A DNA stretch of 64,000 nucleotides. It comes from Ulota crispa (lineage: Eukaryota > Streptophyta > Bryopsida > Orthotrichales > Orthotrichaceae). Position numbers and translations under genes: made by a program. Position 1 is the first letter of the stretch; each line of letters opens with the position of its first letter. Under the pieces are notes generated by a model that saw only the letters and a list, made by a program, of their open reading frames with translations, did no database searches and was not told where the DNA came from. Below are positions 1-64,000 of this stretch, in pieces. The stretch is from the NCBI GenBank assembly GCA_963920765.1, contig OY987248.1, forward strand, positions 10,698,539-10,762,538, in the 5' to 3' direction.

Positions 1-2252
1 ATATTCAATCTATTTACTATTGCCTCAGTTTCTATCATAGGAACTATCCTATAATTACTACAAGGATAAATATTGATAATCTATTCAATAGCCATCTGCT
101 TTACTTGCAGTTTTTGTAATTTATAAAAACTGGTACTTAGCTATAAATTTATAATCTCCTATTTATGCTCCTTGCTCCAGGCTATAGCTGTTCTCCTTTG
201 TTCCAATATTCAATCATAAAATGACACATTCAAAGAATCACTCTCAGATCATGGCCATCATCTTCTTACTCAAGCATCACATTAATTCATCTTCATCATC
301 ACAATCAGATTATAGCATTTCTCTTTGATTCAACAACCCGGGCTACATCCTCACAAACTTCAATTAAAATCAACAACCATTCTAATACGATCAACACTGT
401 TACTCTAAAAAGCATCTCACTTCTTTAAAATGAATTTGTGCATAGAGTTTTGCAATTACAATTTTGTCAATTGCCTTAAGCATTCTCTCTTGGAAACAAT
501 CGCATGATATCTACTAATAATCTTGACAATGATCTAGAGCAACTTCTTTTCAAGTTAATTCTCTCTCTTTCTATTGCCTTTGATTAAATTAGTTTAGTAT
601 TGCATCTTGCCATCAACAAGGCATTCATTCATAAATTAGCCAATCGACTATTGCCTTAAGCTCTCAACTCTAAGTCGCTCTCTCTCTAGCTATAGTCTCT
701 GCTTCTATGAACAAGTATATAAATAGATTATAGCCGTGCTTACCTCTCGCAGGTTCCCCAAGCAACACTTGCTGTCTATAATCTGCACACTCACTCACTG
801 AGTCAAATCGGCCATTGTCTATCACAATCAAATCAGTTATAACAATCACATTTGCAAGTAAAGATTAAACACATTAGTCTTGCTATCTGCAAGCCGGGAT
901 CAATACTCAAACACAGAATATTGCCTTCCATAATCTATCTGATTAGGAGCATACATCTTATTAACATAAAACTAAATACAAGAAAACAAAGAAACTGCAA
1001 GGGAAGTCAGATCTAAATTTTGCTCCAAGTAAAATAAGAATGTCAATAGCCTTTTATGGTTTGACTCTCCCCATTCTTGTATATAACTTCCTAACCGCAT
1101 AACTAACTACCCGTCCATAGCCTAATGTCTATTCACAGGACAATTGACCATGCATTCACACTCTATTTCAAAATTGGTATGCACTTTACTTCCATTTACA
1201 CTTCAGGATTCAAATGCAAACTCAAAATTCAAAAATGTTGATCCCAATCTTCATTAGGATATTTATTTATTTATAATATTTACAAAAAAAATCAATATTT
1301 TTTATATAAATTTGGAATACCTAAAACCTTTAACCAAACAAAAGTAGGTATCCATTATGCAATGATGAAAAATGGAGTAGTCAATGATGTATCAAGACAA
1401 AAAATATCTATATTGGATAGATACCTACGTGTACAGACATAGAATAAAGTATCCAAACATCAAATTGATATAATAGACTATCAAGGTTGGACTTTCAATC
1501 AAACCATGAATAAAGCTACAACATATTCTCTTTTGAAGCAGCCCCAAAAAGTAACCTTTTTCACTCCATCCAATGTTCATAGTTGTGAGTCCCAAATTCA
1601 ACATCAAAAGTCTTGAATTACTTTTTTGTTTTACTTCGCTTGGATATTACATTAATATAAGTGGAATAGCCATTTATATTGATTTAGTTTAGTTAAACCA
1701 AATGGTTAGCAGTACGCCACTTACCCTACTCCATTTGGTAAGTCATTAGAAGTAATTGGTGAGGTTTTAGTGGGTTTTAGTTAATTTGAGCGACATGGTA
1801 ACTTGGGGCTTGGGATTCCCTCCAAAAGTCTCCACTAGCCTAATTAGAGAGGATTTGTTTAGGTCTAGATTAGTTAAGCCATGACTAAGGGCCACATTGC
1901 CTGGTTCATGTCACAATATCAATTTGGTGCATCTATACCCAAGGTTCCCAAGACCTTCCGCTTTTCAGAGAGCGTAATTCTAAGCAGTTAACCCTGCTAT
2001 GCTATTAGTCAACCCCGGCAAAAGGAGGTTGAAAAATGGCAATAAAATGCCACCAAAATTCATGGAAGAGTTTCTCAAGGATTTATGAAGATCCCCCAAG
2101 TTTCAAGTTGTTTCAATAGCGGCAAGGCCTTGAATGACGACATCCATCCAATTTCAAGAAAGCACTTGACATCCAATTTCAAGATATCATCCATTTAGAG
2201 CCCCATTGACAGAAGCAAGGAGTGTTTCTTGGCTCCCCCAACAATGTTGGAA
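1..2252. other. No recognisable gene; AT-rich spacer
   Basis: Both strands carry only short open frames with no recognisable domain. The sequence is AT-rich, with homopolymer runs near 1280. I see no convincing inverted or tandem repeat here. It ends where the LTR-like tandem unit begins. Confidence 0.5.
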
Positions 2253-2565
2253 GACCTCAAGAAGTCAATTTCTCAATTTGGGATGAATTCCCAATTCTGG
2301 GTTTTTCATCCATCCATCTCTAATCCTTCCTTCAAGTTTTCCGACACCTTGTAACTTGGAGTTGGAAGTGTGAACAACCAAAACCGGCTATTTTGGGTCC
2401 AAGAAATCCAATGCCACCGTTTGTTTGTCATTTGGAGCTACGCTCCAAAAGTTATGGCAACTTCATCTAGATTTCATCCATCTTTGATTTTTCTTAGATT
2501 TTAGGTAGATTTCAAGGGATCTATGGATCTTCTAGATAGAGGACCAAGGTGTCCTCCCCCAAATG

Positions 2566-2571
2566 TATAAA
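2566..2571 (+). promoter_or_regulatory. TATA box of LTR-like unit A
   Basis: TATAAA followed by GGGAGGCCCACC. The same box and downstream bases occur in unit B, so the core promoter is the best-conserved part of the unit. Function is inferred from motif and conservation only. Confidence 0.4.
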
Positions 2572-3124
2572 GGGAGGCCCACCTCCTTCCGAATAGTCAC
2601 TCATCACTTTCATCATCATTTTTTTGTTCTTAGATCACTCTTGTCACTTACCATCTTTTGGACCCATGGTCCTTTGAGTTCCCATCACTTGTTATCATTA
2701 CCTTTGTGTCAGACTCCTTGTACTCTCTCCATACCCACTCTCTCACTCCTAGAGCCTTTCCTTGACCTCTCCACACTTGTGCCTCATTCCTCCCTTATTA
2801 ATTCCCTGTCTATCCTTGTGTGTCCCACCTTAGTAGAGAGTTGCCCTTTGCCATGTGTTCTAGAAGTGATAAGCTTATCAGTGCTTCATCTAACTCTGCC
2901 ACCACCTCTTCACTGCATTGCAAGACCTCCTAGCAGCTCTTGGGGAATCTTGACAGCTCAACCTCACACTAGCCAACTCTCTTGATTCCACAAGCACGCT
3001 CTCTGAGAAGATACTCTGCTAATTGAATCTCTCAGCTTGAGGCCTAGCCTTGCCCACAGATTCCTTTGGCTTGTGGCATTCCTTGCCGTCTCCAACCAGC
3101 TTCTACTCCTCTAGCCTCTAGGCT

Positions 3125-3925
3125 TGAACTCAAGCCATTCTCAATAGTCGAGCCTTGTCAATTTCAAGTCTAAGCTCCAGCATTCTCACTAGTCGAGCCT
3201 TGCCCTTAGTTTTGAGTCTAGCTCCGGCATTCTCCTAGTTGAGCCCTGTCAATTTTGAGTCTGAGCTCTAGCATTCTCACTAATCAAGCCCTGCCTCTCA
3301 AATTTGAGTCTAGCTCCGGCATTTTCACTAGTTGAGCCCTGTCAATTTTGGGTCTGAGCTCCGGCATTCTCTTAGTCAAGCCTTGTCCTCTCAACCTCAA
3401 GTCTAGCTCTGGCATTTTCACTAGTCAAGCCCTGTCCCTCAATTGTGAGTCTAGATCCGGCATTCTCCTAGTCGAGCCTTGTCAATTTTGAGTTTGAGCT
3501 CCGGCATTCTCCTAGTCAAGCCCTATCCTCTCAACCTCAAGTCTAGTTCTAGCATTTTCACTAGTCGAGCCTTGTCCCTCAATTTCAATTCTAGCTCCGG
3601 CATTCTCATAGTCAAGCCTTGTCAATTTTGAGTCTAGCTCCGATATTCTTCTAGTCAAGCCCTGTCAATTTCAAGTCTGAGCTCCAACATTTTCACTAGT
3701 CAAACCCTATCAATTTTGAGTCTAAGCTCCAGCATTCTCCTAGTCAAGCTCTGTCCTCTCAACTTCGAGTCTGAGCTCCAGCATTTTCACTATCAAGCCC
3801 TGCCTCTCAATTTCAAATTTAGCTCCAACATTCTCATTGGTCAAGTCTTGTCAATTTTGAGTCTGAGCTCTAGCATTTTCATTGTCAATCTCTCAGGTCT
3901 AAGCTCCAACATTCTCACTATTGAG
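3125..3925. repeat. Minisatellite, ~44–50 bp unit, about 18 copies
   Basis: Degenerate tandem array. Each unit has CATTCTC or CATTTTC, then CTAGTCxAGCC, then a TGTC and TTTTGAGTCT part, then AGCTCC. Successive CATTCT motifs lie at 3181, 3228 and 3272. Units alternate between CATTCTCCTAGTC and CATTTTCACTAGTC forms, which suggests a higher-order pattern. The array lies wholly inside LTR-like unit A. Confidence 0.8.
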
Positions 3926-5239
3926 CCTTGTCCCTCTCAATTTTGAGTCTGGCTCTAGCACTCTGTCGTCTCTCAATCTCTTCCCTACAGCAGCCGGGTA
4001 CCAACGCTGGGTACCAGCCCACCGCAGCCTCCATCCCTTGACCCTCGACCCACGGTCTCCAAGGCTCCGACCTCCAAGGCTCTGGCTTTCAAGGCTCCGG
4101 CCTCCAAAGATTTTGACCTCCAAGGTCTTAACTCCCACGTCCAAGGCCTCAACCCTCACCTCCGGAGCCTCCCTGACCTCCCACAATTTTGAAGGGAAGG
4201 GCCAAGCTTTAAAAGCTCACCTAACTCCATGGTTGGAAGTGCGAATCTCTAAGCTAAGGTATCCTAAAACTGATTAATTATTCTTTGCATGCTTCAATAC
4301 AATTGTGCCTAGATTTTACTGACGTGGAGTCATGACTTGGTGGTTTGAACAACAGACCTGTCATAACAAGCATGTGAAGCAAGGAAGAAGTCCACTTGCA
4401 TCATCAAGGATATTATTATGATTAACTAAGTGTGGTCAAGTACCTTCTTAGCTCCCTTCCTCGGCGCCAGTCAATGTCGTGATTATTTGTCACAAGCATA
4501 AGAGAGAAACCATCCCACTAAGGAACCTTTGATCCAACCAATGGTGGAGTGTTGTGATTATTTGTCAACAGTTGAGAATTACCAATCGTTCAAGGAAATT
4601 ACTTCCCGACCACAAGATGGAGGCTACCTATGGTGAGGCAATGGAGCATGATGGACCCCACAACAAGGTATGATCACCCCGCTTTTCCACTTACTTCACA
4701 CTTAGCCACGTCGGGACAACGCCCAGTCCCTTAAGAGCATCATGCCATTTTTGTTCATCATTACATGTTGTAGGCTCATTAGTAAAGATCCATTGTTTGG
4801 AATGCATATTTAGTTGGAAATCTATAACCAAAACTACCTTCTTGCCAATATAGCCCATTTTTCAGTTCTGTTAGAACTTGGTTGTGCTTGCGCTTACTTC
4901 TTGAGGGGGAGATTTGAGCACTCATAGACCTTGGAAAGTCAATTTCTCAATTTGGGATAAATTCCCAATTCTAGGTTTTTCATCCATCCACCCCTAACCC
5001 TTCATTCAAGATTCCTGACACCCTGTAGCTTGGAATTGGGAGTGTGAACAACCAAAACCGGCTATTTTGGATCCAAGGAATCCAATGTCACCATTTTTTT
5101 GTCATTTGGAGCTAAGCTCCAAAAGTTATGGTGATTTCATCCAGATTTCATCCATTTTGAGTTTTTCTTAGATTTTAGGTAGATTTCAACGGATCTATGG
5201 ATTGCCTAGATAGAGGGCCGAGGTGTCCTCTCCTAAATG

Positions 5240-5245
5240 TATAAA
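5240..5245 (+). promoter_or_regulatory. TATA box of LTR-like unit B
   Basis: TATAAA followed by GGGAGGCCCACC, at the position equivalent to that in unit A. Inferred promoter of the LTR-like unit. Confidence 0.4.
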
Positions 5246-5829
5246 GGGAGGCCCACCTCCTCCCCAAAACACTCCTTGGTCACTTATCACTTACCATCAC
5301 TTGCAATCATTCTCATCACTCTTTTTTAGTCACTTGACCCCTCTTGTCTCTTGGTCACTATCACTCCCCCTTGCACTTGTGTTTGAGAGTCTCTTGAGCT
5401 TAGAAGGATTGAACCCTTCAAGTTAGTAGGAGAGGTTAGTAGTTGAAGTGTCCATTGTGAGTGTCCTACTAACCCCTAGAAAGCTGGACTATGACTGGCA
5501 ATGCCGCTTCTCCACCCTTCCTAGAAGTCCTGGTTAGTCATTGTGATTGTTAGCAACCCCTAGAGTCTGCCATTAGGAAATCAGAGCACTATACCTCTAT
5601 AGCTTACTGTTTCACTACCAAAACGCCACCACCTTATCAGAACAAGCCCTCCTAGCAGCCCCACTAGAATCTTTTAAGCTTAGCTTTGGCTAGCTCTCTC
5701 GATTCCTTTGAGACTCTTTGAGACGTCACTCAGCCGCCCAAACTCCCCTAGCCAGTGGCTTGCCACGCTCGCGAGTTTGCATCCGGTTGGAGACTAGTAC
5801 CTCCACCAGAATCTCACCAAGCAGCGGCT

Positions 5830-6460
5830 GCAAAGCCAAGGCAGCTACTAGTTCTCCCAAGCTCACATCTCATCAGTCTAGCTCCCCTTGCTAAGCCAGC
5901 GGTAGCTGCTAGTCTCTTGAGCTCACAAATCCCCCAGTCTAACTCCCCATCAGATGCTAAGTCCCCTTGAGCTCACAATTCCATCAGTCTAGCTCCTCCT
6001 TGCTAAGCCAGCGGCAGCTGCTAAGTCCCCTCAAGCTCACAAATTCCATTAGTCTAGTTTTCCTCCATCAGCTGCTAGGTCCCCTTGAACTCACTCCCTG
6101 TCAGCTGCTAGCATTCCCTTGAGCTCACGAATTCCATCAGTTTAGCTCCCCGTCAGGTGCTAGCATTCCCTCAAGCTCGCAAATCCCCCAGTCTCACTTC
6201 CCCTGTCAGTGCTAGTTCTCTCGGAGCTCACAATCCCATCAGTCTAGCTCCTTGTTGGCTGCTAGTTCTCTTGAGCTCACGTTCCCATCTGCCTAGCTCC
6301 CTGTCAGCTGCTAGCATTCCCTCGAGTTCACGATTCCATCACTCTAGCTCCCATGTTAGCGCTAGTTCTCTTGAGCTCACGAATTCCCCTTAGTCTAGCC
6401 CTCCACAGGTTAGCGGCAGCTGCTAGTTCTCTTGAAGCCATAGCCGGATTGGCCACTCTT
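5830..6460. repeat. Minisatellite, ~50–60 bp unit, about 11 copies
   Basis: Degenerate tandem array built on CAGCTGCTAG, then TTCTCTTGAGCTCAC, then CCATCAGTCTAGCTCC. It lies in LTR-like unit B at nearly the same offset from the unit start as the unit A array, and shares the AGTCTAGCTCC core with it, but the rest of the repeat unit differs. Local GC is higher than in the surroundings. Confidence 0.75.
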
Positions 6461-7481
6461 TGCCCTTGGCCCCTCGTAATCCTAGTAGTCGGAGCTTCTT
6501 TGCATTCCCACAAGCCAGTAGTCGGCAGCTACTTTGCCATCCCACGTAGCCAACAGTTAGCGACTGCTTTGCATTCCTCGCAACCATTGGTGATGGCAAG
6601 CCCTGACGCGCCGTCAATACCCAGCCCTCCTCCGCCAGTTCTTTTAGCCGGTCCTTTCCGCTGGTCCTCTCCGTCGGTCTCTAGTCAATGACCCCTGCTC
6701 CCTCGGCCTGCCAACTCTGCTAGGGCCAAAGGTCCGGCCCTCGCTCTTAGAGATATCTTTTTCCAAATTTTTTGCATTGTTTAATCACCGCCTTAATTGC
6801 CTTTGCTAGTCCCTTGGCTTAACCTAAGTAAAAAACTCATTGCTCCGAAGCACAAGGGATCCTTGTCATTTAGAAGCAATACATTGCGTCATAGTAAGCA
6901 CGTAAAGTCACATCTGTCATATTTTTACCATTGACCAAATAAGGAGATAATCCTTGGCGTTTGGGGTACAATTGTGACTAACCCAAGGATTAGTGTAATC
7001 CTTGACCCGTGTGGCTAGAAGCCAATTTATGTTGTGATTATGTGTCACAAGATAATTACAAAAACCGAGCCATTAAGAAGGGTTAACTTAGTGACCCACT
7101 AAGGTGTTGTGTTTATCCATCCCTAGAAGTAGAACCACAACACATTCAATCCATCGCCACCTTATCCCCACTTGCACCAAAATGGAGGCCGCTCATGACC
7201 AAGCCATGGAGTATATTGGACACCACGACGAGGTATGATTACTTACTTTTACATTTCATTTAACCACGTTGCCGATACGTGATATATTAAGTAGATTATT
7301 CCTTTCTTCATTCATCATTATATGTTGTAGACTTGTTAAGAAAGATCCATTGCTTGGAAGGCATCTTTGGTTGAAAATCTACTACCAAACCCACCCTCTA
7401 GCCATTATAACTCATTTTCTAGTTTTGTTAGAACCTGATTATGCTTGTGCTGACTTCTTGAAGGGGAGGTTTGAGCACTCA

Positions 7482-8489
7482 CAATAGTATATCTTTCATT
7501 TGATTACTTGTAAAGAAAAGATAGAATCTTTTCTTTGCAAAATTCATTTAGAAAATCTTGGCAAAATCTTCTTGTATGGCATGTACAAAAGAACTACGAT
7601 TAGAAAAATTGTTATATAGTTTTGACTACACATTTCAACATCTTGCTTGTATGATTTTTTGTTCTTAGCAAAATGTTGTTTCATTTGTCATCAAGATTTG
7701 ATGAGGAATGGTCTCCTCATTTTTGTAATCATGGTGGTGGTGTGTTTAATTTCACAACCCCACCTCTTTTCACACACTTTTACTTCTAATTAAAACGCCT
7801 TTGACGGGTAAAGGGACGTGACCCCTACAAGACTTTTGAAGGCCTTACATCATCATAATATGTCTTTGTGACTCATGTATAGCCTTGACAAAATGTCTTC
7901 GTACATAGTGTATCCTATTAGTTGATAATTGATGAAATCATCTCCCATTTATAATTAAGCTTCTACCATTAGCATCTGCTCTAGCACATTCACAAGAAAT
8001 AGAGACCTATACCAAAAAAAGGAGGTATGTATTTTAAAATAAAAATTCATGATAAGATAGTAATTACACATGTATTATGAAAAAGAGACCAAAACTAGCC
8101 TACGTATGTATGTGTCTCCAATTTTCAAGAACATCTGTCTAAAATTGACGTCATAGGAACCTACCCAATTTTTCAATTGTTTGTTCAACAAACAATTTTC
8201 ATTTAGGGGTTAAAAGTGGCATGTATAAATTTCAGCTCTAACGTAATTTTCGTTAATTTGGGGAAAACCCCCAATTTTGGGATTTTAATTTTTATTCATT
8301 TTCAGGAGTTTTTAGGTGACTTATAGTGAATTTGACGATGATTTCTTCAAGCTCCTACGTCAATGATGAAATACCTTGAAGGATTTATCAAAACATTCAC
8401 TTTAAATCACCAAAATATTCTCACTAATACAAATTCAATATCCCAAAATCTATTTTGGAAAGGTGTTTTTCCCAAATTAACTCAAACAT
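7482..8489. other. No recognisable gene
   Basis: AT-rich spacer downstream of the LTR-like pair. Open frames are short and match nothing I know. I see no strong repeat here. Confidence 0.45.
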
Positions 8490-9575
8490 GTTATTCATTA
8501 ATTTGGGAAAATAATGGGTACCATTTTGTACCTCACCTTAATCCAAAATTGCCACCTTAATTCAAATTAAGGAGGTCACCTAAAACCTAGTTAATGAACT
8601 TCTGTCCAAATTTTCAAAAGTTAATGGACTTCTTGTCCAAAAAGACCATATTTCTGAAAAAATATATATCTCATTTCATCGAAAAATAGTCAACAAATTC
8701 CCAATTCAATGAATCTGACGTTTTCTAGAAGAAAAAAAGCCAAAAATCCTTTGGACGCTTTTTCCCAAATTAACGAATGACGTGTTCTAATATCGCAGAG
8801 TCTGCTACCGTCATTGTTTTTGCTTTTTCCCGTTTAAAAATTTGAGCCGCATTCAACTTACAAATTCACACATTTGAGACAAATCATACACAGTCCTACC
8901 CCAAAATTTACTTAATGATTTGCTTTAACCTTGATTAGTAATAGTTCCTAAATTGTTGATACTGTCCACTTCAATAAATATGGTGTTCATAGAGCTGAAA
9001 GACGTTGCAAACATACCCATTTGACAAACTGATGTCACTGATTGCTGTTGGTAATACGAAGAACTGGTGACATATCCAAAGTGGTCGATCTGCAATGGCG
9101 TCAAGCACAATGAACCAACTTTTATCCTTGACTGTCCTCCAACTGACCTTAAATTTATCTTTGCCAAGCAACCACCCAACACTTCCTTCCACACGTAGAG
9201 CCATGCATTAATTAGGCAATGAAACCAAACATTCCAGCTAACCCACGATTAGCATCGACCTCAGGTTCCATCTGCTTTAGAATTCAGCTCTCCATGTCGG
9301 TTTCAAACAAGCATGTAATGCCATGTTTGTTAAATTGGAAAAAAGAGTACATTTTGGGACTTTTGAAGGATTAAGATGGTCACCTTAATTTGAGCTCCAA
9401 CGTTTTTTTGGTACACGTGCCCTCATCTGAGAGGAGGAATTTGCGAATGAACAAATCTTAGTGGCTCATACTAAATTTGATACCTTCAAATCTGGTTTGA
9501 GGTAACTTTTTGGGTTTAAGGTGGAGTACAAAATGATACCTCCATTTTTCCCAATCTAACAAATATGGCGTTATG
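8490..9575 (-). mobile_element. Decayed PIF/Harbinger-type element
   Basis: Two inverted arms of about 70 bp, 8490–8560 and 9500–9575, roughly three quarters identical (shared core CATTTTGTAC), flank a minus-strand transposase scrap at 8971–9204. Further in, 8560–8580 and 9375–9395 share a GGTCACCT-type inverted block. Family is inferred from the transposase scrap. True termini and target duplication were not found. Confidence 0.4.
8971..9204 (-). pseudogene. PIF/Harbinger DDE transposase fragment
   Basis: The translation contains KDKSWFIVLDAIADRPLWIC, then HQFF and ISDISLSNGY. This fits the middle of the DDE_Tnp_4 (PIF/Harbinger) nuclease, whose usual pattern is a VLEAIAD–LWIWHxFFG–xxNDINVLxRS run including the second catalytic Asp. 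The usual NDINVL appears as SDISLS. Only about 75 residues remain of a protein normally some 350–450 long, so it is dead. The assignment is from remembered family motifs and is moderate. Confidence 0.5.
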
Positions 9576-9599
9576 TACTATTGTGCTTTGAAACGTAAT

Positions 9600-9728
9600 G
9601 GCACTATAAAGAAACCATGACTAAATCTACAAAAAAATTGACAAAAATTGTGACCTAATCTACTATATACTGTAGGTCACAATTTTTGTCAACTTTTATG
9701 TAGATTCAACCATAGTTTCCTTGTAATG
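9600..9728. repeat. Short foldback (inverted repeat)
   Basis: Left arm 9609–9654 and right arm 9673–9721 are complementary, sharing GAAACCATG/CATAGTTTC ends and a TTGACAAAAATTGTGACC stem, with a loop of under 20 bp. MITE-like size, but no clear target duplication. Confidence 0.65.
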
Positions 9729-10212
9729 TGGGCAATGCTCCATGTATTCATTCCATAATTTTCATAGTCAACAGTGGTAAATTCACCCGTCGATCAGCAG
9801 CAACTCCATAGTCCATACGTCGTCACGCGAAGGGCTGCTTCGGAAACTTTGATGGGGAAATAAACCCATCAACTCAGTCGGCTGCATTTGTAGATTTATA
9901 CACTGCAGTGCAGAAGGTTAAGTATCATGAGTACACCACACATGCGTAGAAATTCTGACCTTCTCATACGACTATGACACGTAGAAGCTTCCCCAGAATA
10001 TTAACAGTAACAGCGCAATATTTTCTGTAATATATCGCCAGTGGACAAATTTGGACCAATTGGGCTCCATTTACTATCCAATGTAATGTTGACACCAAAA
10101 ATCTGGCAACAAACATCAACACCCAAAAAAAATGCACTAATGAGTAATCGAGTATGTTGTGACCTCACAAAGTTTGCACTCTTTGCAGTGCAAGACCTAG
10201 CTCAATGTCACA
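9729..10212. other. No recognisable gene
   Basis: Mixed-composition spacer, less AT-rich around 9780–9860. No domain-bearing open frame or strong repeat was seen. Confidence 0.4.
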
Positions 10213-13018
10213 CATGCATGGTTGTCACATTGGACCGCTTGTCCACTCACTCATCTCCTAGAAGTATCTAATTGAGCTCGTGTTCATATGATGTAGTCAA
10301 CTCATAGTTGACTTCAAAAATTATAAAAAAAGAAGCTTATTTTGTACATGCTAGTGGGTAGTGACACTCATTGTTGCCAACATGAAGTCAAAACGTGGAT
10401 TTAAAAACATATCATATAGTGAAAATGAAAAATAATAATTTGATTCATCATTTTTTTAGGTCAAATACCCTAGAAAACCTCTAAAACACAAGAGTAGACA
10501 AACACCTCCGTCCCTGCCATCCATTTTAAACATTTGCTTGTCCTGTCTGACAACCAAACCGGCAACCAAATCTTGCCCAATGTGACAACTTGGATCCCGG
10601 CTGGCTAGCTTCTCCCACCGTGAGAGGACCATTGAAATCATCGATATCTGATTCGAGAACATACCAGCCAGCTCCACGGTGACCGACTGCAGTAGTCTCA
10701 AGCTAGCAAGATGGACTTTTGTGGGGAATATTGTTTATCGCGTATGCATGTCCTTACGAGTGAGTGTCATCTTCCCTCCGACTCGAAATAGTTGCCACCT
10801 GTTCAGCTTGCAGATCGTTTGCAGCCGGTGATCGATTTAGACACAGCCGGTTGTCATATTTTGATGCTAGGGCAGTGGGAAATTTGAGAGCGAGCCACAC
10901 TGCTAACAGGGAATATGGTGTATGAGACCCTAGTGATCGATCATCCATGCACTCCACTGCATCATCTTCCCCGCTCATCGCAATCTAAAGCTAGCTGCAA
11001 ATCTTTTCGTACGTGCTGAGGTCTCGATTGATCATTGGTAGCTGAACGCATTTTCTACTTCGATCAGGTCGAAAGATGTCGACGGCACACACAAGCGATC
11101 ATGGCTATCGAGACCAGCGCGAGAACACGTAGTGGGAGCTAGCTGGCGTTGGTGCATCGATCATTGCAGCTCCACTGCAAATCGAAGTGACACTTCAGTT
11201 GTGCTTGTGCTTTAGAGCATCTCCACGGGTCCGGGCTATTTCAAAGTTTTCCATCTGTTTTGGTCGGCCCTCAAACCCCTTCATTTCCACCCATGCTTTT
11301 CGAAAAGGTGGTCTTACACTCCAACCAGTCACATAAATAAGCAGTTGACCACTTATTAAGGAAAGTAGGGCCGCGTTTAATTTCTTGACAAATTTTCACC
11401 AGAATCTTACCTCAAAAGTGAGATGGCAATCAGTACACTAAAAAAATTCAGCAAATATTTTGATGAAATTGCCACATCCCTACATGAGCTAAAACTTGAT
11501 TTGCCATATTTTGGATGAAAGTAGCTTATATTAGAAGTTAATTGGATGAACTTTTGCGGATCATTCATTCATTTTGATTTTAGCAAAATTTTCCTTACCT
11601 GCTTGCATTCTAGGGTGTGGGTCACTCTACCCTGACAAAAACAAAAATTAAACCTTGAGTAGGGGATAAAGCTCATTAAACTTAGAGTGAATAGTGAATG
11701 AATAGTGGCTTGAATTGGACCACAACACTTTTCATCCACTTTGAGCATGTTTGAGACACTAGTGGAGGGTAGTTGCAAGAGTGACCTCTTTGTTTTGTCT
11801 CAAACACCCTTAGTCCTAGTAGTACTAATAGTACTAACGAGCTTTTGGAATAATTTTTTTTTTAAATAAAACAAAATATGGACAATTTGTAAAGCACTTA
11901 AAATAGCATACTCGTGAAAATTCAAACCTAGAAGAATTTTATTCTAAAAGTTATGCGCAAAACAAAATCACCTTAAAAAGCCAATTTCTTTCTTGCTTCT
12001 TAGAAAATACTAAAATAATTCAAAAAAAATAAAATAAAAATTGGCCATTTGAGAAGCCATCAAATGCATTCATGTGGTACAATTGTTTTGCTGAGGAATT
12101 TCTTTGTATTTTGCCAATGAAGGGAGATAGGATGCCCACTTTGAGACAATGTAAATGCCATGGAATTTATAATCTTGCAAAATCCTTCTACACATGCATG
12201 TAAGCATGCTCCATAAACAACATCCCTGATTTATAGCCCTAGAAAAGCTTTTTGGACCCAAAATAGTACAAAAAACCTCCAAAATGGCCAAGGTAGACAC
12301 CCATTTGGGGGCTGCTTAAAAATAGCAAAATAACTTTAAAAACCACCAAAAAATAACTGATTGTCATTAACTTGCATGTTCACATTACTCTAAAAGGACA
12401 AGTCAATATGACTTCTTTTACAAAAGTTACAAGCAAAAAACAAGCTGCACAAGGTGAGGGGGATAGAATGTAGTATAGGTCATTCTTGCAATCACCTTGG
12501 AGATGCCCTTAGCTAGAAGACTTGCAATTCATACCCGCACCACATCATTTTTATAGATTTTTGTACTTTGTAGAGAGACATTACAATGTTCTGTTTAGGT
12601 CAATGTGTAGGTTTTTTGGAACCATGCTAGAGCTCATGCAACGCATGCTTGTCGCATTGGTCAAGCTTTGGCTATTGGACAAGAGTCACAAGACAAGCAA
12701 ATGTACAAAATAATTGACAAAGTTAGACATATTTGTCCGCTCTTGCTATTTAGGGGTTTATTAAAAAATTTGACCTAATAAAAGAAAAATCCAATTACTA
12801 CTTTTCATCTTTACTACCTAATATGGTTTTAAATTCACATTTTGATTTCATGTTGACAACAATGAGTGTCATTAACATATACAAAATAAATGTTTTTTAT
12901 CATTTTTTGAAATCAACTATGAATTTACTACATTGGGTGAGTGATTGGACAGATATGATCTCAATTGGACATTTTGGGCTGTGAGCAGGCGGACAAGTGG
13001 TCCAATGTGACAACCATG
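10213..13018. mobile_element. Long inverted-repeat element, 2.8 kb, interrupted
   Basis: The left arm starting CATGCATGGTTGTCACATTG at 10213 is the reverse complement of the right arm ending near 13018 (CCAATGTGACAACCATG). Complementarity runs inward through CAACAATGAGTGTCA (left, read in reverse; right at ~12860) to about 10600 on the left and 12630 on the right, roughly 390 bp per arm. A 1.3-kb PIF-like element sits between the arms. No transposase is recognisable, so the superfamily is open. Confidence 0.65.
11212..12511. mobile_element. PIF/Harbinger-like non-autonomous element, 1.3 kb
   Basis: Begins TTA-GAGCATCTCCACGGG and ends GGAGATGCCC-TTA. The termini are inverted repeats of ~14 bp and the 3-bp TTA on both sides is the target duplication expected of PIF/Harbinger. 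The first ~120 bp match the element at 28310–28788 (shared AAATAAGCAGTTGACCACTT). The rest, 11791–12500, matches 48180–48890. No transposase. It lies inside the 10.2–13.0 kb inverted repeat. Confidence 0.65.
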
Positions 13019-13868
13019 ATGCAACAACTCAAGTCCATTGTTGCTGTCACATATGGGGTTAGCAAGAACTACAAAGTCGCTGCCACAGAAGGGGTGAGAC
13101 CGTGGGAGGGAGGTGGGATCAGTAAGTGTTCCGGAAGTAGCAAAACTGTTACTCCAAGTAGCTAGCCCATGTATAGCAATGATGGCATGACTTTCAAAAA
13201 AAATTACGTTCTATTTGAAGTGAAGTTGAAACGAAATCGGTGGAGCTGTTCTTAGTACAAGCAATCCAAAGGTGAGAAGGGTGACCTTCATCTTCCCCAA
13301 ATCCCTTACTTTCCTTCAAATAAATCCGGGGTTAAAAATTCCAAATTATTTCTAGTGGGCCGGGCTCCAAATCAACTTTGAGCTAGAGGACGGAGGTTGC
13401 ATCGTACAAAAGGTGAGAGAAATTTCAGCCAACCCACCATGACCACCTTGCAATTGCTTATGCATGTCTTGGATTTGAAGGTGGGCTGCCGCAACAATTG
13501 CTGCCATTCTTGCTTTATCAATTATTGACCCTACCATTTCATTTACACTGTATGCTAAGGATGCTTGACCAAGCTATTGGAGATGCTACTCAATTGCTAA
13601 TGCCATTAGAGGATATTTGAGCTCAAGAGAAGGTCCCGAGGGGAAGTGGTTGGAATGGTCAAAAGAATTAAAATTTGTTTTTTTTCATATCATACAAGAC
13701 TAATCCTCTATACCTACTTGCAATTTGTAGTTTGTAAGGACAATAAGGAGGGATGGGAGTAGGTGGGTTCCAATCATGCATGAGTAAATTAGTCATATTG
13801 TACCTAATTGAGCTTAAGTGCTTAACATGCATATTTTATAAGTTTAATAAAAATACACATTTACTTCT
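13019..13868. other. No recognisable gene
   Basis: Contains a short minus-strand open frame (13352–13537) rich in Ala and Gln that resembles no family I know. No clear repeat. Confidence 0.4.
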
Positions 13869-14115
13869 TTAACCCCCGAGCCCCAAGCCATATTCATTCA
13901 AATCCATACCCTTGTATACTTAGTCCAATAAAACTATTACCTAAGTAGAGTCAAATAGTTTGAATTTTTTTGAGTGGTAGTAGACACGTGCTTAGAGGTA
14001 CATGAAAAAGTACAAGTCCTTTGACTTTACCATTAAGAAGAGGATAAGAGTCAAACATGCACATTTTTAAAAACTGAGCGACCACATTTGGGCTCTTGGG
14101 GCGCTCAGGGGTTAA
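13869..14115. mobile_element. TTAA-flanked MITE, CCCCTGAGCGCC family
   Basis: Left end TTAA-CCCCCGAGCCCCAAG, right end (reverse complement) TTAA-CCCCTGAGCGCCCC. Both ends abut TTAA, the target site of piggyBac elements, whose termini also begin CCC. 247 bp with no coding. Belongs with 17106–17885 and the end at 34573. Confidence 0.6.
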
Positions 14116-14489
14116 TTAGCAATGATCAAAATGGTACACATTAGAGGTCCTTGCATTTGTCATTGTCATGTTATAATACAATTTCCATCACCAAATCCTT
14201 TTATCATGTAGCATGGTACATTTGAGTACTTCACACAAGGTAGAGACCCTTTTGTAAGTACCTTACCTATGCTTCTCCTACCTAAAGAAGTATGGTAATG
14301 TATTAGAGAAGGCCTTCTCATGAGCTCAAATTTCAATAGGCTACATGCCTACATGTCATTGATACAGTGTTGTACAAGAACCTTCGAGTAATGTTACATA
14401 ATCCTTGTTTTTGCATTCCAAACAAGTTTGAATAACAAAGAATATAAATGGTATTTTAATCTCATATTGTTGGTATTTGATTCTCATGC

Positions 14490-14690
14490 CATCTCAATCA
14501 ACCATACCAAATTTTGGTTACTAAAAATCAAAATCCTATTTTTGGTAAATAGTTTTGCATCAAAATCATGGTTTTACAAGAAAGTTGATTAAAACACATT
14601 GGTGATGAATTTTTCAGATTTGATTGCACGGATATGTAGGAGACATTCATGTGCACATATATTCTTTTAACAAACATCTACAAAAAGTCC
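14490..14690. repeat. Single-arm fragment of the 26–28 kb foldback family
   Basis: Matches one arm of the palindromes at 26.0–27.9 kb, for example GGTAAATAGTTTTGCATCAA, then CATGGTTTTACAAGAAA and GGTGATGAATTTTTC. Only one arm is present, so it is a truncated copy. Confidence 0.6.
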
Positions 14691-15264
14691 AAAACTTTGT
14701 CAACAGAGGTGTGCATGACCAAATTTGAGTCAATAGTCTCACTTACTACCTCTTTCCTCTTTTAAATGTTGTACATGAAAAATTGATGGGGGGTACACAT
14801 GTCATTTAGCCATAGGTGGTTCAAATTTTCCAAAAATTTGAAGAAGGTACATGTGTCACTTTACCTTTGGCTCATGAAAATGAGACAAGTGTTTCAAAAT
14901 GATGTTCACCCCCACCCCGTACTTGTAGTTGTGTAACATCACTTTGGCTTACAAAGAATAAGGGATAATTTAAATCTGTTCTAGTGATCACAATCAACAA
15001 TAGTGATTTACTTTTTTTTATTCGATATCCATGGCACTAGAGATGGGTTGTTGGCCCTTTTAGTATGGTTTTTTTTGTAAATTCTTCCCTGTATGAGTGT
15101 AAATTGAGTCGGGTTGTTAGCCTTTACCAGGGGATAGTGAAGGGTTGTGTAAGATTCAATTCCTATATCCAAAAATGCACCAGTAAATCAAAGTTTAAAT
15201 CTAAAGCAAAAAAATTTAACGTTAGAGGATTCTAAGTGGTGAAAGCTCCCCTTTGAAAATAACT

Positions 15265-15698
15265 ATAGTGCATGCCACCATAAACCAACAAATATTTCAC
15301 CACAAAATGTCAAATAGTGGTCAATTTTGGGTGCTATCACCGTCTTTTTGACAAATGATAATTCCAATTCGTTTTTGTAACTTTTTTCTTAAGATCTCCT
15401 TGCTTAAAGTTACGAAGAGTTCAACTTATTGAAAGATTTAAAATTTCAAGAAGTTTCATCTTATTGAAGGCTATTACAACATAAAACAACAAAGATCTAA
15501 AAGCAACATGAATTATTCATAACAACCCTTAATAAGTTGAAACTCTTTGTAACTTTAAACAAGGAGATCTTAGGAAAAAAATTACAAAAACGAATTGGAA
15601 TTATCATTTGTCAAAAAGACGGTGATAGCACCCAAAGTTGACCACTATTTGACATTTTGTGGTGAAATATTTGTTGGTTTATGGTGGCACGCACTGTA
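15265..15698. mobile_element. Foldback MITE, 434 bp
   Basis: Arms 15265–15430 and 15531–15698 are near-perfect complements (ends ATAGTGCATGCCACCATAAA and its complement) around a ~100-bp loop. High arm identity suggests it is fairly young. A degraded relative lies at 48976–49180. No obvious target duplication. Confidence 0.75.
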
Positions 15699-16479
15699 TC
15701 AAGTGTGAAGAACGATTATAGAAAGAAATTTATATCAGAAAAGGTTAAAAGTAAGAGGATAAACCGGTGAGCATTGGAAAATATCCAGACAGCTTCCACG
15801 AAAGGAAGAAACCATCTGCACAGCTTGAATGTGCATTTAGGATATGATTTTAAGTCTAAAACTAGTAGACCTTACCAGCGTTTTTTTTTTTGGGATTTTC
15901 GCTAGGTAGAGCGACACGCACCCCACTTGCAAGCAGGTAAGGAAAATTTTGACAGATTCATCGACGTCTGCTTGTTCATCCATAAATCTATTAATTTTTG
16001 TAACTTTCATCCAAATTTTGGCGAATATGCTGCAAACTTTGGGAGGGGTTTAGCGAATTCATCCATTTTTTTAGAGATTTTTTCTAGTGTTGTGTTTGCT
16101 AGGCCGGTTTCAAGGTAAGATTTAGGCAACTATTTGCCCAGAAAATTTATGCTAGACTTTACCCTAAAGGTCCAAGCTGCGTTTTCAGTTTTCACCAAAA
16201 ACTGTCTAAGACTGTCATTTTTAGAGCATCAATCAAATTTGAGAACAAAACATTTTTATACACATGTAACCAAGGGATCTTGTTGTAGAACAATTTCAGA
16301 AGGTGTGGAAAAAAATCTCAAAATTTCCCAAAGCATGGATTGAAAGATACAAAGGTTTGAATATTCAAAAACGTTTTCTTATGGGTCTTGTGAAAAATTG
16401 GGCAACAACCCTTCAGAAGGTGAAGTTTCTAAAGAAAAAAGGTCAAGTAGGTGGTGCTTGTCTAGATTTTTTTTCCACT
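15699..16479. other. No recognisable gene
   Basis: Two open frames of 60–70 codons near 15.9–16.3 kb have no recognisable domain. Nothing else supportable. Confidence 0.4.
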
Positions 16480-17060
16480 TGAGTAGCATGCATGTTAAAA
16501 AAAATTCAAATCATTTGAAACTGTAAAACACATGAAAAGAAAGTAGTAAGTAAAAAAAAGCAGAGAATGATTCAAAACACTAAATTGCTAAGAATTTAAC
16601 CATGGAAATGAAAAATGCCAATCCCAACAATTGTGATATTTTAACAAAAATTCACATCCTTTGATTATTATTTTTCAAAAATATTGAAAATTGAGTAAAA
16701 TAAAGGATTACAAAATTTGTTTTAGAGTAAAATATTCATAACTACCCACAAACAAAAACTCCTCATAACTATCATCTCAATGATAAAAATGAAATGATTC
16801 AAAGCTTTCCACATACAAATAAATCTCTTTAATCAATTACAATTATTTTTTTTGAAAAAAATGATTTTTTAAAGCTGCATAGATTGCCAGCTACGTGAAA
16901 AAAACAACTCAATCGATCATGACTCTTTAGTCTTAGTTTACCCAAAGTTCCAAATGTGATGAAATTTAATGCATAAGAAATATATTCCTTCTCCTCACCT
17001 TCTATTAAAACTTCAGCAAAGAAAATGAAAATTTCAAATTACATGTACCTGCCCAAATTT
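16480..17060. repeat. Decayed relative of the CCCCTAAAGG element family
   Basis: Shares with 22010–22350 the series CACTAAATTG, AAAATAAAGGA, CATAACT plus CCCACAAAC, and ATGATTCAAAGCTT in the same order and spacing. The TTAA termini are not found, so the ends are lost or it is an internal fragment. Confidence 0.5.
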
Positions 17061-17105
17061 GCTATGTTACCAAAAAAAAATCCAACTTAATTAATTATTT
17101 ACGGG

Positions 17106-17885
17106 TTAACCCCGGAGCACCCTAGTGTTCCATATATTGCCTCCCCTTATTTAAAGCCTTGTTTTGAGGCACTGGATCTTACTTTTTGGTCTTGCTACAA
17201 ACTACAATTATGAAAGTATTCAAGTTGTCCATGTCAATGGAGTAATGGTGACAAAAACTAAATTGTTGTACAAGCGCTGCAAGAGATTTGATTTGGTGAA
17301 ACACTATAAGGGGCAATAGGGATGTGGTGGCAAGTAGCATTTTACAGGCTGCAAGAGGTCAATATTCCTTGCAAGCTTCCTTGTGTAAGCTTTGTGGTAG
17401 CGGGAAAGTTGTTGGCAAGGGTTCAAGCATGTTCTAGATCCTTATTATGGCAACCGTCACCAACTGTGCCGATCATTGTTTTCCATGCAATAGCCATATG
17501 AAGCCCTAAAACTCGACATAAAAAGAAGTGCAATCTTCAATAATTTACAAGTGTGTGCAACTGTGCATTCACATCTAATCTTGCTACTCACAAAATTTGA
17601 GATGAATCCGGGGCTTATAGAATTTTGTAAAAATCATCAAATAGCAACTACCTACCAAAAAATGAGATTTTGTCATCACATGTTGTTTGATCAAATGTCA
17701 TAGTCTCCCATCTCCCGCAGTGAATTATTCCCAAAATTTGCAAGCCATTTTCTAAGTAGGTGTTCCACTATTTTCAATGATCACTTTTTGTGGATCATCC
17801 AATTGATTGAGATACAATGCATCAAAGTTGGCGGTCTCCAAAAACCCTGATTTTGGTGAAAATGGCATGGGCGCTCAAGGGTTAA
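17106..17885. mobile_element. TTAA-flanked element, CCCTTGAGCGCC family, 780 bp
   Basis: Left end TTAA-CCCCGGAGCACCC, right end (reverse complement) TTAA-CCCTTGAGCGCCC. TTAA at both ends and a CCC start fit a piggyBac-like non-autonomous element. The inside has no domain-bearing frame. Confidence 0.6.
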
Positions 17886-18048
17886 CCAAGGAAGTAACCA
17901 ATACTTGGTAGTGTAGCAGATATAGCTACAACTACAAGTGATGATAGTGAGCAAGATAAGTAGGGTGTATCATCTTTTCTAAAAATGAACGATTTGAATA
18001 TTTCGTAATAGTAGTAAAATTGGAGCCTTCATGCACGAGCATTCAATG

Positions 18049-18256
18049 TAAGGTAGGTAAACACAACACCGCTTGTCAACCTAATGTTGTTCAAATGTAG
18101 GCCTTCAGCTCATTTTAGAACTCAAATCTAGACCCTCCATATATAACTTATCTTCAAAAATTCTCAGGAGGGTTTAGATTTGACTTCTAAAATGAGCTAA
18201 TGGCCTACATTTGAACGGCATTAGGTTGACAAGCAGTGTTGTGTATACCTACCTTA
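18049..18256. mobile_element. Foldback MITE, 208 bp
   Basis: TAAGGTAGGTAAACACAAC at the left is complementary to GTTGTGTATACCTACCTTA at the right. Arms of ~80 bp (including CAACCTAATG and AATGTAGGCC) surround a short loop. TTA/TAA at the outer edge could be a PIF-type target duplication or part of the arms. Confidence 0.75.
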
Positions 18257-18398
18257 ATTGTCAACTTTTGTTGCACAATATGTATGACAAAACTAAATCT
18301 GACTTTCTATAAACAAAATCTCCTCCTTTTAGTCTAAATCCTATTATTTCAAGTACAAAAAGATCAATTCTTCCAAGTTTCAAACCCAACTTGCAGTT

Positions 18399-19336
18399 TT
18401 AACCCCTAAAGGCCCAAGTGGCCCCTCAGGGGTCAAGTGGGGTTTTGGGCATATACTTACAGCTAAACTACATTGTGATATTTTCTAAAATTTCTATGAA
18501 AGATGCAAAATTCAAATATCTATGCGGGCATATAATTTTTTCTTAGTTCCAACATTTATTGAAGAAGTTATGCATGAATTTCTAGAAAGCGGAGGAGAGC
18601 GAGCAATCTGGGCAATCCAAAAAAAAATTTAAAAAATTGAAATTTTTTGAAATAAAATTTTGAAATTGGTTCTTTGGATTTACATATATGTGAGAAGCTT
18701 TGAATCATTCAATTTTGATTGATGAGACAAAAGTTATGAGAAATTCTAATTCTCCAAACCTCCATTCCTTTTTCCCCTTGTAAAATTTGGTGCTTTATTT
18801 TTTTAGCTCTACGTGTATTTGTTTTTTAACATTTTTTTTCTAGGTTATAGTAGACTAAGATCCCTTTGGATCAAAGTAATTCAAATTTTTGAATTTTACA
18901 TAAATCCTCCAATTCTGCGTGATGCATATGCAAATTTCATGGCCTTACAGCATTGTAAGATTTTACAAAGTATGATTCTCAACTTGTAGTCATTTGAAAA
19001 TTCTCCCACACTTACCTAACTTGGTCTTCTACATGGAAAACATAAATCTCAACTTTGCATAAAGAAACTTTTTTGATATAGGAGCGGTCAATGGCTTTTG
19101 AAATTTTTGAGCAGCAAAGAAAAAAAGAAAAAAAATCACTTCAGATGTCAATATTTCACTCCTCTACATTCAGAAGGAGCTGATTTTTTCACATGAGTAC
19201 CTCCCATAGTCTAGGGCAAGATCTTAAAGTTGGGTCTTCAACAAAAAAAAAAATTCTGCCTTTCTTCTCATTCCCCCATAAGTGGCAGTTTTCAATGACT
19301 TTCCCATAAAAAAGGGCTTGGGCCTTTAGGGCTTAA
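18399..19336 (+). mobile_element. TTAA-flanked piggyBac-like element, 938 bp
   Basis: Left end TTAA-CCCCTAAAGGCCCAAG, right end (reverse complement) TTAA-GCCCTAAAGGCCCAAG, so the terminal inverted repeats are almost identical and TTAA is on both sides. Subterminal marks are GGGATTTTGGGCATxTAC-like near the left end and AGTGGCAxTTTTCAxTG near the right. Reference copy for the CCCCTAAAGG family (also at 21.6, 38.4, 40.9 and 47.2 kb). Non-coding. Confidence 0.7.
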
Positions 19337-19459
19337 GCATGTAAACCACTATTGTTTGAATAGTATTTTAACAACCATAAAAAAAATATGTGGCTTCTCT
19401 TTTGTAAAGATCATGTTCGTTTTCAAGGCTAGATTAATGTCTCAAACCCCATTCATTTG

Positions 19460-20373
19460 TTAATCCTTTAAAGACCACACACATTTTCCCAAAATCCTTT
19501 AGAAACCAGGGCAATAAAATTAGATGTACATTTGAAACAAATGTGGACCCAATTTGAATAATCCAACTGTACAAATGTGAAGGACACCTTGTTTGTTGTA
19601 ATGTATAAAAATTTCAACTAGATCTAACATTGGAGGTGAAATATTATAATGATTGAGTGAGCCGTATATGGAAAATCTCTAATTTTTCATGCTTGTGTGG
19701 TTTTGAATGTTAACTCTTCATGCAAGCTTTGATTGAGAAGAGCCTTACATTTCTAGAAAGCGGGGTTTCCCACCTTTCCAACAAGACCAATTTCACTCAA
19801 AATAGACAAAGATAGCAACCACAAGGTGTAGCTAAGTGGACAAAAAGGGTCAAAATCCCATTTTCTTTACTACCCTAAAATGGTTCTACAAGAAATTTGA
19901 TAATTGTCACAGAACATCCAATTGGTAAAAGCAATCAAAAATTGGCCTTAAATGTAGGATTATTATTTTTTAAATAAATTGATAGCATCATTTCAATGGA
20001 TTCATAAATAGTACAATTGTACTACTACCATATAGAGAAACAATTCAAGCATGTTCCTTGAGCAGTTTGAATTTTTTTTAAGATTGCACAATTGAAATAT
20101 GGCATTTTTCTTGAATGATTGATGTATTGTGCTGTTGCTTTGATCCATATTTGACCAAATATGGATACGTCTTTTGAGGCCATGATGTATAAACACCATT
20201 ATTTATCAACTCCCATATCTGATTCTATTGTTGTTTTTTGGGTTGGATGCAAAATTCTTGTGATTGCAAGCATTCTACAAGAACAATTTCCAAATTGTTG
20301 AGCAATTTTACTATATAAGCCAAAAACTACTCTCCCAAACCAAAATATGGTTTGGTGGTCTCTAAAGGGTTAA
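19460..20373. mobile_element. TTAA-flanked element, CCCTTTAGAGACCAC family, 914 bp
   Basis: Left end TTAA-TCCTTTAAAGACCAC, right end (reverse complement) TTAA-CCCTTTAGAGACCAC. TTAA flanks and CCCTTTAGAG terminus; a separate family from its neighbours but the same architecture. No coding. Confidence 0.6.
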
Positions 20374-20432
20374 TCATATGTTCAAGCTCCAAGTTTGGTT
20401 GGGCACATTAATGTTCTTAGATTTTAATTCCT

Positions 20433-21034
20433 TTAACCCCTAAAGGACTGTTGTTCCTTAAAGGGATAAATGGGATTTTGGGCATGTACCTATGGTTAAA
20501 CTACTTTGTGCAATTTTTGAAACTTTTATGGATGATGAGGAATTCAAAGATTTACATGGGCATTTAATTTTTTCTTCATTTTGACATTTATTGAAAAAGT
20601 TAAAAATGAATTTTTAGAAAACATGCAAGATTAGCCAGCCCAAAAACTTCTATAATAATTGCATTCTTTTTTCTCAAAACTATACTTACCCGCAAACTAA
20701 AACTTCTCATAACTTTCACCTCATTGATCAAAATCAAATGATTCAAAACTCCCACCTATATATAAATATAAAGAACCTATTTTGTATTTTTTTTTTAAAG
20801 GATCCAATTATTAAAGAAGTTTTTGGGCTAGCTGATCTTGCTCGTTTTCTATAAATTCATTTTTCACTTCTTCAATAAATGTCAAAATGAACAAAAAAAT
20901 CAGATGCCCACATAAATCTTTGAATTCCCCATCATCCATAAAAGTTTAAAAAACACATAAAGTAGCTTAGTTGTAAGTACATGCCCGAAATCTCTTATGT
21001 CCCCCAAAAGGGCCAGCAGTCCTTTAAGGGTTAA
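20433..21034. mobile_element. TTAA-flanked element with two copies of one end, 602 bp
   Basis: Left end TTAA-CCCCTAAAGGACTG, right end (reverse complement) TTAA-CCCTTAAAGGACTG. Both halves carry the same subterminal block (GGGCATGTACxTAxxxxTAAxCTACTTxxTG), so the element is close to a full palindrome made of two 'left' halves of the CCCCTAAAGG family. Confidence 0.65.
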
Positions 21035-21630
21035 AGCATGCAAGCACCCACTCCGTGTTCTAATACTCAAATCATGATTGAAAACACATATTTGTCTATT
21101 TTAGTGTATTTATATTTTACTCAAAAACAAATCTCAACACAATTATGATCAATAAGTACACTTAGCAATAGCCATTCTCACATTGTTAAATCTCTAAAAC
21201 TATGAATGCATAAGGGCAATTTTTAACATAGAAAGTGTGACCCATTTAAGAAGCTCTTTACACTATTTTTGACAACTCTACATGTGTGATTCTAAATGCC
21301 TAAAAGCAATGTGAGCTTCCTACCTTAACTTGAATTCGGTTTTGAAGTTTTCTAAGGTCTCATTTTTTTGGTCAAGTGACCTGCAATTAGAAGAGTGTTT
21401 TATTCTTATAATATAGTACAAAAACTCCTGAAGTCAACATTGTTTTATATGAAAACGTCTTAATTTATCCAATACAATGTCAATATAACAAATCTACTAC
21501 ATGGTTGGTTAGTTTTTATTACTACCAGGTTTCATTTACCACATACCAAATCTAAAAGAAAACCATTTGAAAAAGAAAAGATCATGAAAATATTGGTACT
21601 ATGTTTGGAAGTGATTAAAATAAATGTGCC
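21035..21630. other. No recognisable gene
   Basis: AT-rich spacer between two TTAA-flanked elements. Nothing supportable. Confidence 0.4.
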
Positions 21631-22572
21631 TTAACTCCTAAAGGCTTAAGCAGTTTTCTCTAGTGAAAGTCACCGTTAACTGTCACTTTGGTGGGAATGG
21701 GTAGAAAAGTAGGAAATAAAGTTTGTTTTGCAAATCCAACCATAGGATCTTGCCTTAAACTAGAAGAGGTACTTGTGTGAAAAAATCAAGTCATTCTAAA
21801 TGGAGAGGAGGGAGATATTTACATCTAAAGTGAAAAAAAAAGGCTTCTTTTTTTGTTGTTCAAAAAAATTCAGAAGCCTTTGTTCACACTTACATGAAAA
21901 AAATTACTCTACACAAAGTTGAGGTTTATTGTTTCCATGTAGCAGACCAAGTTAGGCATGTGTGCAAGAATTTTCAAATCAATTGGAACTATACAACACA
22001 TGGGGGAAAATAGTAAGTAAAAAGAAGTAGAAAATGAGTCAAATCACTAAATTGTTAAGAATTTAATTATTAAAATAAAAAATGAAAATCCCAATAGTTA
22101 TAATATTGTGATAAACAATCTACTTCCTTAGGTTTAGCTTTTTTTCCAAAATATTAAAAATTGTGGAAAATAAAGGACTTCAAAGTTTATTTTAGAGTAG
22201 AGAATCCATAACTGCCCACAAACTAAAACATCTCATAACTTTCATCTCATCAATTGAAGTTGAATGATTCAAAGCTTCCCACACATGAAAAAAATCTAAT
22301 GAACCAATTTCAGATTTCTATTTTTAGAAAATTCAAAATTTTAAGAAGTTTTTGGGATGTCCGGATTGCCCTCCCTTCCCCATGCACCAGAAATTCTTGC
22401 ATATCTTCTTAGTCAAATGTTAGAATGACAAAAAAAAATTAGATTCCCGGGTAGATCTTGGAATTCCACACCTTTAATAAAAGTTTTAAAAAATCACAAA
22501 AACTAGATTAGCTATAGGTACATGTCCAAAATCTCAACTGTCCCCGGGGACAGCTGGGCCTTTAGGGGTTAA
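21631..22572 (-). mobile_element. TTAA-flanked piggyBac-like element, 942 bp, reversed
   Basis: Left end TTAA-CTCCTAAAGGCTTAAG, right end (reverse complement) TTAA-CCCCTAAAGGCCCAGC. Inside it reads as the reverse of 18399–19336: AGTxACxGTxAACTG near the left and a GTACATGTCCAAAATC block near the right. TTAA on both sides. Confidence 0.7.
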
Positions 22573-23771
22573 TGTAAATGCGCCAGTAAGAGATATTTCA
22601 AGTTGAAGAATGTTGGTACGTAACAATTCTGCAATACAGGAATAAATCTGTTTTGAATTACGATTTCATTAATATATTATTTCCAAATTCCAATAGAGAA
22701 AACCTACTAGATATAATTCACACGATCAAAATTACCAAAACCAAAAACACTTCCCTAAGTTACATTGAAAGTTCGGAGTTTAGGGCAGTCTCGGGACGCA
22801 CCCTAAGAGGTTTTTTCAAAGGTTCGTAATTTAGAATTTATCACAAAATTTAATTTTGAACATTTGTGGATACCATAAGGCGCTTTCAAATCCAATTTCT
22901 AATAGAAATGTATCAAAAGTTCATGTACAAATATCTGCTACCAAAAGTACAAATTCGTTGGACCCAGATATAGTTAGACATTGTTAGAACACCTCCACTT
23001 GTATAGGGAAAAAGCAAGATGGGGAAAGTGGGAGACTTTTGGATGAGCAATCAATGCATGGACTTGCCAAGAGATTTTCCTTGGCACACTAATTTTTTTG
23101 ATTTTTCTATGCTCAAACAACTTACAAATACTATCGTACTTTATTAGCAGCTTGGGCACAAATCGATTCTTACGCCACTTGCCTATTTGTTTTCATAATT
23201 ATAGACACTCATTGGTGAACATTTGTAAAATGAAAACCCAACAGTGCTAAAATGAATGAAATTAAACACAAATGTGTTGAAAGAAGAGTCAACTGTTACC
23301 AAATAGATTATGTAGTTATAATGATACACAAAAATATTACAATATAAACTTTGTGCTTAAAGTTGCAAAATCAAGCAACACAAGTACTTCCAACTCATTT
23401 TTTGTCAAGTAGTGTAATTATGCATTGTAGAGTTTTACTTGAAAAATTCATTCTATTGGGACACACTCTCACAAAAGCAAAAGAACTCTCACAAAAGCAA
23501 AAAACTCTCACACAAACACATAAGTAAAAAAAAGTTGGTGTACAAAATTAAAAAGCATTAAAGCAACACAAGAAAGATAGTAAGTTGTCATTTCTTTGAA
23601 GAATGCCATCTTTTTAATGAACACTAAAATGAAGGCCATCTCAAGTTGTTGTTGATGTTTAATACGTATGGTAGCTAATCATAACTATTGTAATCATATA
23701 ATTTGACTTGACTTAATGCCTAAATGCTACATTTGTTTTGGAAAGAGTAAATTTCTTATACTATTCTTTCA
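22573..23771. other. No recognisable gene
   Basis: AT-rich spacer. 23470–23510 has a short tandem repeat of CTCACAAAAGCAAAA. No domain-bearing frame. Confidence 0.4.
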
Positions 23772-24109
23772 AGGAAAAGTATCAAAATTAGGCCTGACAA
23801 TTGGCCGTATTTTGAAAACAATCATGACAATTTCTAAATATAAAAAATAGGCCTCATCTGGTTCTTGAGTTTTTGCAATTGATTTCTCTAGGAACTTTTT
23901 TTGTTATTTTTTCAATATCATGTTATAAATATTGAAAAGTTAGATTTTCAACCTGCTTTTCAATCAACGTTTACAAAATGCAAATGGTTTTTTCTCATTT
24001 CAATTGGCTAGCTTTGAAATAGTTGTTGGTTCTTCATGGACCGCCTCACTTTATATAAAAAGTAGGCCTTGCAACTAAGGTGACCAAAATTTTGTGCATG
24101 TTTATATAT

Positions 24110-24539
24110 GAGAATTGATATGAGTACACCTGGGGTTTGATATATGCACACAAGGAGAAGGGTAAATTTTAGATAATTACCGTCAAGTCATCAACAAGCT
24201 GAATTTGGAAAGTTCAAATTTAGATTTGGATTTAGAGACCTTGATTTAGTCTAGAACCACAATGGAGGTTACAATTGAATTATTCCCTATGGAAAAACTT
24301 AGTTAAGGAGCAAATTATTACTTTTGCCCTTGTTTGTAAAAAAAGTTAAGCTTTTCCATTGTGCATAGTTCAATTGTAAAATCCATTGTGGTTTTAGACT
24401 AAATCAAGGACTCTAAATCCAAATCTAAATTTGAACTTTCTAAACTCAGCTTGTTGATGACTTGATGGTAATTATCTAAAATTTACTCCTCTCCTTGTGT
24501 GCATATACCATACCCTAGGTGTACTCATATCAATTCTCA
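24110..24539. mobile_element. Foldback core, GAATTGATATGxGxACACC family
   Basis: Ends GAATTGATATGAGTACACC and its complement. Next comes GGGGTTTGATATATGCACAC on each side, then matching arms through TTTAGATAATTACC and AACAAGCTGAATTTGGAAAG-like sequence. Same family as 32467–32873 and 34996–35405. It sits on the symmetry axis of the 23.8–25.3 kb palindrome and has no direct target duplication. Confidence 0.7.
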
Positions 24540-24741
24540 TATATAAACATGCACAGAATTTTGGTCACCTTAGTTGCAAGGCCTACTTTTTATATAAAAT
24601 GAGGCGGTCCATGAAGAACCAACAACTATTTCAAAGCTAGCCAATTGAAATGAGAAAAAAACCATTTGCAATTTGTAAACATTGGCTAAAAAGCCAGTTG
24701 AAAATCTAAATTTTCAATATTTATAATATGATATAGAAAAA

Positions 24742-25150
24742 GGGAATTGATATATGTACCACCCCTTTTTGACTATTCTACCACACCTACTATATATGGT
24801 CAATATTTACAATATTAAGGTAAAAGTGGACCATGGAAAAAACATCCCTAATTTGAAAATACAACTTAACATGGAAGTTGTAACCTGAATTTTGTTATTT
24901 AAACTCTTGATTTTGCTCATAATATCAGTTTAAAAAAAAAATCTAAACTAAACTAAGCATGATTTATATTTTTTGATTGACACTAGGAGTGAGATCTAGA
25001 GCTAAAAACAAAATTAAAGTTGCAACTTCTATGTCAAGTTGTATTTTCAAATTAGTGGTGTTTTTTTCCATAATCCACTTTGTAAAAATTGACCATATAT
25101 AGTAGGTGTAGTAGAATAGTCAAAAAGAGGTGGTTTGTATATCAATTCCC
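24742..25150. mobile_element. Foldback element with 9-bp target duplication
   Basis: Ends GGGAATTGATATATGTACC and its complement (…TATATCAATTCCC). It interrupts the right arm of the surrounding palindrome; the left arm gives the empty site. ATAGAAAAA occurs immediately on both sides (24733–24741 and 25151–25159), a 9-bp duplication typical of Mutator-like elements. The inside differs from the other GGGAATTGATAT elements although the termini agree. Confidence 0.7.
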
Positions 25151-25315
25151 ATAGAAAAAATAACAAAAAATGTTCCTTGACTAACTGGTTTGGGAATTGA
25201 AAGAAGTCAACCGCAAAAACTTAGTATGCAAATGAGGCCTATTCTTGATATTTTTGAATTGTCAAGACTGTTTTCAAAATATGACCAGTTGTCATGCCTA
25301 TTTTTGATATTTTCC

Positions 25316-26039
25316 CTTCTTTCAATTGCCTAACCTTATTTTTGGGTTTTCATTACTTATTTGACAATTGGGTGCCAATTCTACCATAGTGATGCTTGAA
25401 TAAGGTCAATTCCTCAAGTGGGAAAAGCACGTTGGCCATATCCAAGCATTAATTGAAAACAAACGCTCCATTCGATTGGGAAAAAAAAAAGTGGGGTCTT
25501 GACAGAGACACTATCCTGATTTTTCTTTTACAAAGGTTGCCCAAGATCATTGCAATAAGGTATTGTACTTTTTCTTTCACAATGAAGAGGCTGAATATCA
25601 ATGATGGAGATTTGTTCGTTTTTCCAAACTAGGAGACTTTTTATCATTTGAATGCTGATTTACCCAATTGGACAAGTGGGAAAATTAAGTGATCAGCACT
25701 AATAAACAAGAAACACTTTGTTTTCCAATAATGAAGTTTTAGAGGTTGGGTGAAGATACCCTTAGCGAGGGTGATTTGGCTGTACTATGTTAGTCACATA
25801 CCATATCAAAATTCGATCTCTAGTTGCAAAAAATTAGTTAGCGTATGTACGTATATATGCATGTGTACATGCAATCATGTGTACATGCATACATGTGTAT
25901 ATGTATGAAGGTACATCCCTCTTGGTACAATTTAGTTCTGACACCGGAGTAGATATATATGTTTTCTAGGAAAAATTTATGGATACCCCAGAAGTTTGCC
26001 ATATATTTATAGGTACATGTGGTTTTTCAGAAATTGCAC
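25316..26039. other. No gene; contains an alternating TGTACATG tract
   Basis: 25843–25910 is a low-complexity run of alternating purine and pyrimidine (GTACATGCATACATGTGTAT and the like). Otherwise plain AT-rich spacer. Confidence 0.5.
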
Positions 26040-27040
26040 AAATATCCTTGTACCATAATTTTCATGTGTTTGTACTATTGTACAATGGCCTTGAATTATT
26101 TTTGTCGCCCTCTGTTTTCTCACTTAAAGGTCATGTCATGTTATGTTTTGAAATTGAGGTCAATCGGGCTTTTTTGATTTTCAATTTTTTATATCTCATT
26201 CTTGCTCCCAATGTCAACCAAGCATACCAAAATTCAATCTCAAAAAACTAAAATCCAAATTTTGACAAATTGCGTTGTGTCACAAATTAAGATTTTACAT
26301 GGTTTTACAAGAAAATTGATTGAAAAACATTGATGATGAATTTTGGAGATTTGATTGTATGGGCCCGTGTATAGGGAACACCCATACACACATCCATATG
26401 CACATCTTCCATACTAAAAAAACCCCTTAAGTAAATAGAAATTGATTTTCATCAAGTTTAGTGTGACAATGTGATATGTCCAAATCTTGTAAAATATATA
26501 TTTTTAATATTTAGTTAGCTTTTCACCAAATAAACACAAAAACATGTTCAAAGTTACAAACTTAGTCATAGTGTATGAGTAAAATAGCAAAATCTGATTA
26601 TTAGAAGAACATATCTATTTTACAAGATTTGGACATATCACATTGTCACTCTAAACCTTATGAAAATCAATTTCTATTTACTTAAGGGGTTTTTTTAGCA
26701 TGGAAGGTGTGCATATGGATGTGCGTATGGGTGTTACCTATACACAGGTCCATGCAATCAAATCTCCAAAATTCATCATCAATGTTTTTCAATCAATTTT
26801 CTGGTAAAACCATGTAAAATCTTGATTTGTGACATAGCACAATTTGTTAAAAATTGGATTTTAGTTTTTTGAGATTGAATTTTGGTATGCTTGGTTGACA
26901 TTGGGAGCAAGAATGAGACATAAAAAATGCAAGATCAAAAAAGCCCAATTGACCTCAATTTCAAAACATAACATGACATGACCTCTAAGTGAGAAAACAA
27001 AGGGTAACAAACTGTACTCAAGGGTATTATACAGTAACAC
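26040..27040. repeat. 1.0-kb palindrome, first of an adjacent pair
   Basis: Arms of ~400 bp, with TTTTCTCACTTAxAGGTCATG at the left and its complement near 26990, enclose a ~150-bp loop near 26490–26610. Two open frames that look alike (26.0–26.25 and 26.86–27.05 kb) are merely the two arms read in opposite directions. The inner arms (CCAAGCATACCAAAATTCAA to CCCCTTAAGTAA) match the inner arms of 27026–27911; the outer arms differ. Confidence 0.75.
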
Positions 27041-27911
27041 GCAACCACAAACCATCCCCCCTCCTTCCAGTAAATTTTTATTAACAATGTTACTAGGTCA
27101 ATTAGCATTTGATTATCATGCAAATTTTTTATTTAATGCTTACCCCCAATCCCAATCAAGCATATCAAGATTCAACTCCAAAAGTCAAAATCCAAATTTT
27201 GGTAAATAGTTTTGTGTCAAAATCATGGTTTCATAGGAGAATTGATTGAAAAATATTGGTGATGAATTTTTGAGATTTGATTGCACGCATATGTAAGAAA
27301 CATCCATATGCACATCTCCCATGCTAAAAAAACCCATTGAGTAACAAAACTTTGAATCTCGAAGGATTCATTGTAATATGGGATATGCTCAAATTTTGTC
27401 AAGTAGATATTTTTTTATGATAATCAAGTTTTGCTACTTGACTCATTTATTGTGATTAATTTTGTACTTTTGAAGATGGTGTTATGTTTATTTGGAAAAA
27501 GCTAGCTAAAAAATAAAAATATGTAATCTACAAAATTTGAGCATATCCCATGTCACAATGAATCCTTTGAAATTCAAAGATTTGTTACTCAATGGGTTTT
27601 TTTTTAGCATGGAAGATGTGCATATGGATGTTTCTTACATACCATGCAATCAAATCTCAAAAATTTATCACCAATATTTTTCAATCAATTCTATTGTAAA
27701 ACCATGATATTGACACAAAACTATTTACCAAAAATTGGATTTTGACTTTTGGGGTTGAATCTTGATATGCTTGATTGGGATTGGGGGTAAGTAGTAAATA
27801 AAAAAATTGCATAATAATCAAATGCTCAAATGCTACTTGACCTAGTAACATTGTTAATAAAAATTAACTGGAAGGAGGGGGGACGGTTTGTGGTTGCCGA
27901 GTACTGTACAT
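27026..27911. repeat. 0.9-kb palindrome, second of an adjacent pair
   Basis: Left GCAACCACAAACCATCCCCC and right GGGGGGACGGTTTGTGGTTG mark the outer arms; symmetry runs inward over ~380 bp to a loop near 27420–27540. Its left end overlaps the right end of the preceding palindrome. The inner arms belong to the same family as that palindrome and as the single arm at 14490–14690. Confidence 0.75.
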
Positions 27912-28309
27912 GCTACTTCTTTCTCCCTTGTGCACACATTGTTTCTTTTTTGTTCTATTGCACTCATTCCTTATCATTGATCATGAAGTAAATACCGTCC
28001 TACTACTGTGCATAACAAAACAAACACCTCAAAATTGTGGTCCAAAAGTATTTGTGCAATCTTTGCAAAACCAGGGATGTTTATTAAAAAATGACAAACT
28101 TAAGGGGTTACCATAAAGTTTTCCCTTTTTTTCTCTTTTTTTTCCCACTACAATTGTAATAATTACTCAATGCAAATATTTCAACTCTCACAAACCGTTC
28201 ATAAAGTAGACATACCCATAACCAAGCATTTGAGGAATCTGATCTTATGTACCTAGATTGGATACATAGGATCATATTTAGAACCCGCTCCAAATTGGGT
28301 GTGTCTTCC

Positions 28310-28788
28310 TTAGATCATCTCCACCGGTCAAGACTCATTCAAAGTTTTCCATCTGGTATGGCAAGGCCCAAAGGCTCTCAATCTCCACCCATGCTCTTTG
28401 AAAAGGTAGCTTTACACTCCAACACACACTCCATAAATAAGCAGTTGACCACTTATTTAGGGAAGTAGAGAATAAAGCTCACTAAACTTAGGGTGAATAG
28501 TACATGAATAGTGGCTTGGAGAGTGGCTTGCTAGAATGACCAAATAAAAGAGTTTGAGAGAGTTTTAAGAGGGACCTGGCTACTTTTGTCTATTGCCTCC
28601 TTTCATGTTGGATCAGTATTGAGCAAAATTAAATATAGCCAACTAATAATTGGTCGGATCCAATTCTGGGTTTTCTGAAGCCCGATCCGACTGATTATCA
28701 GTTGGCTATATTTAATTTTGCCCGATACCAATCCAGCATGGAAGGAGGCCCTTAGAGAGAGCCAGAGCCATCAATGGAGATGCTCTTA
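28310..28788. mobile_element. PIF/Harbinger-like MITE, ~479 bp
   Basis: TTA-GATCATCTCCACCGGTC at the left, GGAGATGCTC-TTA at the right: inverted termini with TTA duplication. The left ~200 bp match 11215–11410 (CATAAATAAGCAGTTGACCACTTA in part). A smaller inverted repeat is nested at 28595–28750. Confidence 0.65.
28595..28750. repeat. Nested foldback inside the 28.3-kb MITE
   Basis: GCCTCCTTTCATGTTGGAT on the left pairs with ATCCAGCATGGAAGGAGGC on the right, continuing through AAATTAAATATAGCCAACTxATAATxxGTCGGATC. Arms are ~65 bp. Confidence 0.75.
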
Positions 28789-29008
28789 CCCCAGCAAGGA
28801 GATTTGGGACTGTTTGCTTTTGGCCTCCGTCCACCAACAAACCAGGAAGGGCACGTGAAGGGAGGCCCTAATTGGAAATTCATCAAGTTCATGACGATTT
28901 TCTCGTTTGCATATTTCCTTGGCATATTTCCTGGGGTCTGCAACACTACTGTGTCCACTTTTTGTCTTCTGTCGGCTCAATTTACTGCACACACGTTGTT
29001 GTGCGGCC

Positions 29009-29674
29009 ACATAACATTGTTAGAGCATCTCCACCGGTCCAGCAAAACCCTGGCTTCACACATGTGTTTTCTTTGGGTCGGGATATTAAAGTGGCAAGGC
29101 TAGCCATGTGGTCTCCACTGGTTGAGGCCAGGGAGGAAGCCGATGGAAAAAGTCAGCTGAATTTTTGGATAGAAGAGCATTTTAAGAACTACACGTAGTA
29201 TGTGGGGCCCCAAAACAAGTCATTTGCGGCAAGCAGGCTCGTGGGCCCTAGGGGCATTCTTGGAGGAATTGAACATCTGCCAACCAAGGACAAGGGCAGT
29301 CAGCTCCGCACTTCTAGCTCACCAAACCAATAAGCTCTCCTGGCAGGTTCCCATGCCCAAGGCCTATTTTGGCAAGGCCGGAGAGAACGAAATCCTGGCC
29401 ATGTGACCGGTGGAAGTAGAAATTGTGAACAGTGACTCCACAGACTCGCCATTTCCCCGGCTTGGGCCATCCGGTGGAGATGCTCTTAACCTTCACTAGG
29501 GGGTTCCCTTTTGCTCCCCCAATATGAGGATCCCCCAGCGAATGCCATTAGATAACCGTTGATCGCACCAATCACCTTCTAGGATTTATAACTAAACTCT
29601 CCCCCCAGGTATCTCAGGGGGAATATCCCTCCACGGCTAGGGGGAGGATTGGAGCCGGGTTAACAATGTTATGT
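29009..29674. mobile_element. Short TIR element, TAACATTGTTAACC family, copy 1 (interrupted)
   Basis: Left ACATAACATTGTTA and right GGGTTAACAATGTTATGT are inverted ends. Between them the body carries GGGGGTTCCCTTTTGCTCCC and AATATCCCTCCAC blocks shared with 31333–31915. Without the inserted PIF-like MITE it would be ~195 bp. The family is unassigned. Confidence 0.65.
29020..29488. mobile_element. PIF/Harbinger-like MITE with perfect TIRs
   Basis: TTA-GAGCATCTCCACCGG at the left and CCGGTGGAGATGCTC-TTA at the right: 15-bp perfect inverted termini with a TTA duplication. The homologous sequence at 31337–31350 (CATTGTTAACCTTCA) lacks the MITE and has a single TTA, which confirms insertion and the 3-bp duplication. 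Non-coding and comparatively GC-rich; perfect termini suggest it is young. Confidence 0.8.
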
Positions 29675-30060
29675 AAGGTGGAAAAACTCTAATTTTTTAG
29701 CAGTCATACAAAAGTAAGAGTTTAGATATTTATCATCAAGAGATTGAATTTGGGAATTTCAAACTCATAATTAGATTCAAAGACTCTATCAAAGCTTAGA
29801 ATTTTGATAGAGGATACAAACAACGCAATTTTTTTTGTCAATCATTTTTGTTAGATTTTTGTTGTCTATAGTTCATTGTGTAAAAAACGGGAGGATCAAC
29901 TTATATTGATCCAAATATGTTAAAACTATTGTCAGTTTGGCTACATTTTGTCAAAAATTAGTACCTTGATTACAACTGAACAACAACAAAATAGGGAGCA
30001 AAAAATTACTGTAACCCTTGTTTGTAAAAAAAATTGATATGATTTTCCACCCTAGCTCTA
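29675..30060. repeat. Decayed relative of the GGGAATTGATAT foldback family
   Basis: Carries the family's internal marks in order: TTTAGATATTTATCATCAAG, GATTCAAAGACTCTA, ACAACTGAACAACAAC and CCTTGTTTGTAAAAAAAATT, compared with 24165–24350. Clean termini are missing. Confidence 0.45.
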
Positions 30061-30959
30061 CATCAGCGTATGTGCACTAGTGGTAATATTTCTGGCTAAA
30101 TTTTGCAAATTTTGTAGCTCAATTCTAATTGTGCTAAAAGTACATTGTAAATTTTTTTTTAAAGGCAAAATCTGAAGATGTCAAATTGCTTGTGAGATGA
30201 AGTGCGATTTGAGGTGTGACCTAGTAGCTAATGAGATCTTAGATCCAGACAACCTGAGTAGTCAGGAATCACATCTGATTTCCCCCACTTTGCATTCAAG
30301 CTAGAAGTTGGGTGCCACTTTGCCCCTTGAAGGATCAAAAGGGTAAAATGTGGGTACCCATTTTGGTAACTCTTGATAGCAATTGCAATTGTCAACTTCA
30401 TCACAATTGCAACTTGGACCTTGTTGCTTGATGAGTTATTGCCCTATTTGCTCCACAAAAGGTAAGGGAATTGCAAATTGGCATCAAATCATTTGTATAC
30501 ACAAACATTGGGAATGTGAGATGAAATTGGCCCTTGGAGAACTACTGGTGTTAGAAGCTATTGTTTGCATAAAAAATTTAATTTTGGTTCCATTTTTGTT
30601 GTATTGCCATTGTAGAGCCATGTATTTCCAATTTGCATTGTTAATTTACACTTTGCAAATGTCCAAGTTCACATGATAACTTACAAAATAAAACAACTAT
30701 AGAAGATTGATTTTAGACATTGCCAATTCACATAGTTGGAGAATATATTAAAAAAAAACTTGAAAGTTGCCATTTATATCTCAATGAGTTGCAAGACATG
30801 TAGCTGAAAGTTTCTAGCCAAGAATTTTTTTGTAGGCAAAATACTAAACAAAAAAAGAAACTATTGCAACTGGTCCTCTACAAAATACAAGATAGGTAGC
30901 AATTTTTTTGACCTACAATCCACAATTTTAGCAAGTGAAGATAAAAATGAATAATGAAT
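30061..30959. other. No recognisable gene
   Basis: A 97-codon plus-strand open frame at 30383–30676 has no recognisable domain and no coding-like neighbours. I leave it out. Confidence 0.4.
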
Positions 30960-31328
30960 TTAACCCCTAAACGTCACGCGGACAAAAAATGTCCGCTCTC
31001 CAACAAAAAATGCTATGTACTACATATAAAGGTTGTTTTTCACTTGATTTTTTTGCAAAAGTCATCATACATACATGGTGTATCATGAATGGCAAAAAAA
31101 ATCTCAGCTAATGTACTCATATTTTATGACAACCCAAATTGTGAGAAGATCCAGAGACACTGTGTTAGGTCCCATGCTGCCCTTCTTGCAATTTTTATGA
31201 GGGTACCATGCACTGTTAACTTTTGCAATTTTAGAAAACAATATTTTAGTGGGTGGGCACCTGCCACACCACTCTAAAAACCACTGTAGAGGGCAAGCCC
31301 GGCCACTCATCCGTTGTTTAAGGGTTAA
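30960..31328. mobile_element. TTAA-flanked MITE, CCCCTAAACGTCACG end, 369 bp
   Basis: Left end TTAA-CCCCTAAACGTCACGCG, right end (reverse complement) TTAA-CCCTTAAACAACGG. TTAA on both sides. A hairpin GCGGACAAAAAATGTCCGC lies just inside the left end. Confidence 0.6.
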
Positions 31329-31464
31329 GATGTAACATTGTTAACCTTCAATGTGGGGGTCCCTTTTGCTCCCCCAATACAAGGATCCTAGCAAATGCCA
31401 TTTGCTTGTTCTGGTCATCACCAATCAGCTTTTAGAATTTATAACTAAATTTCCCCTAGATATA

Positions 31465-31858
31465 AGGTAGCAGTATCCATAAGCGTTGCATCCTCATGCC
31501 CGTCACCTGACAGTGGCAGGGCTAATTAATAAAAAAAGAAATGGTTGTGGGTGACTAAGTGATGGTTATGGGTGATGAAGTGATGGTTGTGGGTGACTAG
31601 CATGAGGTTTTGAGTACCCATCTCACTATTTAAGAACCAACAACCCTTATGATTAGCATCTCTTACACATGGTTCTTACAATTTTAGTGATTTTGGACTT
31701 TGAAAAATCTTTGTGAACAAATACTTGCAATTAGAACCTTGAAATTGATGCCAATATTTTTGACTTCCATTTCCTAACATACAGTAATTTTTTCAAAGTT
31801 AATCAATTGTTTTACCTACTCCAAAACCCTTATTTCTACGCTTATGAGTGCGCCTACC
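31465..31858. mobile_element. MITE, 394 bp, with 5-bp ATATA duplication
   Basis: Left end AGGTAGCAGTATCCATAAGCG is an imperfect inverted match of right end CGCTTATGAGTGCGCCTACC (in part). ATATA lies on both sides (31460–31464 and 31859–31863) and the related sequence at ~29605 is uninterrupted. It carries a three-unit tandem repeat of ATGGTTGTGGGTGACTAAGTG at 31541–31603. Superfamily unassigned. Confidence 0.65.
31541..31603. repeat. Three-copy tandem repeat, 21 bp
   Basis: Three near-identical units of ATGGTTGTGGGTGACTAAGTG type, inside the 31.5-kb MITE. Confidence 0.8.
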
Positions 31859-32178
31859 ATATAGGGGAAATATCCCTCCACAGCTTGGGAGGAATAAAAC
31901 CGGATGAGCAATGTTCTGAGAGGGCTGATGTGCACTTGTGCTGTAAACCGCGCCCTTTCTGTCCCCACAATTTCTAGACCATCCCCCCACTGTCCGTTGG
32001 TCTCCAAATAATATAATACTTTTCATCCATCTAAGTTTCTTCTTGGTGCTTGTGCGGGAACGGCGCAGATTCTCTGAACCACATTTCCCTCTAATACCAG
32101 GAATTTTAATAAAATAGACATATGTCCAATTCAAGGGCATGTCTTTCAAGGTTCGAAAAAGTCACCCTTGAGAAATGG

Positions 32179-33160
32179 GGAATTGCTAAATCCATCACAG
32201 TTTTTGCTAGATACACCACATGGTCCACCTTGGACACCACAGGCTCCACCAGAGACCTCATTCCACCCATTTCCCATCCTAGATCCCATCTCACTCATTT
32301 TCATCATGATTTTTAATCCAAGCATCAAAATTTAAAAAGTAAATTGTTTTTTAATAGATTGATTTTAGTTTCACTCAACTTTTTTCACATTTTATTTCGC
32401 TGACTTTTAATTGCTTCTCGGCTCTCCCCAAGCATTTTTTTGAGAAGTTTCTTAAAGAAAAAAAAAGGAATTGAGATGGGCACACCCGGGGTTTGATATA
32501 TGCACACCCCTTGGGGTAAATTTTAGATTTTTACCATCAAAAAGCTGAATTTGAAAACTTTTAATTCAGATTTGGACTTAGAGAACTTGTTTTAGTCTAG
32601 AGCCATAAAGGAAGTTACAATTGAACAACACCCAATGTAAAAGCTTAGTATTTTTAAAGAAATAAAAGTAAAAGTAAAACTTTCCCCCCAACTAAGATTT
32701 TACATTGGGTGTTGTTGAATTGTAACATGCTTTATGGCTCTAGACTAAAACAAGTTCTCTAAGTCCAAATCTAAATTAAAAGTTTTCAAATTCAGCTTTT
32801 TGATGGTAAAAACCTAAAATTTACCCCAAGGGGTGTGCATATATCAAACCCCGGGTGTGCCCATCTCAATTCCTTTTTTTTTCTTTAAGAAACTTCTCAA
32901 AAATGCTTGGGAAGAGCAGTGAAGCAATTAAAAGTCAGCAAAATAAAATGTGAAAAAAGTTGAGTGAAACTAAAATCAATCTATTAAAAAACAATTTACT
33001 TTTTTAAATTTTGGTGCTTGGATTAAAAATCATGACAAAAATGAGTGGGATGGGGTCTAGGATGGGAAATGGGTGGATTGGGGTCTCTAGTGGGGCTTGT
33101 GGTGTCCGGGGTGGGCCATGTGGTGTATCTAGCAAAAATTGTGGTAGATTCAGCAATTCC
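32179..33160. repeat. 1.0-kb palindrome with a foldback core
   Basis: Outer arms 32179–32466 and 32874–33160 are inverted copies: GGAATTGCT at the left and AGCAATTCC at the right, then TTTTTGCTAGATACACCACA, CCCATTTCCCATCCTAGA and the complement of each. The symmetry continues straight into the core at 32467–32873. Weak protein-like frames on either arm are mirror images, not genes. Confidence 0.8.
32467..32873. mobile_element. Foldback core, GAATTGAGATGGGCACACC family
   Basis: GGAATTGAGATGGGCACACC and GGGGTTTGATATATGCACAC at the left mirror the right end. The arms include GCTGAATTTGAAAACTTTTA and GAACAACACCCAATGTAAAA. Same family as 24110–24539 and 34996–35405. It sits exactly on the axis of the 32.2–33.2 kb palindrome, without a direct target duplication. 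Confidence 0.7.
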
Positions 33161-33299
33161 TGAGAAATGAGCCTCATAAATTTAAGGTTGGAATATAGTT
33201 GCCGATTCAAACTCATTAGATCCAATTCCATTCTAAAATAGAAGGTTTTTAGAGTGTACCTTATTTTAAAAGTAATTTTGAGTTTTTGATGCCAGGCCC

Positions 33300-33420
33300 A
33301 CATAGGCCCAGAACAGGCGGTTTGGAACAGATGAGAAACGGATGAGAAGTAACTTGTATATTTGGAAATTTGAGAGATAATAACTTTTCCAAGTTTTCAT
33401 CTACTGTTCACCTAAAGATA
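33300..33420. repeat. Dispersed repeat shared with 37500–37625
   Basis: GTTTGGAACAGATGA, then CTTGTATATTTGGAAA and ACCTCTCCACCATT occur in the same order and spacing as at 37510–37620. Nature unknown. Confidence 0.5.
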
Positions 33421-33779
33421 ACCTCTCCACCATTCTTGGACAAAACCAGTTGTTTTGAACAGACCATAAAAGTCTGCCCTATGAAAAGTCAAAAAATTTG
33501 CTTTTATGCAACCAGTAACTCAACTCCCAATTTTTCACAAAACTCCGGTTCCGAACGCCTGTTCTGGCCAGGCCTTGAGAGTTTTGAATATCTTTCAAAA
33601 AGAAAGGAAGATGCTATGCATAGTCTAGCGGCTCTAGCCTTCTCCAAATTCCTTTCAAATGACAAATTATGGAATTCGTTATTATGCTGATCTTCTGAAA
33701 TGAAGATTATTCATAGATTGTTGTCCTCAAGAGCTTATCCACACCAATTTACAAAGAGTGCCATAGTTTAGTTACAACC

Positions 33780-34021
33780 TAAGGTCAGAGGCTCTAATTT
33801 GGTACAGGGCTTCAATTCGGTTCAATTTTAGGAAAGGTTGACATATTACTTTAAATATCTATTATTGTCATTGATGAGTTAGGTGGGCTTAGCAAATTAG
33901 GTTAACTTGCTAAGCCCATCTAACTCATCAATGAGAGTAATAGATATTTGAAGTAACATGTCAGCCCTTCCAAAAGCTAAACCAAACTAGAGCTCTGGAC
34001 CAAATTAGAGCCTCCTACCTT
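33780..34021. mobile_element. Foldback MITE, ~242 bp
   Basis: GAGGCTCTAATTTGGTxCAG at the left mirrors CTGGACCAAATTAGAGCCTC at the right. Arms of over 100 bp run through ATATCTATTA and TGATGAGTTAGxTGGGCTTA to a very short loop near 33900. Confidence 0.75.
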
Positions 34022-34227
34022 AGCCAATCTTTTTGAAGATATTCAAGTGGCATAGAAATTATTTGGATGAGATATCCACCTCCAAAGTTAGAAATTAGGA
34101 AATTGATTGGGGAGGATAAAAAGTTTTGACAATTTGGCCCACCTTCCCACCATTACTTAGGATATTTATTGTTTGCGATTTCTTTTTCCTAACTTTGAGT
34201 TGAAGGAATGAAAAGTTTGCCAAATCA

Positions 34228-34250
34228 AAATAAATAAATAAATAAATAAT
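34228..34250. repeat. AAAT microsatellite
   Basis: Five to six tandem TAAA units followed by degenerate ones. Confidence 0.85.
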
Positions 34251-34539
34251 AGTAATAAAAGGTTAAAATCCAATTACAACTTGAGATGGCAAGGAGTGGC
34301 AACCCAGTGAGAGGATTTTGGAGTTAGTTTTCTTCCTTGTGTTCTTGAGTTTGATTAGCAAAGGTGGGATTGCATTGTGAAGTTGGTGTAAGAATTTAAA
34401 TGCAAGGCTTAGAATTGTTTTGGAAGGGTAAAAATGAGGAGTTTGATCACCAATACTTTTGTGGAAAATTGAAAGTACAACTAAACTACCAGTACATGCT
34501 AAATCTAAGTACGTTTTCTCTATTTTCCAATTTTGAGCT

Positions 34540-34798
34540 CCCATTTATCGCCTATGGGGCGCTCAAGGGTTAAACGACGGGAAGGCCCTTTGCAGCTAGT
34601 ATAATACAGGGTATGTTTTTTGTATTTGGAATGGATGTACACCTCTACTACGTTTGAGATTAACAAAAAAGTTGGAGAATAGATCAATGTGGTTCTAGTG
34701 AGCTACTTGAGATCCCAAATTTTAAAAAAAATTAATGGTAGCAAATGACAATTATACGCCAATGTATATACTATGCCCTATAGTTGTTTAAGGGTTAA
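34540..34798. mobile_element. Element ends of the TTAA class (incomplete)
   Basis: A right end (reverse complement TTAA-CCCTTGAGCGCCCC) stands at 34573; its left partner was not found. A second end (reverse complement TTAA-CCCTTAAACAAC) at 34798 resembles the right end of 30960–31328. The two may bracket a small element of ~229 bp at 34570–34798, but the left terminus lacks the CCC start. Confidence 0.35.
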
Positions 34799-34995
34799 CA
34801 AAGACTATGTGATATAGGCTTGCAATAGACTTCCAAAATACTTCTTTGCAAATCTTTTGAATTTCAAAGAAGTACAGTTCATCTCAACAAAAAAGAAAAT
34901 CTTTTTGAAAAAAGATAGTAGGAATTATAAAGGGAATCTTGAAAAACCATCGCATGTATAGAAATTAGCTTTTATAAGTTTGAATGAATAATTTT

Positions 34996-35405
34996 GGGAA
35001 TTGATATGTGCATACCGGGGGTTGATATTTGCACACTCCCCTATGAGGTAAATTGTAGATTTCTACCATCAAAAATCTGAATTTGAGAATTTTGAATTCA
35101 AATTTGGATTCAGAGACCATGGTTTATTCTAGAACCATAAAAAAATTGCAATTGAACAACACCCAATGAAAAAGCTTATCTTTTTTTACAAACAAAAGTA
35201 AAAGTAACACTTTTTCCCCTAGCTAAACTTTTTTACTAAGTGTTGTTTAATTGCAATATTTTTTATGGCTCTAGCGTAAACCATGGTCTCTAAATCCAAA
35301 TCTGAATTCAAAATTCTCAAATTCAGATTTTTGATGGTAGAAATCTATAATTTACTTCACTGGGAGTGTGCAAATATCAACCCCTATGTGCACATATCAA
35401 TTCCC
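34996..35405. mobile_element. Foldback element, GGGAATTGATATGTGC family, 410 bp
   Basis: Ends GGGAATTGATATGTGCATACC and its complement; arms of ~180 bp around a short centre. ATAATTTT lies directly on both sides (34988–34995 and 35406–35413), an 8–9 bp duplication. Same family as 24110–24539 and 32467–32873, but here the flanks are not inverted copies, so this is a simple insertion. Confidence 0.7.
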
Positions 35406-35413
35406 ATAATTTT

Positions 35414-37643
35414 TAAGTGAATACTATTGATTTTCAATTCATGTTCAATTGCAGAAAGTTTTTTTATGTAATTTGTTTCAACAAATTTGAGTATATATTG
35501 GAGGGCGCAATGATAAATCTAACAATGTGGACTTGATTTATGAATGTTGTCAAAAACTACAGTACTGTTTGAAAGCCATCATATCATTGTTCTTTTGAAA
35601 TTACGTTATAACATATCTTGGTAATTTTAGAAATTTGGCAGTATTCCTCATCCTCAGAGAATTCATTTTACACGCCCTAGTGCGCAATCCCTAACATTCT
35701 TTATGCATGTGGTAATTTGAATTCTTACAAAGATACATTATATGTAGCAAATAGAAAGAAAAAGGATGCTAGTAAAACAAAAGTAGGTGCCAATTTTGGG
35801 CCAACCCAAATTGATGTTGTTTTAAAAGTTCATCTTGAATAGAACACAAATGCTAATGACAATATAGTTATCCATAAAAGAATGCAGCACATGTTAAAAA
35901 AACTACCATTGTATACACAAAATGGTGGACTCAGGTAATGCCACCTACGTAATATGCTTTGTTCAATGTAATAGTTTACCAAGCCCTTCTTCATCACTTG
36001 TGTTCACACTAGAGATATCAACATTAGGGGGTTTCAAATATGCCATTCACTACCAATTTTGTTCACGTGAATAAGAATTGTACAAAATCTGGTCAAGTCA
36101 TTTTGTGGACAAGCCATGACAACCTCTTGAAGTTGTGATGACATATTCACTGCAATGAACTAAAACTTGTTCACAACCATTTGTTCATTGTTTTCTTGAG
36201 ATATCTAAAGGCCCCTATTCAAACAAGGTCCACAATGGGTGCCAATCGGGGCACATTTTCTGTTGGATGATTTATTTTTGGATTGCACCAATTAAGCACA
36301 ATACGGCTATACATGGGCCCAAACATTGGAATTTGTACACCTTCATAAACTCTCACTTTTGCTAAACCATTGGATGAAATGGACATGAAATAACACAACT
36401 TTTAGATGAAAGAAATCATTTTTGTTCAAAATATATACAAAAGTACATATGCATGAGATTTCACTAATATCTATCTTCCCCATTCAAGTACTATTTGACA
36501 TATGAAAAATGAAATACAGAAAATGAATAAAACGCAATTAGGTGGAGGATACTATGTCAATATAAAGGAGGTTTTAGACGGACGTTTTGTGTTTGGAAGT
36601 AATCATTCTATGATATATACATTCATATTGCACCACAAATTAAGTAATTAATATATGGTTTAGCAAAATAGAAACCTTCTAAGTCGTTCATGTGGTCATA
36701 AAAATTATCATTTCAATTTTGTTTGACATATTTGAAGAGTCATTTTTGCTCCCCTTAAAGTAAACAATTGGAATTCATGACTACTTATGGACTATTTATG
36801 TAATTATGGGCTTTTTAAATTTGTAAGCATTAAAGATTTTCCCCTATTTTGTAAATCAAAGAAATTTTGTAATTATTACTTATGAAATTTGGATAGTACA
36901 TAAGTAGTTTGAATATGACATACATCCATGTAAAAAAAAATTCAAATATTTTGTCGAAGTGTTTTAGAATTGAGGACAAAAAGTTGCAATCCTCACTCAA
37001 ACCCCTCCCAAGTAGTCAACTCTTCACTAAATCTAAAACTAATTACATGTCAATGAACCTAAAAGGGGAGACAAAATGCATTAGAGTTTGAAGAGTAGAC
37101 TATTCCTAATCTATGCTTTTATCCATGCTAAGTGCAAATTTGCACAAATGCATGTGCCAAACCCATCAACTTCCACTAAATTTTTTGTGACTCTTAAGTA
37201 CCCTTTAGAACTTGAGGTTACCTCAACTCAAGCAAACCTCTTATTGGTTGAGAACAGATTGAGAACATGTTATTGGTTGTTGACTCTTGTAGTGATTTCA
37301 AGAACATTTTCACCTTAACTTGATGTTTTTTTTCATAAGTTTTTTCCTAACACTTCTCCTAATGAGAGTCGTGTCAAACCTTTATTGCGGTTTGTCACCT
37401 TTTCTAGGCTTTTCAAAATGTACAATTTAGTTTTAAATTTGGTAAAGAACTGAGCATAAGGAGGAACGTGGAAGGGATTTGATGCCATGGCCACACATAC
37501 TAAAAAACAAGTTTGGAACAAATGAAGAACTAAATTGTATATTTGGAAAATCGGTAGACAATTGCTTTTCTCAAGGTTTTATATCTTATTTTATAAAAAA
37601 TAGCCTCTTCACCATTTGAGGTTAAGAAGTTGGAAATGCTAGT
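35414..37643. other. No recognisable gene, 2.2 kb
   Basis: The longest plain stretch in the middle of the window. Open frames of 60–76 codons at 36.9–37.5 kb carry no known domain. Apart from the dispersed repeat at 37500–37625 nothing is supportable. Confidence 0.45.
37500..37625. repeat. Dispersed repeat shared with 33300–33420
   Basis: AGTTTGGAACAAATGAAGAAC, then TTGTATATTTGGAAAAT and CCTCTTCACCATT, parallel to the 33.3-kb copy. Confidence 0.5.
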
Positions 37644-38191
37644 TTATCCCCTAAACGTCCAATTGATCATTTTTTGGTTGCTGCCCTTTTTTGTGGGCTG
37701 CCCAAGATGAAAAAAACATTTTTTGAAAAAATATAAAATATTTTCATATAAGAAAGCTAAGTCTACTTTCCAACCCAATATGAATCACGTCAATCCAAAT
37801 TAAATTCTATCAAGAATAATTTCAAAGACGAGCATTTCAATATTTGCTAATGTTATTAAGTTTACTATTTTGAGAAACTAATGATATTCTCTCCTTCAAA
37901 AATATTGTATTTTTTAGTTTTAGAGTAGAATGCTTATTTTTAACTAATCATACCAAATTTTAAATTCTATGAAAAAAAAATTGTAATTTTGATGAATATT
38001 AGATGATAAATGCTTCTATATTCATTAAATAAGAGCCAAAAACCTTTTCTAAATGTTTCACTGAATGGAAAATTACTAATCATCATGGTTCTTGTTCTTT
38101 CTTTTGAAGCAAACTTCATCAAAGTTACAAAATTATAATTTTATCATGCATCCATGTTTTACCCTTATCCCCTTGGGCGGTTAGGGGTTAA
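37644..38191. mobile_element. TTAA-class element, CCCCTAAACGTCC family, copy 1
   Basis: Left end TTAT-CCCCTAAACGTCCAATTG, right end (reverse complement) TTAA-CCCCTAACCGCCCAAG. 548 bp, non-coding. The body matches 44357–44887 in reverse. Confidence 0.65.
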
Positions 38192-38386
38192 TGAACACTC
38201 AAAATTGTCAATTTGAAATGGATTAGAAAGTTAGTTGTAAATATTCAAAGAATCTACATTTATACATATAAATAAATGTTTCCTCCTATTTTTTTATATA
38301 AAAAACCAAATTATTTTGGTGTGGCCTAGCCTTGAATGAGGACAACAACTTTTTCTCCTGGACACTATGAGATATAAAGAGAAGAT

Positions 38387-38420
38387 TCTCCTTCCATAGG
38401 AACCTTCTATGGAAGGAGAC
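38387..38420. repeat. Perfect hairpin at the edge of a TTAG-flanked element
   Basis: TCTCCTTCCATAG and CTATGGAAGGAGA form a 13-bp stem with an 8-base loop, ending three bases before the TTAG of the next element. Confidence 0.7.
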
Positions 38421-38422
38421 TC

Positions 38423-39375
38423 TTAGCCCCTAAAGGACCAAGCCCTTTTTTTCTTTGAAAATCATTGAAAATTGCCACTTTTGGGGGAATGAGTAGAAAG
38501 GTAGGAAAAAAGTTTTTTTGAAAATTGAATTGTAAGATCTTGCCCTAGACTATGGGAGGTACTAGTGGGAAAAATTTCAGCTCATTCTAGAAGTAGAGGA
38601 GTGAGATATTGACATTTGAAGTGAAAAAAAAGTTTTTTTCCTTGCTGCCCAAAATTTTCTGAAGCCTTTGACGGGTCCTGTATCAAAAAATTGCTCTACG
38701 CAAAGTTGAGGTTTTTTTTTCCCATGTAGAAGACCAAGTTAGGTAAACATGGGAGAATTTTCAAATGAATTGGAGGTGTGCATCATACTTTGTAAAATCT
38801 TGCAATGCCGTAAGGCCATGAATTTTGCATATACACTAGGCAAAGTTGGAGGATTTATGTAAAATTGAGAAATCTAAATTACTTTCATTCAAATGGTTAA
38901 ATCCAAGGAATCTTAGTCTATTACAACTTGGAAAAAAAAAAGTAAAAAAAAATATACATAAAGAACTCAAAAAAGTAAAGTAACAAATTTTACAAGGGGC
39001 AAAAATAATGGAGGTTTGGGAGTCCCATACCTACCCGCAAACTAAAACTTCTCATAACTTTCATCTCATTAATCAAAATTGAATGATTCAAAGATTTCCA
39101 CGTATTTAAAAATCTAAAGAACCAATTTCAGATTTTTATTTTTTAAAAATGAAAATTTGAATTTTTTTGGGCTGCCCGCCCTTGCCCTTTTGTAGAAATT
39201 CATACATAACTTCTTCAATAAATGTCGGAATGAAGAAAAAATTAGATGCCTAAGTAGATCTTTGAATTCTCCACCTTCAATAAAAATTTCAAAAAATCAC
39301 AAAAAGTAAATTGGCTATAGGTACATGCCCAAAATCCATTTGTCCCCGAGGGACAGTTGGTCCTTTACGGGTTAG
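38423..39375 (-). mobile_element. piggyBac-like element flanked by TTAG, 953 bp
   Basis: Left end TTAG-CCCCTAAAGGACCAAG, right end GTCCTTTACGGG-TTAG. The body is a reversed CCCCTAAAGG-family element (compare 21631–22572). TTAG rather than TTAA stands on both sides, which shows that the duplicated target is four bases long. Confidence 0.7.
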
Positions 39376-40300
39376 GAGGCATGTTGGAGAAATGACTTGG
39401 TCAAAATCGCCAATGGTCAAATGGTGTTGGACTCCTTGTTGGATTGGATTATGAATGTTTGATTGAACTCATTTTTCTTTGCTCTTTTCTTCGTACAAAA
39501 TGCGTGGGGGATGGGAGATTGTATGCCTTCTTTTGAAAGTGCATGCGCAGGACCGCATGGGGATTCACCCAAGGCTCAAAAAGGAATCGAGGGGGGGAGA
39601 CGATATCAAGGCAAGCTAAGGACATGAAAGGGAGGAATCTGCAGTTGCCGCACAATGTCTGCAAAGACTTGAAAGTCAGAAACCTGAATACCTTGGAACT
39701 GATGCAGCACAAATCAGCCTTTTGTACCAGCATGTTGTGAGTGGTGAGTGGTGACTCCCTTTTTAAGAAGGGCGACTTGAACCCCCATTGGAGCTGGCCA
39801 GTGGAAAAGTCTCACGCTTTGCACATGCTCCCAACAAACTGTGAACAAGTCTTAAGGTAGGAGCACCTAATTGCAACATCAATTGTTCTCTGACATCTAA
39901 AATTAAACTTAAAGGAGACAAATTTGCACCCAAACAAGACACAAATGCACCCAAATCAGACACGCAAGTTGACATAAGGGAATAGAAATTGTGTAAGTGG
40001 CAATTTTTAATTGGGTATGATATGCTCTTTTTGTTGTGGTGACATGGTCTTGTTGTCGTTGCTTTTTTAGGGGTCTAGTGTTCACAATAGGTGAATCTAG
40101 GGAGTTACCTTCAACAATTCATAGTTTATTCATACAATCTCAAAAAATTCTGAAAACAATTTTGCTTGAATCTGTACGCATTTCCTAACAAGCACATGCC
40201 ATTACATTCTCAAAAGACCCTCCAGATTACCACATCTAAGGCAAGTGTCGCATTTGGGTGCTTCTACCTTACACAATCTCAATCCTACCTGCCACAAGAC
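39376..40300. other. No recognisable gene
   Basis: Overlapping short frames on both strands at 39.45–39.97 kb have no recognisable domain. Slightly GC-richer than the neighbours around 39530–39660. Confidence 0.4.
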
Positions 40301-40606
40301 CTACACTGAATATTGCATTTAGGTTACCTTGGCAATTAGGTTTTTTTACTCGGGTAACTTACCTCATGACTCCTCACTTGGCCACTTGGAGGCACATGCA
40401 ACTCACTAAATATCTAGATTTCACATGGTGTGTGATTTGGAAGCCACTAATTCGTCTTTTGTAGCTTCATTGTTGTTGATAGGCTATCTAAAAATGGTTT
40501 GTTGCAGTGATTTTTGATGAAAAATACTGTAGCAGCACTGAATATTTATATAGTGTGAAATGTCAAAAAGTTAGTGTGGGGCAACCTAAATGCAATATTT
40601 AGTGTA
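40301..40606 (-). mobile_element. 306-bp MITE, CTACACTGAATATTGCATTT family, copy 1
   Basis: Begins CTACACTGAATATTGCATTT then AGGTTACC, and ends GGCAACC then TAAATGCAATATTTAGTGTA. Terminal inverted repeats are ~28 bp. It abuts copy 2 head to head. Internal mark: CACTTGGCCACTTGGAGGC. Confidence 0.7.
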
Positions 40607-41839
40607 CACCAAATAGTGCATTTAGGTTGCCCCATACTAATTTCTTGACATTTCACACCGTTTAAATATTTATTGCTACTATAATAAATTTCAATAATAA
40701 TTATTGTGACAAGTAAATTTTAAAGGTCTTGGCAATAAAAACACAGCTCCAAAAAGACAAATTAGCAATGTTCATGTCATAAACCATGTGAAATTCTAAT
40801 AGTTAAAGAGTTACATAAGCCTCCAAGTGGCCAAGCCATGAGTCATGAGGTAGCTTTCCATGGTAAGGCAACCTAATTGTTAACCCCTAAAGGACCACTT
40901 GTCCGTTCAACAAACAAATGGGATTTTGGGCAGGTATCTACAGCCTCAATTTTTGTCCTAACTTTTTGAAACTTTTTTTGAAGATAGGAAAACACATTAG
41001 CTTTTGGAGAATCTAATTTTTATTCCAATTGATGCCAAGGAGCAAAAGTTATGCCCAAATACGCACAAATTTGGAGACTCCGGGCAGCAAAAAAAATTCT
41101 TATAAAACTTGAAAAAAAATTCAGTTTTTTTTTTCTTATAAACTATATCTTTGTCTACATCTGAAGCTTTGATTCATTCCATTTGGACTAGTTATGAGAA
41201 AGTTATGGACAATCTTGTTTTTTGAGCAATTCAAGCATCTTCTTGAAAAAATAACTTATAAACTTCATTTTTGAATGCAAGTATAACATTTTTTCAAAAA
41301 AATTGTTTGAGAGTGTGAAGTTTGCATTCTAGAACAATCTCACCATTGGGATTATTGTGTTTCAATTCCATTGCAGGGTTATTAGCAATTTAAGTTTTTG
41401 TTCAATTTCATATCTTCTTCTACCTAATGTTTTTTTTAAAGAATGAAAATTAATTATTTTTAGTTTTTAGTTTTTCCCAAGTTTACCAACTCAACTTCCC
41501 ACCATGCAAAAATAGAATTCCAAATTCTGTGGTGCAAAAAATTTAAGTTAAAAAAGTTCAAAGTCAAATAATCTAGTTAGTCTAGGTGCAAAAAAAGCTG
41601 CTTTTAATACTTTAAACGCAAATATCTTCCAATCTGTGCAGTCAAAGTTCTTGAGTTTTGTACAACACACTCCTATACTAGTCTAGTACAAGATCCTATG
41701 GTCAAATATGCAAGAAGATTAATTTTCAAACTTTTTTTACTCTTTGCCATAGAAGTGGCAATTTTGAGTGTCTTTTGACAAAAATAAGGCCATGGTCCTT
41801 TAGGGGTTATGGCAACCTACATGCACTATTTGGTGTAAG
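40607..41839 (+). mobile_element. 306-bp MITE family, copy 2, interrupted
   Basis: Begins ACACCAAATAGTGCATTTAG and ends TGCACTATTTGGTGTAAG. Its body is the reverse of copy 1 and the same direction as 43242–43546. After TTGGxAAxAAxxACxCxGCTC-type internal sequence it is split at 40880 by a 931-bp TTAA element; without that it would be ~305 bp. Confidence 0.7.
40880..41810 (+). mobile_element. TTAA-flanked piggyBac-like element, 931 bp, with empty site
   Basis: Left end TTAA-CCCCTAAAGGACCACTTG, right end (reverse complement) ATAA-CCCCTAAAGGACCATGG. It interrupts a 306-bp MITE. The uninterrupted relatives at 43507–43527 (CCTAATTATCAAGGCAACC) and, reversed, at 40330–40345 show a single NNAA tetramer where this copy has TTAA on the left and TTAT on the right. 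That is direct evidence for insertion with a 4-bp duplication. Confidence 0.8.
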
Positions 41840-43241
41840 TTACAACACAAATATATTAATTGTGTGGCACATGCCACGTGGCATAAGGTCCTTTGTATTA
41901 GGTAAATGGCATAAAAGCATCTCTTGCAACCCTCCAATTAATAAGGTCCCTTCAATTTAAACCTATCCATTTTAGAGGGGATGGCCATTTGTATTCCCAA
42001 CAATGCAACTAGTTAAATATATTGTCAACCAATCACAAGTCAAGGAACTTTCAAAAGCAATAAGTAAGCTATGATGACTTGCTAATCTAGAGAGAAAATA
42101 TAGCTTGTAGTTTGTGTACTAGTGAGTAGTGACCCCTTCAAATATGGCTGATTTGAAGGGGGAAAGTCAAGGTAAAGGCTTATATACACTAGAATTGATT
42201 GCTTATCACCCAAATTTTAGAGAAAGGAGACATTTGGAGGATTGCAAGCAGTGTTTGGAGAGGTTTTTTGAAATACTAGGTACATTTCCTAACCTTCTAT
42301 GATATACTTGGTTTAAAATAAATTGGTAATGGCCTAGACATATTTTTTTTGGTTGGCCAATAACCTTTGTTTTTTTTTTTTTCACTCGATTGATTTTCTA
42401 AGTTTAGGAAAATAGTTTGGTTGAAATTTGAATTTCAATGTATTATATCGGGTTTTTTTCTTACAAATGCTGCAAACAAATCAATCTTTTGCTTACCATG
42501 TACATAGCATAGCAAAGCAAGACAATGATCAAGCCATCAAAAACCTATCAAGTTACCCCAAGTCCTCAACCAATGCAAACTTTTTTATACTTTAAAAGGA
42601 TTTATTGTTGGCTTTTGTTACTTAAATATTTTTGGCTGGATTTGAACTAGGTCAAGTCCCACCATCTTGGGATTGAGTACCACGTTTCCTCTAAGGATTG
42701 GTGCACCAAGTGCACCTCTTATCCCATTAACCATCAAGTGCACTGTATATCTCAATAACCATCACACAGTCACCCACTCACCCTCTCATTTACTCACCCA
42801 CTCACCTACACCCACATAGCCACCTCACCCATGTTTCTTGTTTTTAAAATTTTTGAAATTTTAGCACCTTGTAATCGCTTGTGAAATAAAACAACATTTG
42901 GTTTTTGTTTAGAAGGTCAGAAAATTTCCTTATCATGGAAAAGTTCATAGGTCGATTTTCCATAGTTTCAAATTTTATTCGGCCAATTTCCTCATCTACA
43001 AGTGCACGTTCAGCTAAATTCCCTAATGATGAAATTGTAACTTGGCTAATTTCCTAAAGCCATGTTTTTATGGTCAAAAGCAAATCCACCAACTTTCATT
43101 TTATTTTGGCAATCCTCAAAAAAAGTAGGCTAACTTGTAACTAAAACTTGGTTCTCCCCGGACATTGATTGCAAGAGATGCTCTAAGTTAAGACCCATAG
43201 CATCATATAAATTAAGTGGCATAGGTTTCCTCTCATTAGTT
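41840..43241. other. No recognisable gene, 1.4 kb
   Basis: Includes a C/A-rich low-complexity tract of CACCCACTCACC type at 42760–42830 and several poly-T runs. No domain-bearing frame. Confidence 0.4.
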
Positions 43242-43546
43242 ACTACATTGAATATTACATTTAGGTTGCCCCACACTAATCTTTGAACATTTTACACTAT
43301 ACAAATATTTACTATTGTTATAGTAATTTTCATCAATAATTATGGCAAAAACCAAAATTTTAAAAAGCTTGGCAATAAAGCTGCAAAAGACAAACTAGCA
43401 ACATCCAAGTAGTAAACAATGTGAAATCCAAGTATCTAAAGAGTTGCATGCGTCTCCAAGTGGCCAAGCAATGAATCATGAGATAACTATTTAAGATAAG
43501 GCAACCTAATTATCAAGGCAACCAAAATGCAATATTCAATGTAGTA
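43242..43546 (+). mobile_element. 306-bp MITE family, copy 3 (uninterrupted)
   Basis: CTACATTGAATATTACATTT then AGGTTGCC at the left, GGCAACC then AAAATGCAATATTCAATGTAG at the right. Same body as 40607–41839 without the TTAA element. TA-like flanks on both sides. Confidence 0.7.
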
Positions 43547-44356
43547 TGTCTTGTCCTTGCTTTGGGCCGTTTTTCTCTTATTTTTAGGTGACTTTTCACC
43601 CTTTCTTTCTCTCCCTTTTCCTCTTCCTCCCCCTCTCTGAATTTCATTTTTGAGGTGACAAAACAAAACTTCCACTACTTGACACCCAATGCTTTATTAA
43701 AATAGAATTTCAAATTTTTGGTATTAATTGAGAATTTTGAAGTTCTTGCAAGTGATTGACACCCGCTCTTTTGTAATCAAGATGTGGCACAAATTAGGTG
43801 ACTTAAAATAATTCTTCTTTGTTGAAACTGCATGTGCAATGAGAGATCAATTACCACCTTTGCAACAAACAAGGGTGTTGGTTAACACCAACCTACCAAT
43901 ACAAGGCTACAAAACTTACAAAGTGGTTGTCAAATGCAATTGCATTTAGAGAAAACATGTCCTAAATGATTGATTCACAATAGTTATAGATGCTTGCAAT
44001 GATTGTCAAATGGCGTAAACACGATTATTGTGGCAAAAGGCTGATTGTTGCAAACCTTTAAAAATGGAATGTTTTATCGTGTACAATAGCAGTATATTCC
44101 CACTCTAAAATTTGATGTTTTTATTCATCCTAAAGTATTTTCTTTCAAAGGTTGAATTGTATGCAAGGTCATAGTATCCTATAAAAAGTTAATGTAGCTA
44201 ATTTTTTATTTGCAGAGGTTTTACACCATGAGCACTTTAAAATTGTTGCATGCACTTTGAAAGGGAATCTTGTTATTGTTTGTTGTACAAGTATATACCC
44301 TCTCTCCAAGGCTTACTCTCTCCCTTTTCACCCCTTGAATTTCAAAGTTTGGGTGA
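43547..44356. other. No recognisable gene
   Basis: A pyrimidine-rich stretch at 43590–43640 gives a charged minus-strand frame of low complexity, not a gene. Nothing else supportable. Confidence 0.4.
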
Positions 44357-44887
44357 CTAACCTCTAAACGCCCAAGGGGTAAGGGCAAAACATAAATGCA
44401 TTATAAAATAATACTTATGTAACTTTAATGAAGTTTGCTTCAAAAGAGAAAACAAGAATCATGATGTTTAGTAATTATCCATATAGTCAAACATTCAAAA
44501 AAAGTTTTGGATTTTTATTTAATGAATTTAGAAGCATTTACCATTTAATATCACCAAAATTATAAATTTAATTCATAGATTTTATAGATTGGTATGATTG
44601 ATTAAATATAAACATTCTATCGTAAACTTCAAAAATGCAGTATTTTTGAAGGAGAGAACATCATTAGTTTCCCGGAATAGTAAATTTTACAGCACTAGCA
44701 AATATTGAAGTGTTTGTCGTAGCAAAATTCTCCTTGATGGAGTTTAACTTGGAATGACAAGATTCAAGTTGGGTTGGAAAGTAGACTTGATTTTCTTTTG
44801 AAAAAATTAATTTTTTTTTTCATCTCAAGCAGCTTGCGAAAAACGGGCAGCAACCAAAAGATGGTCAATTGAGCGCTTAGGGGCTAA
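44357..44887. mobile_element. TTAA-class element flanked by CTAA, CCCCTAAACG family, copy 2
   Basis: Left end CTAA-CCTCTAAACGCCCAAGG, right end (reverse complement) TTAG-CCCCTAAGCGCTC. CTAA on both sides gives a matched 4-bp duplication. The body is the reverse of 37644–38191. Confidence 0.65.
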
Positions 44888-45310
44888 TAAACACCCAATG
44901 TGACATCCAATGTTTTATAAAAAACCTCTTTAGCAAGCTAAAATGCCAAAGCTCCATCTAATCACAAATCATTAAACACTCAAATAACAGTTTATAGCTA
45001 AATGATTGGGGCTCAAACGGAATTGTTGAAAAAAAGGGTTGGGAACATTTTTAGTTTCTCCACCCAATCACAAATTGTTAATTGGACATACTTATAGAAA
45101 AATATAATAAAATCAAAAATTCTTATTTTTTTGTTTACATAATACATTCAAGAAAATTTTATTTAGTTATTTGCTTATATTTGCATAGGGGACTTAAAAT
45201 GCGTTGTTGTTCACAAAGACAATACTGGTTGGTGAGCAAATATTCTATGATAGTCGTGTGGAGTCGTGGACTTGAAGAAGATGTAAATAATGGTATCGAC
45301 AGTCTCCAAA

Positions 45311-46172
45311 TTAACCCCTAAAGGAGTTGATCCATTTTGAAATGGTCAAACTTCATGTTTAAGCTTAATTTTTCCTTTTAAATTGTGTTTAAACAAATAT
45401 TTTTTAATTTTTTTGCTTGAAACTATGGATGATATATCATTGTAGGAAATTTCAATTTGTTTCATGAAAAATTGTAATTGTTATCATTTTTCTCAAAAAA
45501 TGAACATAAATAGGTTAAAATAGCAAAAAAAATTCAAATTATTAAAATTTTTTCCAAGAGGTACAAGCAACATTAAAGATTAGTGTGAAAAAATTCCAAT
45601 TGGTTATTTCATTATTTACACCCAAAATAGCCACAAAAAAAGAATTCAAAGTCAAATTTGACTATCACATCAAGTTTATCCTTATATTTAATTAATTTAT
45701 AAAATTTCAATATTTTTGCAAGAAGACACATTCAATTTCTACCTTTATTGTTTTTTTCAATAAATTTGATGGAATATCTGAATTATTGTGATTTTTTAAA
45801 GCTAAATGTGGAAATAAAATCATATCAATCAAAACATATGTTAAAAAAATATGTAATTTCTACCATAAATGAATGGTAGAATGAGAAACATAGTTTTGTA
45901 GTTTATATTTTAAAACACATTTAAAATGTAGAAAATATGAATGAAAAACACACCATATTGTGTTATTTGGATTCTAACACTTGGAGATTTTAACAACAAT
46001 GACTCTTTTGATTTTTGACATTTTCCAAAAAAGTTAAATGGAACAAAAAGAAACTTGTCAAGCTTTAGTTTTTTAGTTTGAATCATGCACCAAAAACTGA
46101 TATTTTGAAAGTTACAATTAGGGTTGACCAAAGCGCACCCACTTTTTGGATGCACAGACCTTTAGGGGTTAA
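45311..46172. mobile_element. TTAA-flanked element, 862 bp
   Basis: Left end TTAA-CCCCTAAAGGAGTTG, right end (reverse complement) TTAA-CCCCTAAAGGTCTGTG. The first ten terminal bases are the same as in the CCCCTAAAGG family, but the interior is different and AT-rich. TTAA on both sides. Confidence 0.65.
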
Positions 46173-47213
46173 AGTGAACGAAGTGTTGAGTTGGTTCAAC
46201 TCTCTAGGCCAGTATTTGGGGAAAGCTAGGAAAATATATATACTGTCACCCGGTTGAAATTGCAAAAAAACTGGTTAAAATTTGAAATTATTTAATAAAA
46301 TATTTGTCAAAAATTTCAAAAACACTAATTACTATATATCTATATTATAAAGCGAGGGCTGCTATGCGATATTTCAAAATTCACTATCAACACCACAAGT
46401 TCAAAATTAGGTATTAGAGAGTGGAGAGGGAGGGTGAAAATTCATCAGACTTTTTTTCTAAATTCTCTATTATGAAAGTTTCTTAGAATCTAAATTATAA
46501 AGAGTAGGTTGTCTGTTTGTCACACAATGGTCAAAACTGCTTGTTAACACCCAAGGTTTTTTCCTTCTTCATATAAAGCATTAGGTGTCTGTTTGTCACC
46601 CAAAATTTGAAATTCAAATTTAAAGGGAGGACATACTTATTACAATATAAGTATAGGAAATATCAAACAAACTAGTTGAAAGTGGAAAATGGAAAATACT
46701 ATATTTTAGCTTGTGTAGTTCAAATTCTTCCCAAACTCTAATCTAGGGCTTGTGAACATATGGAAGCAACTTCTATCTTTGTTGCCCTCTCTTAAAGGAA
46801 GACTCTACAATGTCACAAGGGGTGTCAAATCTTGGTCTTTTTCACTCAATGACTTTGGATGACTTCACCCCATAACTCAATAACTTTTGCAAGTTATTTG
46901 GTTTGATAACTCTATTAGGTACCTTAGGAGGTGTCCCATAATTCAAATAAGTAATGGCCCCTTTTTACAAAAAGTTATCAAGTGATCTTGGAGGATCTCT
47001 CTCTTCCAGCAAGGTTACCTAGTTTGACATTTGCTTATCAACAAGCGCATAGGTAAACGCCTCTTTGACTTGCTCAATGAACACACTACATTATAACAAG
47101 TAGGGCATGATTGTGTGTAGGTTGGGAAGCAAGATGATGGGATAGAGAAAAGAGGAAGGAGTTATGTGGAGGATGATTTTTTTTACTCATACAATATAAG
47201 TTTATGAGGCCCA
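46173..47213. other. No gene; degenerate repeats near 46.3–46.6 kb
   Basis: TCTATATTATAAAGCGAGG (46338) and TCTAAATTATAAAGAGTAGG (46489) resemble each other, and GTCTGTTTGTCAC occurs twice (46511, 46587). A TCT…TATAAAG start is reminiscent of plant Helitron 5' ends, but no 3' CTRR hairpin was found. Confidence 0.3.
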
Positions 47214-48036
47214 TTGACTTCTAAAGGACCATTGTCCTTCTGGGGACAAATGGGATTTTGGGCAAGTGGGCATTTGGATTTTCTTCATTTTGACATTTAT
47301 TAAGGAAGTTATGCAAGAATTTATCAAAACTAGGGGAGGAGGGGCAGTTTGGGTAGGGCCTCTCCTTTGTAAGTGGGTGTTGACTCCAAAAAGGGTTAGC
47401 CTTTCTGGGCACAAGGTGTGGACACTTGGGCAAAGGGGAGTGGAGTGGAAGGAACTCTCCATTCTTTTTGCCCCTTGTAAAATTTGGTACTTTCATTTTT
47501 TAAATAGTTTATATATTTTTTCTTATTTTTTTGTCCAAGTTGTAGTAGGCTAAGGCCCTTGCCTTTCACAATTTAGATCAATGTAATTCAAATATCTGAA
47601 ATTTACATAAATCCTCCAATTTTCAGTAGTGTACTTGCAAATTTCAAGACCTTTTGGCATTCAAAGATTTTTGAAGTATATTCTACACCTTCTGTTGATC
47701 TAAAAATTCTCCCACACATACTTGACTTGATCTTCTATATGGAAAAAATAAACCTTAACTTTGTATAGAGTAGTTTTTTTGCTATAAGAGTGGTCACAAG
47801 CTTCTAAAAATTTTGGGCAAGAGGGAAAAACTTTATTTCTTCACTTTTGATGTTGGTATTTCAATTCTCACCATTTGAAATGACCTAGTATTTTTTCTAC
47901 AAGTATGAGCAAGATGCCAAGATCTTGTGGTTGGATTTTCAAAAAATTGTTTTTCCTACCTTTCTACTCATTCCTCCAAAAGTGGCAATTTTTAGTGAAT
48001 TTTACAAAAAAAAAAGCTTGGTATTTTAAGGGTAAA
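47214..48036. mobile_element. Decayed CCCCTAAAGG-family element, ~820 bp
   Basis: Left part CTTCTAAAGGACCATTGTCC, then GGGACAAATGGGATTTTGGG; right part AGTGGCAATTTTTAGTG near 47985 and an eroded terminus near 48030. The internal order follows 18399–19336. The TTAA flanks are no longer clean, so it is an old copy. Confidence 0.6.
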
Positions 48037-48179
48037 GTAGAAAAACAGAAAAAAACACTTCCAACATAAAGCATTGTTCATACTATTCATCTTGGTCAGA
48101 TCTATATATGTGCTTGATAGCACATGGAAAAAGATTCCTAAAAAAATTAGAAGTACAGGTAGTTCCAAGAAACACTTCA

Positions 48180-48890
48180 CTGTTTTGTCTCAAACACCCT
48201 TAAACCTAGTAGTACGAGGTAGTACTATGAGCTTTTGAAATAAATTTGTTAAAAATAAAATAAAATATGGAAAATTTGTAAAGCACTTAAAACAACATAC
48301 TTGTGAAAATTCAAACCTAGAAAATATTTATTCTAAAAGTTATGCACAAAAATAGAGGGACAAGAATTACCAACAAAAAGGCAATTTCCTTTTTGCTTTT
48401 TAGAAAATAGTAAAAATATTTAAAAAAAAAGGCTGTTTTTTATCTCTTTGAATAGCTTCACATGATGCAAGTGGCTTTTGGAGGAATTTTTATTTATTTC
48501 ACCAATGCAGGGAGAATGGATGCCCACTTTAAGAGCATGTGGAAGGCAGAGAATTCACAATTTCCTAGAACCCTTCTATTCATCCATGTAATGCCTTATG
48601 ATGAACAACTTCCTTGATTTGTGGCATGAGATTTGCTTTTTTGGACCCAAAATAGTACTAAAAACCCCCAAAACAGTTAAGGTAGACACCTATTTGGGGG
48701 CTATTTAAAAGTAGTAAAGTAGTTTAAAAAAAAACAAAAAAATCATTGAACTTCTATAACTTTGAAGTGAACATTACTCTGAAATTCCAAGTCAAAATGA
48801 CTTGGTACACAAAAGATAAGAGCCAAAAACCACTCGCAAGACGTGAAGGGAACAAAAAATAGTACAAGGGTTTCTTGGAATCACCTGTAC
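48180..48890. repeat. Dispersed repeat shared with 11791–12500
   Basis: TGTTTTGTCTCAAACACCCT, AATTTGTAAAGCACTTAAAA, GGACCCAAAATAGTAC and TTTGGGGGCT occur in the same order in both copies over ~710 bp. At 11.2–12.5 kb this block is the larger part of a TTA-flanked PIF-like element; here the left end is missing. Confidence 0.75.
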
Positions 48891-48975
48891 ATATAATTAA
48901 ATGTCACATACAAAATTGGTGAAGGTTTGAACCAATATTCTCAGAATCAGGTTTTTGTTTTTTTTTGCCAAATGG

Positions 48976-49180
48976 CTATAGTGCGTGCCTCCATAAACTA
49001 ACAAAGATGCAACAATCATATTGACTATTTATAGTAACCCTCAAAAAATTAGATCTCTTTGGAATTACAAGCAATGAGATGTTAGGAAAAAATTATGAAG
49101 AGAAATTGGAATGATTGTTTGTCAAAAAAAAAGTTATCATCATTCAAAAATGGTAACTATTGGACATTTTACACTAGGAG
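48976..49180. repeat. Degraded relative of the 15.3-kb foldback MITE
   Basis: CTATAGTGCGTGCCTCCATAAAC at the left (compare 15264 onward) and ATTGTTTGTCAAAAA followed by TATTGGACATTTT at the right (compare 15603–15655), with a shortened middle. Confidence 0.55.
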
Positions 49181-50000
49181 AGCAAAGAATTGGCCATCTT
49201 GGCACTAGATGCTCTAATACTAATAATTCATTTGAATTAAATAGAGTAATTGACAAACTAAATTGAATGAAATGGCATTGGGGCATCGAGGCATTGATGT
49301 TCATTGTGTCAGATTTGGGAATCTACCTATGAGATTGGTACTTTTTCACAACATATTCAGCAGCTTTTTAGTGAGGTTTTTTTTATATGCATCCATATAT
49401 TGTTCAACCTTGCAAGCATAGCGTCGGATCTCCACAATAAAGAGGAAGGGATTGTTTGCTTTAGTCCTTCTCAAAATAATTACAATGATCTTGAGCCCTT
49501 TGTTGAGGCCCAAAAGTTTTTAATAAAATTGAGTTCACAATGGAACTTTGGATAAAGAATAATCTTGTGTCATTTGGAGACAATGAGCTCTTCCAAGAGT
49601 CCTTTTTGACTATGAAAGTCTTCTTGTGAAGCCATTTGTGCAATTTGTTGCAAAATAAGACTTGCAAGCACCTTTGCACTTTCATTTCAAACCTTGAGCC
49701 CAAAGGCCTCGCTATTCAAGCACAACCCTAAAGCCTTTTGGCTTTCTTTGCAAATGAAGATCTTGATAATTTTCTAGAAAATACATGTCTTGGCATATCC
49801 CATTTGGAAGTTGCGTAGGTTTGCAATGCAAGATAAAACGTTCTTCAGTTATTAAATTTGATCAATGCAAAATTTTGGAACAATGTAAAAAAATAAGAAT
49901 GCACATACAAAAACAAAACAATGCAGCACAAGTATCTTGGCTCTTTAGGATAAATGCAAAAATGCAAACCAAATTGTGGGTCAGTAATTATCGCAATACC
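49181..50000. other. No recognisable gene
   Basis: Short frames without domains at 49.3–49.7 kb. It lies just downstream of the minus-strand transposase fragment. Confidence 0.4.
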
Positions 50001-50398
50001 TCATTTGGTTGCTTTCTGTGATTCCAAGTTCATTCTATTTGCAACTAAAGCATCTCCTGCAAATGTTGCGTGGCTTATTGCATTGTCAAATGCAAATAGT
50101 GCTTGCGCATTAGGAAATTGACATTTAAAGATTGGTATTGCACAGTCCTGAATTTGATTGTACAAATGCTTTAATATCCACCATCCTTCATACTGCTTGC
50201 CAATATAGAAATATTCACATGTCTCTCTTGGAAGATCAAAAAGAAGATTTGGCGGAAGGTCCTCTTTGCCAAAGGCAAGGCGTCTACACATATTTGTGAG
50301 AAATTCACTTATATGAATTGAACATTTATTTTCCTTTTTTCTCAAAGGTTCTTCACCTTTTGGTAGCCAAAGTTGACGCTTCTTGTCATACGCTGTCA
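50001..50398 (-). pseudogene. DDE-superfamily transposase fragment
   Basis: The protein-like frame contains RQLWLPKGEEPLRKKENK, SIHISEFL, YFYIGKQYEGWW, CAIPIF and QALFAFDNAISHATFAGDAL followed by VANRMNL. This matches a remembered DDE-type endonuclease family common in basidiomycetes and also in some plants, with a KGxGxSIMVSEFL block and a catalytic-Asp FDNAxxH block. About 130 residues remain and the carboxyl part is absent. The frame runs into a direct repeat at its 5' side, so its first residues there are probably spurious. The family name is not certain; no search was possible. Confidence 0.5.
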
Positions 50399-50575
50399 TG
50401 ATGGAGATGTTTACATCATGGAGATACACGTTATTTATCTATATTTGTGTTGATTTCAATAAATCAATAATCGAGGCAAAAGTGGTGATTGTGGTGAGAA
50501 CCACGGTTTGATGATAGCGTTACGGCCACATATTCTAAGGCGCTGCACTGTCTTATCACATGCACAGCTCATGGG
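50393..50575. repeat. Left copy of a 13.4-kb-spaced direct repeat
   Basis: GATGGAGATGT, then TTTGTGTTGATTTCAATAAA at 50444, then GAACCACGGTTTGATGA and CACATGCACAGCTCA match 63824–64000 in the same orientation over at least 170 bp. It contains an AATAAA at 50458. The right copy is cut by the window edge, so the length of the repeat is unknown. Confidence 0.75.
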
Positions 50576-50729
50576 AGGTAGGCAGCGAGTCAGTTAGTTC
50601 AATTTTATGTCTCACTAGCATGTCAAGCTGTAGGCCATTGTCGGGTTGAGAGGAGCACGCCTTAGAAACACTTGGGGTGCTTGGCTGCGACTATGTGTGT
50701 AGTTGGTGAATTGTCACACAAACTATAAT

Positions 50730-50885
50730 AAAATTCTACAAAGCAACTCCTTTGCAGAATGTACCTCTCCAATTACCAACTCAAAAGGAGAATTCTAGAA
50801 AGCACCTATCCTCCAGAATGAGCTTTTTCTTCTACAGAATCTAAAAGGGGAATTCTATAGAGAACCTGCTTTGCAGAATGAGATC
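50730..50885. repeat. Three-unit tandem repeat, ~60 bp
   Basis: Units of GGAGAATTCTAxAAAGCACC type followed by TTTGCAGAATG or TCCAGAATG occur at about 50731, 50788 and 50848. Confidence 0.65.
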
Positions 50886-51134
50886 CTCCTCAATTTTCCT
50901 AATCCCTTTAAAAACCTCAAGACCTATAATCTATCAAACTTCCAAATCTATGAAACTTTCAAAATCTATGAACTTTTCAAAATCTTTGAAAATCTCCAAA
51001 ATCTTTCAAACTTTCAAACAATACACTTCTCTAAAAAATCCTTCAAATACAATAAATGATAACAATATGAAAAGCTAATCTAATAAACTATCACACATAA
51101 AAATTTTCAAAAGAAAATATCAACCTCATCAAAA

Positions 51135-52640
51135 GTTATGGCTTTCTAAAGTTACAACATCCTTCTTACAAATGATAGCCAACCTCCATACTTTTACTCC
51201 TTCATAACTTTTTCCTCAAAACTTCAAATGTCAATTCTAATAACTTCATAGAAAGCTAAGACAAAGAAAAACACACCCTCCAATCTTATTGCAAAATAAT
51301 GAGCTAAACGTCAATTATGGCTTGTCAAACTCTCAGCTTTTCTACTTCATATGGCTTAGCTATCTTCAAATTCAAGCAATCAAAACTTTTGCATCCTAGC
51401 TCCAAATCAAATTTGCAAATACAATTTAGAAATGTCTCTTCACCAAAAACAAGCTTTCAAAATTTCATAGACAAAAGTTATAATAGACAAAAGATAAAAA
51501 TACTTAACTCAGGAGCTATCTTTTTTTTAAGGTTCAGATTTTTCTACTTGCAGTTAACTACCACTTACCCTCAACTCCTATTTGCTAAAGAAAGATTTTC
51601 TTTTACTTTTCCACTTTTTATAAAGTAAGGTGCATGTAGTACACGTCTTTTAACTTGTACTTAACCTCTATACAAGATTCTTATCACCATATCCTCTCTT
51701 GCCTTTCAAATAAAATTTGTTTCTTTTAGTAGTTTTATTTAATTCAAAAATAAAACATATCGCCTATGAAAATTCAAATATATTTAATAAAGCTATGAAA
51801 ATCTACACGATGGAATACTTTTCATCAAGATATTGCTTCACCGCTTGACGAGTCCGATTGTGTTTGAACTTGAATCGGCAGGCGACCAAAGACGATTGCT
51901 TCTCCAGCTAACTAACTCCACGACTTGCCGACTGAAGACAAGCATTTGACGCTATTATATGCTTGTAAGGGCACGTGGCTACTTTATGGTGGTGTTTATT
52001 TTGTATTTAATCATTTTTATATGTTTATCTAGATATTTTGAAAGGCTCATATATTTTGCCTTTGTTTGAATAAAAATACTAATGATTTAAATGTGATTTG
52101 AAAAAGTATAAAATGAAGAAATGTTTGACATCTATGGTGGAGTTAAAATAGAGAGGAATATAAGCTAATATGCCCACCTTCTTATTTTCAAAAAGGTCAA
52201 AATGTAGGAGGAAAGATTCCTTAGTATGTTAGAGTTTAGTGTACAAGTGTTGCTTGAAAAAAGAATAAAATCCAAAATTTTGATGTGAAAAAACTTTCTG
52301 TATATAAATATTTTGAAATAAAATTTAGAGAATTTATTCCTTGTATGATTACTTTTTTGAAATGAGTTTGTAAGTTTGATTTGAAATTGTGATGCAAAAG
52401 TTATGAGTGTTTGAATTTTGGAGTTAAAAAACTAAATTATGAAGAAAGGTTGAGATTTTGACAAGCCATAGCTTATGATTTGTATATCATTTTGCAACAA
52501 GATTTGGAGAGAGTATTCATCTTAGTTTTAGCTTTGTAGAAAGTCTTTAAAATTGTGATTTGAAGCTTGGAAAAAAAAGTTATGGAGGTGTAAAGGTTTG
52601 GAAGTGGTTGCCTTTTTGTTGGAAGAAGGCCAAAATTTTG
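51135..52640. repeat. Long inverted repeat, 1.5 kb
   Basis: The left arm 51135–51640, reversed, matches 52200–52640: GACAAGCCATA, then TCATTxTGCAAxAAGATTxGG, TTTAGCTTTxTAxxAAGT and AAAAAGTTATGxAGGxGTAAA. The centre lies near 51.9 kb, in a stretch of higher GC. The right arm grades into degenerate ~140-bp repeats (52640–52960) built on TATAACTTTTG and TTTCAAAATTG motifs. No coding. Confidence 0.6.
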
Positions 52641-54162
52641 AGGAGCTACAATTTTTGAATAGTTATAATTTTTTTTTCCTATTTCTAAAAGTGGTAGGTT
52701 GTTATCATAGCTTTTCAAATTGTCATTAATCATTATATTTGAAGTTTTATTGAAAGAGTTATAGTGTGTAGAAGTTGGAGATTGGATGCTGTTTAAAAAC
52801 ATTGAGATCCAAACTTTGATTGACTATAACTTTTGGACAAAGTTCTAATTTGTAGTGAAATTTTTAGGAGTTGTAGTCCATTGTGTTGTCTTTCAAAATT
52901 GGTATAACATTTGGTTGTAGAAGTTATAGATAAGAAATTATAGAGTTTGAAGAGGCGGTGATTACACTACTAAAAAGAGGGCAAAATTTACTAAGCCAAC
53001 ATGACTTAAAGTGATTACAAAGGTCAAGTTGTCTTCATTTACGTTCATTTTAGAGGGAGTCACCGCAATGCCACTGCAAGTCATATATACGGTCCATGTC
53101 TGTTCACCGTCTGTATACATACCGTGGGAACAATTTAGAATTACTTCAAGAACGGTTCACTTGCGTATGCGGGAACGTCTACGTCTCACCTCGCTAACTA
53201 GGCGGTGCACTTTTATGATTTTGTACTCAGAGTTCAAGGGAGTGGATATCTGCATTAAGCTAGTTTGTTTTTTTTTTACGGGTAGCTTGTGGTTAGAAGT
53301 TTATTTACTTGAATCCGAGAAAAAAATTTTGAGGCTGTGGAGCCCGCTCCATTTATTCAAATTTTTCCTGAGCACAACAATAAATGTTCACTACAAGAGA
53401 GGCCCAGACTTATTCTTATGATAATCTAGCTTTGCTGATAAGAAATATGCTTTCTGAACTACTTTATCTCAACATGATACTTTCATTAGGGCATTTCCTT
53501 ATTTGTATTTAATGGAAACATCATTTCAAAATAATACTGCTGTTTTTGTAAGTAAAAAAAAAATGGAAAGAAATGCTCATTCACAAAGTTCAATTCCACG
53601 TGCATTGCTTAGTTTCATCATTAGTTTATCTATGTTTATATAATTCTCGTAATCCCTGTATTCCCCCTTATAAAGCACAATTAAAGTTTGTTCCTTTTTT
53701 TTAACACTCCTTGTTCAGGAACGCAATTTGTTGCTATTGTCCACCAACTAAATTGTCAAACAGTTCATAAAAATAGATACCTACACATTCCACATCCACG
53801 TCGACCAGAGATGCACCTTCTTGTTCTCCCTTCGTTTACCAAATCTGATCCACGCCCCCATCTAAAGATCTACGTTCATTGTGGCAAACATAGCGCTCTC
53901 AGGTTATTGGTTTATAACGGGTCAATCACAGCGGTACACGTCACAGTACAAAAGGAAGAAAGAGTTTCATTGCCTCATCAAAAGCAAAACACTTGCGCTA
54001 CTCAAACTCTCCCTCACTGGACGTGATATCATCTCCCTCTACATTGTCTGCCCTAAGTTGTTGCAATGCATCCGCAATCGTGTTCGGCTATACCTCCACT
54101 GCTTTGCACATAACTTTTACTTGCGACATGCTGTGATCTAAGCCGTCTGTCTCGTTTAAAGC

Positions 54163-54834
54163 TTAGAAATCAAATTTTTTTCCCAGGGATATGCAATCCA
54201 CAGGTCTTATGCCTTGCAAGTTTGAGTAATTCCGAGCACCCCTTGGTTCTTTCCGCAAGATGACTTTCCGCTTTGGTTTTGCCATGTCAAAGGAGAAAAA
54301 CACTTGCTCAATGTTGAGAGGAAAGGCAAAAGACTGTGCTGACGGTGTCACTAATCTATCAAAATTAATACTAGTGAATCCGTACAGGTCTTGAGTCATG
54401 GTGGCGCCGTCACAATTAGTGTTCGCTAATACCCAATTGTAGTAAAGAACTACAACTTCAAAGTGCCCATAGTCCAGTGAGAGTATGTCCTCCACCCACC
54501 CCACGTACTCAAGGTCGGCTACCGCAAAGTTTGTATCTTTCTGCCCAGCTTGACAAAGTTGTCGGAATATTGCTTCTAATCCAGAATCCTTCGTCATCAA
54601 GTGATTCTTGGACCTGTAGACCCTGATGTGGTTCTTGAAAACAAACATGGAACGGTAAGATTTTGCTTGGTCTGAAGGTGGCAACATGAGAGTCCTAAAG
54701 TCGTCGTCCATCACGTCTGCATTAGACTCTCTGGCATGGATGATTGCTTTTGGAAACCAGTGGTGGAATGTTTCCTCACGCATCTCCACTAGATATGCAA
54801 TGTGTCTTCTCCTCCGTTGACGTTTGTACTCCAC
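54163..54834 (-). pseudogene. TNP2 DUF4216 block
   Basis: NFAVADLEYVGWVEDILSL, then YGHFEVVVLYYNWV, LYGFTSINFDRL and AFPLNIEQVFFSFD. It fits DUF4216, the carboxyl region of CACTA transposases. Beyond its stop the same frame continues to 53998 with an acidic tail (EGDDITSSEGEFE), so the stop is probably a lesion. Confidence 0.8.
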
Positions 54835-55334
54835 TCACTGTCTTTTGCGGTTCACCGTTTCTTCTTTGTGCCTACTACGCGATGAATAGAAAAAACCATT
54901 GCCGTAATCGTTAGAATTTCCAAAATAATTCCAAGCTTCCTTACAATTTGTATTAACAAAATCCCATATCTAATCCTAGAAAGTAACCAATGCCTTTACA
55001 ACTCTGCAATTTAAGGTTTATAGTCTTGAGGGTTTGAATGCATGCAGTGGTTTTAGGATATAAGCGTATGACTTGACAAAGTCATGCACGGAAAGAACCA
55101 AGGTTTAGGGTTTTAGATCATTCTGCCAACGTCACCACATACATGGACACTCTATGTTGAATTGCAAGTGTACATGTGCAGGAGATACAGTGCATACCTC
55201 CTCCACCCCTCAAGAGGGGCAGCGTTATTCAGCACAAATTTGTGTATCCATTCCCTGAATTGTAGGGTCAAACAACGTCTCTTGTTTGTACCCTGTAGTA
55301 TCTCATCAAACATAGATGGGTCCTCTTTATCATC

Positions 55335-55622
55335 CTAGATTCTTTGGGAAGTGACTTTGTACTCTTGCATATATTTAGTGCAAAACCCTAGAGCTTCCAC
55401 AATGGCATATCCCTCTGCCATGCTGCCTTCAGATTGAGCATAATTCTTCACATAATCCTTCAATGTTTTTAGATACCTCTCCATAGGGTACATCCGCTGT
55501 GTGTGGACTGGACCACAGAGCTCAATTTCTTCAACAAGGTGAAGCACAAGGTGAGTCATGATGTCAAAAAAAGAGGGAGGGAATTTCCTTTTGAACATGC
55601 AGAGTGTCTTCACCACATCCAT
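55335..55622 (-). pseudogene. TNP2 DUF4218 block
   Basis: KFPPSFFDIMTHLVLHLVEE, then ELCGPVHTQRMYPMERYLKT, LKDYVKNYAQSEGSMAEGYA and EALGFCTKYMQEY. This is an almost standard DUF4218 sequence as found in plant CACTA transposases. Confidence 0.85.
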
Positions 55623-55670
55623 TCAAAGATCTACAATGTTGTCCATGTCAATATTCTTGGCACGTATCCT

Positions 55671-55988
55671 TTAAAAAACACATAACATCATGGTTATAGC
55701 AATGCGGACTTCCTTCTTCATAATTGTTTGAACACAAAGCGAGAGAATTTGATGGAGTACGTGGTAGTTGTGGGATTTTAAACCCCTCATTGCCTCATCT
55801 GCATACACACGCTTTTTCAGGTGACCCACATGTTGCGTAGGGTTTTTTAAACATCTGATTTGGTTTATGAAAATTTGGCTCTCCTCTTTGGACAAAACAT
55901 AAGGTGCCTTTGGCAAAATCTCACTCCCAATGCTCTTTCCAGGCACATGCCACAAGTGCCTCCTAATCACGGCTTCTTTCATATCCAA
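55671..55988 (-). pseudogene. TNP2 middle block
   Basis: The frame includes RRHLWHVPGKSIG, LPKAPYVLSKEE and MRGLKSHNYHVLHQILSLCV. The last part corresponds to the MKSHDCHVLLQxLLPVALR stretch that precedes DUF4218 in CACTA transposases. Confidence 0.75.
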
Positions 55989-56298
55989 TCAAACCCTGAT
56001 TGTATCTTTCTTGCCAAAAATCATTCTCATGATATTTTCCGCTAGATTTTTCTTACAGTGCATCACGTCAAGCATGTGCTTGATCCATAGGTCCTGCAAG
56101 ACGGAATTTCACGCATCAATTACTACGCACAAAAATTCTAAATTTCAAATCATGGTCTGCCATCAATCCTCCAATGTTTTAATGTGCTACCCTGTTTACG
56201 GCCCTATATTGTACTCCTTTTAGTCATTTTTGACAGTCACCCATACCTATATGGTGACTCAGAGTTGTGTTTCATAAAATGGCATTGTTGATGTCTTT

Positions 56299-56455
56299 GT
56301 AAGCCCACATTTTGTTGCACTTAAACTACTTTGTGCACTAAATGTTTTGAACCAACCCTTCACAGGATCTCCTTGTCTCTGTAAGCCCACATTTTGCTAC
56401 ACTTAACGAATTCTATGCACTGAATATTTCAAACTGATCCTTCACATGATCTCAA
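56299..56455. repeat. Two-unit tandem repeat, 82 bp, inside the CACTA element
   Basis: GTAAGCCCACATTTTG starts each unit at 56299 and 56381, and each ends near CTTCACAxGATCTC. It lies between transposase blocks, in an intron-like or inserted stretch. Confidence 0.75.
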
Positions 56456-56724
56456 AATATGCGTGACTTACATGCTTATGTAAAATGAAAAAGTATAACA
56501 CTAGAAGAGCGAAATGTGACAATTTACACCTTACATAACATTGCAAAACTTAGCTCACCTTCTAGTAAGGCAGGTCATGCAAAGCGGTCCTCCATTTAAC
56601 ACCATGTGCATGGATTGGATCCATCGGCCGCCCATTCTCCCTCGTTCTTTAATTCCGCTTCCAGTCTTCATGGACCATTGCATATCGGAAAACCTTTGAT
56701 CCACTCATTTTTCTTGAGGGGGTC

Positions 56725-57273
56725 TCATATCAGCATTATTGTTGAAGCTGGCTTTCTGTTGCCTCCATGAGTCCTCCATTGGTAGATGACGTCAATGTCC
56801 AAGGTAAACGTTTTTTTTAATGCTTTTGACCTCCAAGTGTCCAAACTAGGACCGCAAATAGGACATGTCTTGTGACCTTTGGTAACTTGGCTTGATATAA
56901 GGCCGTAGGACGGGAAATCGTTAATAGTCCAAAGCAACAAGCCACAAAGCCAAAAATTCCGATCTTCACTGCTTTCCAAAGAACCATCTACGCAATCCAC
57001 CCCTCTCCAAAGAAGCTGAAGCTCCTCAATCAACCAGGCCTTATAGGTGTCAACATTTCTATCAACTACAATTTCTTTTCCAAGTATTATCAAAGTTAGC
57101 ATCAAAAAGAATTTTTTTGTTACCAACCATGGAGGGAGATTGTAGTTCATCATGACCACTAGCCACGTAGAGTGACTGAGACTTTGATTTCTAAATGGAT
57201 TGACCCCATCCAATGCTAGCCCAAGTCTGACGTTCCTACATTCCTTGGCAAAGTCCAGCCACTTCTTATTCAC
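56725..57273 (-). pseudogene. TNP2 core (Transposase_21 type) block
   Basis: RNVRLGLALDGVNPFRNQSL, STWLVVMMNYNLPPWL, then VDTYKAWLIEELQLLW and LLLWTINDFPSYGLIS with TCPICG. This is the signature run of the tnp2 transposase family, including the DG pair. 182 residues are continuous here. Confidence 0.85.
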
Positions 57274-57453
57274 GCGAATCCAAGCTTTCGAGTCTACAAC
57301 CGACTACATGACCTTGTCTCCACTCTTCCCAGTAACATGCTACTTCATTAGCTCAACTAGTTGCGAGCAGTTGTACATCTGCCTTAACCTCAAAATAAGA
57401 GGAAAATGCCTCAACACCTTTGCCAGTACCGTGTTTGAATTATTGACATACCT

Positions 57454-57696
57454 TTATTTGTGGCAGTTTGGGCACTCCTTAGCATCCTCCAGTTTGTTCC
57501 TAAACAAGCAGCAACCATTTGTAAAAGCGTGGATGGTGTTATATAATAAGCCTAGACGCATTAGCATAGTCTTGGCTTTGTGGAATGTCTGCGGCATTGT
57601 GTTCCCCACGAGCAGAAGGGTCCCCTTCAACAACTTAAGCAATTCCTCCACAAAACTGTTTGGGACTCTGAATGTTGTACAATACACGAGCAACAT
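57454..57696 (-). pseudogene. TNP2 amino-terminal block
   Basis: ELLKLLKGTLLLVGNTMPQT, then AKTMLMRLGL, IHAFTNGCCLF and ECPNCHK. The usual TNP2 form is ELLxLLxxxLLPxGNTLPKTxYEAKKxL, then IHACPNGCxLF and ECPxCG. It leads into the tnp2 core through a stretch with two in-frame stops. Confidence 0.8.
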
Positions 57697-58080
57697 CTAA
57701 GTCAATGTCAACCGGGTACTTTTGCTACCATGGAATAGAGGTGTGTTTGCCTCCTATAGAAGCTCTTCCGCATCCATGCTTGATGGGTCATCGACATTTG
57801 CATTCATTCCAATGGCATTGTCCTCGTGTACAAGCATATCTTCCACGGTAGGTCTCGGTGAATTCTTGTGCACTACCTCCTCCTCCTCTATTGTTCCAAG
57901 TGCACTGACTTTGTTAATGTCGTGGTCCGTTTCCTGGACATTGATGCCGTCATATTTCCCAAAACATTCCGTGACCATGCAAATAATGTAGACTCCACCT
58001 ATGTGCAACACACCTCCATCATTTGAGTCTTCTCCTCTTGAAAATTCTATAGCATCATTTCAATCCACCTTTTACCTCTG

Positions 58081-59233
58081 AGATGAGTACAACAAGTCCA
58101 GTTCACCGTGCTCGTTGTGCAATTCCATATGACTGTGAGTATTTTCTTGGCTATGAACAACGTGGAACTCAAATTGCTGAATTACTCAACTCTGATCTCA
58201 TTTGTACGTGGTATACAATCTTCATACAACTCATGAGTAGAAGGTATACATTCCAACAAAGCAGATCAAGGAGTGCAGTCACAGAGTATTTATAACCCAA
58301 CACAGATAAATAAGCTTTAGTATGGCATAGATAACACTACAACCATTATGTCTACATTTAGACTGTTGTATGTATTGGGAGTTGCTATGACGCACGCCTA
58401 CACTATATCCAAATCATTGATTGTGACTATTCCTTGTTTCCCTTGCACGGCATCTTGGAATACAGAAGAGCACACACATGCTATTATAAATATTAATGGC
58501 TTCTTTTTAATTTTTCCTTAATTTACTTATTTTATGGTCCCAATAGAATTGCTTCCACGGACACTGCATTGAATGAGTAACGTCAGTGTGACACTCTTGC
58601 AAAAGGAAACGCTACATTGTGTACAATTGAACTCTCAGTTGTGGAATCATCCCTAGCATAATTGTGAGAAATACATTCAGTAGAAGCACATGACTTGGTT
58701 TGGAATATTTTGAGGAGGAACGTTGACATGCAAAATTAGGGAATATAGTTTGACAAGAACTATGTCACATGGTTTCATGGCATTGTTTTTCACCCCATGA
58801 ATGAATTCACGGGAAACGTGTCACAAAGGCAAGGGGAGAAACAATGTTGTTCATTATTGGAGAAATTAGCCTAAATTCTAAAGTTGCATGAAATAAAGTA
58901 CCAAAAAATCATGCCAATGTTCACATGCGAGTACACTTCCAAGCGTTGGACCTCAAAGAAAAATTGCATTAGTTTAACCACCCATTATTGTATTCTGAAC
59001 TAATATTGTCATAATTCAATGGAAAGAGTTATTTTTATTTTGTAGACCTAATTCAATGAAACCATTATCTGGTATTAGCGGTACTTAATATTTCAGCCAC
59101 CTCACAATTATGATCTTAAATGTTTCTATCAAAGCCTCCTACATTAATTATTGAAGACACCATTTAGCAAAGCACATACTCAAGAACGCAGTTACATGAA
59201 TTAAACGGAATTCAAGTATTCATAGAATGAAAT
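58081..59233. other. No recognisable gene
   Basis: Spacer between the CACTA transposase and the SET-domain gene. No CACTA terminus (…TAGTG with a matching TTA) was found here. Open frames are short. Confidence 0.4.
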
Positions 59234-60133
59234 TCAGTTCACAATGTACTCGGCATAAAGTTCCTCCCCGACAAGGATGTCCTTCCTTGCTATTGTCATA
59301 ACATATCCCCACTTAGACAAATTCCAAGGTTGTGGCGCCATCCTGTACTCCCACAATACATTGCCTAAGTCTTTCCCTCCTATTGAACTGTTTATGAAAC
59401 CAGCCACATTCCCCCTTGACACATTGCCATCAATGAATAGGTCACTCTTGACTTGCATTGCATATGACTTAATTTGCCAATCACTCCGTTCCAAAATTGT
59501 ATACTCCTCCGTGTTGTACAAACATCCAACAAACAATAGTAGATCCTCCCCCTCACAAGCGATTTCCAAGGCAAAGAGACCCCATCCCATGAAAGGAAAA
59601 TTTGAAACTCTAATTTCCCACTTCCTCTCCCAAAATGAAAAGGGTGCTAGTTTTGGAATGGAACCATGAAGCCATTGACTGTTGTACACATTCTTCCTCC
59701 GAATTTGTAAATTGAGTGCTCTAAGGGGAATACATGTGATTTCCTTCTCGTTTGTGCTATCGACCCCTCTCAATAACAAACAAAGAGAATTCAAACATAT
59801 CTCATGAATGGCCGACTCTGACGGGCCCTACATAGTATACAGAAAAATATGAAGTTGCTCATTACAGTGGAGAAAGAGAACTTTGTAAAGAGAAAATGAA
59901 GGGGACGGAGATGCTTATCACGACTGAGCAGTTGAAGGTTGCATGTCATTTCCACGTACTAAGGTGTTTCCAAATCGTAGACCTGTCCAACACTTTACCT
60001 CTGGCACATTCAGAACAGGGGCACAAGTAACAACAAAGCCAAAGCGCATCTGCCTGGGCCTCTTCAGCCTGCCACAATTGCAAGTTGCAGAGGCTATGGG
60101 AGTTTTCATCTTCTGACATGAGTACTTTGTCAG
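59234..60133 (-). CDS. SET-domain protein, 3' part of gene, two visible exons
   Basis: Likely lysine methyltransferase, or a protein with a degenerate SET fold. Exon 59960–60133 and exon 59234–59827 join in phase 0 across a 132-bp intron (GTACGTGG … ACTATGTAG), giving 255 residues with no stop. The first exon begins at an acceptor preceded by TACTAAC, so coding continues upstream, not found. It carries Cys-rich sequence (TCNCGRLKRPRQMRFGFVV, then TCAPV and VKCW). The second has the SET signature: FMGWGLFALEIACEGEDLLL, FIDGNVSRGNVAGFINSS, MTIARKDILVGEELYAEY. The canonical FINHSC appears as FINSSI, and no post-SET CxCxxxxC follows; it ends IVN. The GxG, GNxAxFIN and GEEL parts are kept. Host gene or a gene carried by a transposon are both possible. 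Confidence 0.7.
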
Positions 60134-61571
60134 CTGAAAATTCTCTACAGTGTTAGTATGATCTTTTGATGAACTTGGTTGCTTTCTTAGTATGAGTACT
60201 TAGGCAGCCAAAGTTTCTTTTGCATACGTTTAGCAAATGAGGATGTCGAGCAATGCCAGACAATGTACATTTGTCAGCCCTACTACTCATCCTAGTGTAA
60301 AACTTACACTGCCGGAAGGGGCTTGCTAAGGGAATGCATAGGTACCATTAATTGATACAGCAAGTGCCGGCGTATGAGTTATTGCAACGTACTTGGGCAA
60401 GATATGCTAATGTCACTCGCAATTATGGACGCGGCAGTCACTTCCACTCCCACTCAGTCGTGTTTGCGTAGTTTGATTACAGATCCCACTCTCTCCTGAC
60501 GAGTACACGCTAATGGCGGTGCTCACTACTTAGGATGTGAAGAGGAGATGGAGGTTGCCACTGCGTTAGACTATGATCAAATGCGACTATAGCAAATACA
60601 TGAGAACAACACCCGCTTGCGAGAGCTGTGATTACCCAAAGTGGCGCTTGCGTGCAAAAAACAAAAGAAGCAAAGGTAAGAGACTTACCGGCATGCTTTT
60701 TGTTTCTAGTGCGGCGATTAGTGATTCAAATTATTAGGGGTTGAGCAATGAATTTTTTGTCGAGCATTGGCTTCCCTGGAATGTAAAGTCCTTTGCCTTC
60801 TAGAATCGTGGAAACCAATCGTTGCCATAGCCAAGGCGCATTGCTAACTAGGAACGCTTGAAGGAGAGGAGAGACTCTCCAAACCCTGAGCCAATGCTAA
60901 TTCTACTCGTAATCTGAATGCATTGTGCGAGAGAGGACAAGTACTTGTGGTCTAATGAGTGTAAGGAAAAGTCCTGGGTGCCGCTTACTAGAATTGTTGA
61001 ACTTAGCGCTCAATTAGGAGGAGTCACCAGCAAACAAAGATAATTGAGCTGTTATCATTTCGGAGGAATACTTGTATGTCAAAATAGACACATTTGTCAC
61101 TCTAAATGCATGTTGTTGGAGGATGAAGTGCGCCATGACAGTCATTGGTAGTTGTGTTATTTAATGTCTTAGTAGCCGTTGGTAATGATTCACCCTGGAG
61201 AAATTTCCTTTACAATGTAAGTAGAGCAGACGTCTGTTTGGATTGAGTGAATGCTAGGGTTTTGGGTAATGTCATTACATTCATAGGTGGATCAAAAAAC
61301 TGGTATGGGTCTACGATACTTGAGCGCAAAACGTAGTTTATGTAAACTGTTGGCATCAACTATCCTTGGATTAATGATAGTCACGTCTCAAACGACTCTA
61401 CTTAGTCAAGTCATTGACAGAATTACAAAGTGAGTTCTTTAGCGTCATTGATTAACTTTTCTTGTACAAACCTCTCTTGAAGTTGCTTTCTTTAGGTGTG
61501 TGCACTCTGAGCTTTGAAGTTTTTGCAGTTGAGGATTACGCGCAAGCTACGGGATTAAGGTGTGAATAAAA
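60134..61571. other. No gene identified; probably holds upstream exons of the SET gene
   Basis: Less AT-rich than most of the window. I could not recognise further exons on the minus strand, nor a promoter. Nothing else supportable. Confidence 0.35.
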
Positions 61572-63882
61572 ATGGAGCGTGCTTCAAAACGCTTGACAAT
61601 TGAGATTGCTAACCTGCCGGATGATGTTCAAGTTGCAATTTATTATGAAGTGTCCAAATCCCCAGCAATTACAGCACCCTTGTTGGACTAAGTTGCTACC
61701 AATGTCACCAGTGCTTATAAGAGCACTTTGCAATGCATGTCAGTCGCTATTGCAAGCGTACGTCTGCAGGGTATTGACATTCCCTTGTGTCCTAAATGTA
61801 AGTTGACAAGAATGGAGGTGTCGAGGGAGGAGACTGAGGACCCAACTTACCAAAGGGAGTACAAATTGGAGGTGCCCAATTCTGAGGAGCAGGTCTCCTC
61901 CGAGGCAGAGGAAATCGACGACAAAAGTAGGGATGAGAAGTTGCACTTTTCTGAACCATTTTTTTTACATCACAAAACCGCAATTCCCAAGGTATCCTTA
62001 TTCAATTTTGTTTCTTGAAACAGTGGACGGAGGTGGAGGAGTTAGATTCCTCGCTGATTAGGAGTAACCGCACCAGGCAGAATAGAAAAGAGTTATATAA
62101 AGCGCCGTGGAGCATCACCAAAAAAATTGGGTATGAGGACGGAGGCACTCCGACCGACGAGGACACTCCACGTGATCAGGAGTCGCCATGGAACAAGGAC
62201 AATGGGGGCTATGACGATGATGACGGCACTGGCTATGGGAGGAATCCACGCAACACCATTTTGGATGATTTAGAGTTGCGGGAGATTTGCGTTCTGAAAA
62301 AAATGGCGAAGGAGGGGAAGTAACCGCAACAAAGAAGGAGAAAGGGCAATGATGCAAACCAACAGAAGGGTGTCATGGCGGCCAAAATCAGAGGGGATGA
62401 ACCCACTTGCCGTGAAAGCAATGGCCACACATCTGCAAGTTCTACAAACAGACGACGGGACATGGAGGGCGCATGCAAAGGTGACCCTGAACCTAAAGCT
62501 GATTAGGTACAGGTCAACAAAGTCAGCAAACCAATTGGCAAGTACCACCCTAAATGGTTACGCCATCTACATGGGTTGTTCAGAGATTTGGATTGGAGTG
62601 CCGATGTTTTCACTAAGCATCCCTGGCCATTTTTTTTAGCCATAAAGGACAAGATGTCGGCAACTTTTGATTATTGAAGGGGCTTAGGTGACATCCTAGA
62701 GGTGATGTTTTTGTCAAAGCTGAAGAAACAGTTTCAAACAAAGAAATTGAATATTAAGCAAGGTGTAGCATTCATTAAAATGCCACCTTATAAAGTGAAG
62801 AAAGCACATTTAGATAAATTCAAAAAGCTTATTGTGCAGACGGACAAGATGGCGGAGTCGGAGTGCATGAAACTTGCACGGCAAAGGAAATCAATGGGTT
62901 CTCAGTCGGGATAATCGATAGGTTTCGTATGATGAAGGCTAGTGAGATGATCCAAACAAAGAATGAAGCCTTTGAATGCAACATTCAATTGATACTAGAT
63001 TTTTTTTTGAAACTATCATTTCCGCATTCATGTAAAGGGAAAAACGGTGAATGTGTAGATTCCGTGGATACTGCTGGGAAAGACCGGGTGATTTCAAGTT
63101 GGATAGAATATTAATGTTCTCCGCTATCATTCTTGTTTTTGACACAGCAACTGCGGCTATATTTATTGTGAACTATATGCAAAAAATGATGGACACTAAG
63201 AGGTAATTGACTCCAATTGTGGCAAGTTGTTGAATTGAATGGACCGTCTATGGATGTGGAGACACAATTGACACCGGCAAAACTCGAAGCATGTAATAGA
63301 CGCGGGAGAATAATTGATAAGGGTCTCAATCCACCCCACAAAGCCCCCATATCATCAGTGGAGACAATGAGGTCCGAGTTGAAGGAGTTGCAGAAGGTCT
63401 GGAACTCAAAATTTAAAAATGTGTTAGCCATAATGCTGAAGATCTTATAGAAGATAAGTAATGGAGAAGAAGATGTCAATGCTCTTTCTAGCTGCGGAGT
63501 ATAGTCGTGTCAGGAGAAGGATCCGGCGGAGGAAGGCCCCCTCGCTCCGACCAATGTTGCGGAATTTAAGGAATCTTTGTGGCGCTCTCCACTGACAGGC
63601 GCAGTCCTTGCCCAGGACAACATGCCAGAAGCACTTACTCTTCACACCCATATAGAGGCAAATCCAAAATTCTTTCACAAAAGACTAGAGGTGGAATTTG
63701 ATGATGTCATCGAATCGGCTAGATTGACACACACAAGTTCCTCTCTAATCAGCCTGTGCAACAAGACAAAAAGCAAGACACCGGTGCAAAAACTGAAGAA
63801 AAAGAACCCTGTCGCAAAGCACTGTTCTGATGGAGATCTTTCCATCATGTGGATACTCGTTATTTATTTATGTTTGTGTTGA
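61572..63882 (+). pseudogene. Unknown coding-like region, broken or multi-exon
   Basis: No family recognised. A start at 61572 (MERASKRLTIEIANLPDDV) opens a frame continuing to ~61991 with one in-frame stop; it contains a CPKC pair and an acidic stretch. A GT…AG gap of only 32 nt (61992–62023) would join it to TEVEELDSSLIRSNRTRQNR and an Asp-rich part. The same frame then runs to 62914 through three in-frame stops, with HPKWLRHLHGLFRDLDWSAD and a Lys-rich part (KKAHLDKFKKLI). A third frame covers 62.9–63.9 kb (KRLEVEFDDVIESARL), ending TGA at 63882, followed five bases on by AATAAA. The long runs of coding-like, charged sequence in one direction argue against chance. It could be a pseudogene, a partner gene of a transposon or a mis-seen multi-exon gene. 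Confidence 0.45.
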
Positions 63883-64000
63883 TTTCAATAAATCAACAGT
63901 TGTGACAAATGGGGTGGTTGTGGTGAGGACCACGGTTTGGTGACAGCGCAGCGACCATAGATTCTAGTGCACTGCGCCGTCTTGTCACATACACAGCTCA
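63824..64000. repeat. Right copy of the 13.4-kb-spaced direct repeat
   Basis: Same orientation as 50393–50575; shares TTTGTGTTGATTTCAATAAA and GACCACGGTTTGGTGA. It overlaps the last codons of the unknown coding region and its presumed 3' untranslated part. It continues past the window edge. Confidence 0.75.
63887..63892 (+). promoter_or_regulatory. AATAAA polyadenylation signal
   Basis: AATAAA five bases after the TGA that ends the unknown plus-strand region, within an imperfect hairpin TTGATTTCAATAAATCAA. An equivalent AATAAA lies at 50458–50463 in the left repeat copy. Function inferred. Confidence 0.4.

Follow-up and report, generated by a model that had tools for sequence, protein, structure and literature searches.

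Elements in the Window

The window (the whole 64,000-nucleotide stretch of DNA that was analysed) contains 13 paired non-autonomous elements between positions 13873 and 48032. They are 239–945 bp long, or 247–953 bp with both 4-bp flanks, the same size range as in a sequence-only reading of this DNA that reported at least a dozen TTAA-flanked elements; all four termini named in that reading are present. Together the elements occupy 9,336 bp, ~27% of the 34-kb span. Flanks are TTAA/TTAA in eight elements, TTAG/TTAG in one, and CTAA/CTAA in one; two have a one-sided TTAT and one is degraded.

Several elements have CCCCTAAAGG ends. The 930-bp element at 18403–19332 (TTAA/TTAA), whose right end differs at the first base, aligns lengthwise to 38427–39371 (77%) and to a copy elsewhere in the genome (L060, 74%). 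A shorter relative of these ~930-bp elements lies at 20437–21030 (594 bp, TTAA/TTAA) and has an interior fold-back with arms within 20514–20953. The 934-bp element at 21635–22568 (TTAA/TTAA) has the palindrome CTGTCCCCGGGGACAG at +16 to +31 of one end and relatives in loci L005 (79%) and L008 (77%). The element at 38427–39371 (945 bp) is bordered by TTAG on both sides, a direct repeat that is non-palindromic. The element at 40884–41806 (923 bp, TTAA/TTAT) has a full-length relative in locus L062 (88%) and sits inside another repeat, the fold-back host repeat at 40299–40883, whose paralogues provide the empty sites described below. The 854-bp element at 45315–46168 (TTAA/TTAA) has dispersed copies in the genome, and 47218–48032 (815 bp, TTGA/TAAA) is a degraded member of the CCCCTAAAGG group.

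The remaining elements have other ends. The shortest, 13873–14111 (239 bp, TTAA/TTAA), ends in CCCCCGAGC and CCCCTGAGCGCC; a related end, TTAACCCTTGAGCGCC, has 911 genomic occurrences and its reversed-pattern control has 0. An element of 772 bp at 17110–17881 (TTAA/TTAA) ends in CCCCGGAGCACC and CCCTTGAGCGCC. The CCCTTTARAGACC element at 19464–20369 (906 bp, TTAA/TTAA) has the palindrome CCAAACCATATTTTGGTTTGG at +15 to +35 of one end and related copies at the edges of loci L052 and L057. Ends of the CCCCTAAACG type delimit 30964–31324 (361 bp, TTAA/TTAA), which has a relative with similar ends in locus L058 (6762–7129, 68.7% identity), and are found with CCCCTAACCG at 37648–38187 (540 bp, TTAT/TTAA). 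The element at 44361–44883 (523 bp), with ends CCTCTAAACGCCC and CCCCTAAGCGCTC, is bordered by a CTAA direct repeat. Two termini on the reverse strand, TTAA-CCCTTGAGCGCCCC (34537–34569) and TTAA-CCCTTAAACAAC (34762–34794), are unpaired; a partner end was looked for and not found for either.

Automatic pairing demanded an end motif, a flank with at most one mismatch from TTAA, an inverted pair less than 1.1 kb apart, and terminal inverted repeat (TIR) identity of at least 12/20. By these rules the window yields 8 pairs of inverted CCC-starting termini. The reversed window yields 0, and 60 first-order Markov resamplings average 0.2, with at most 2 in any one. The other five elements (13873–14111, 21635–22568, 30964–31324, 45315–46168, and 47218–48032) fall below the automatic threshold and were paired by hand. 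Loose pairing that ignores the flank finds 33 window pairs; the reversed control has 17, and 20 resamplings have 9–22. Since this is just ~2 times chance, much of the evidence rests on the TTAA flank. Among flank-blind pairs in fetched loci, TTAA/TTAA borders 8 of 14, in a pool that includes L001–L008, which were chosen by CCCCTAAAGG.

Ends across the Genome

The same ends are abundant genome-wide, as counts on both strands against reversed-pattern controls demonstrate. CCCCTAAAGG occurs 18,843 times (control 213) and is directly preceded by TTAA in 15,411 cases (81.8%), a genome-wide tabulation that bears out the TTAA target proposed from the sequence alone. Occurrences of TTAACCCCTAAAGG, TTAACCCCTAAACG, and TTAACCCTTTAGAG number 15,411, 2,002, and 647, with controls of 1, 1, and 6, respectively. 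The degenerate end TTAACCCYTDRRNG has 46,840 occurrences and its reversed pattern 311. As a rough estimate, this corresponds to about 23,000 element-equivalents and perhaps 6% of the genome.

These ends delimit dispersed units. Of 40 long matches to 45315–46168 (itself included), 22 cover positions 1–854 exactly and 38 end within 7 bases of both termini; the copies are 83–90% identical and spread over scaffolds C1–C10, and one additional match is a 67-base fragment. Among 100 listed sites of the sister class TTAACCCCTAAATG, in the first 3 Mb of C1, neighbors less than 1.1 kb apart form 23 convergent, 1 divergent, and 2 tandem pairs, and 14 of the 23 convergent pairs have lengths of 629–648 bp.

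Thirteen elements in 34 kb appear dense, and a recent, local burst in this stretch had been proposed. The window, however, has 13 degenerate ends where 10.9 are expected from the genome mean (P=0.30) and 6 TTAACCCCTAAAGG ends where 3.6 are expected (P=0.15), so its density is not significantly above that of the genome. Nor do the sequences look young: the full-length relatives compared, which cover some of the elements, are 74–90% identical and thus differ by 10–26%, no window-specific subfamily with near-identical copies was seen among the elements compared, and stops interrupt 29 of 30 sampled transposase domains. A burst, whether understood as local or as recent, is therefore very unlikely, and the elements were probably made by several old waves.

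piggyBac Transposases in the Same Genome

A search for a DDE_Tnp_1_7 protein, suggested by the sequence-only reading, finds at least 120 matches to this domain (PF13843) in the genome, the best at 1.3e-73, with scoring that covered 116 of 528 first-look candidates. None of 14 control genomes has a match; as far as shown the controls are non-plant, so plant specificity is outside their reach. The matches lie on scaffolds C1–C11, which are up to 41 Mb long. Thirty sampled transposases fall into 15 clusters at 60% amino acid identity, and in 20 of the 30 domains Asp occupies all three catalytic positions. The domain of locus L051 has just two relatives among solved structures, 9c0f (piggyBat, 5.9e-24) and 6x67 (9.9e-20); the latter, listed as “Transposase”, is piggyBac. 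Transposases of this superfamily have a zinc-binding, cysteine-rich domain at the C terminus. Cys/His-rich tails follow the domain in L051, L053, L054, and L055, and the four pieces match no Pfam family above its cut-off.

A transposase domain both complete and free of stops was not seen: of the 120 matches, 10 lack stops, and the longest of these covers positions 2–340 of 349. Locus L065, at first a promising stop-free candidate, was rejected as an intact transposase, as by eye its reading diverges from related copies at the second catalytic Asp and has stops on both sides. Within the window, tblastn with 30 locus queries (L036 on the wrong strand) found no transposase remnant at E 1e-3. Many matches do link transposase loci with fold-back repeats of the window; these are taken as putative separate nested repeats.

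Two delimited copies join the ends to a transposase. In L053 the transposase lies within a 5,738-bp element with 15-bp perfect TIRs and TTAA at both ends, and in L054 within a 5,019-bp element with ends CCCCTCATCGCC and CCCTTCATTGCC, again abutting TTAA on both sides. These are two of eight extended loci; among thirty 4.1-kb loci, a single 3′ end was seen in three, the L054 locus among them. A third locus, L055, has a TTAA-CCCCTAAAGG end downstream of its transposase, where ~450 bp match window elements at 71–74%, and a second TTAA-CCC end of a different class 431 bp farther downstream; one end of the CCCCTAAAGG class is identified there, and the examined DNA stops short of the 5′ end. Likewise, the left ~450–590 bp of 38427–39371 show homology to several transposase loci, in the 3′ region of L055/L026, L034, L038, and L025. 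In all of these loci the shared region lies ~1.1–1.3 kb downstream of the domain, and this similar distance indicates that it belongs to that transposase clade rather than being a chance neighbor.

These loci bear on a different source for the elements. Kolobok and Sola3 also target TTAA, and TTAA alone cannot tell these superfamilies apart, so the elements might derive from one of them while the piggyBac genes of the genome are unrelated. In L053 and L054, however, piggyBac transposases are directly enclosed by CCC ends beside TTAA, and the CCCCTAAAGG elements of the window are homologous to the L055, L025, L034, and L038 loci in their 3′ region. On this sequence comparison a Kolobok or Sola3 origin appears largely refuted by L053, L054, and L055, and is very unlikely. 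The piggyBac assignment of the sequence-only reading is thus upheld by the transposases, by the ends around two of them, and by the 3′ region that another transposase clade shares with the CCCCTAAAGG elements of the window.

Target Site Duplication and Host

A 4-bp target duplication is confirmed for one element, 40884–41806, by its empty sites. Two paralogues of its host repeat in the window run through the insertion point with a single 4-mer, and 38 of the first 40 of 53 genomic matches also run through it; the insertion point is 27 bp from where host-repeat similarity stops. The TTAG and CTAA direct repeats around 38427–39371 and 44361–44883 match a duplication of this length. A genome search for an empty site of 38427–39371 found none, with just the window's own flanks matching. 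The excerpted text of a paper on miniature inverted-repeat transposable elements (MITEs) gives Tourist- and Stowaway-type elements (PIF/Harbinger and Tc1/mariner) a 3-bp TAA/TTA or 2-bp TA duplication (PMC10004981). Such MITEs are excluded here by the 4-bp TTAA context and the 4-bp empty-site difference.

The plant telomere unit is TTTAGGG, and one such unit, CCCTAAA, is found inside CCCCTAAAGG. That this core marks interstitial telomere repeats instead of transposon ends has a negligible probability and is rejected on copy boundaries and empty sites: TTAA adjoins the motif in most cases, the motif terminates a long element with dispersed copies (45315–46168), its TTAACCCCTAAATG sister class forms inverted pairs with a fixed spacing, and the end classes CCCTTGAGCGCC and CCCTTTAGAG have no telomere unit.

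According to the excerpted part of one source, piggyBac typically occurs in animals, fungi, and protists (PMC12732532), which might suggest contamination from an animal or protist. Yet scaffolds C1–C9, which also bear transposases, hold 52 of the 56 chlorophyll a/b-binding matches, and element 40884–41806 sits within a repeat that recurs across the genome. This interleaving on chromosome-scale scaffolds rules contamination out for practical purposes and identifies the host as a plant, in agreement with the plant-like genome first suspected; the host is probably a moss.

A piggyBac Origin in a Land Plant

The window elements, which lie in the nuclear DNA of a land plant, most probably a moss, almost certainly belong to the piggyBac superfamily as non-autonomous, MITE-like copies moved by related transposases at TTAA. 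The movers were probably the genome's own piggyBac transposases. Encoded elsewhere in the genome, they would recognize the inverted CCCYT... ends, excise the elements, insert them at TTAA, and duplicate four bases. Different end classes may follow different transposase lineages.

The ends may also hold a docking signal. Inverted repeats or palindromes just inside the termini are a feature of the piggyBac superfamily. Among 47 non-redundant ends, 7 strong palindromes are centered at +20 to +30, against 13 over 22 other 5-bp bins. The mean palindrome profile is weakly raised at +25 (z 2.5; other centers reach 2.8), and in 8 of 56 ends shuffling gives a palindrome p<0.05. These data are only suggestive of subterminal palindromes at the ends.

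A joint reading of these observations, held with somewhat better than even confidence, is that in at least one lineage of land plants, probably mosses, piggyBac is a major superfamily that has resided for a long time and diversified strongly. At least 15 transposase lineages would coexist among the 30 copies sampled, and the ~23,000 element-equivalents would account for perhaps 6% of the genome; a conserved transposase docking site may be provided by family-specific palindromes at a set position in the ends. If true, this reading would overturn the idea that land plants essentially lack piggyBac. It is now testable whether the superfamily descends from early plants or came in by horizontal transfer, and how the genome of a haploid-dominant plant is shaped by a transposon that excises precisely. 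One may speculate that automated repeat annotation leaves such elements unclassified in other bryophyte genomes.

Comparison with Known Systems

The element type is already known; the host and scale are unusual. The elements resemble piggyBac of Trichoplusia ni and piggyBat of Myotis lucifugus in the TTAA target, the PF13843 transposase, and the three catalytic Asp residues. The ends of piggyBac begin with CCC, as here. Unlike those systems, the present one has a plant host and many divergent lineages together, and its non-autonomous ends far outnumber transposase matches. At 5.0 and 5.7 kb, both delimited autonomous copies are longer than the 2.4 kb that the excerpted source gives for piggyBac (PMC2874221).

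MITEs derived from piggyBac are reported in animals, e.g. corals (PMC2872659, as cited in the excerpt of PMC9942856), and are likewise short non-autonomous elements connected with piggyBac. The window elements differ in host kingdom and reach 945 bp, and some show homology to transposase loci of their own genome, in the 3′ region of these loci.

For plants, the excerpted 2008 survey describes five cut-and-paste superfamilies, with piggyBac not among them (PMC2528002). That picture is changed by a plant genome that has at least 120 matches to the transposase and 46,840 ends of intact appearance. A paper on the moss Niphotrichum was discarded as a piggyBac record, as the matching word is “piggybacking”. 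The closest plant parallel is the set of angiosperm MITEs placed in a “PiggyBac” superfamily by TIR, target site duplication, and internal sequence, for which the excerpted text names no transposase (PMC10004981). The window elements are likewise plant MITEs grouped by TIR and target site duplication, but here transposase loci share the ends.

Elements and their target sites

The window carries 13 elements with inverted CCC… ends between positions 13873 and 48032 (summed length 9,336 bp), in agreement with the dozen or more TTAA-flanked, CCC-ended elements of the sequence-only reading. TTAA flanks both sides of 8 of the 13; two more have matching, non-palindromic direct repeats (TTAG/TTAG and CTAA/CTAA), two have a one-sided TTAT, and one is degraded. 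The TTAG and CTAA pairs point to target duplication, because an extended inverted repeat would place TTAG opposite CTAA. Eight of the 13 elements are recovered when pairing is automatic, a procedure that yields none in the reversed window and averages 0.2 across 60 resamplings; the remaining five were paired by hand, and pairing within the window without the TTAA requirement reaches only about twice the chance level.

Genome-wide, CCCCTAAAGG occurs 18,843 times (213 for its reversed pattern, the chance control) and TTAACCCCTAAAGG 15,411 times (control, 1), so TTAA adjoins the motif in 81.8% of cases, bearing out TTAA as the flanking tetranucleotide. The degenerate end TTAACCCYTDRRNG is found 46,840 times (control, 311), and further end classes are TTAACCCCTAAATG (6,367; control, 1), TTAACCCCTAAACG (2,002; 1), TTAACCCTTGAGCGCC (911; 0), and TTAACCCTTTAGAG (647; 6). 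Among 100 listed sites of the 6,367 for TTAACCCCTAAATG, neighbors less than 1.1 kb apart form 23 convergent pairs, 1 divergent, and 2 tandem, and 14 of the 23 convergent pairs span 629–648 bp. A genome search with element 45315–46168 (40 of 477 candidates scored) returns 40 long matches, itself included, and one 67-base fragment. Of the 40, 22 span precisely bases 1–854 and 38 come within 7 bases of both ends; these copies lie on contigs C1–C10 at 83–90% identity.

Empty sites were sought by joining an element's flanks across one tetranucleotide copy and matching the joined sequence to paralogues. Element 40884–41806 is nested in another repeat, and its joined flanks match without a break in two window paralogues, where TCAA or CCAA stands in place of TTAA. 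In the genome (53 matches; 40 of 3,223 candidates scored), the junction is crossed in 38 of the first 40 matches. Most of these end at base 157 of 201, 27 bases beyond the junction, which marks the limit of similarity; the 13 later matches are weaker, and most of them represent the second arms of repeat copies already matched. The two that do not cross are the window itself and C2:33972292-33972421, where the host repeat is present at 94% identity and the match ends exactly at the insertion junction. This copy reflects either duplication of the locus or a further insertion into that site. The same joined-flank test of element 38427–39371 gave no empty site.

The window also contains fold-back (long palindromic) repeats at 15264-15698, 23988-24660, 26076-27036, 27104-27826, 32437-32903, 35039-35364, and 40333-40879. 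Their arms span 106-429 bp and are 74-97% complementary (25 longest of 206 pairs), and several have relatives in the transposase loci L012/L053, L022, L034, L038, and L026/L055.

Transposases and their ends

The anticipated piggyBac protein is present in the genome: PF13843 (DDE_Tnp_1_7) has at least 120 matches (best E 1.3e-73), with none in 14 control genomes, a set that does not test plants. A stop-free piece of locus L051 matches PF13843 at E 8.2e-67 and two solved structures, 9c0f (piggyBat) and 6x67, presumably piggyBac. The three catalytic positions are Asp in 27, 22, and 26 of 30 sampled domains, and all three together in 20. At 60% identity these domains form 15 clusters, and at 50% they form 10; 29 of the 30 contain stops, up to eight per domain.

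Asn occupies the second catalytic position in 7 of the 30 copies (L009-L038) and the third in 3, and by eye TGA and TAG stops appear commoner than TAA; both would fit decay via C-to-T change, perhaps at methylated cytosines. Opposite-orientation matches with equal or near-equal scores lie ~14-110 kb apart at C7:18203169/18223004, C10:676128/785346, and C2:36765124/36779670, which suggests inverted segmental duplications or assembly duplicates.

Eight transposase loci of 7.5 kb and thirty of 4.1 kb were inspected for ends. The L053 transposase lies within an element of 5,738 bp whose two ends each carry TTAA and a perfect 15-bp CCCCTAAATGCCTAA repeat, and that of L054 within a 5,019-bp element with ends CCCCTCATCGCC/CCCTTCATTGCC and TTAA on both sides. 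At L055, the transposase is followed downstream by TTAA-CCCCTAAAGG, and a stretch of ~450 bp preceding this end matches window elements 18403–19332 and 38427–39371 at 71–74%. Portions of this 3' region recur in L025, L034, L038, and L026 (another label for L055), in each case ~1.1–1.3 kb past the domain on its downstream side. Such a constant distance favors the region being part of the transposase element, rather than a MITE that inserted next to one copy. The picture is less tidy in that L055 carries another TTAA-CCC end, of a different class, 431 bp past the first. A single 3' end of CCCTTTAGCGACC type is present in L052, and L057 carries a mutated form. In L056, the CCCTTGAGCGCC end 2.3 kb downstream may be that of a separate element. 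No clear ends were found in L051 or L058 within their 7.5 kb, and among the 4.1-kb loci a 3' end was found in L009 (the L054 locus), L014, and L018.

Density, age, and host

The proposed burst does not hold up. The window has 13 degenerate ends versus 10.9 expected (P=0.30) and 6 of a second end versus 3.6 (P=0.15), neither a significant excess over the genome mean; degenerate ends number 125 per Mb in an arbitrary 48-kb sample and 170 per Mb genome-wide. Among the other full-length relatives that were compared, identity is 74–88%, and it drops to 68.7% in one pair whose ends resemble each other. Given this divergence, the stop-bearing transposases, and the ordinary density, we read the elements, from the families compared, as probably stemming from several old waves. 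As a rough estimate, piggyBac-type elements may occupy some 6% of the genome, ~17 Mb (46,840 ends / 2 x 718 bp, the mean of the 13 window elements).

The assembly comprises 274.8 Mb in 157 contigs, with the window at C7:10698539–10762538. Matches to the chlorophyll a/b-binding family number 56, 52 on C1–C9 and 4 on C82, and identify the host as a plant. One such protein best matches 8htu and 7xqp, which we take to be Physcomitrium structures, after 9vfj, which ranks first as a multi-domain chain and whose single domains score lower. The host is thus probably a moss. Eight of the 12 best family matches, with similar scores, cluster at C4:21391382-21771811. Elsewhere in the window are a Transposase_21 (CACTA, tnp2) remnant (56725-57303, minus strand, E 1.7e-45) and a SET-domain protein piece (59234-59827, minus strand, E 2.6e-6), overlapped by an antisense open frame at 59259-59669.

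Comparison with known piggyBac elements

Broad statements on piggyBac name "plants" among its hosts in PMC8086355, PMC2874221, and PMC10813416. An angiosperm MITE review counts PiggyBac among seven superfamilies (PMC10004981), a fern repeat table gives 1,230 copies at 0.00% (PMC6890710), and a feather grass table gives one element (PMC8319324). Among the titles listed in a literature search that took in few subscription papers, none concerned native piggyBac elements of mosses, which is a weak sign that such work is lacking.

By analogy with piggyBac biology, the transposase would have bound the element ends, excised the element, and joined it into TTAA, with excision restoring TTAA; seamless excision is described for piggyBac in PMC10905368 and PMC8086355. 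None of the findings points to present activity.

Several end families have a palindrome of family-specific sequence centered 24–27 bases from the tip, often stronger on one end. Palindromes reach shuffle p<0.05 in 8 of 56 ends; strong ones centered at 20–30 number 7, versus 13 across the other 22 bins, and the mean profile is unexceptional there. In piggyBac, terminal inverted repeats of 13 bp and internal ones of 19 bp are arranged asymmetrically (PMC2874221), a suggestive parallel to the palindromes near the ends of the present elements.
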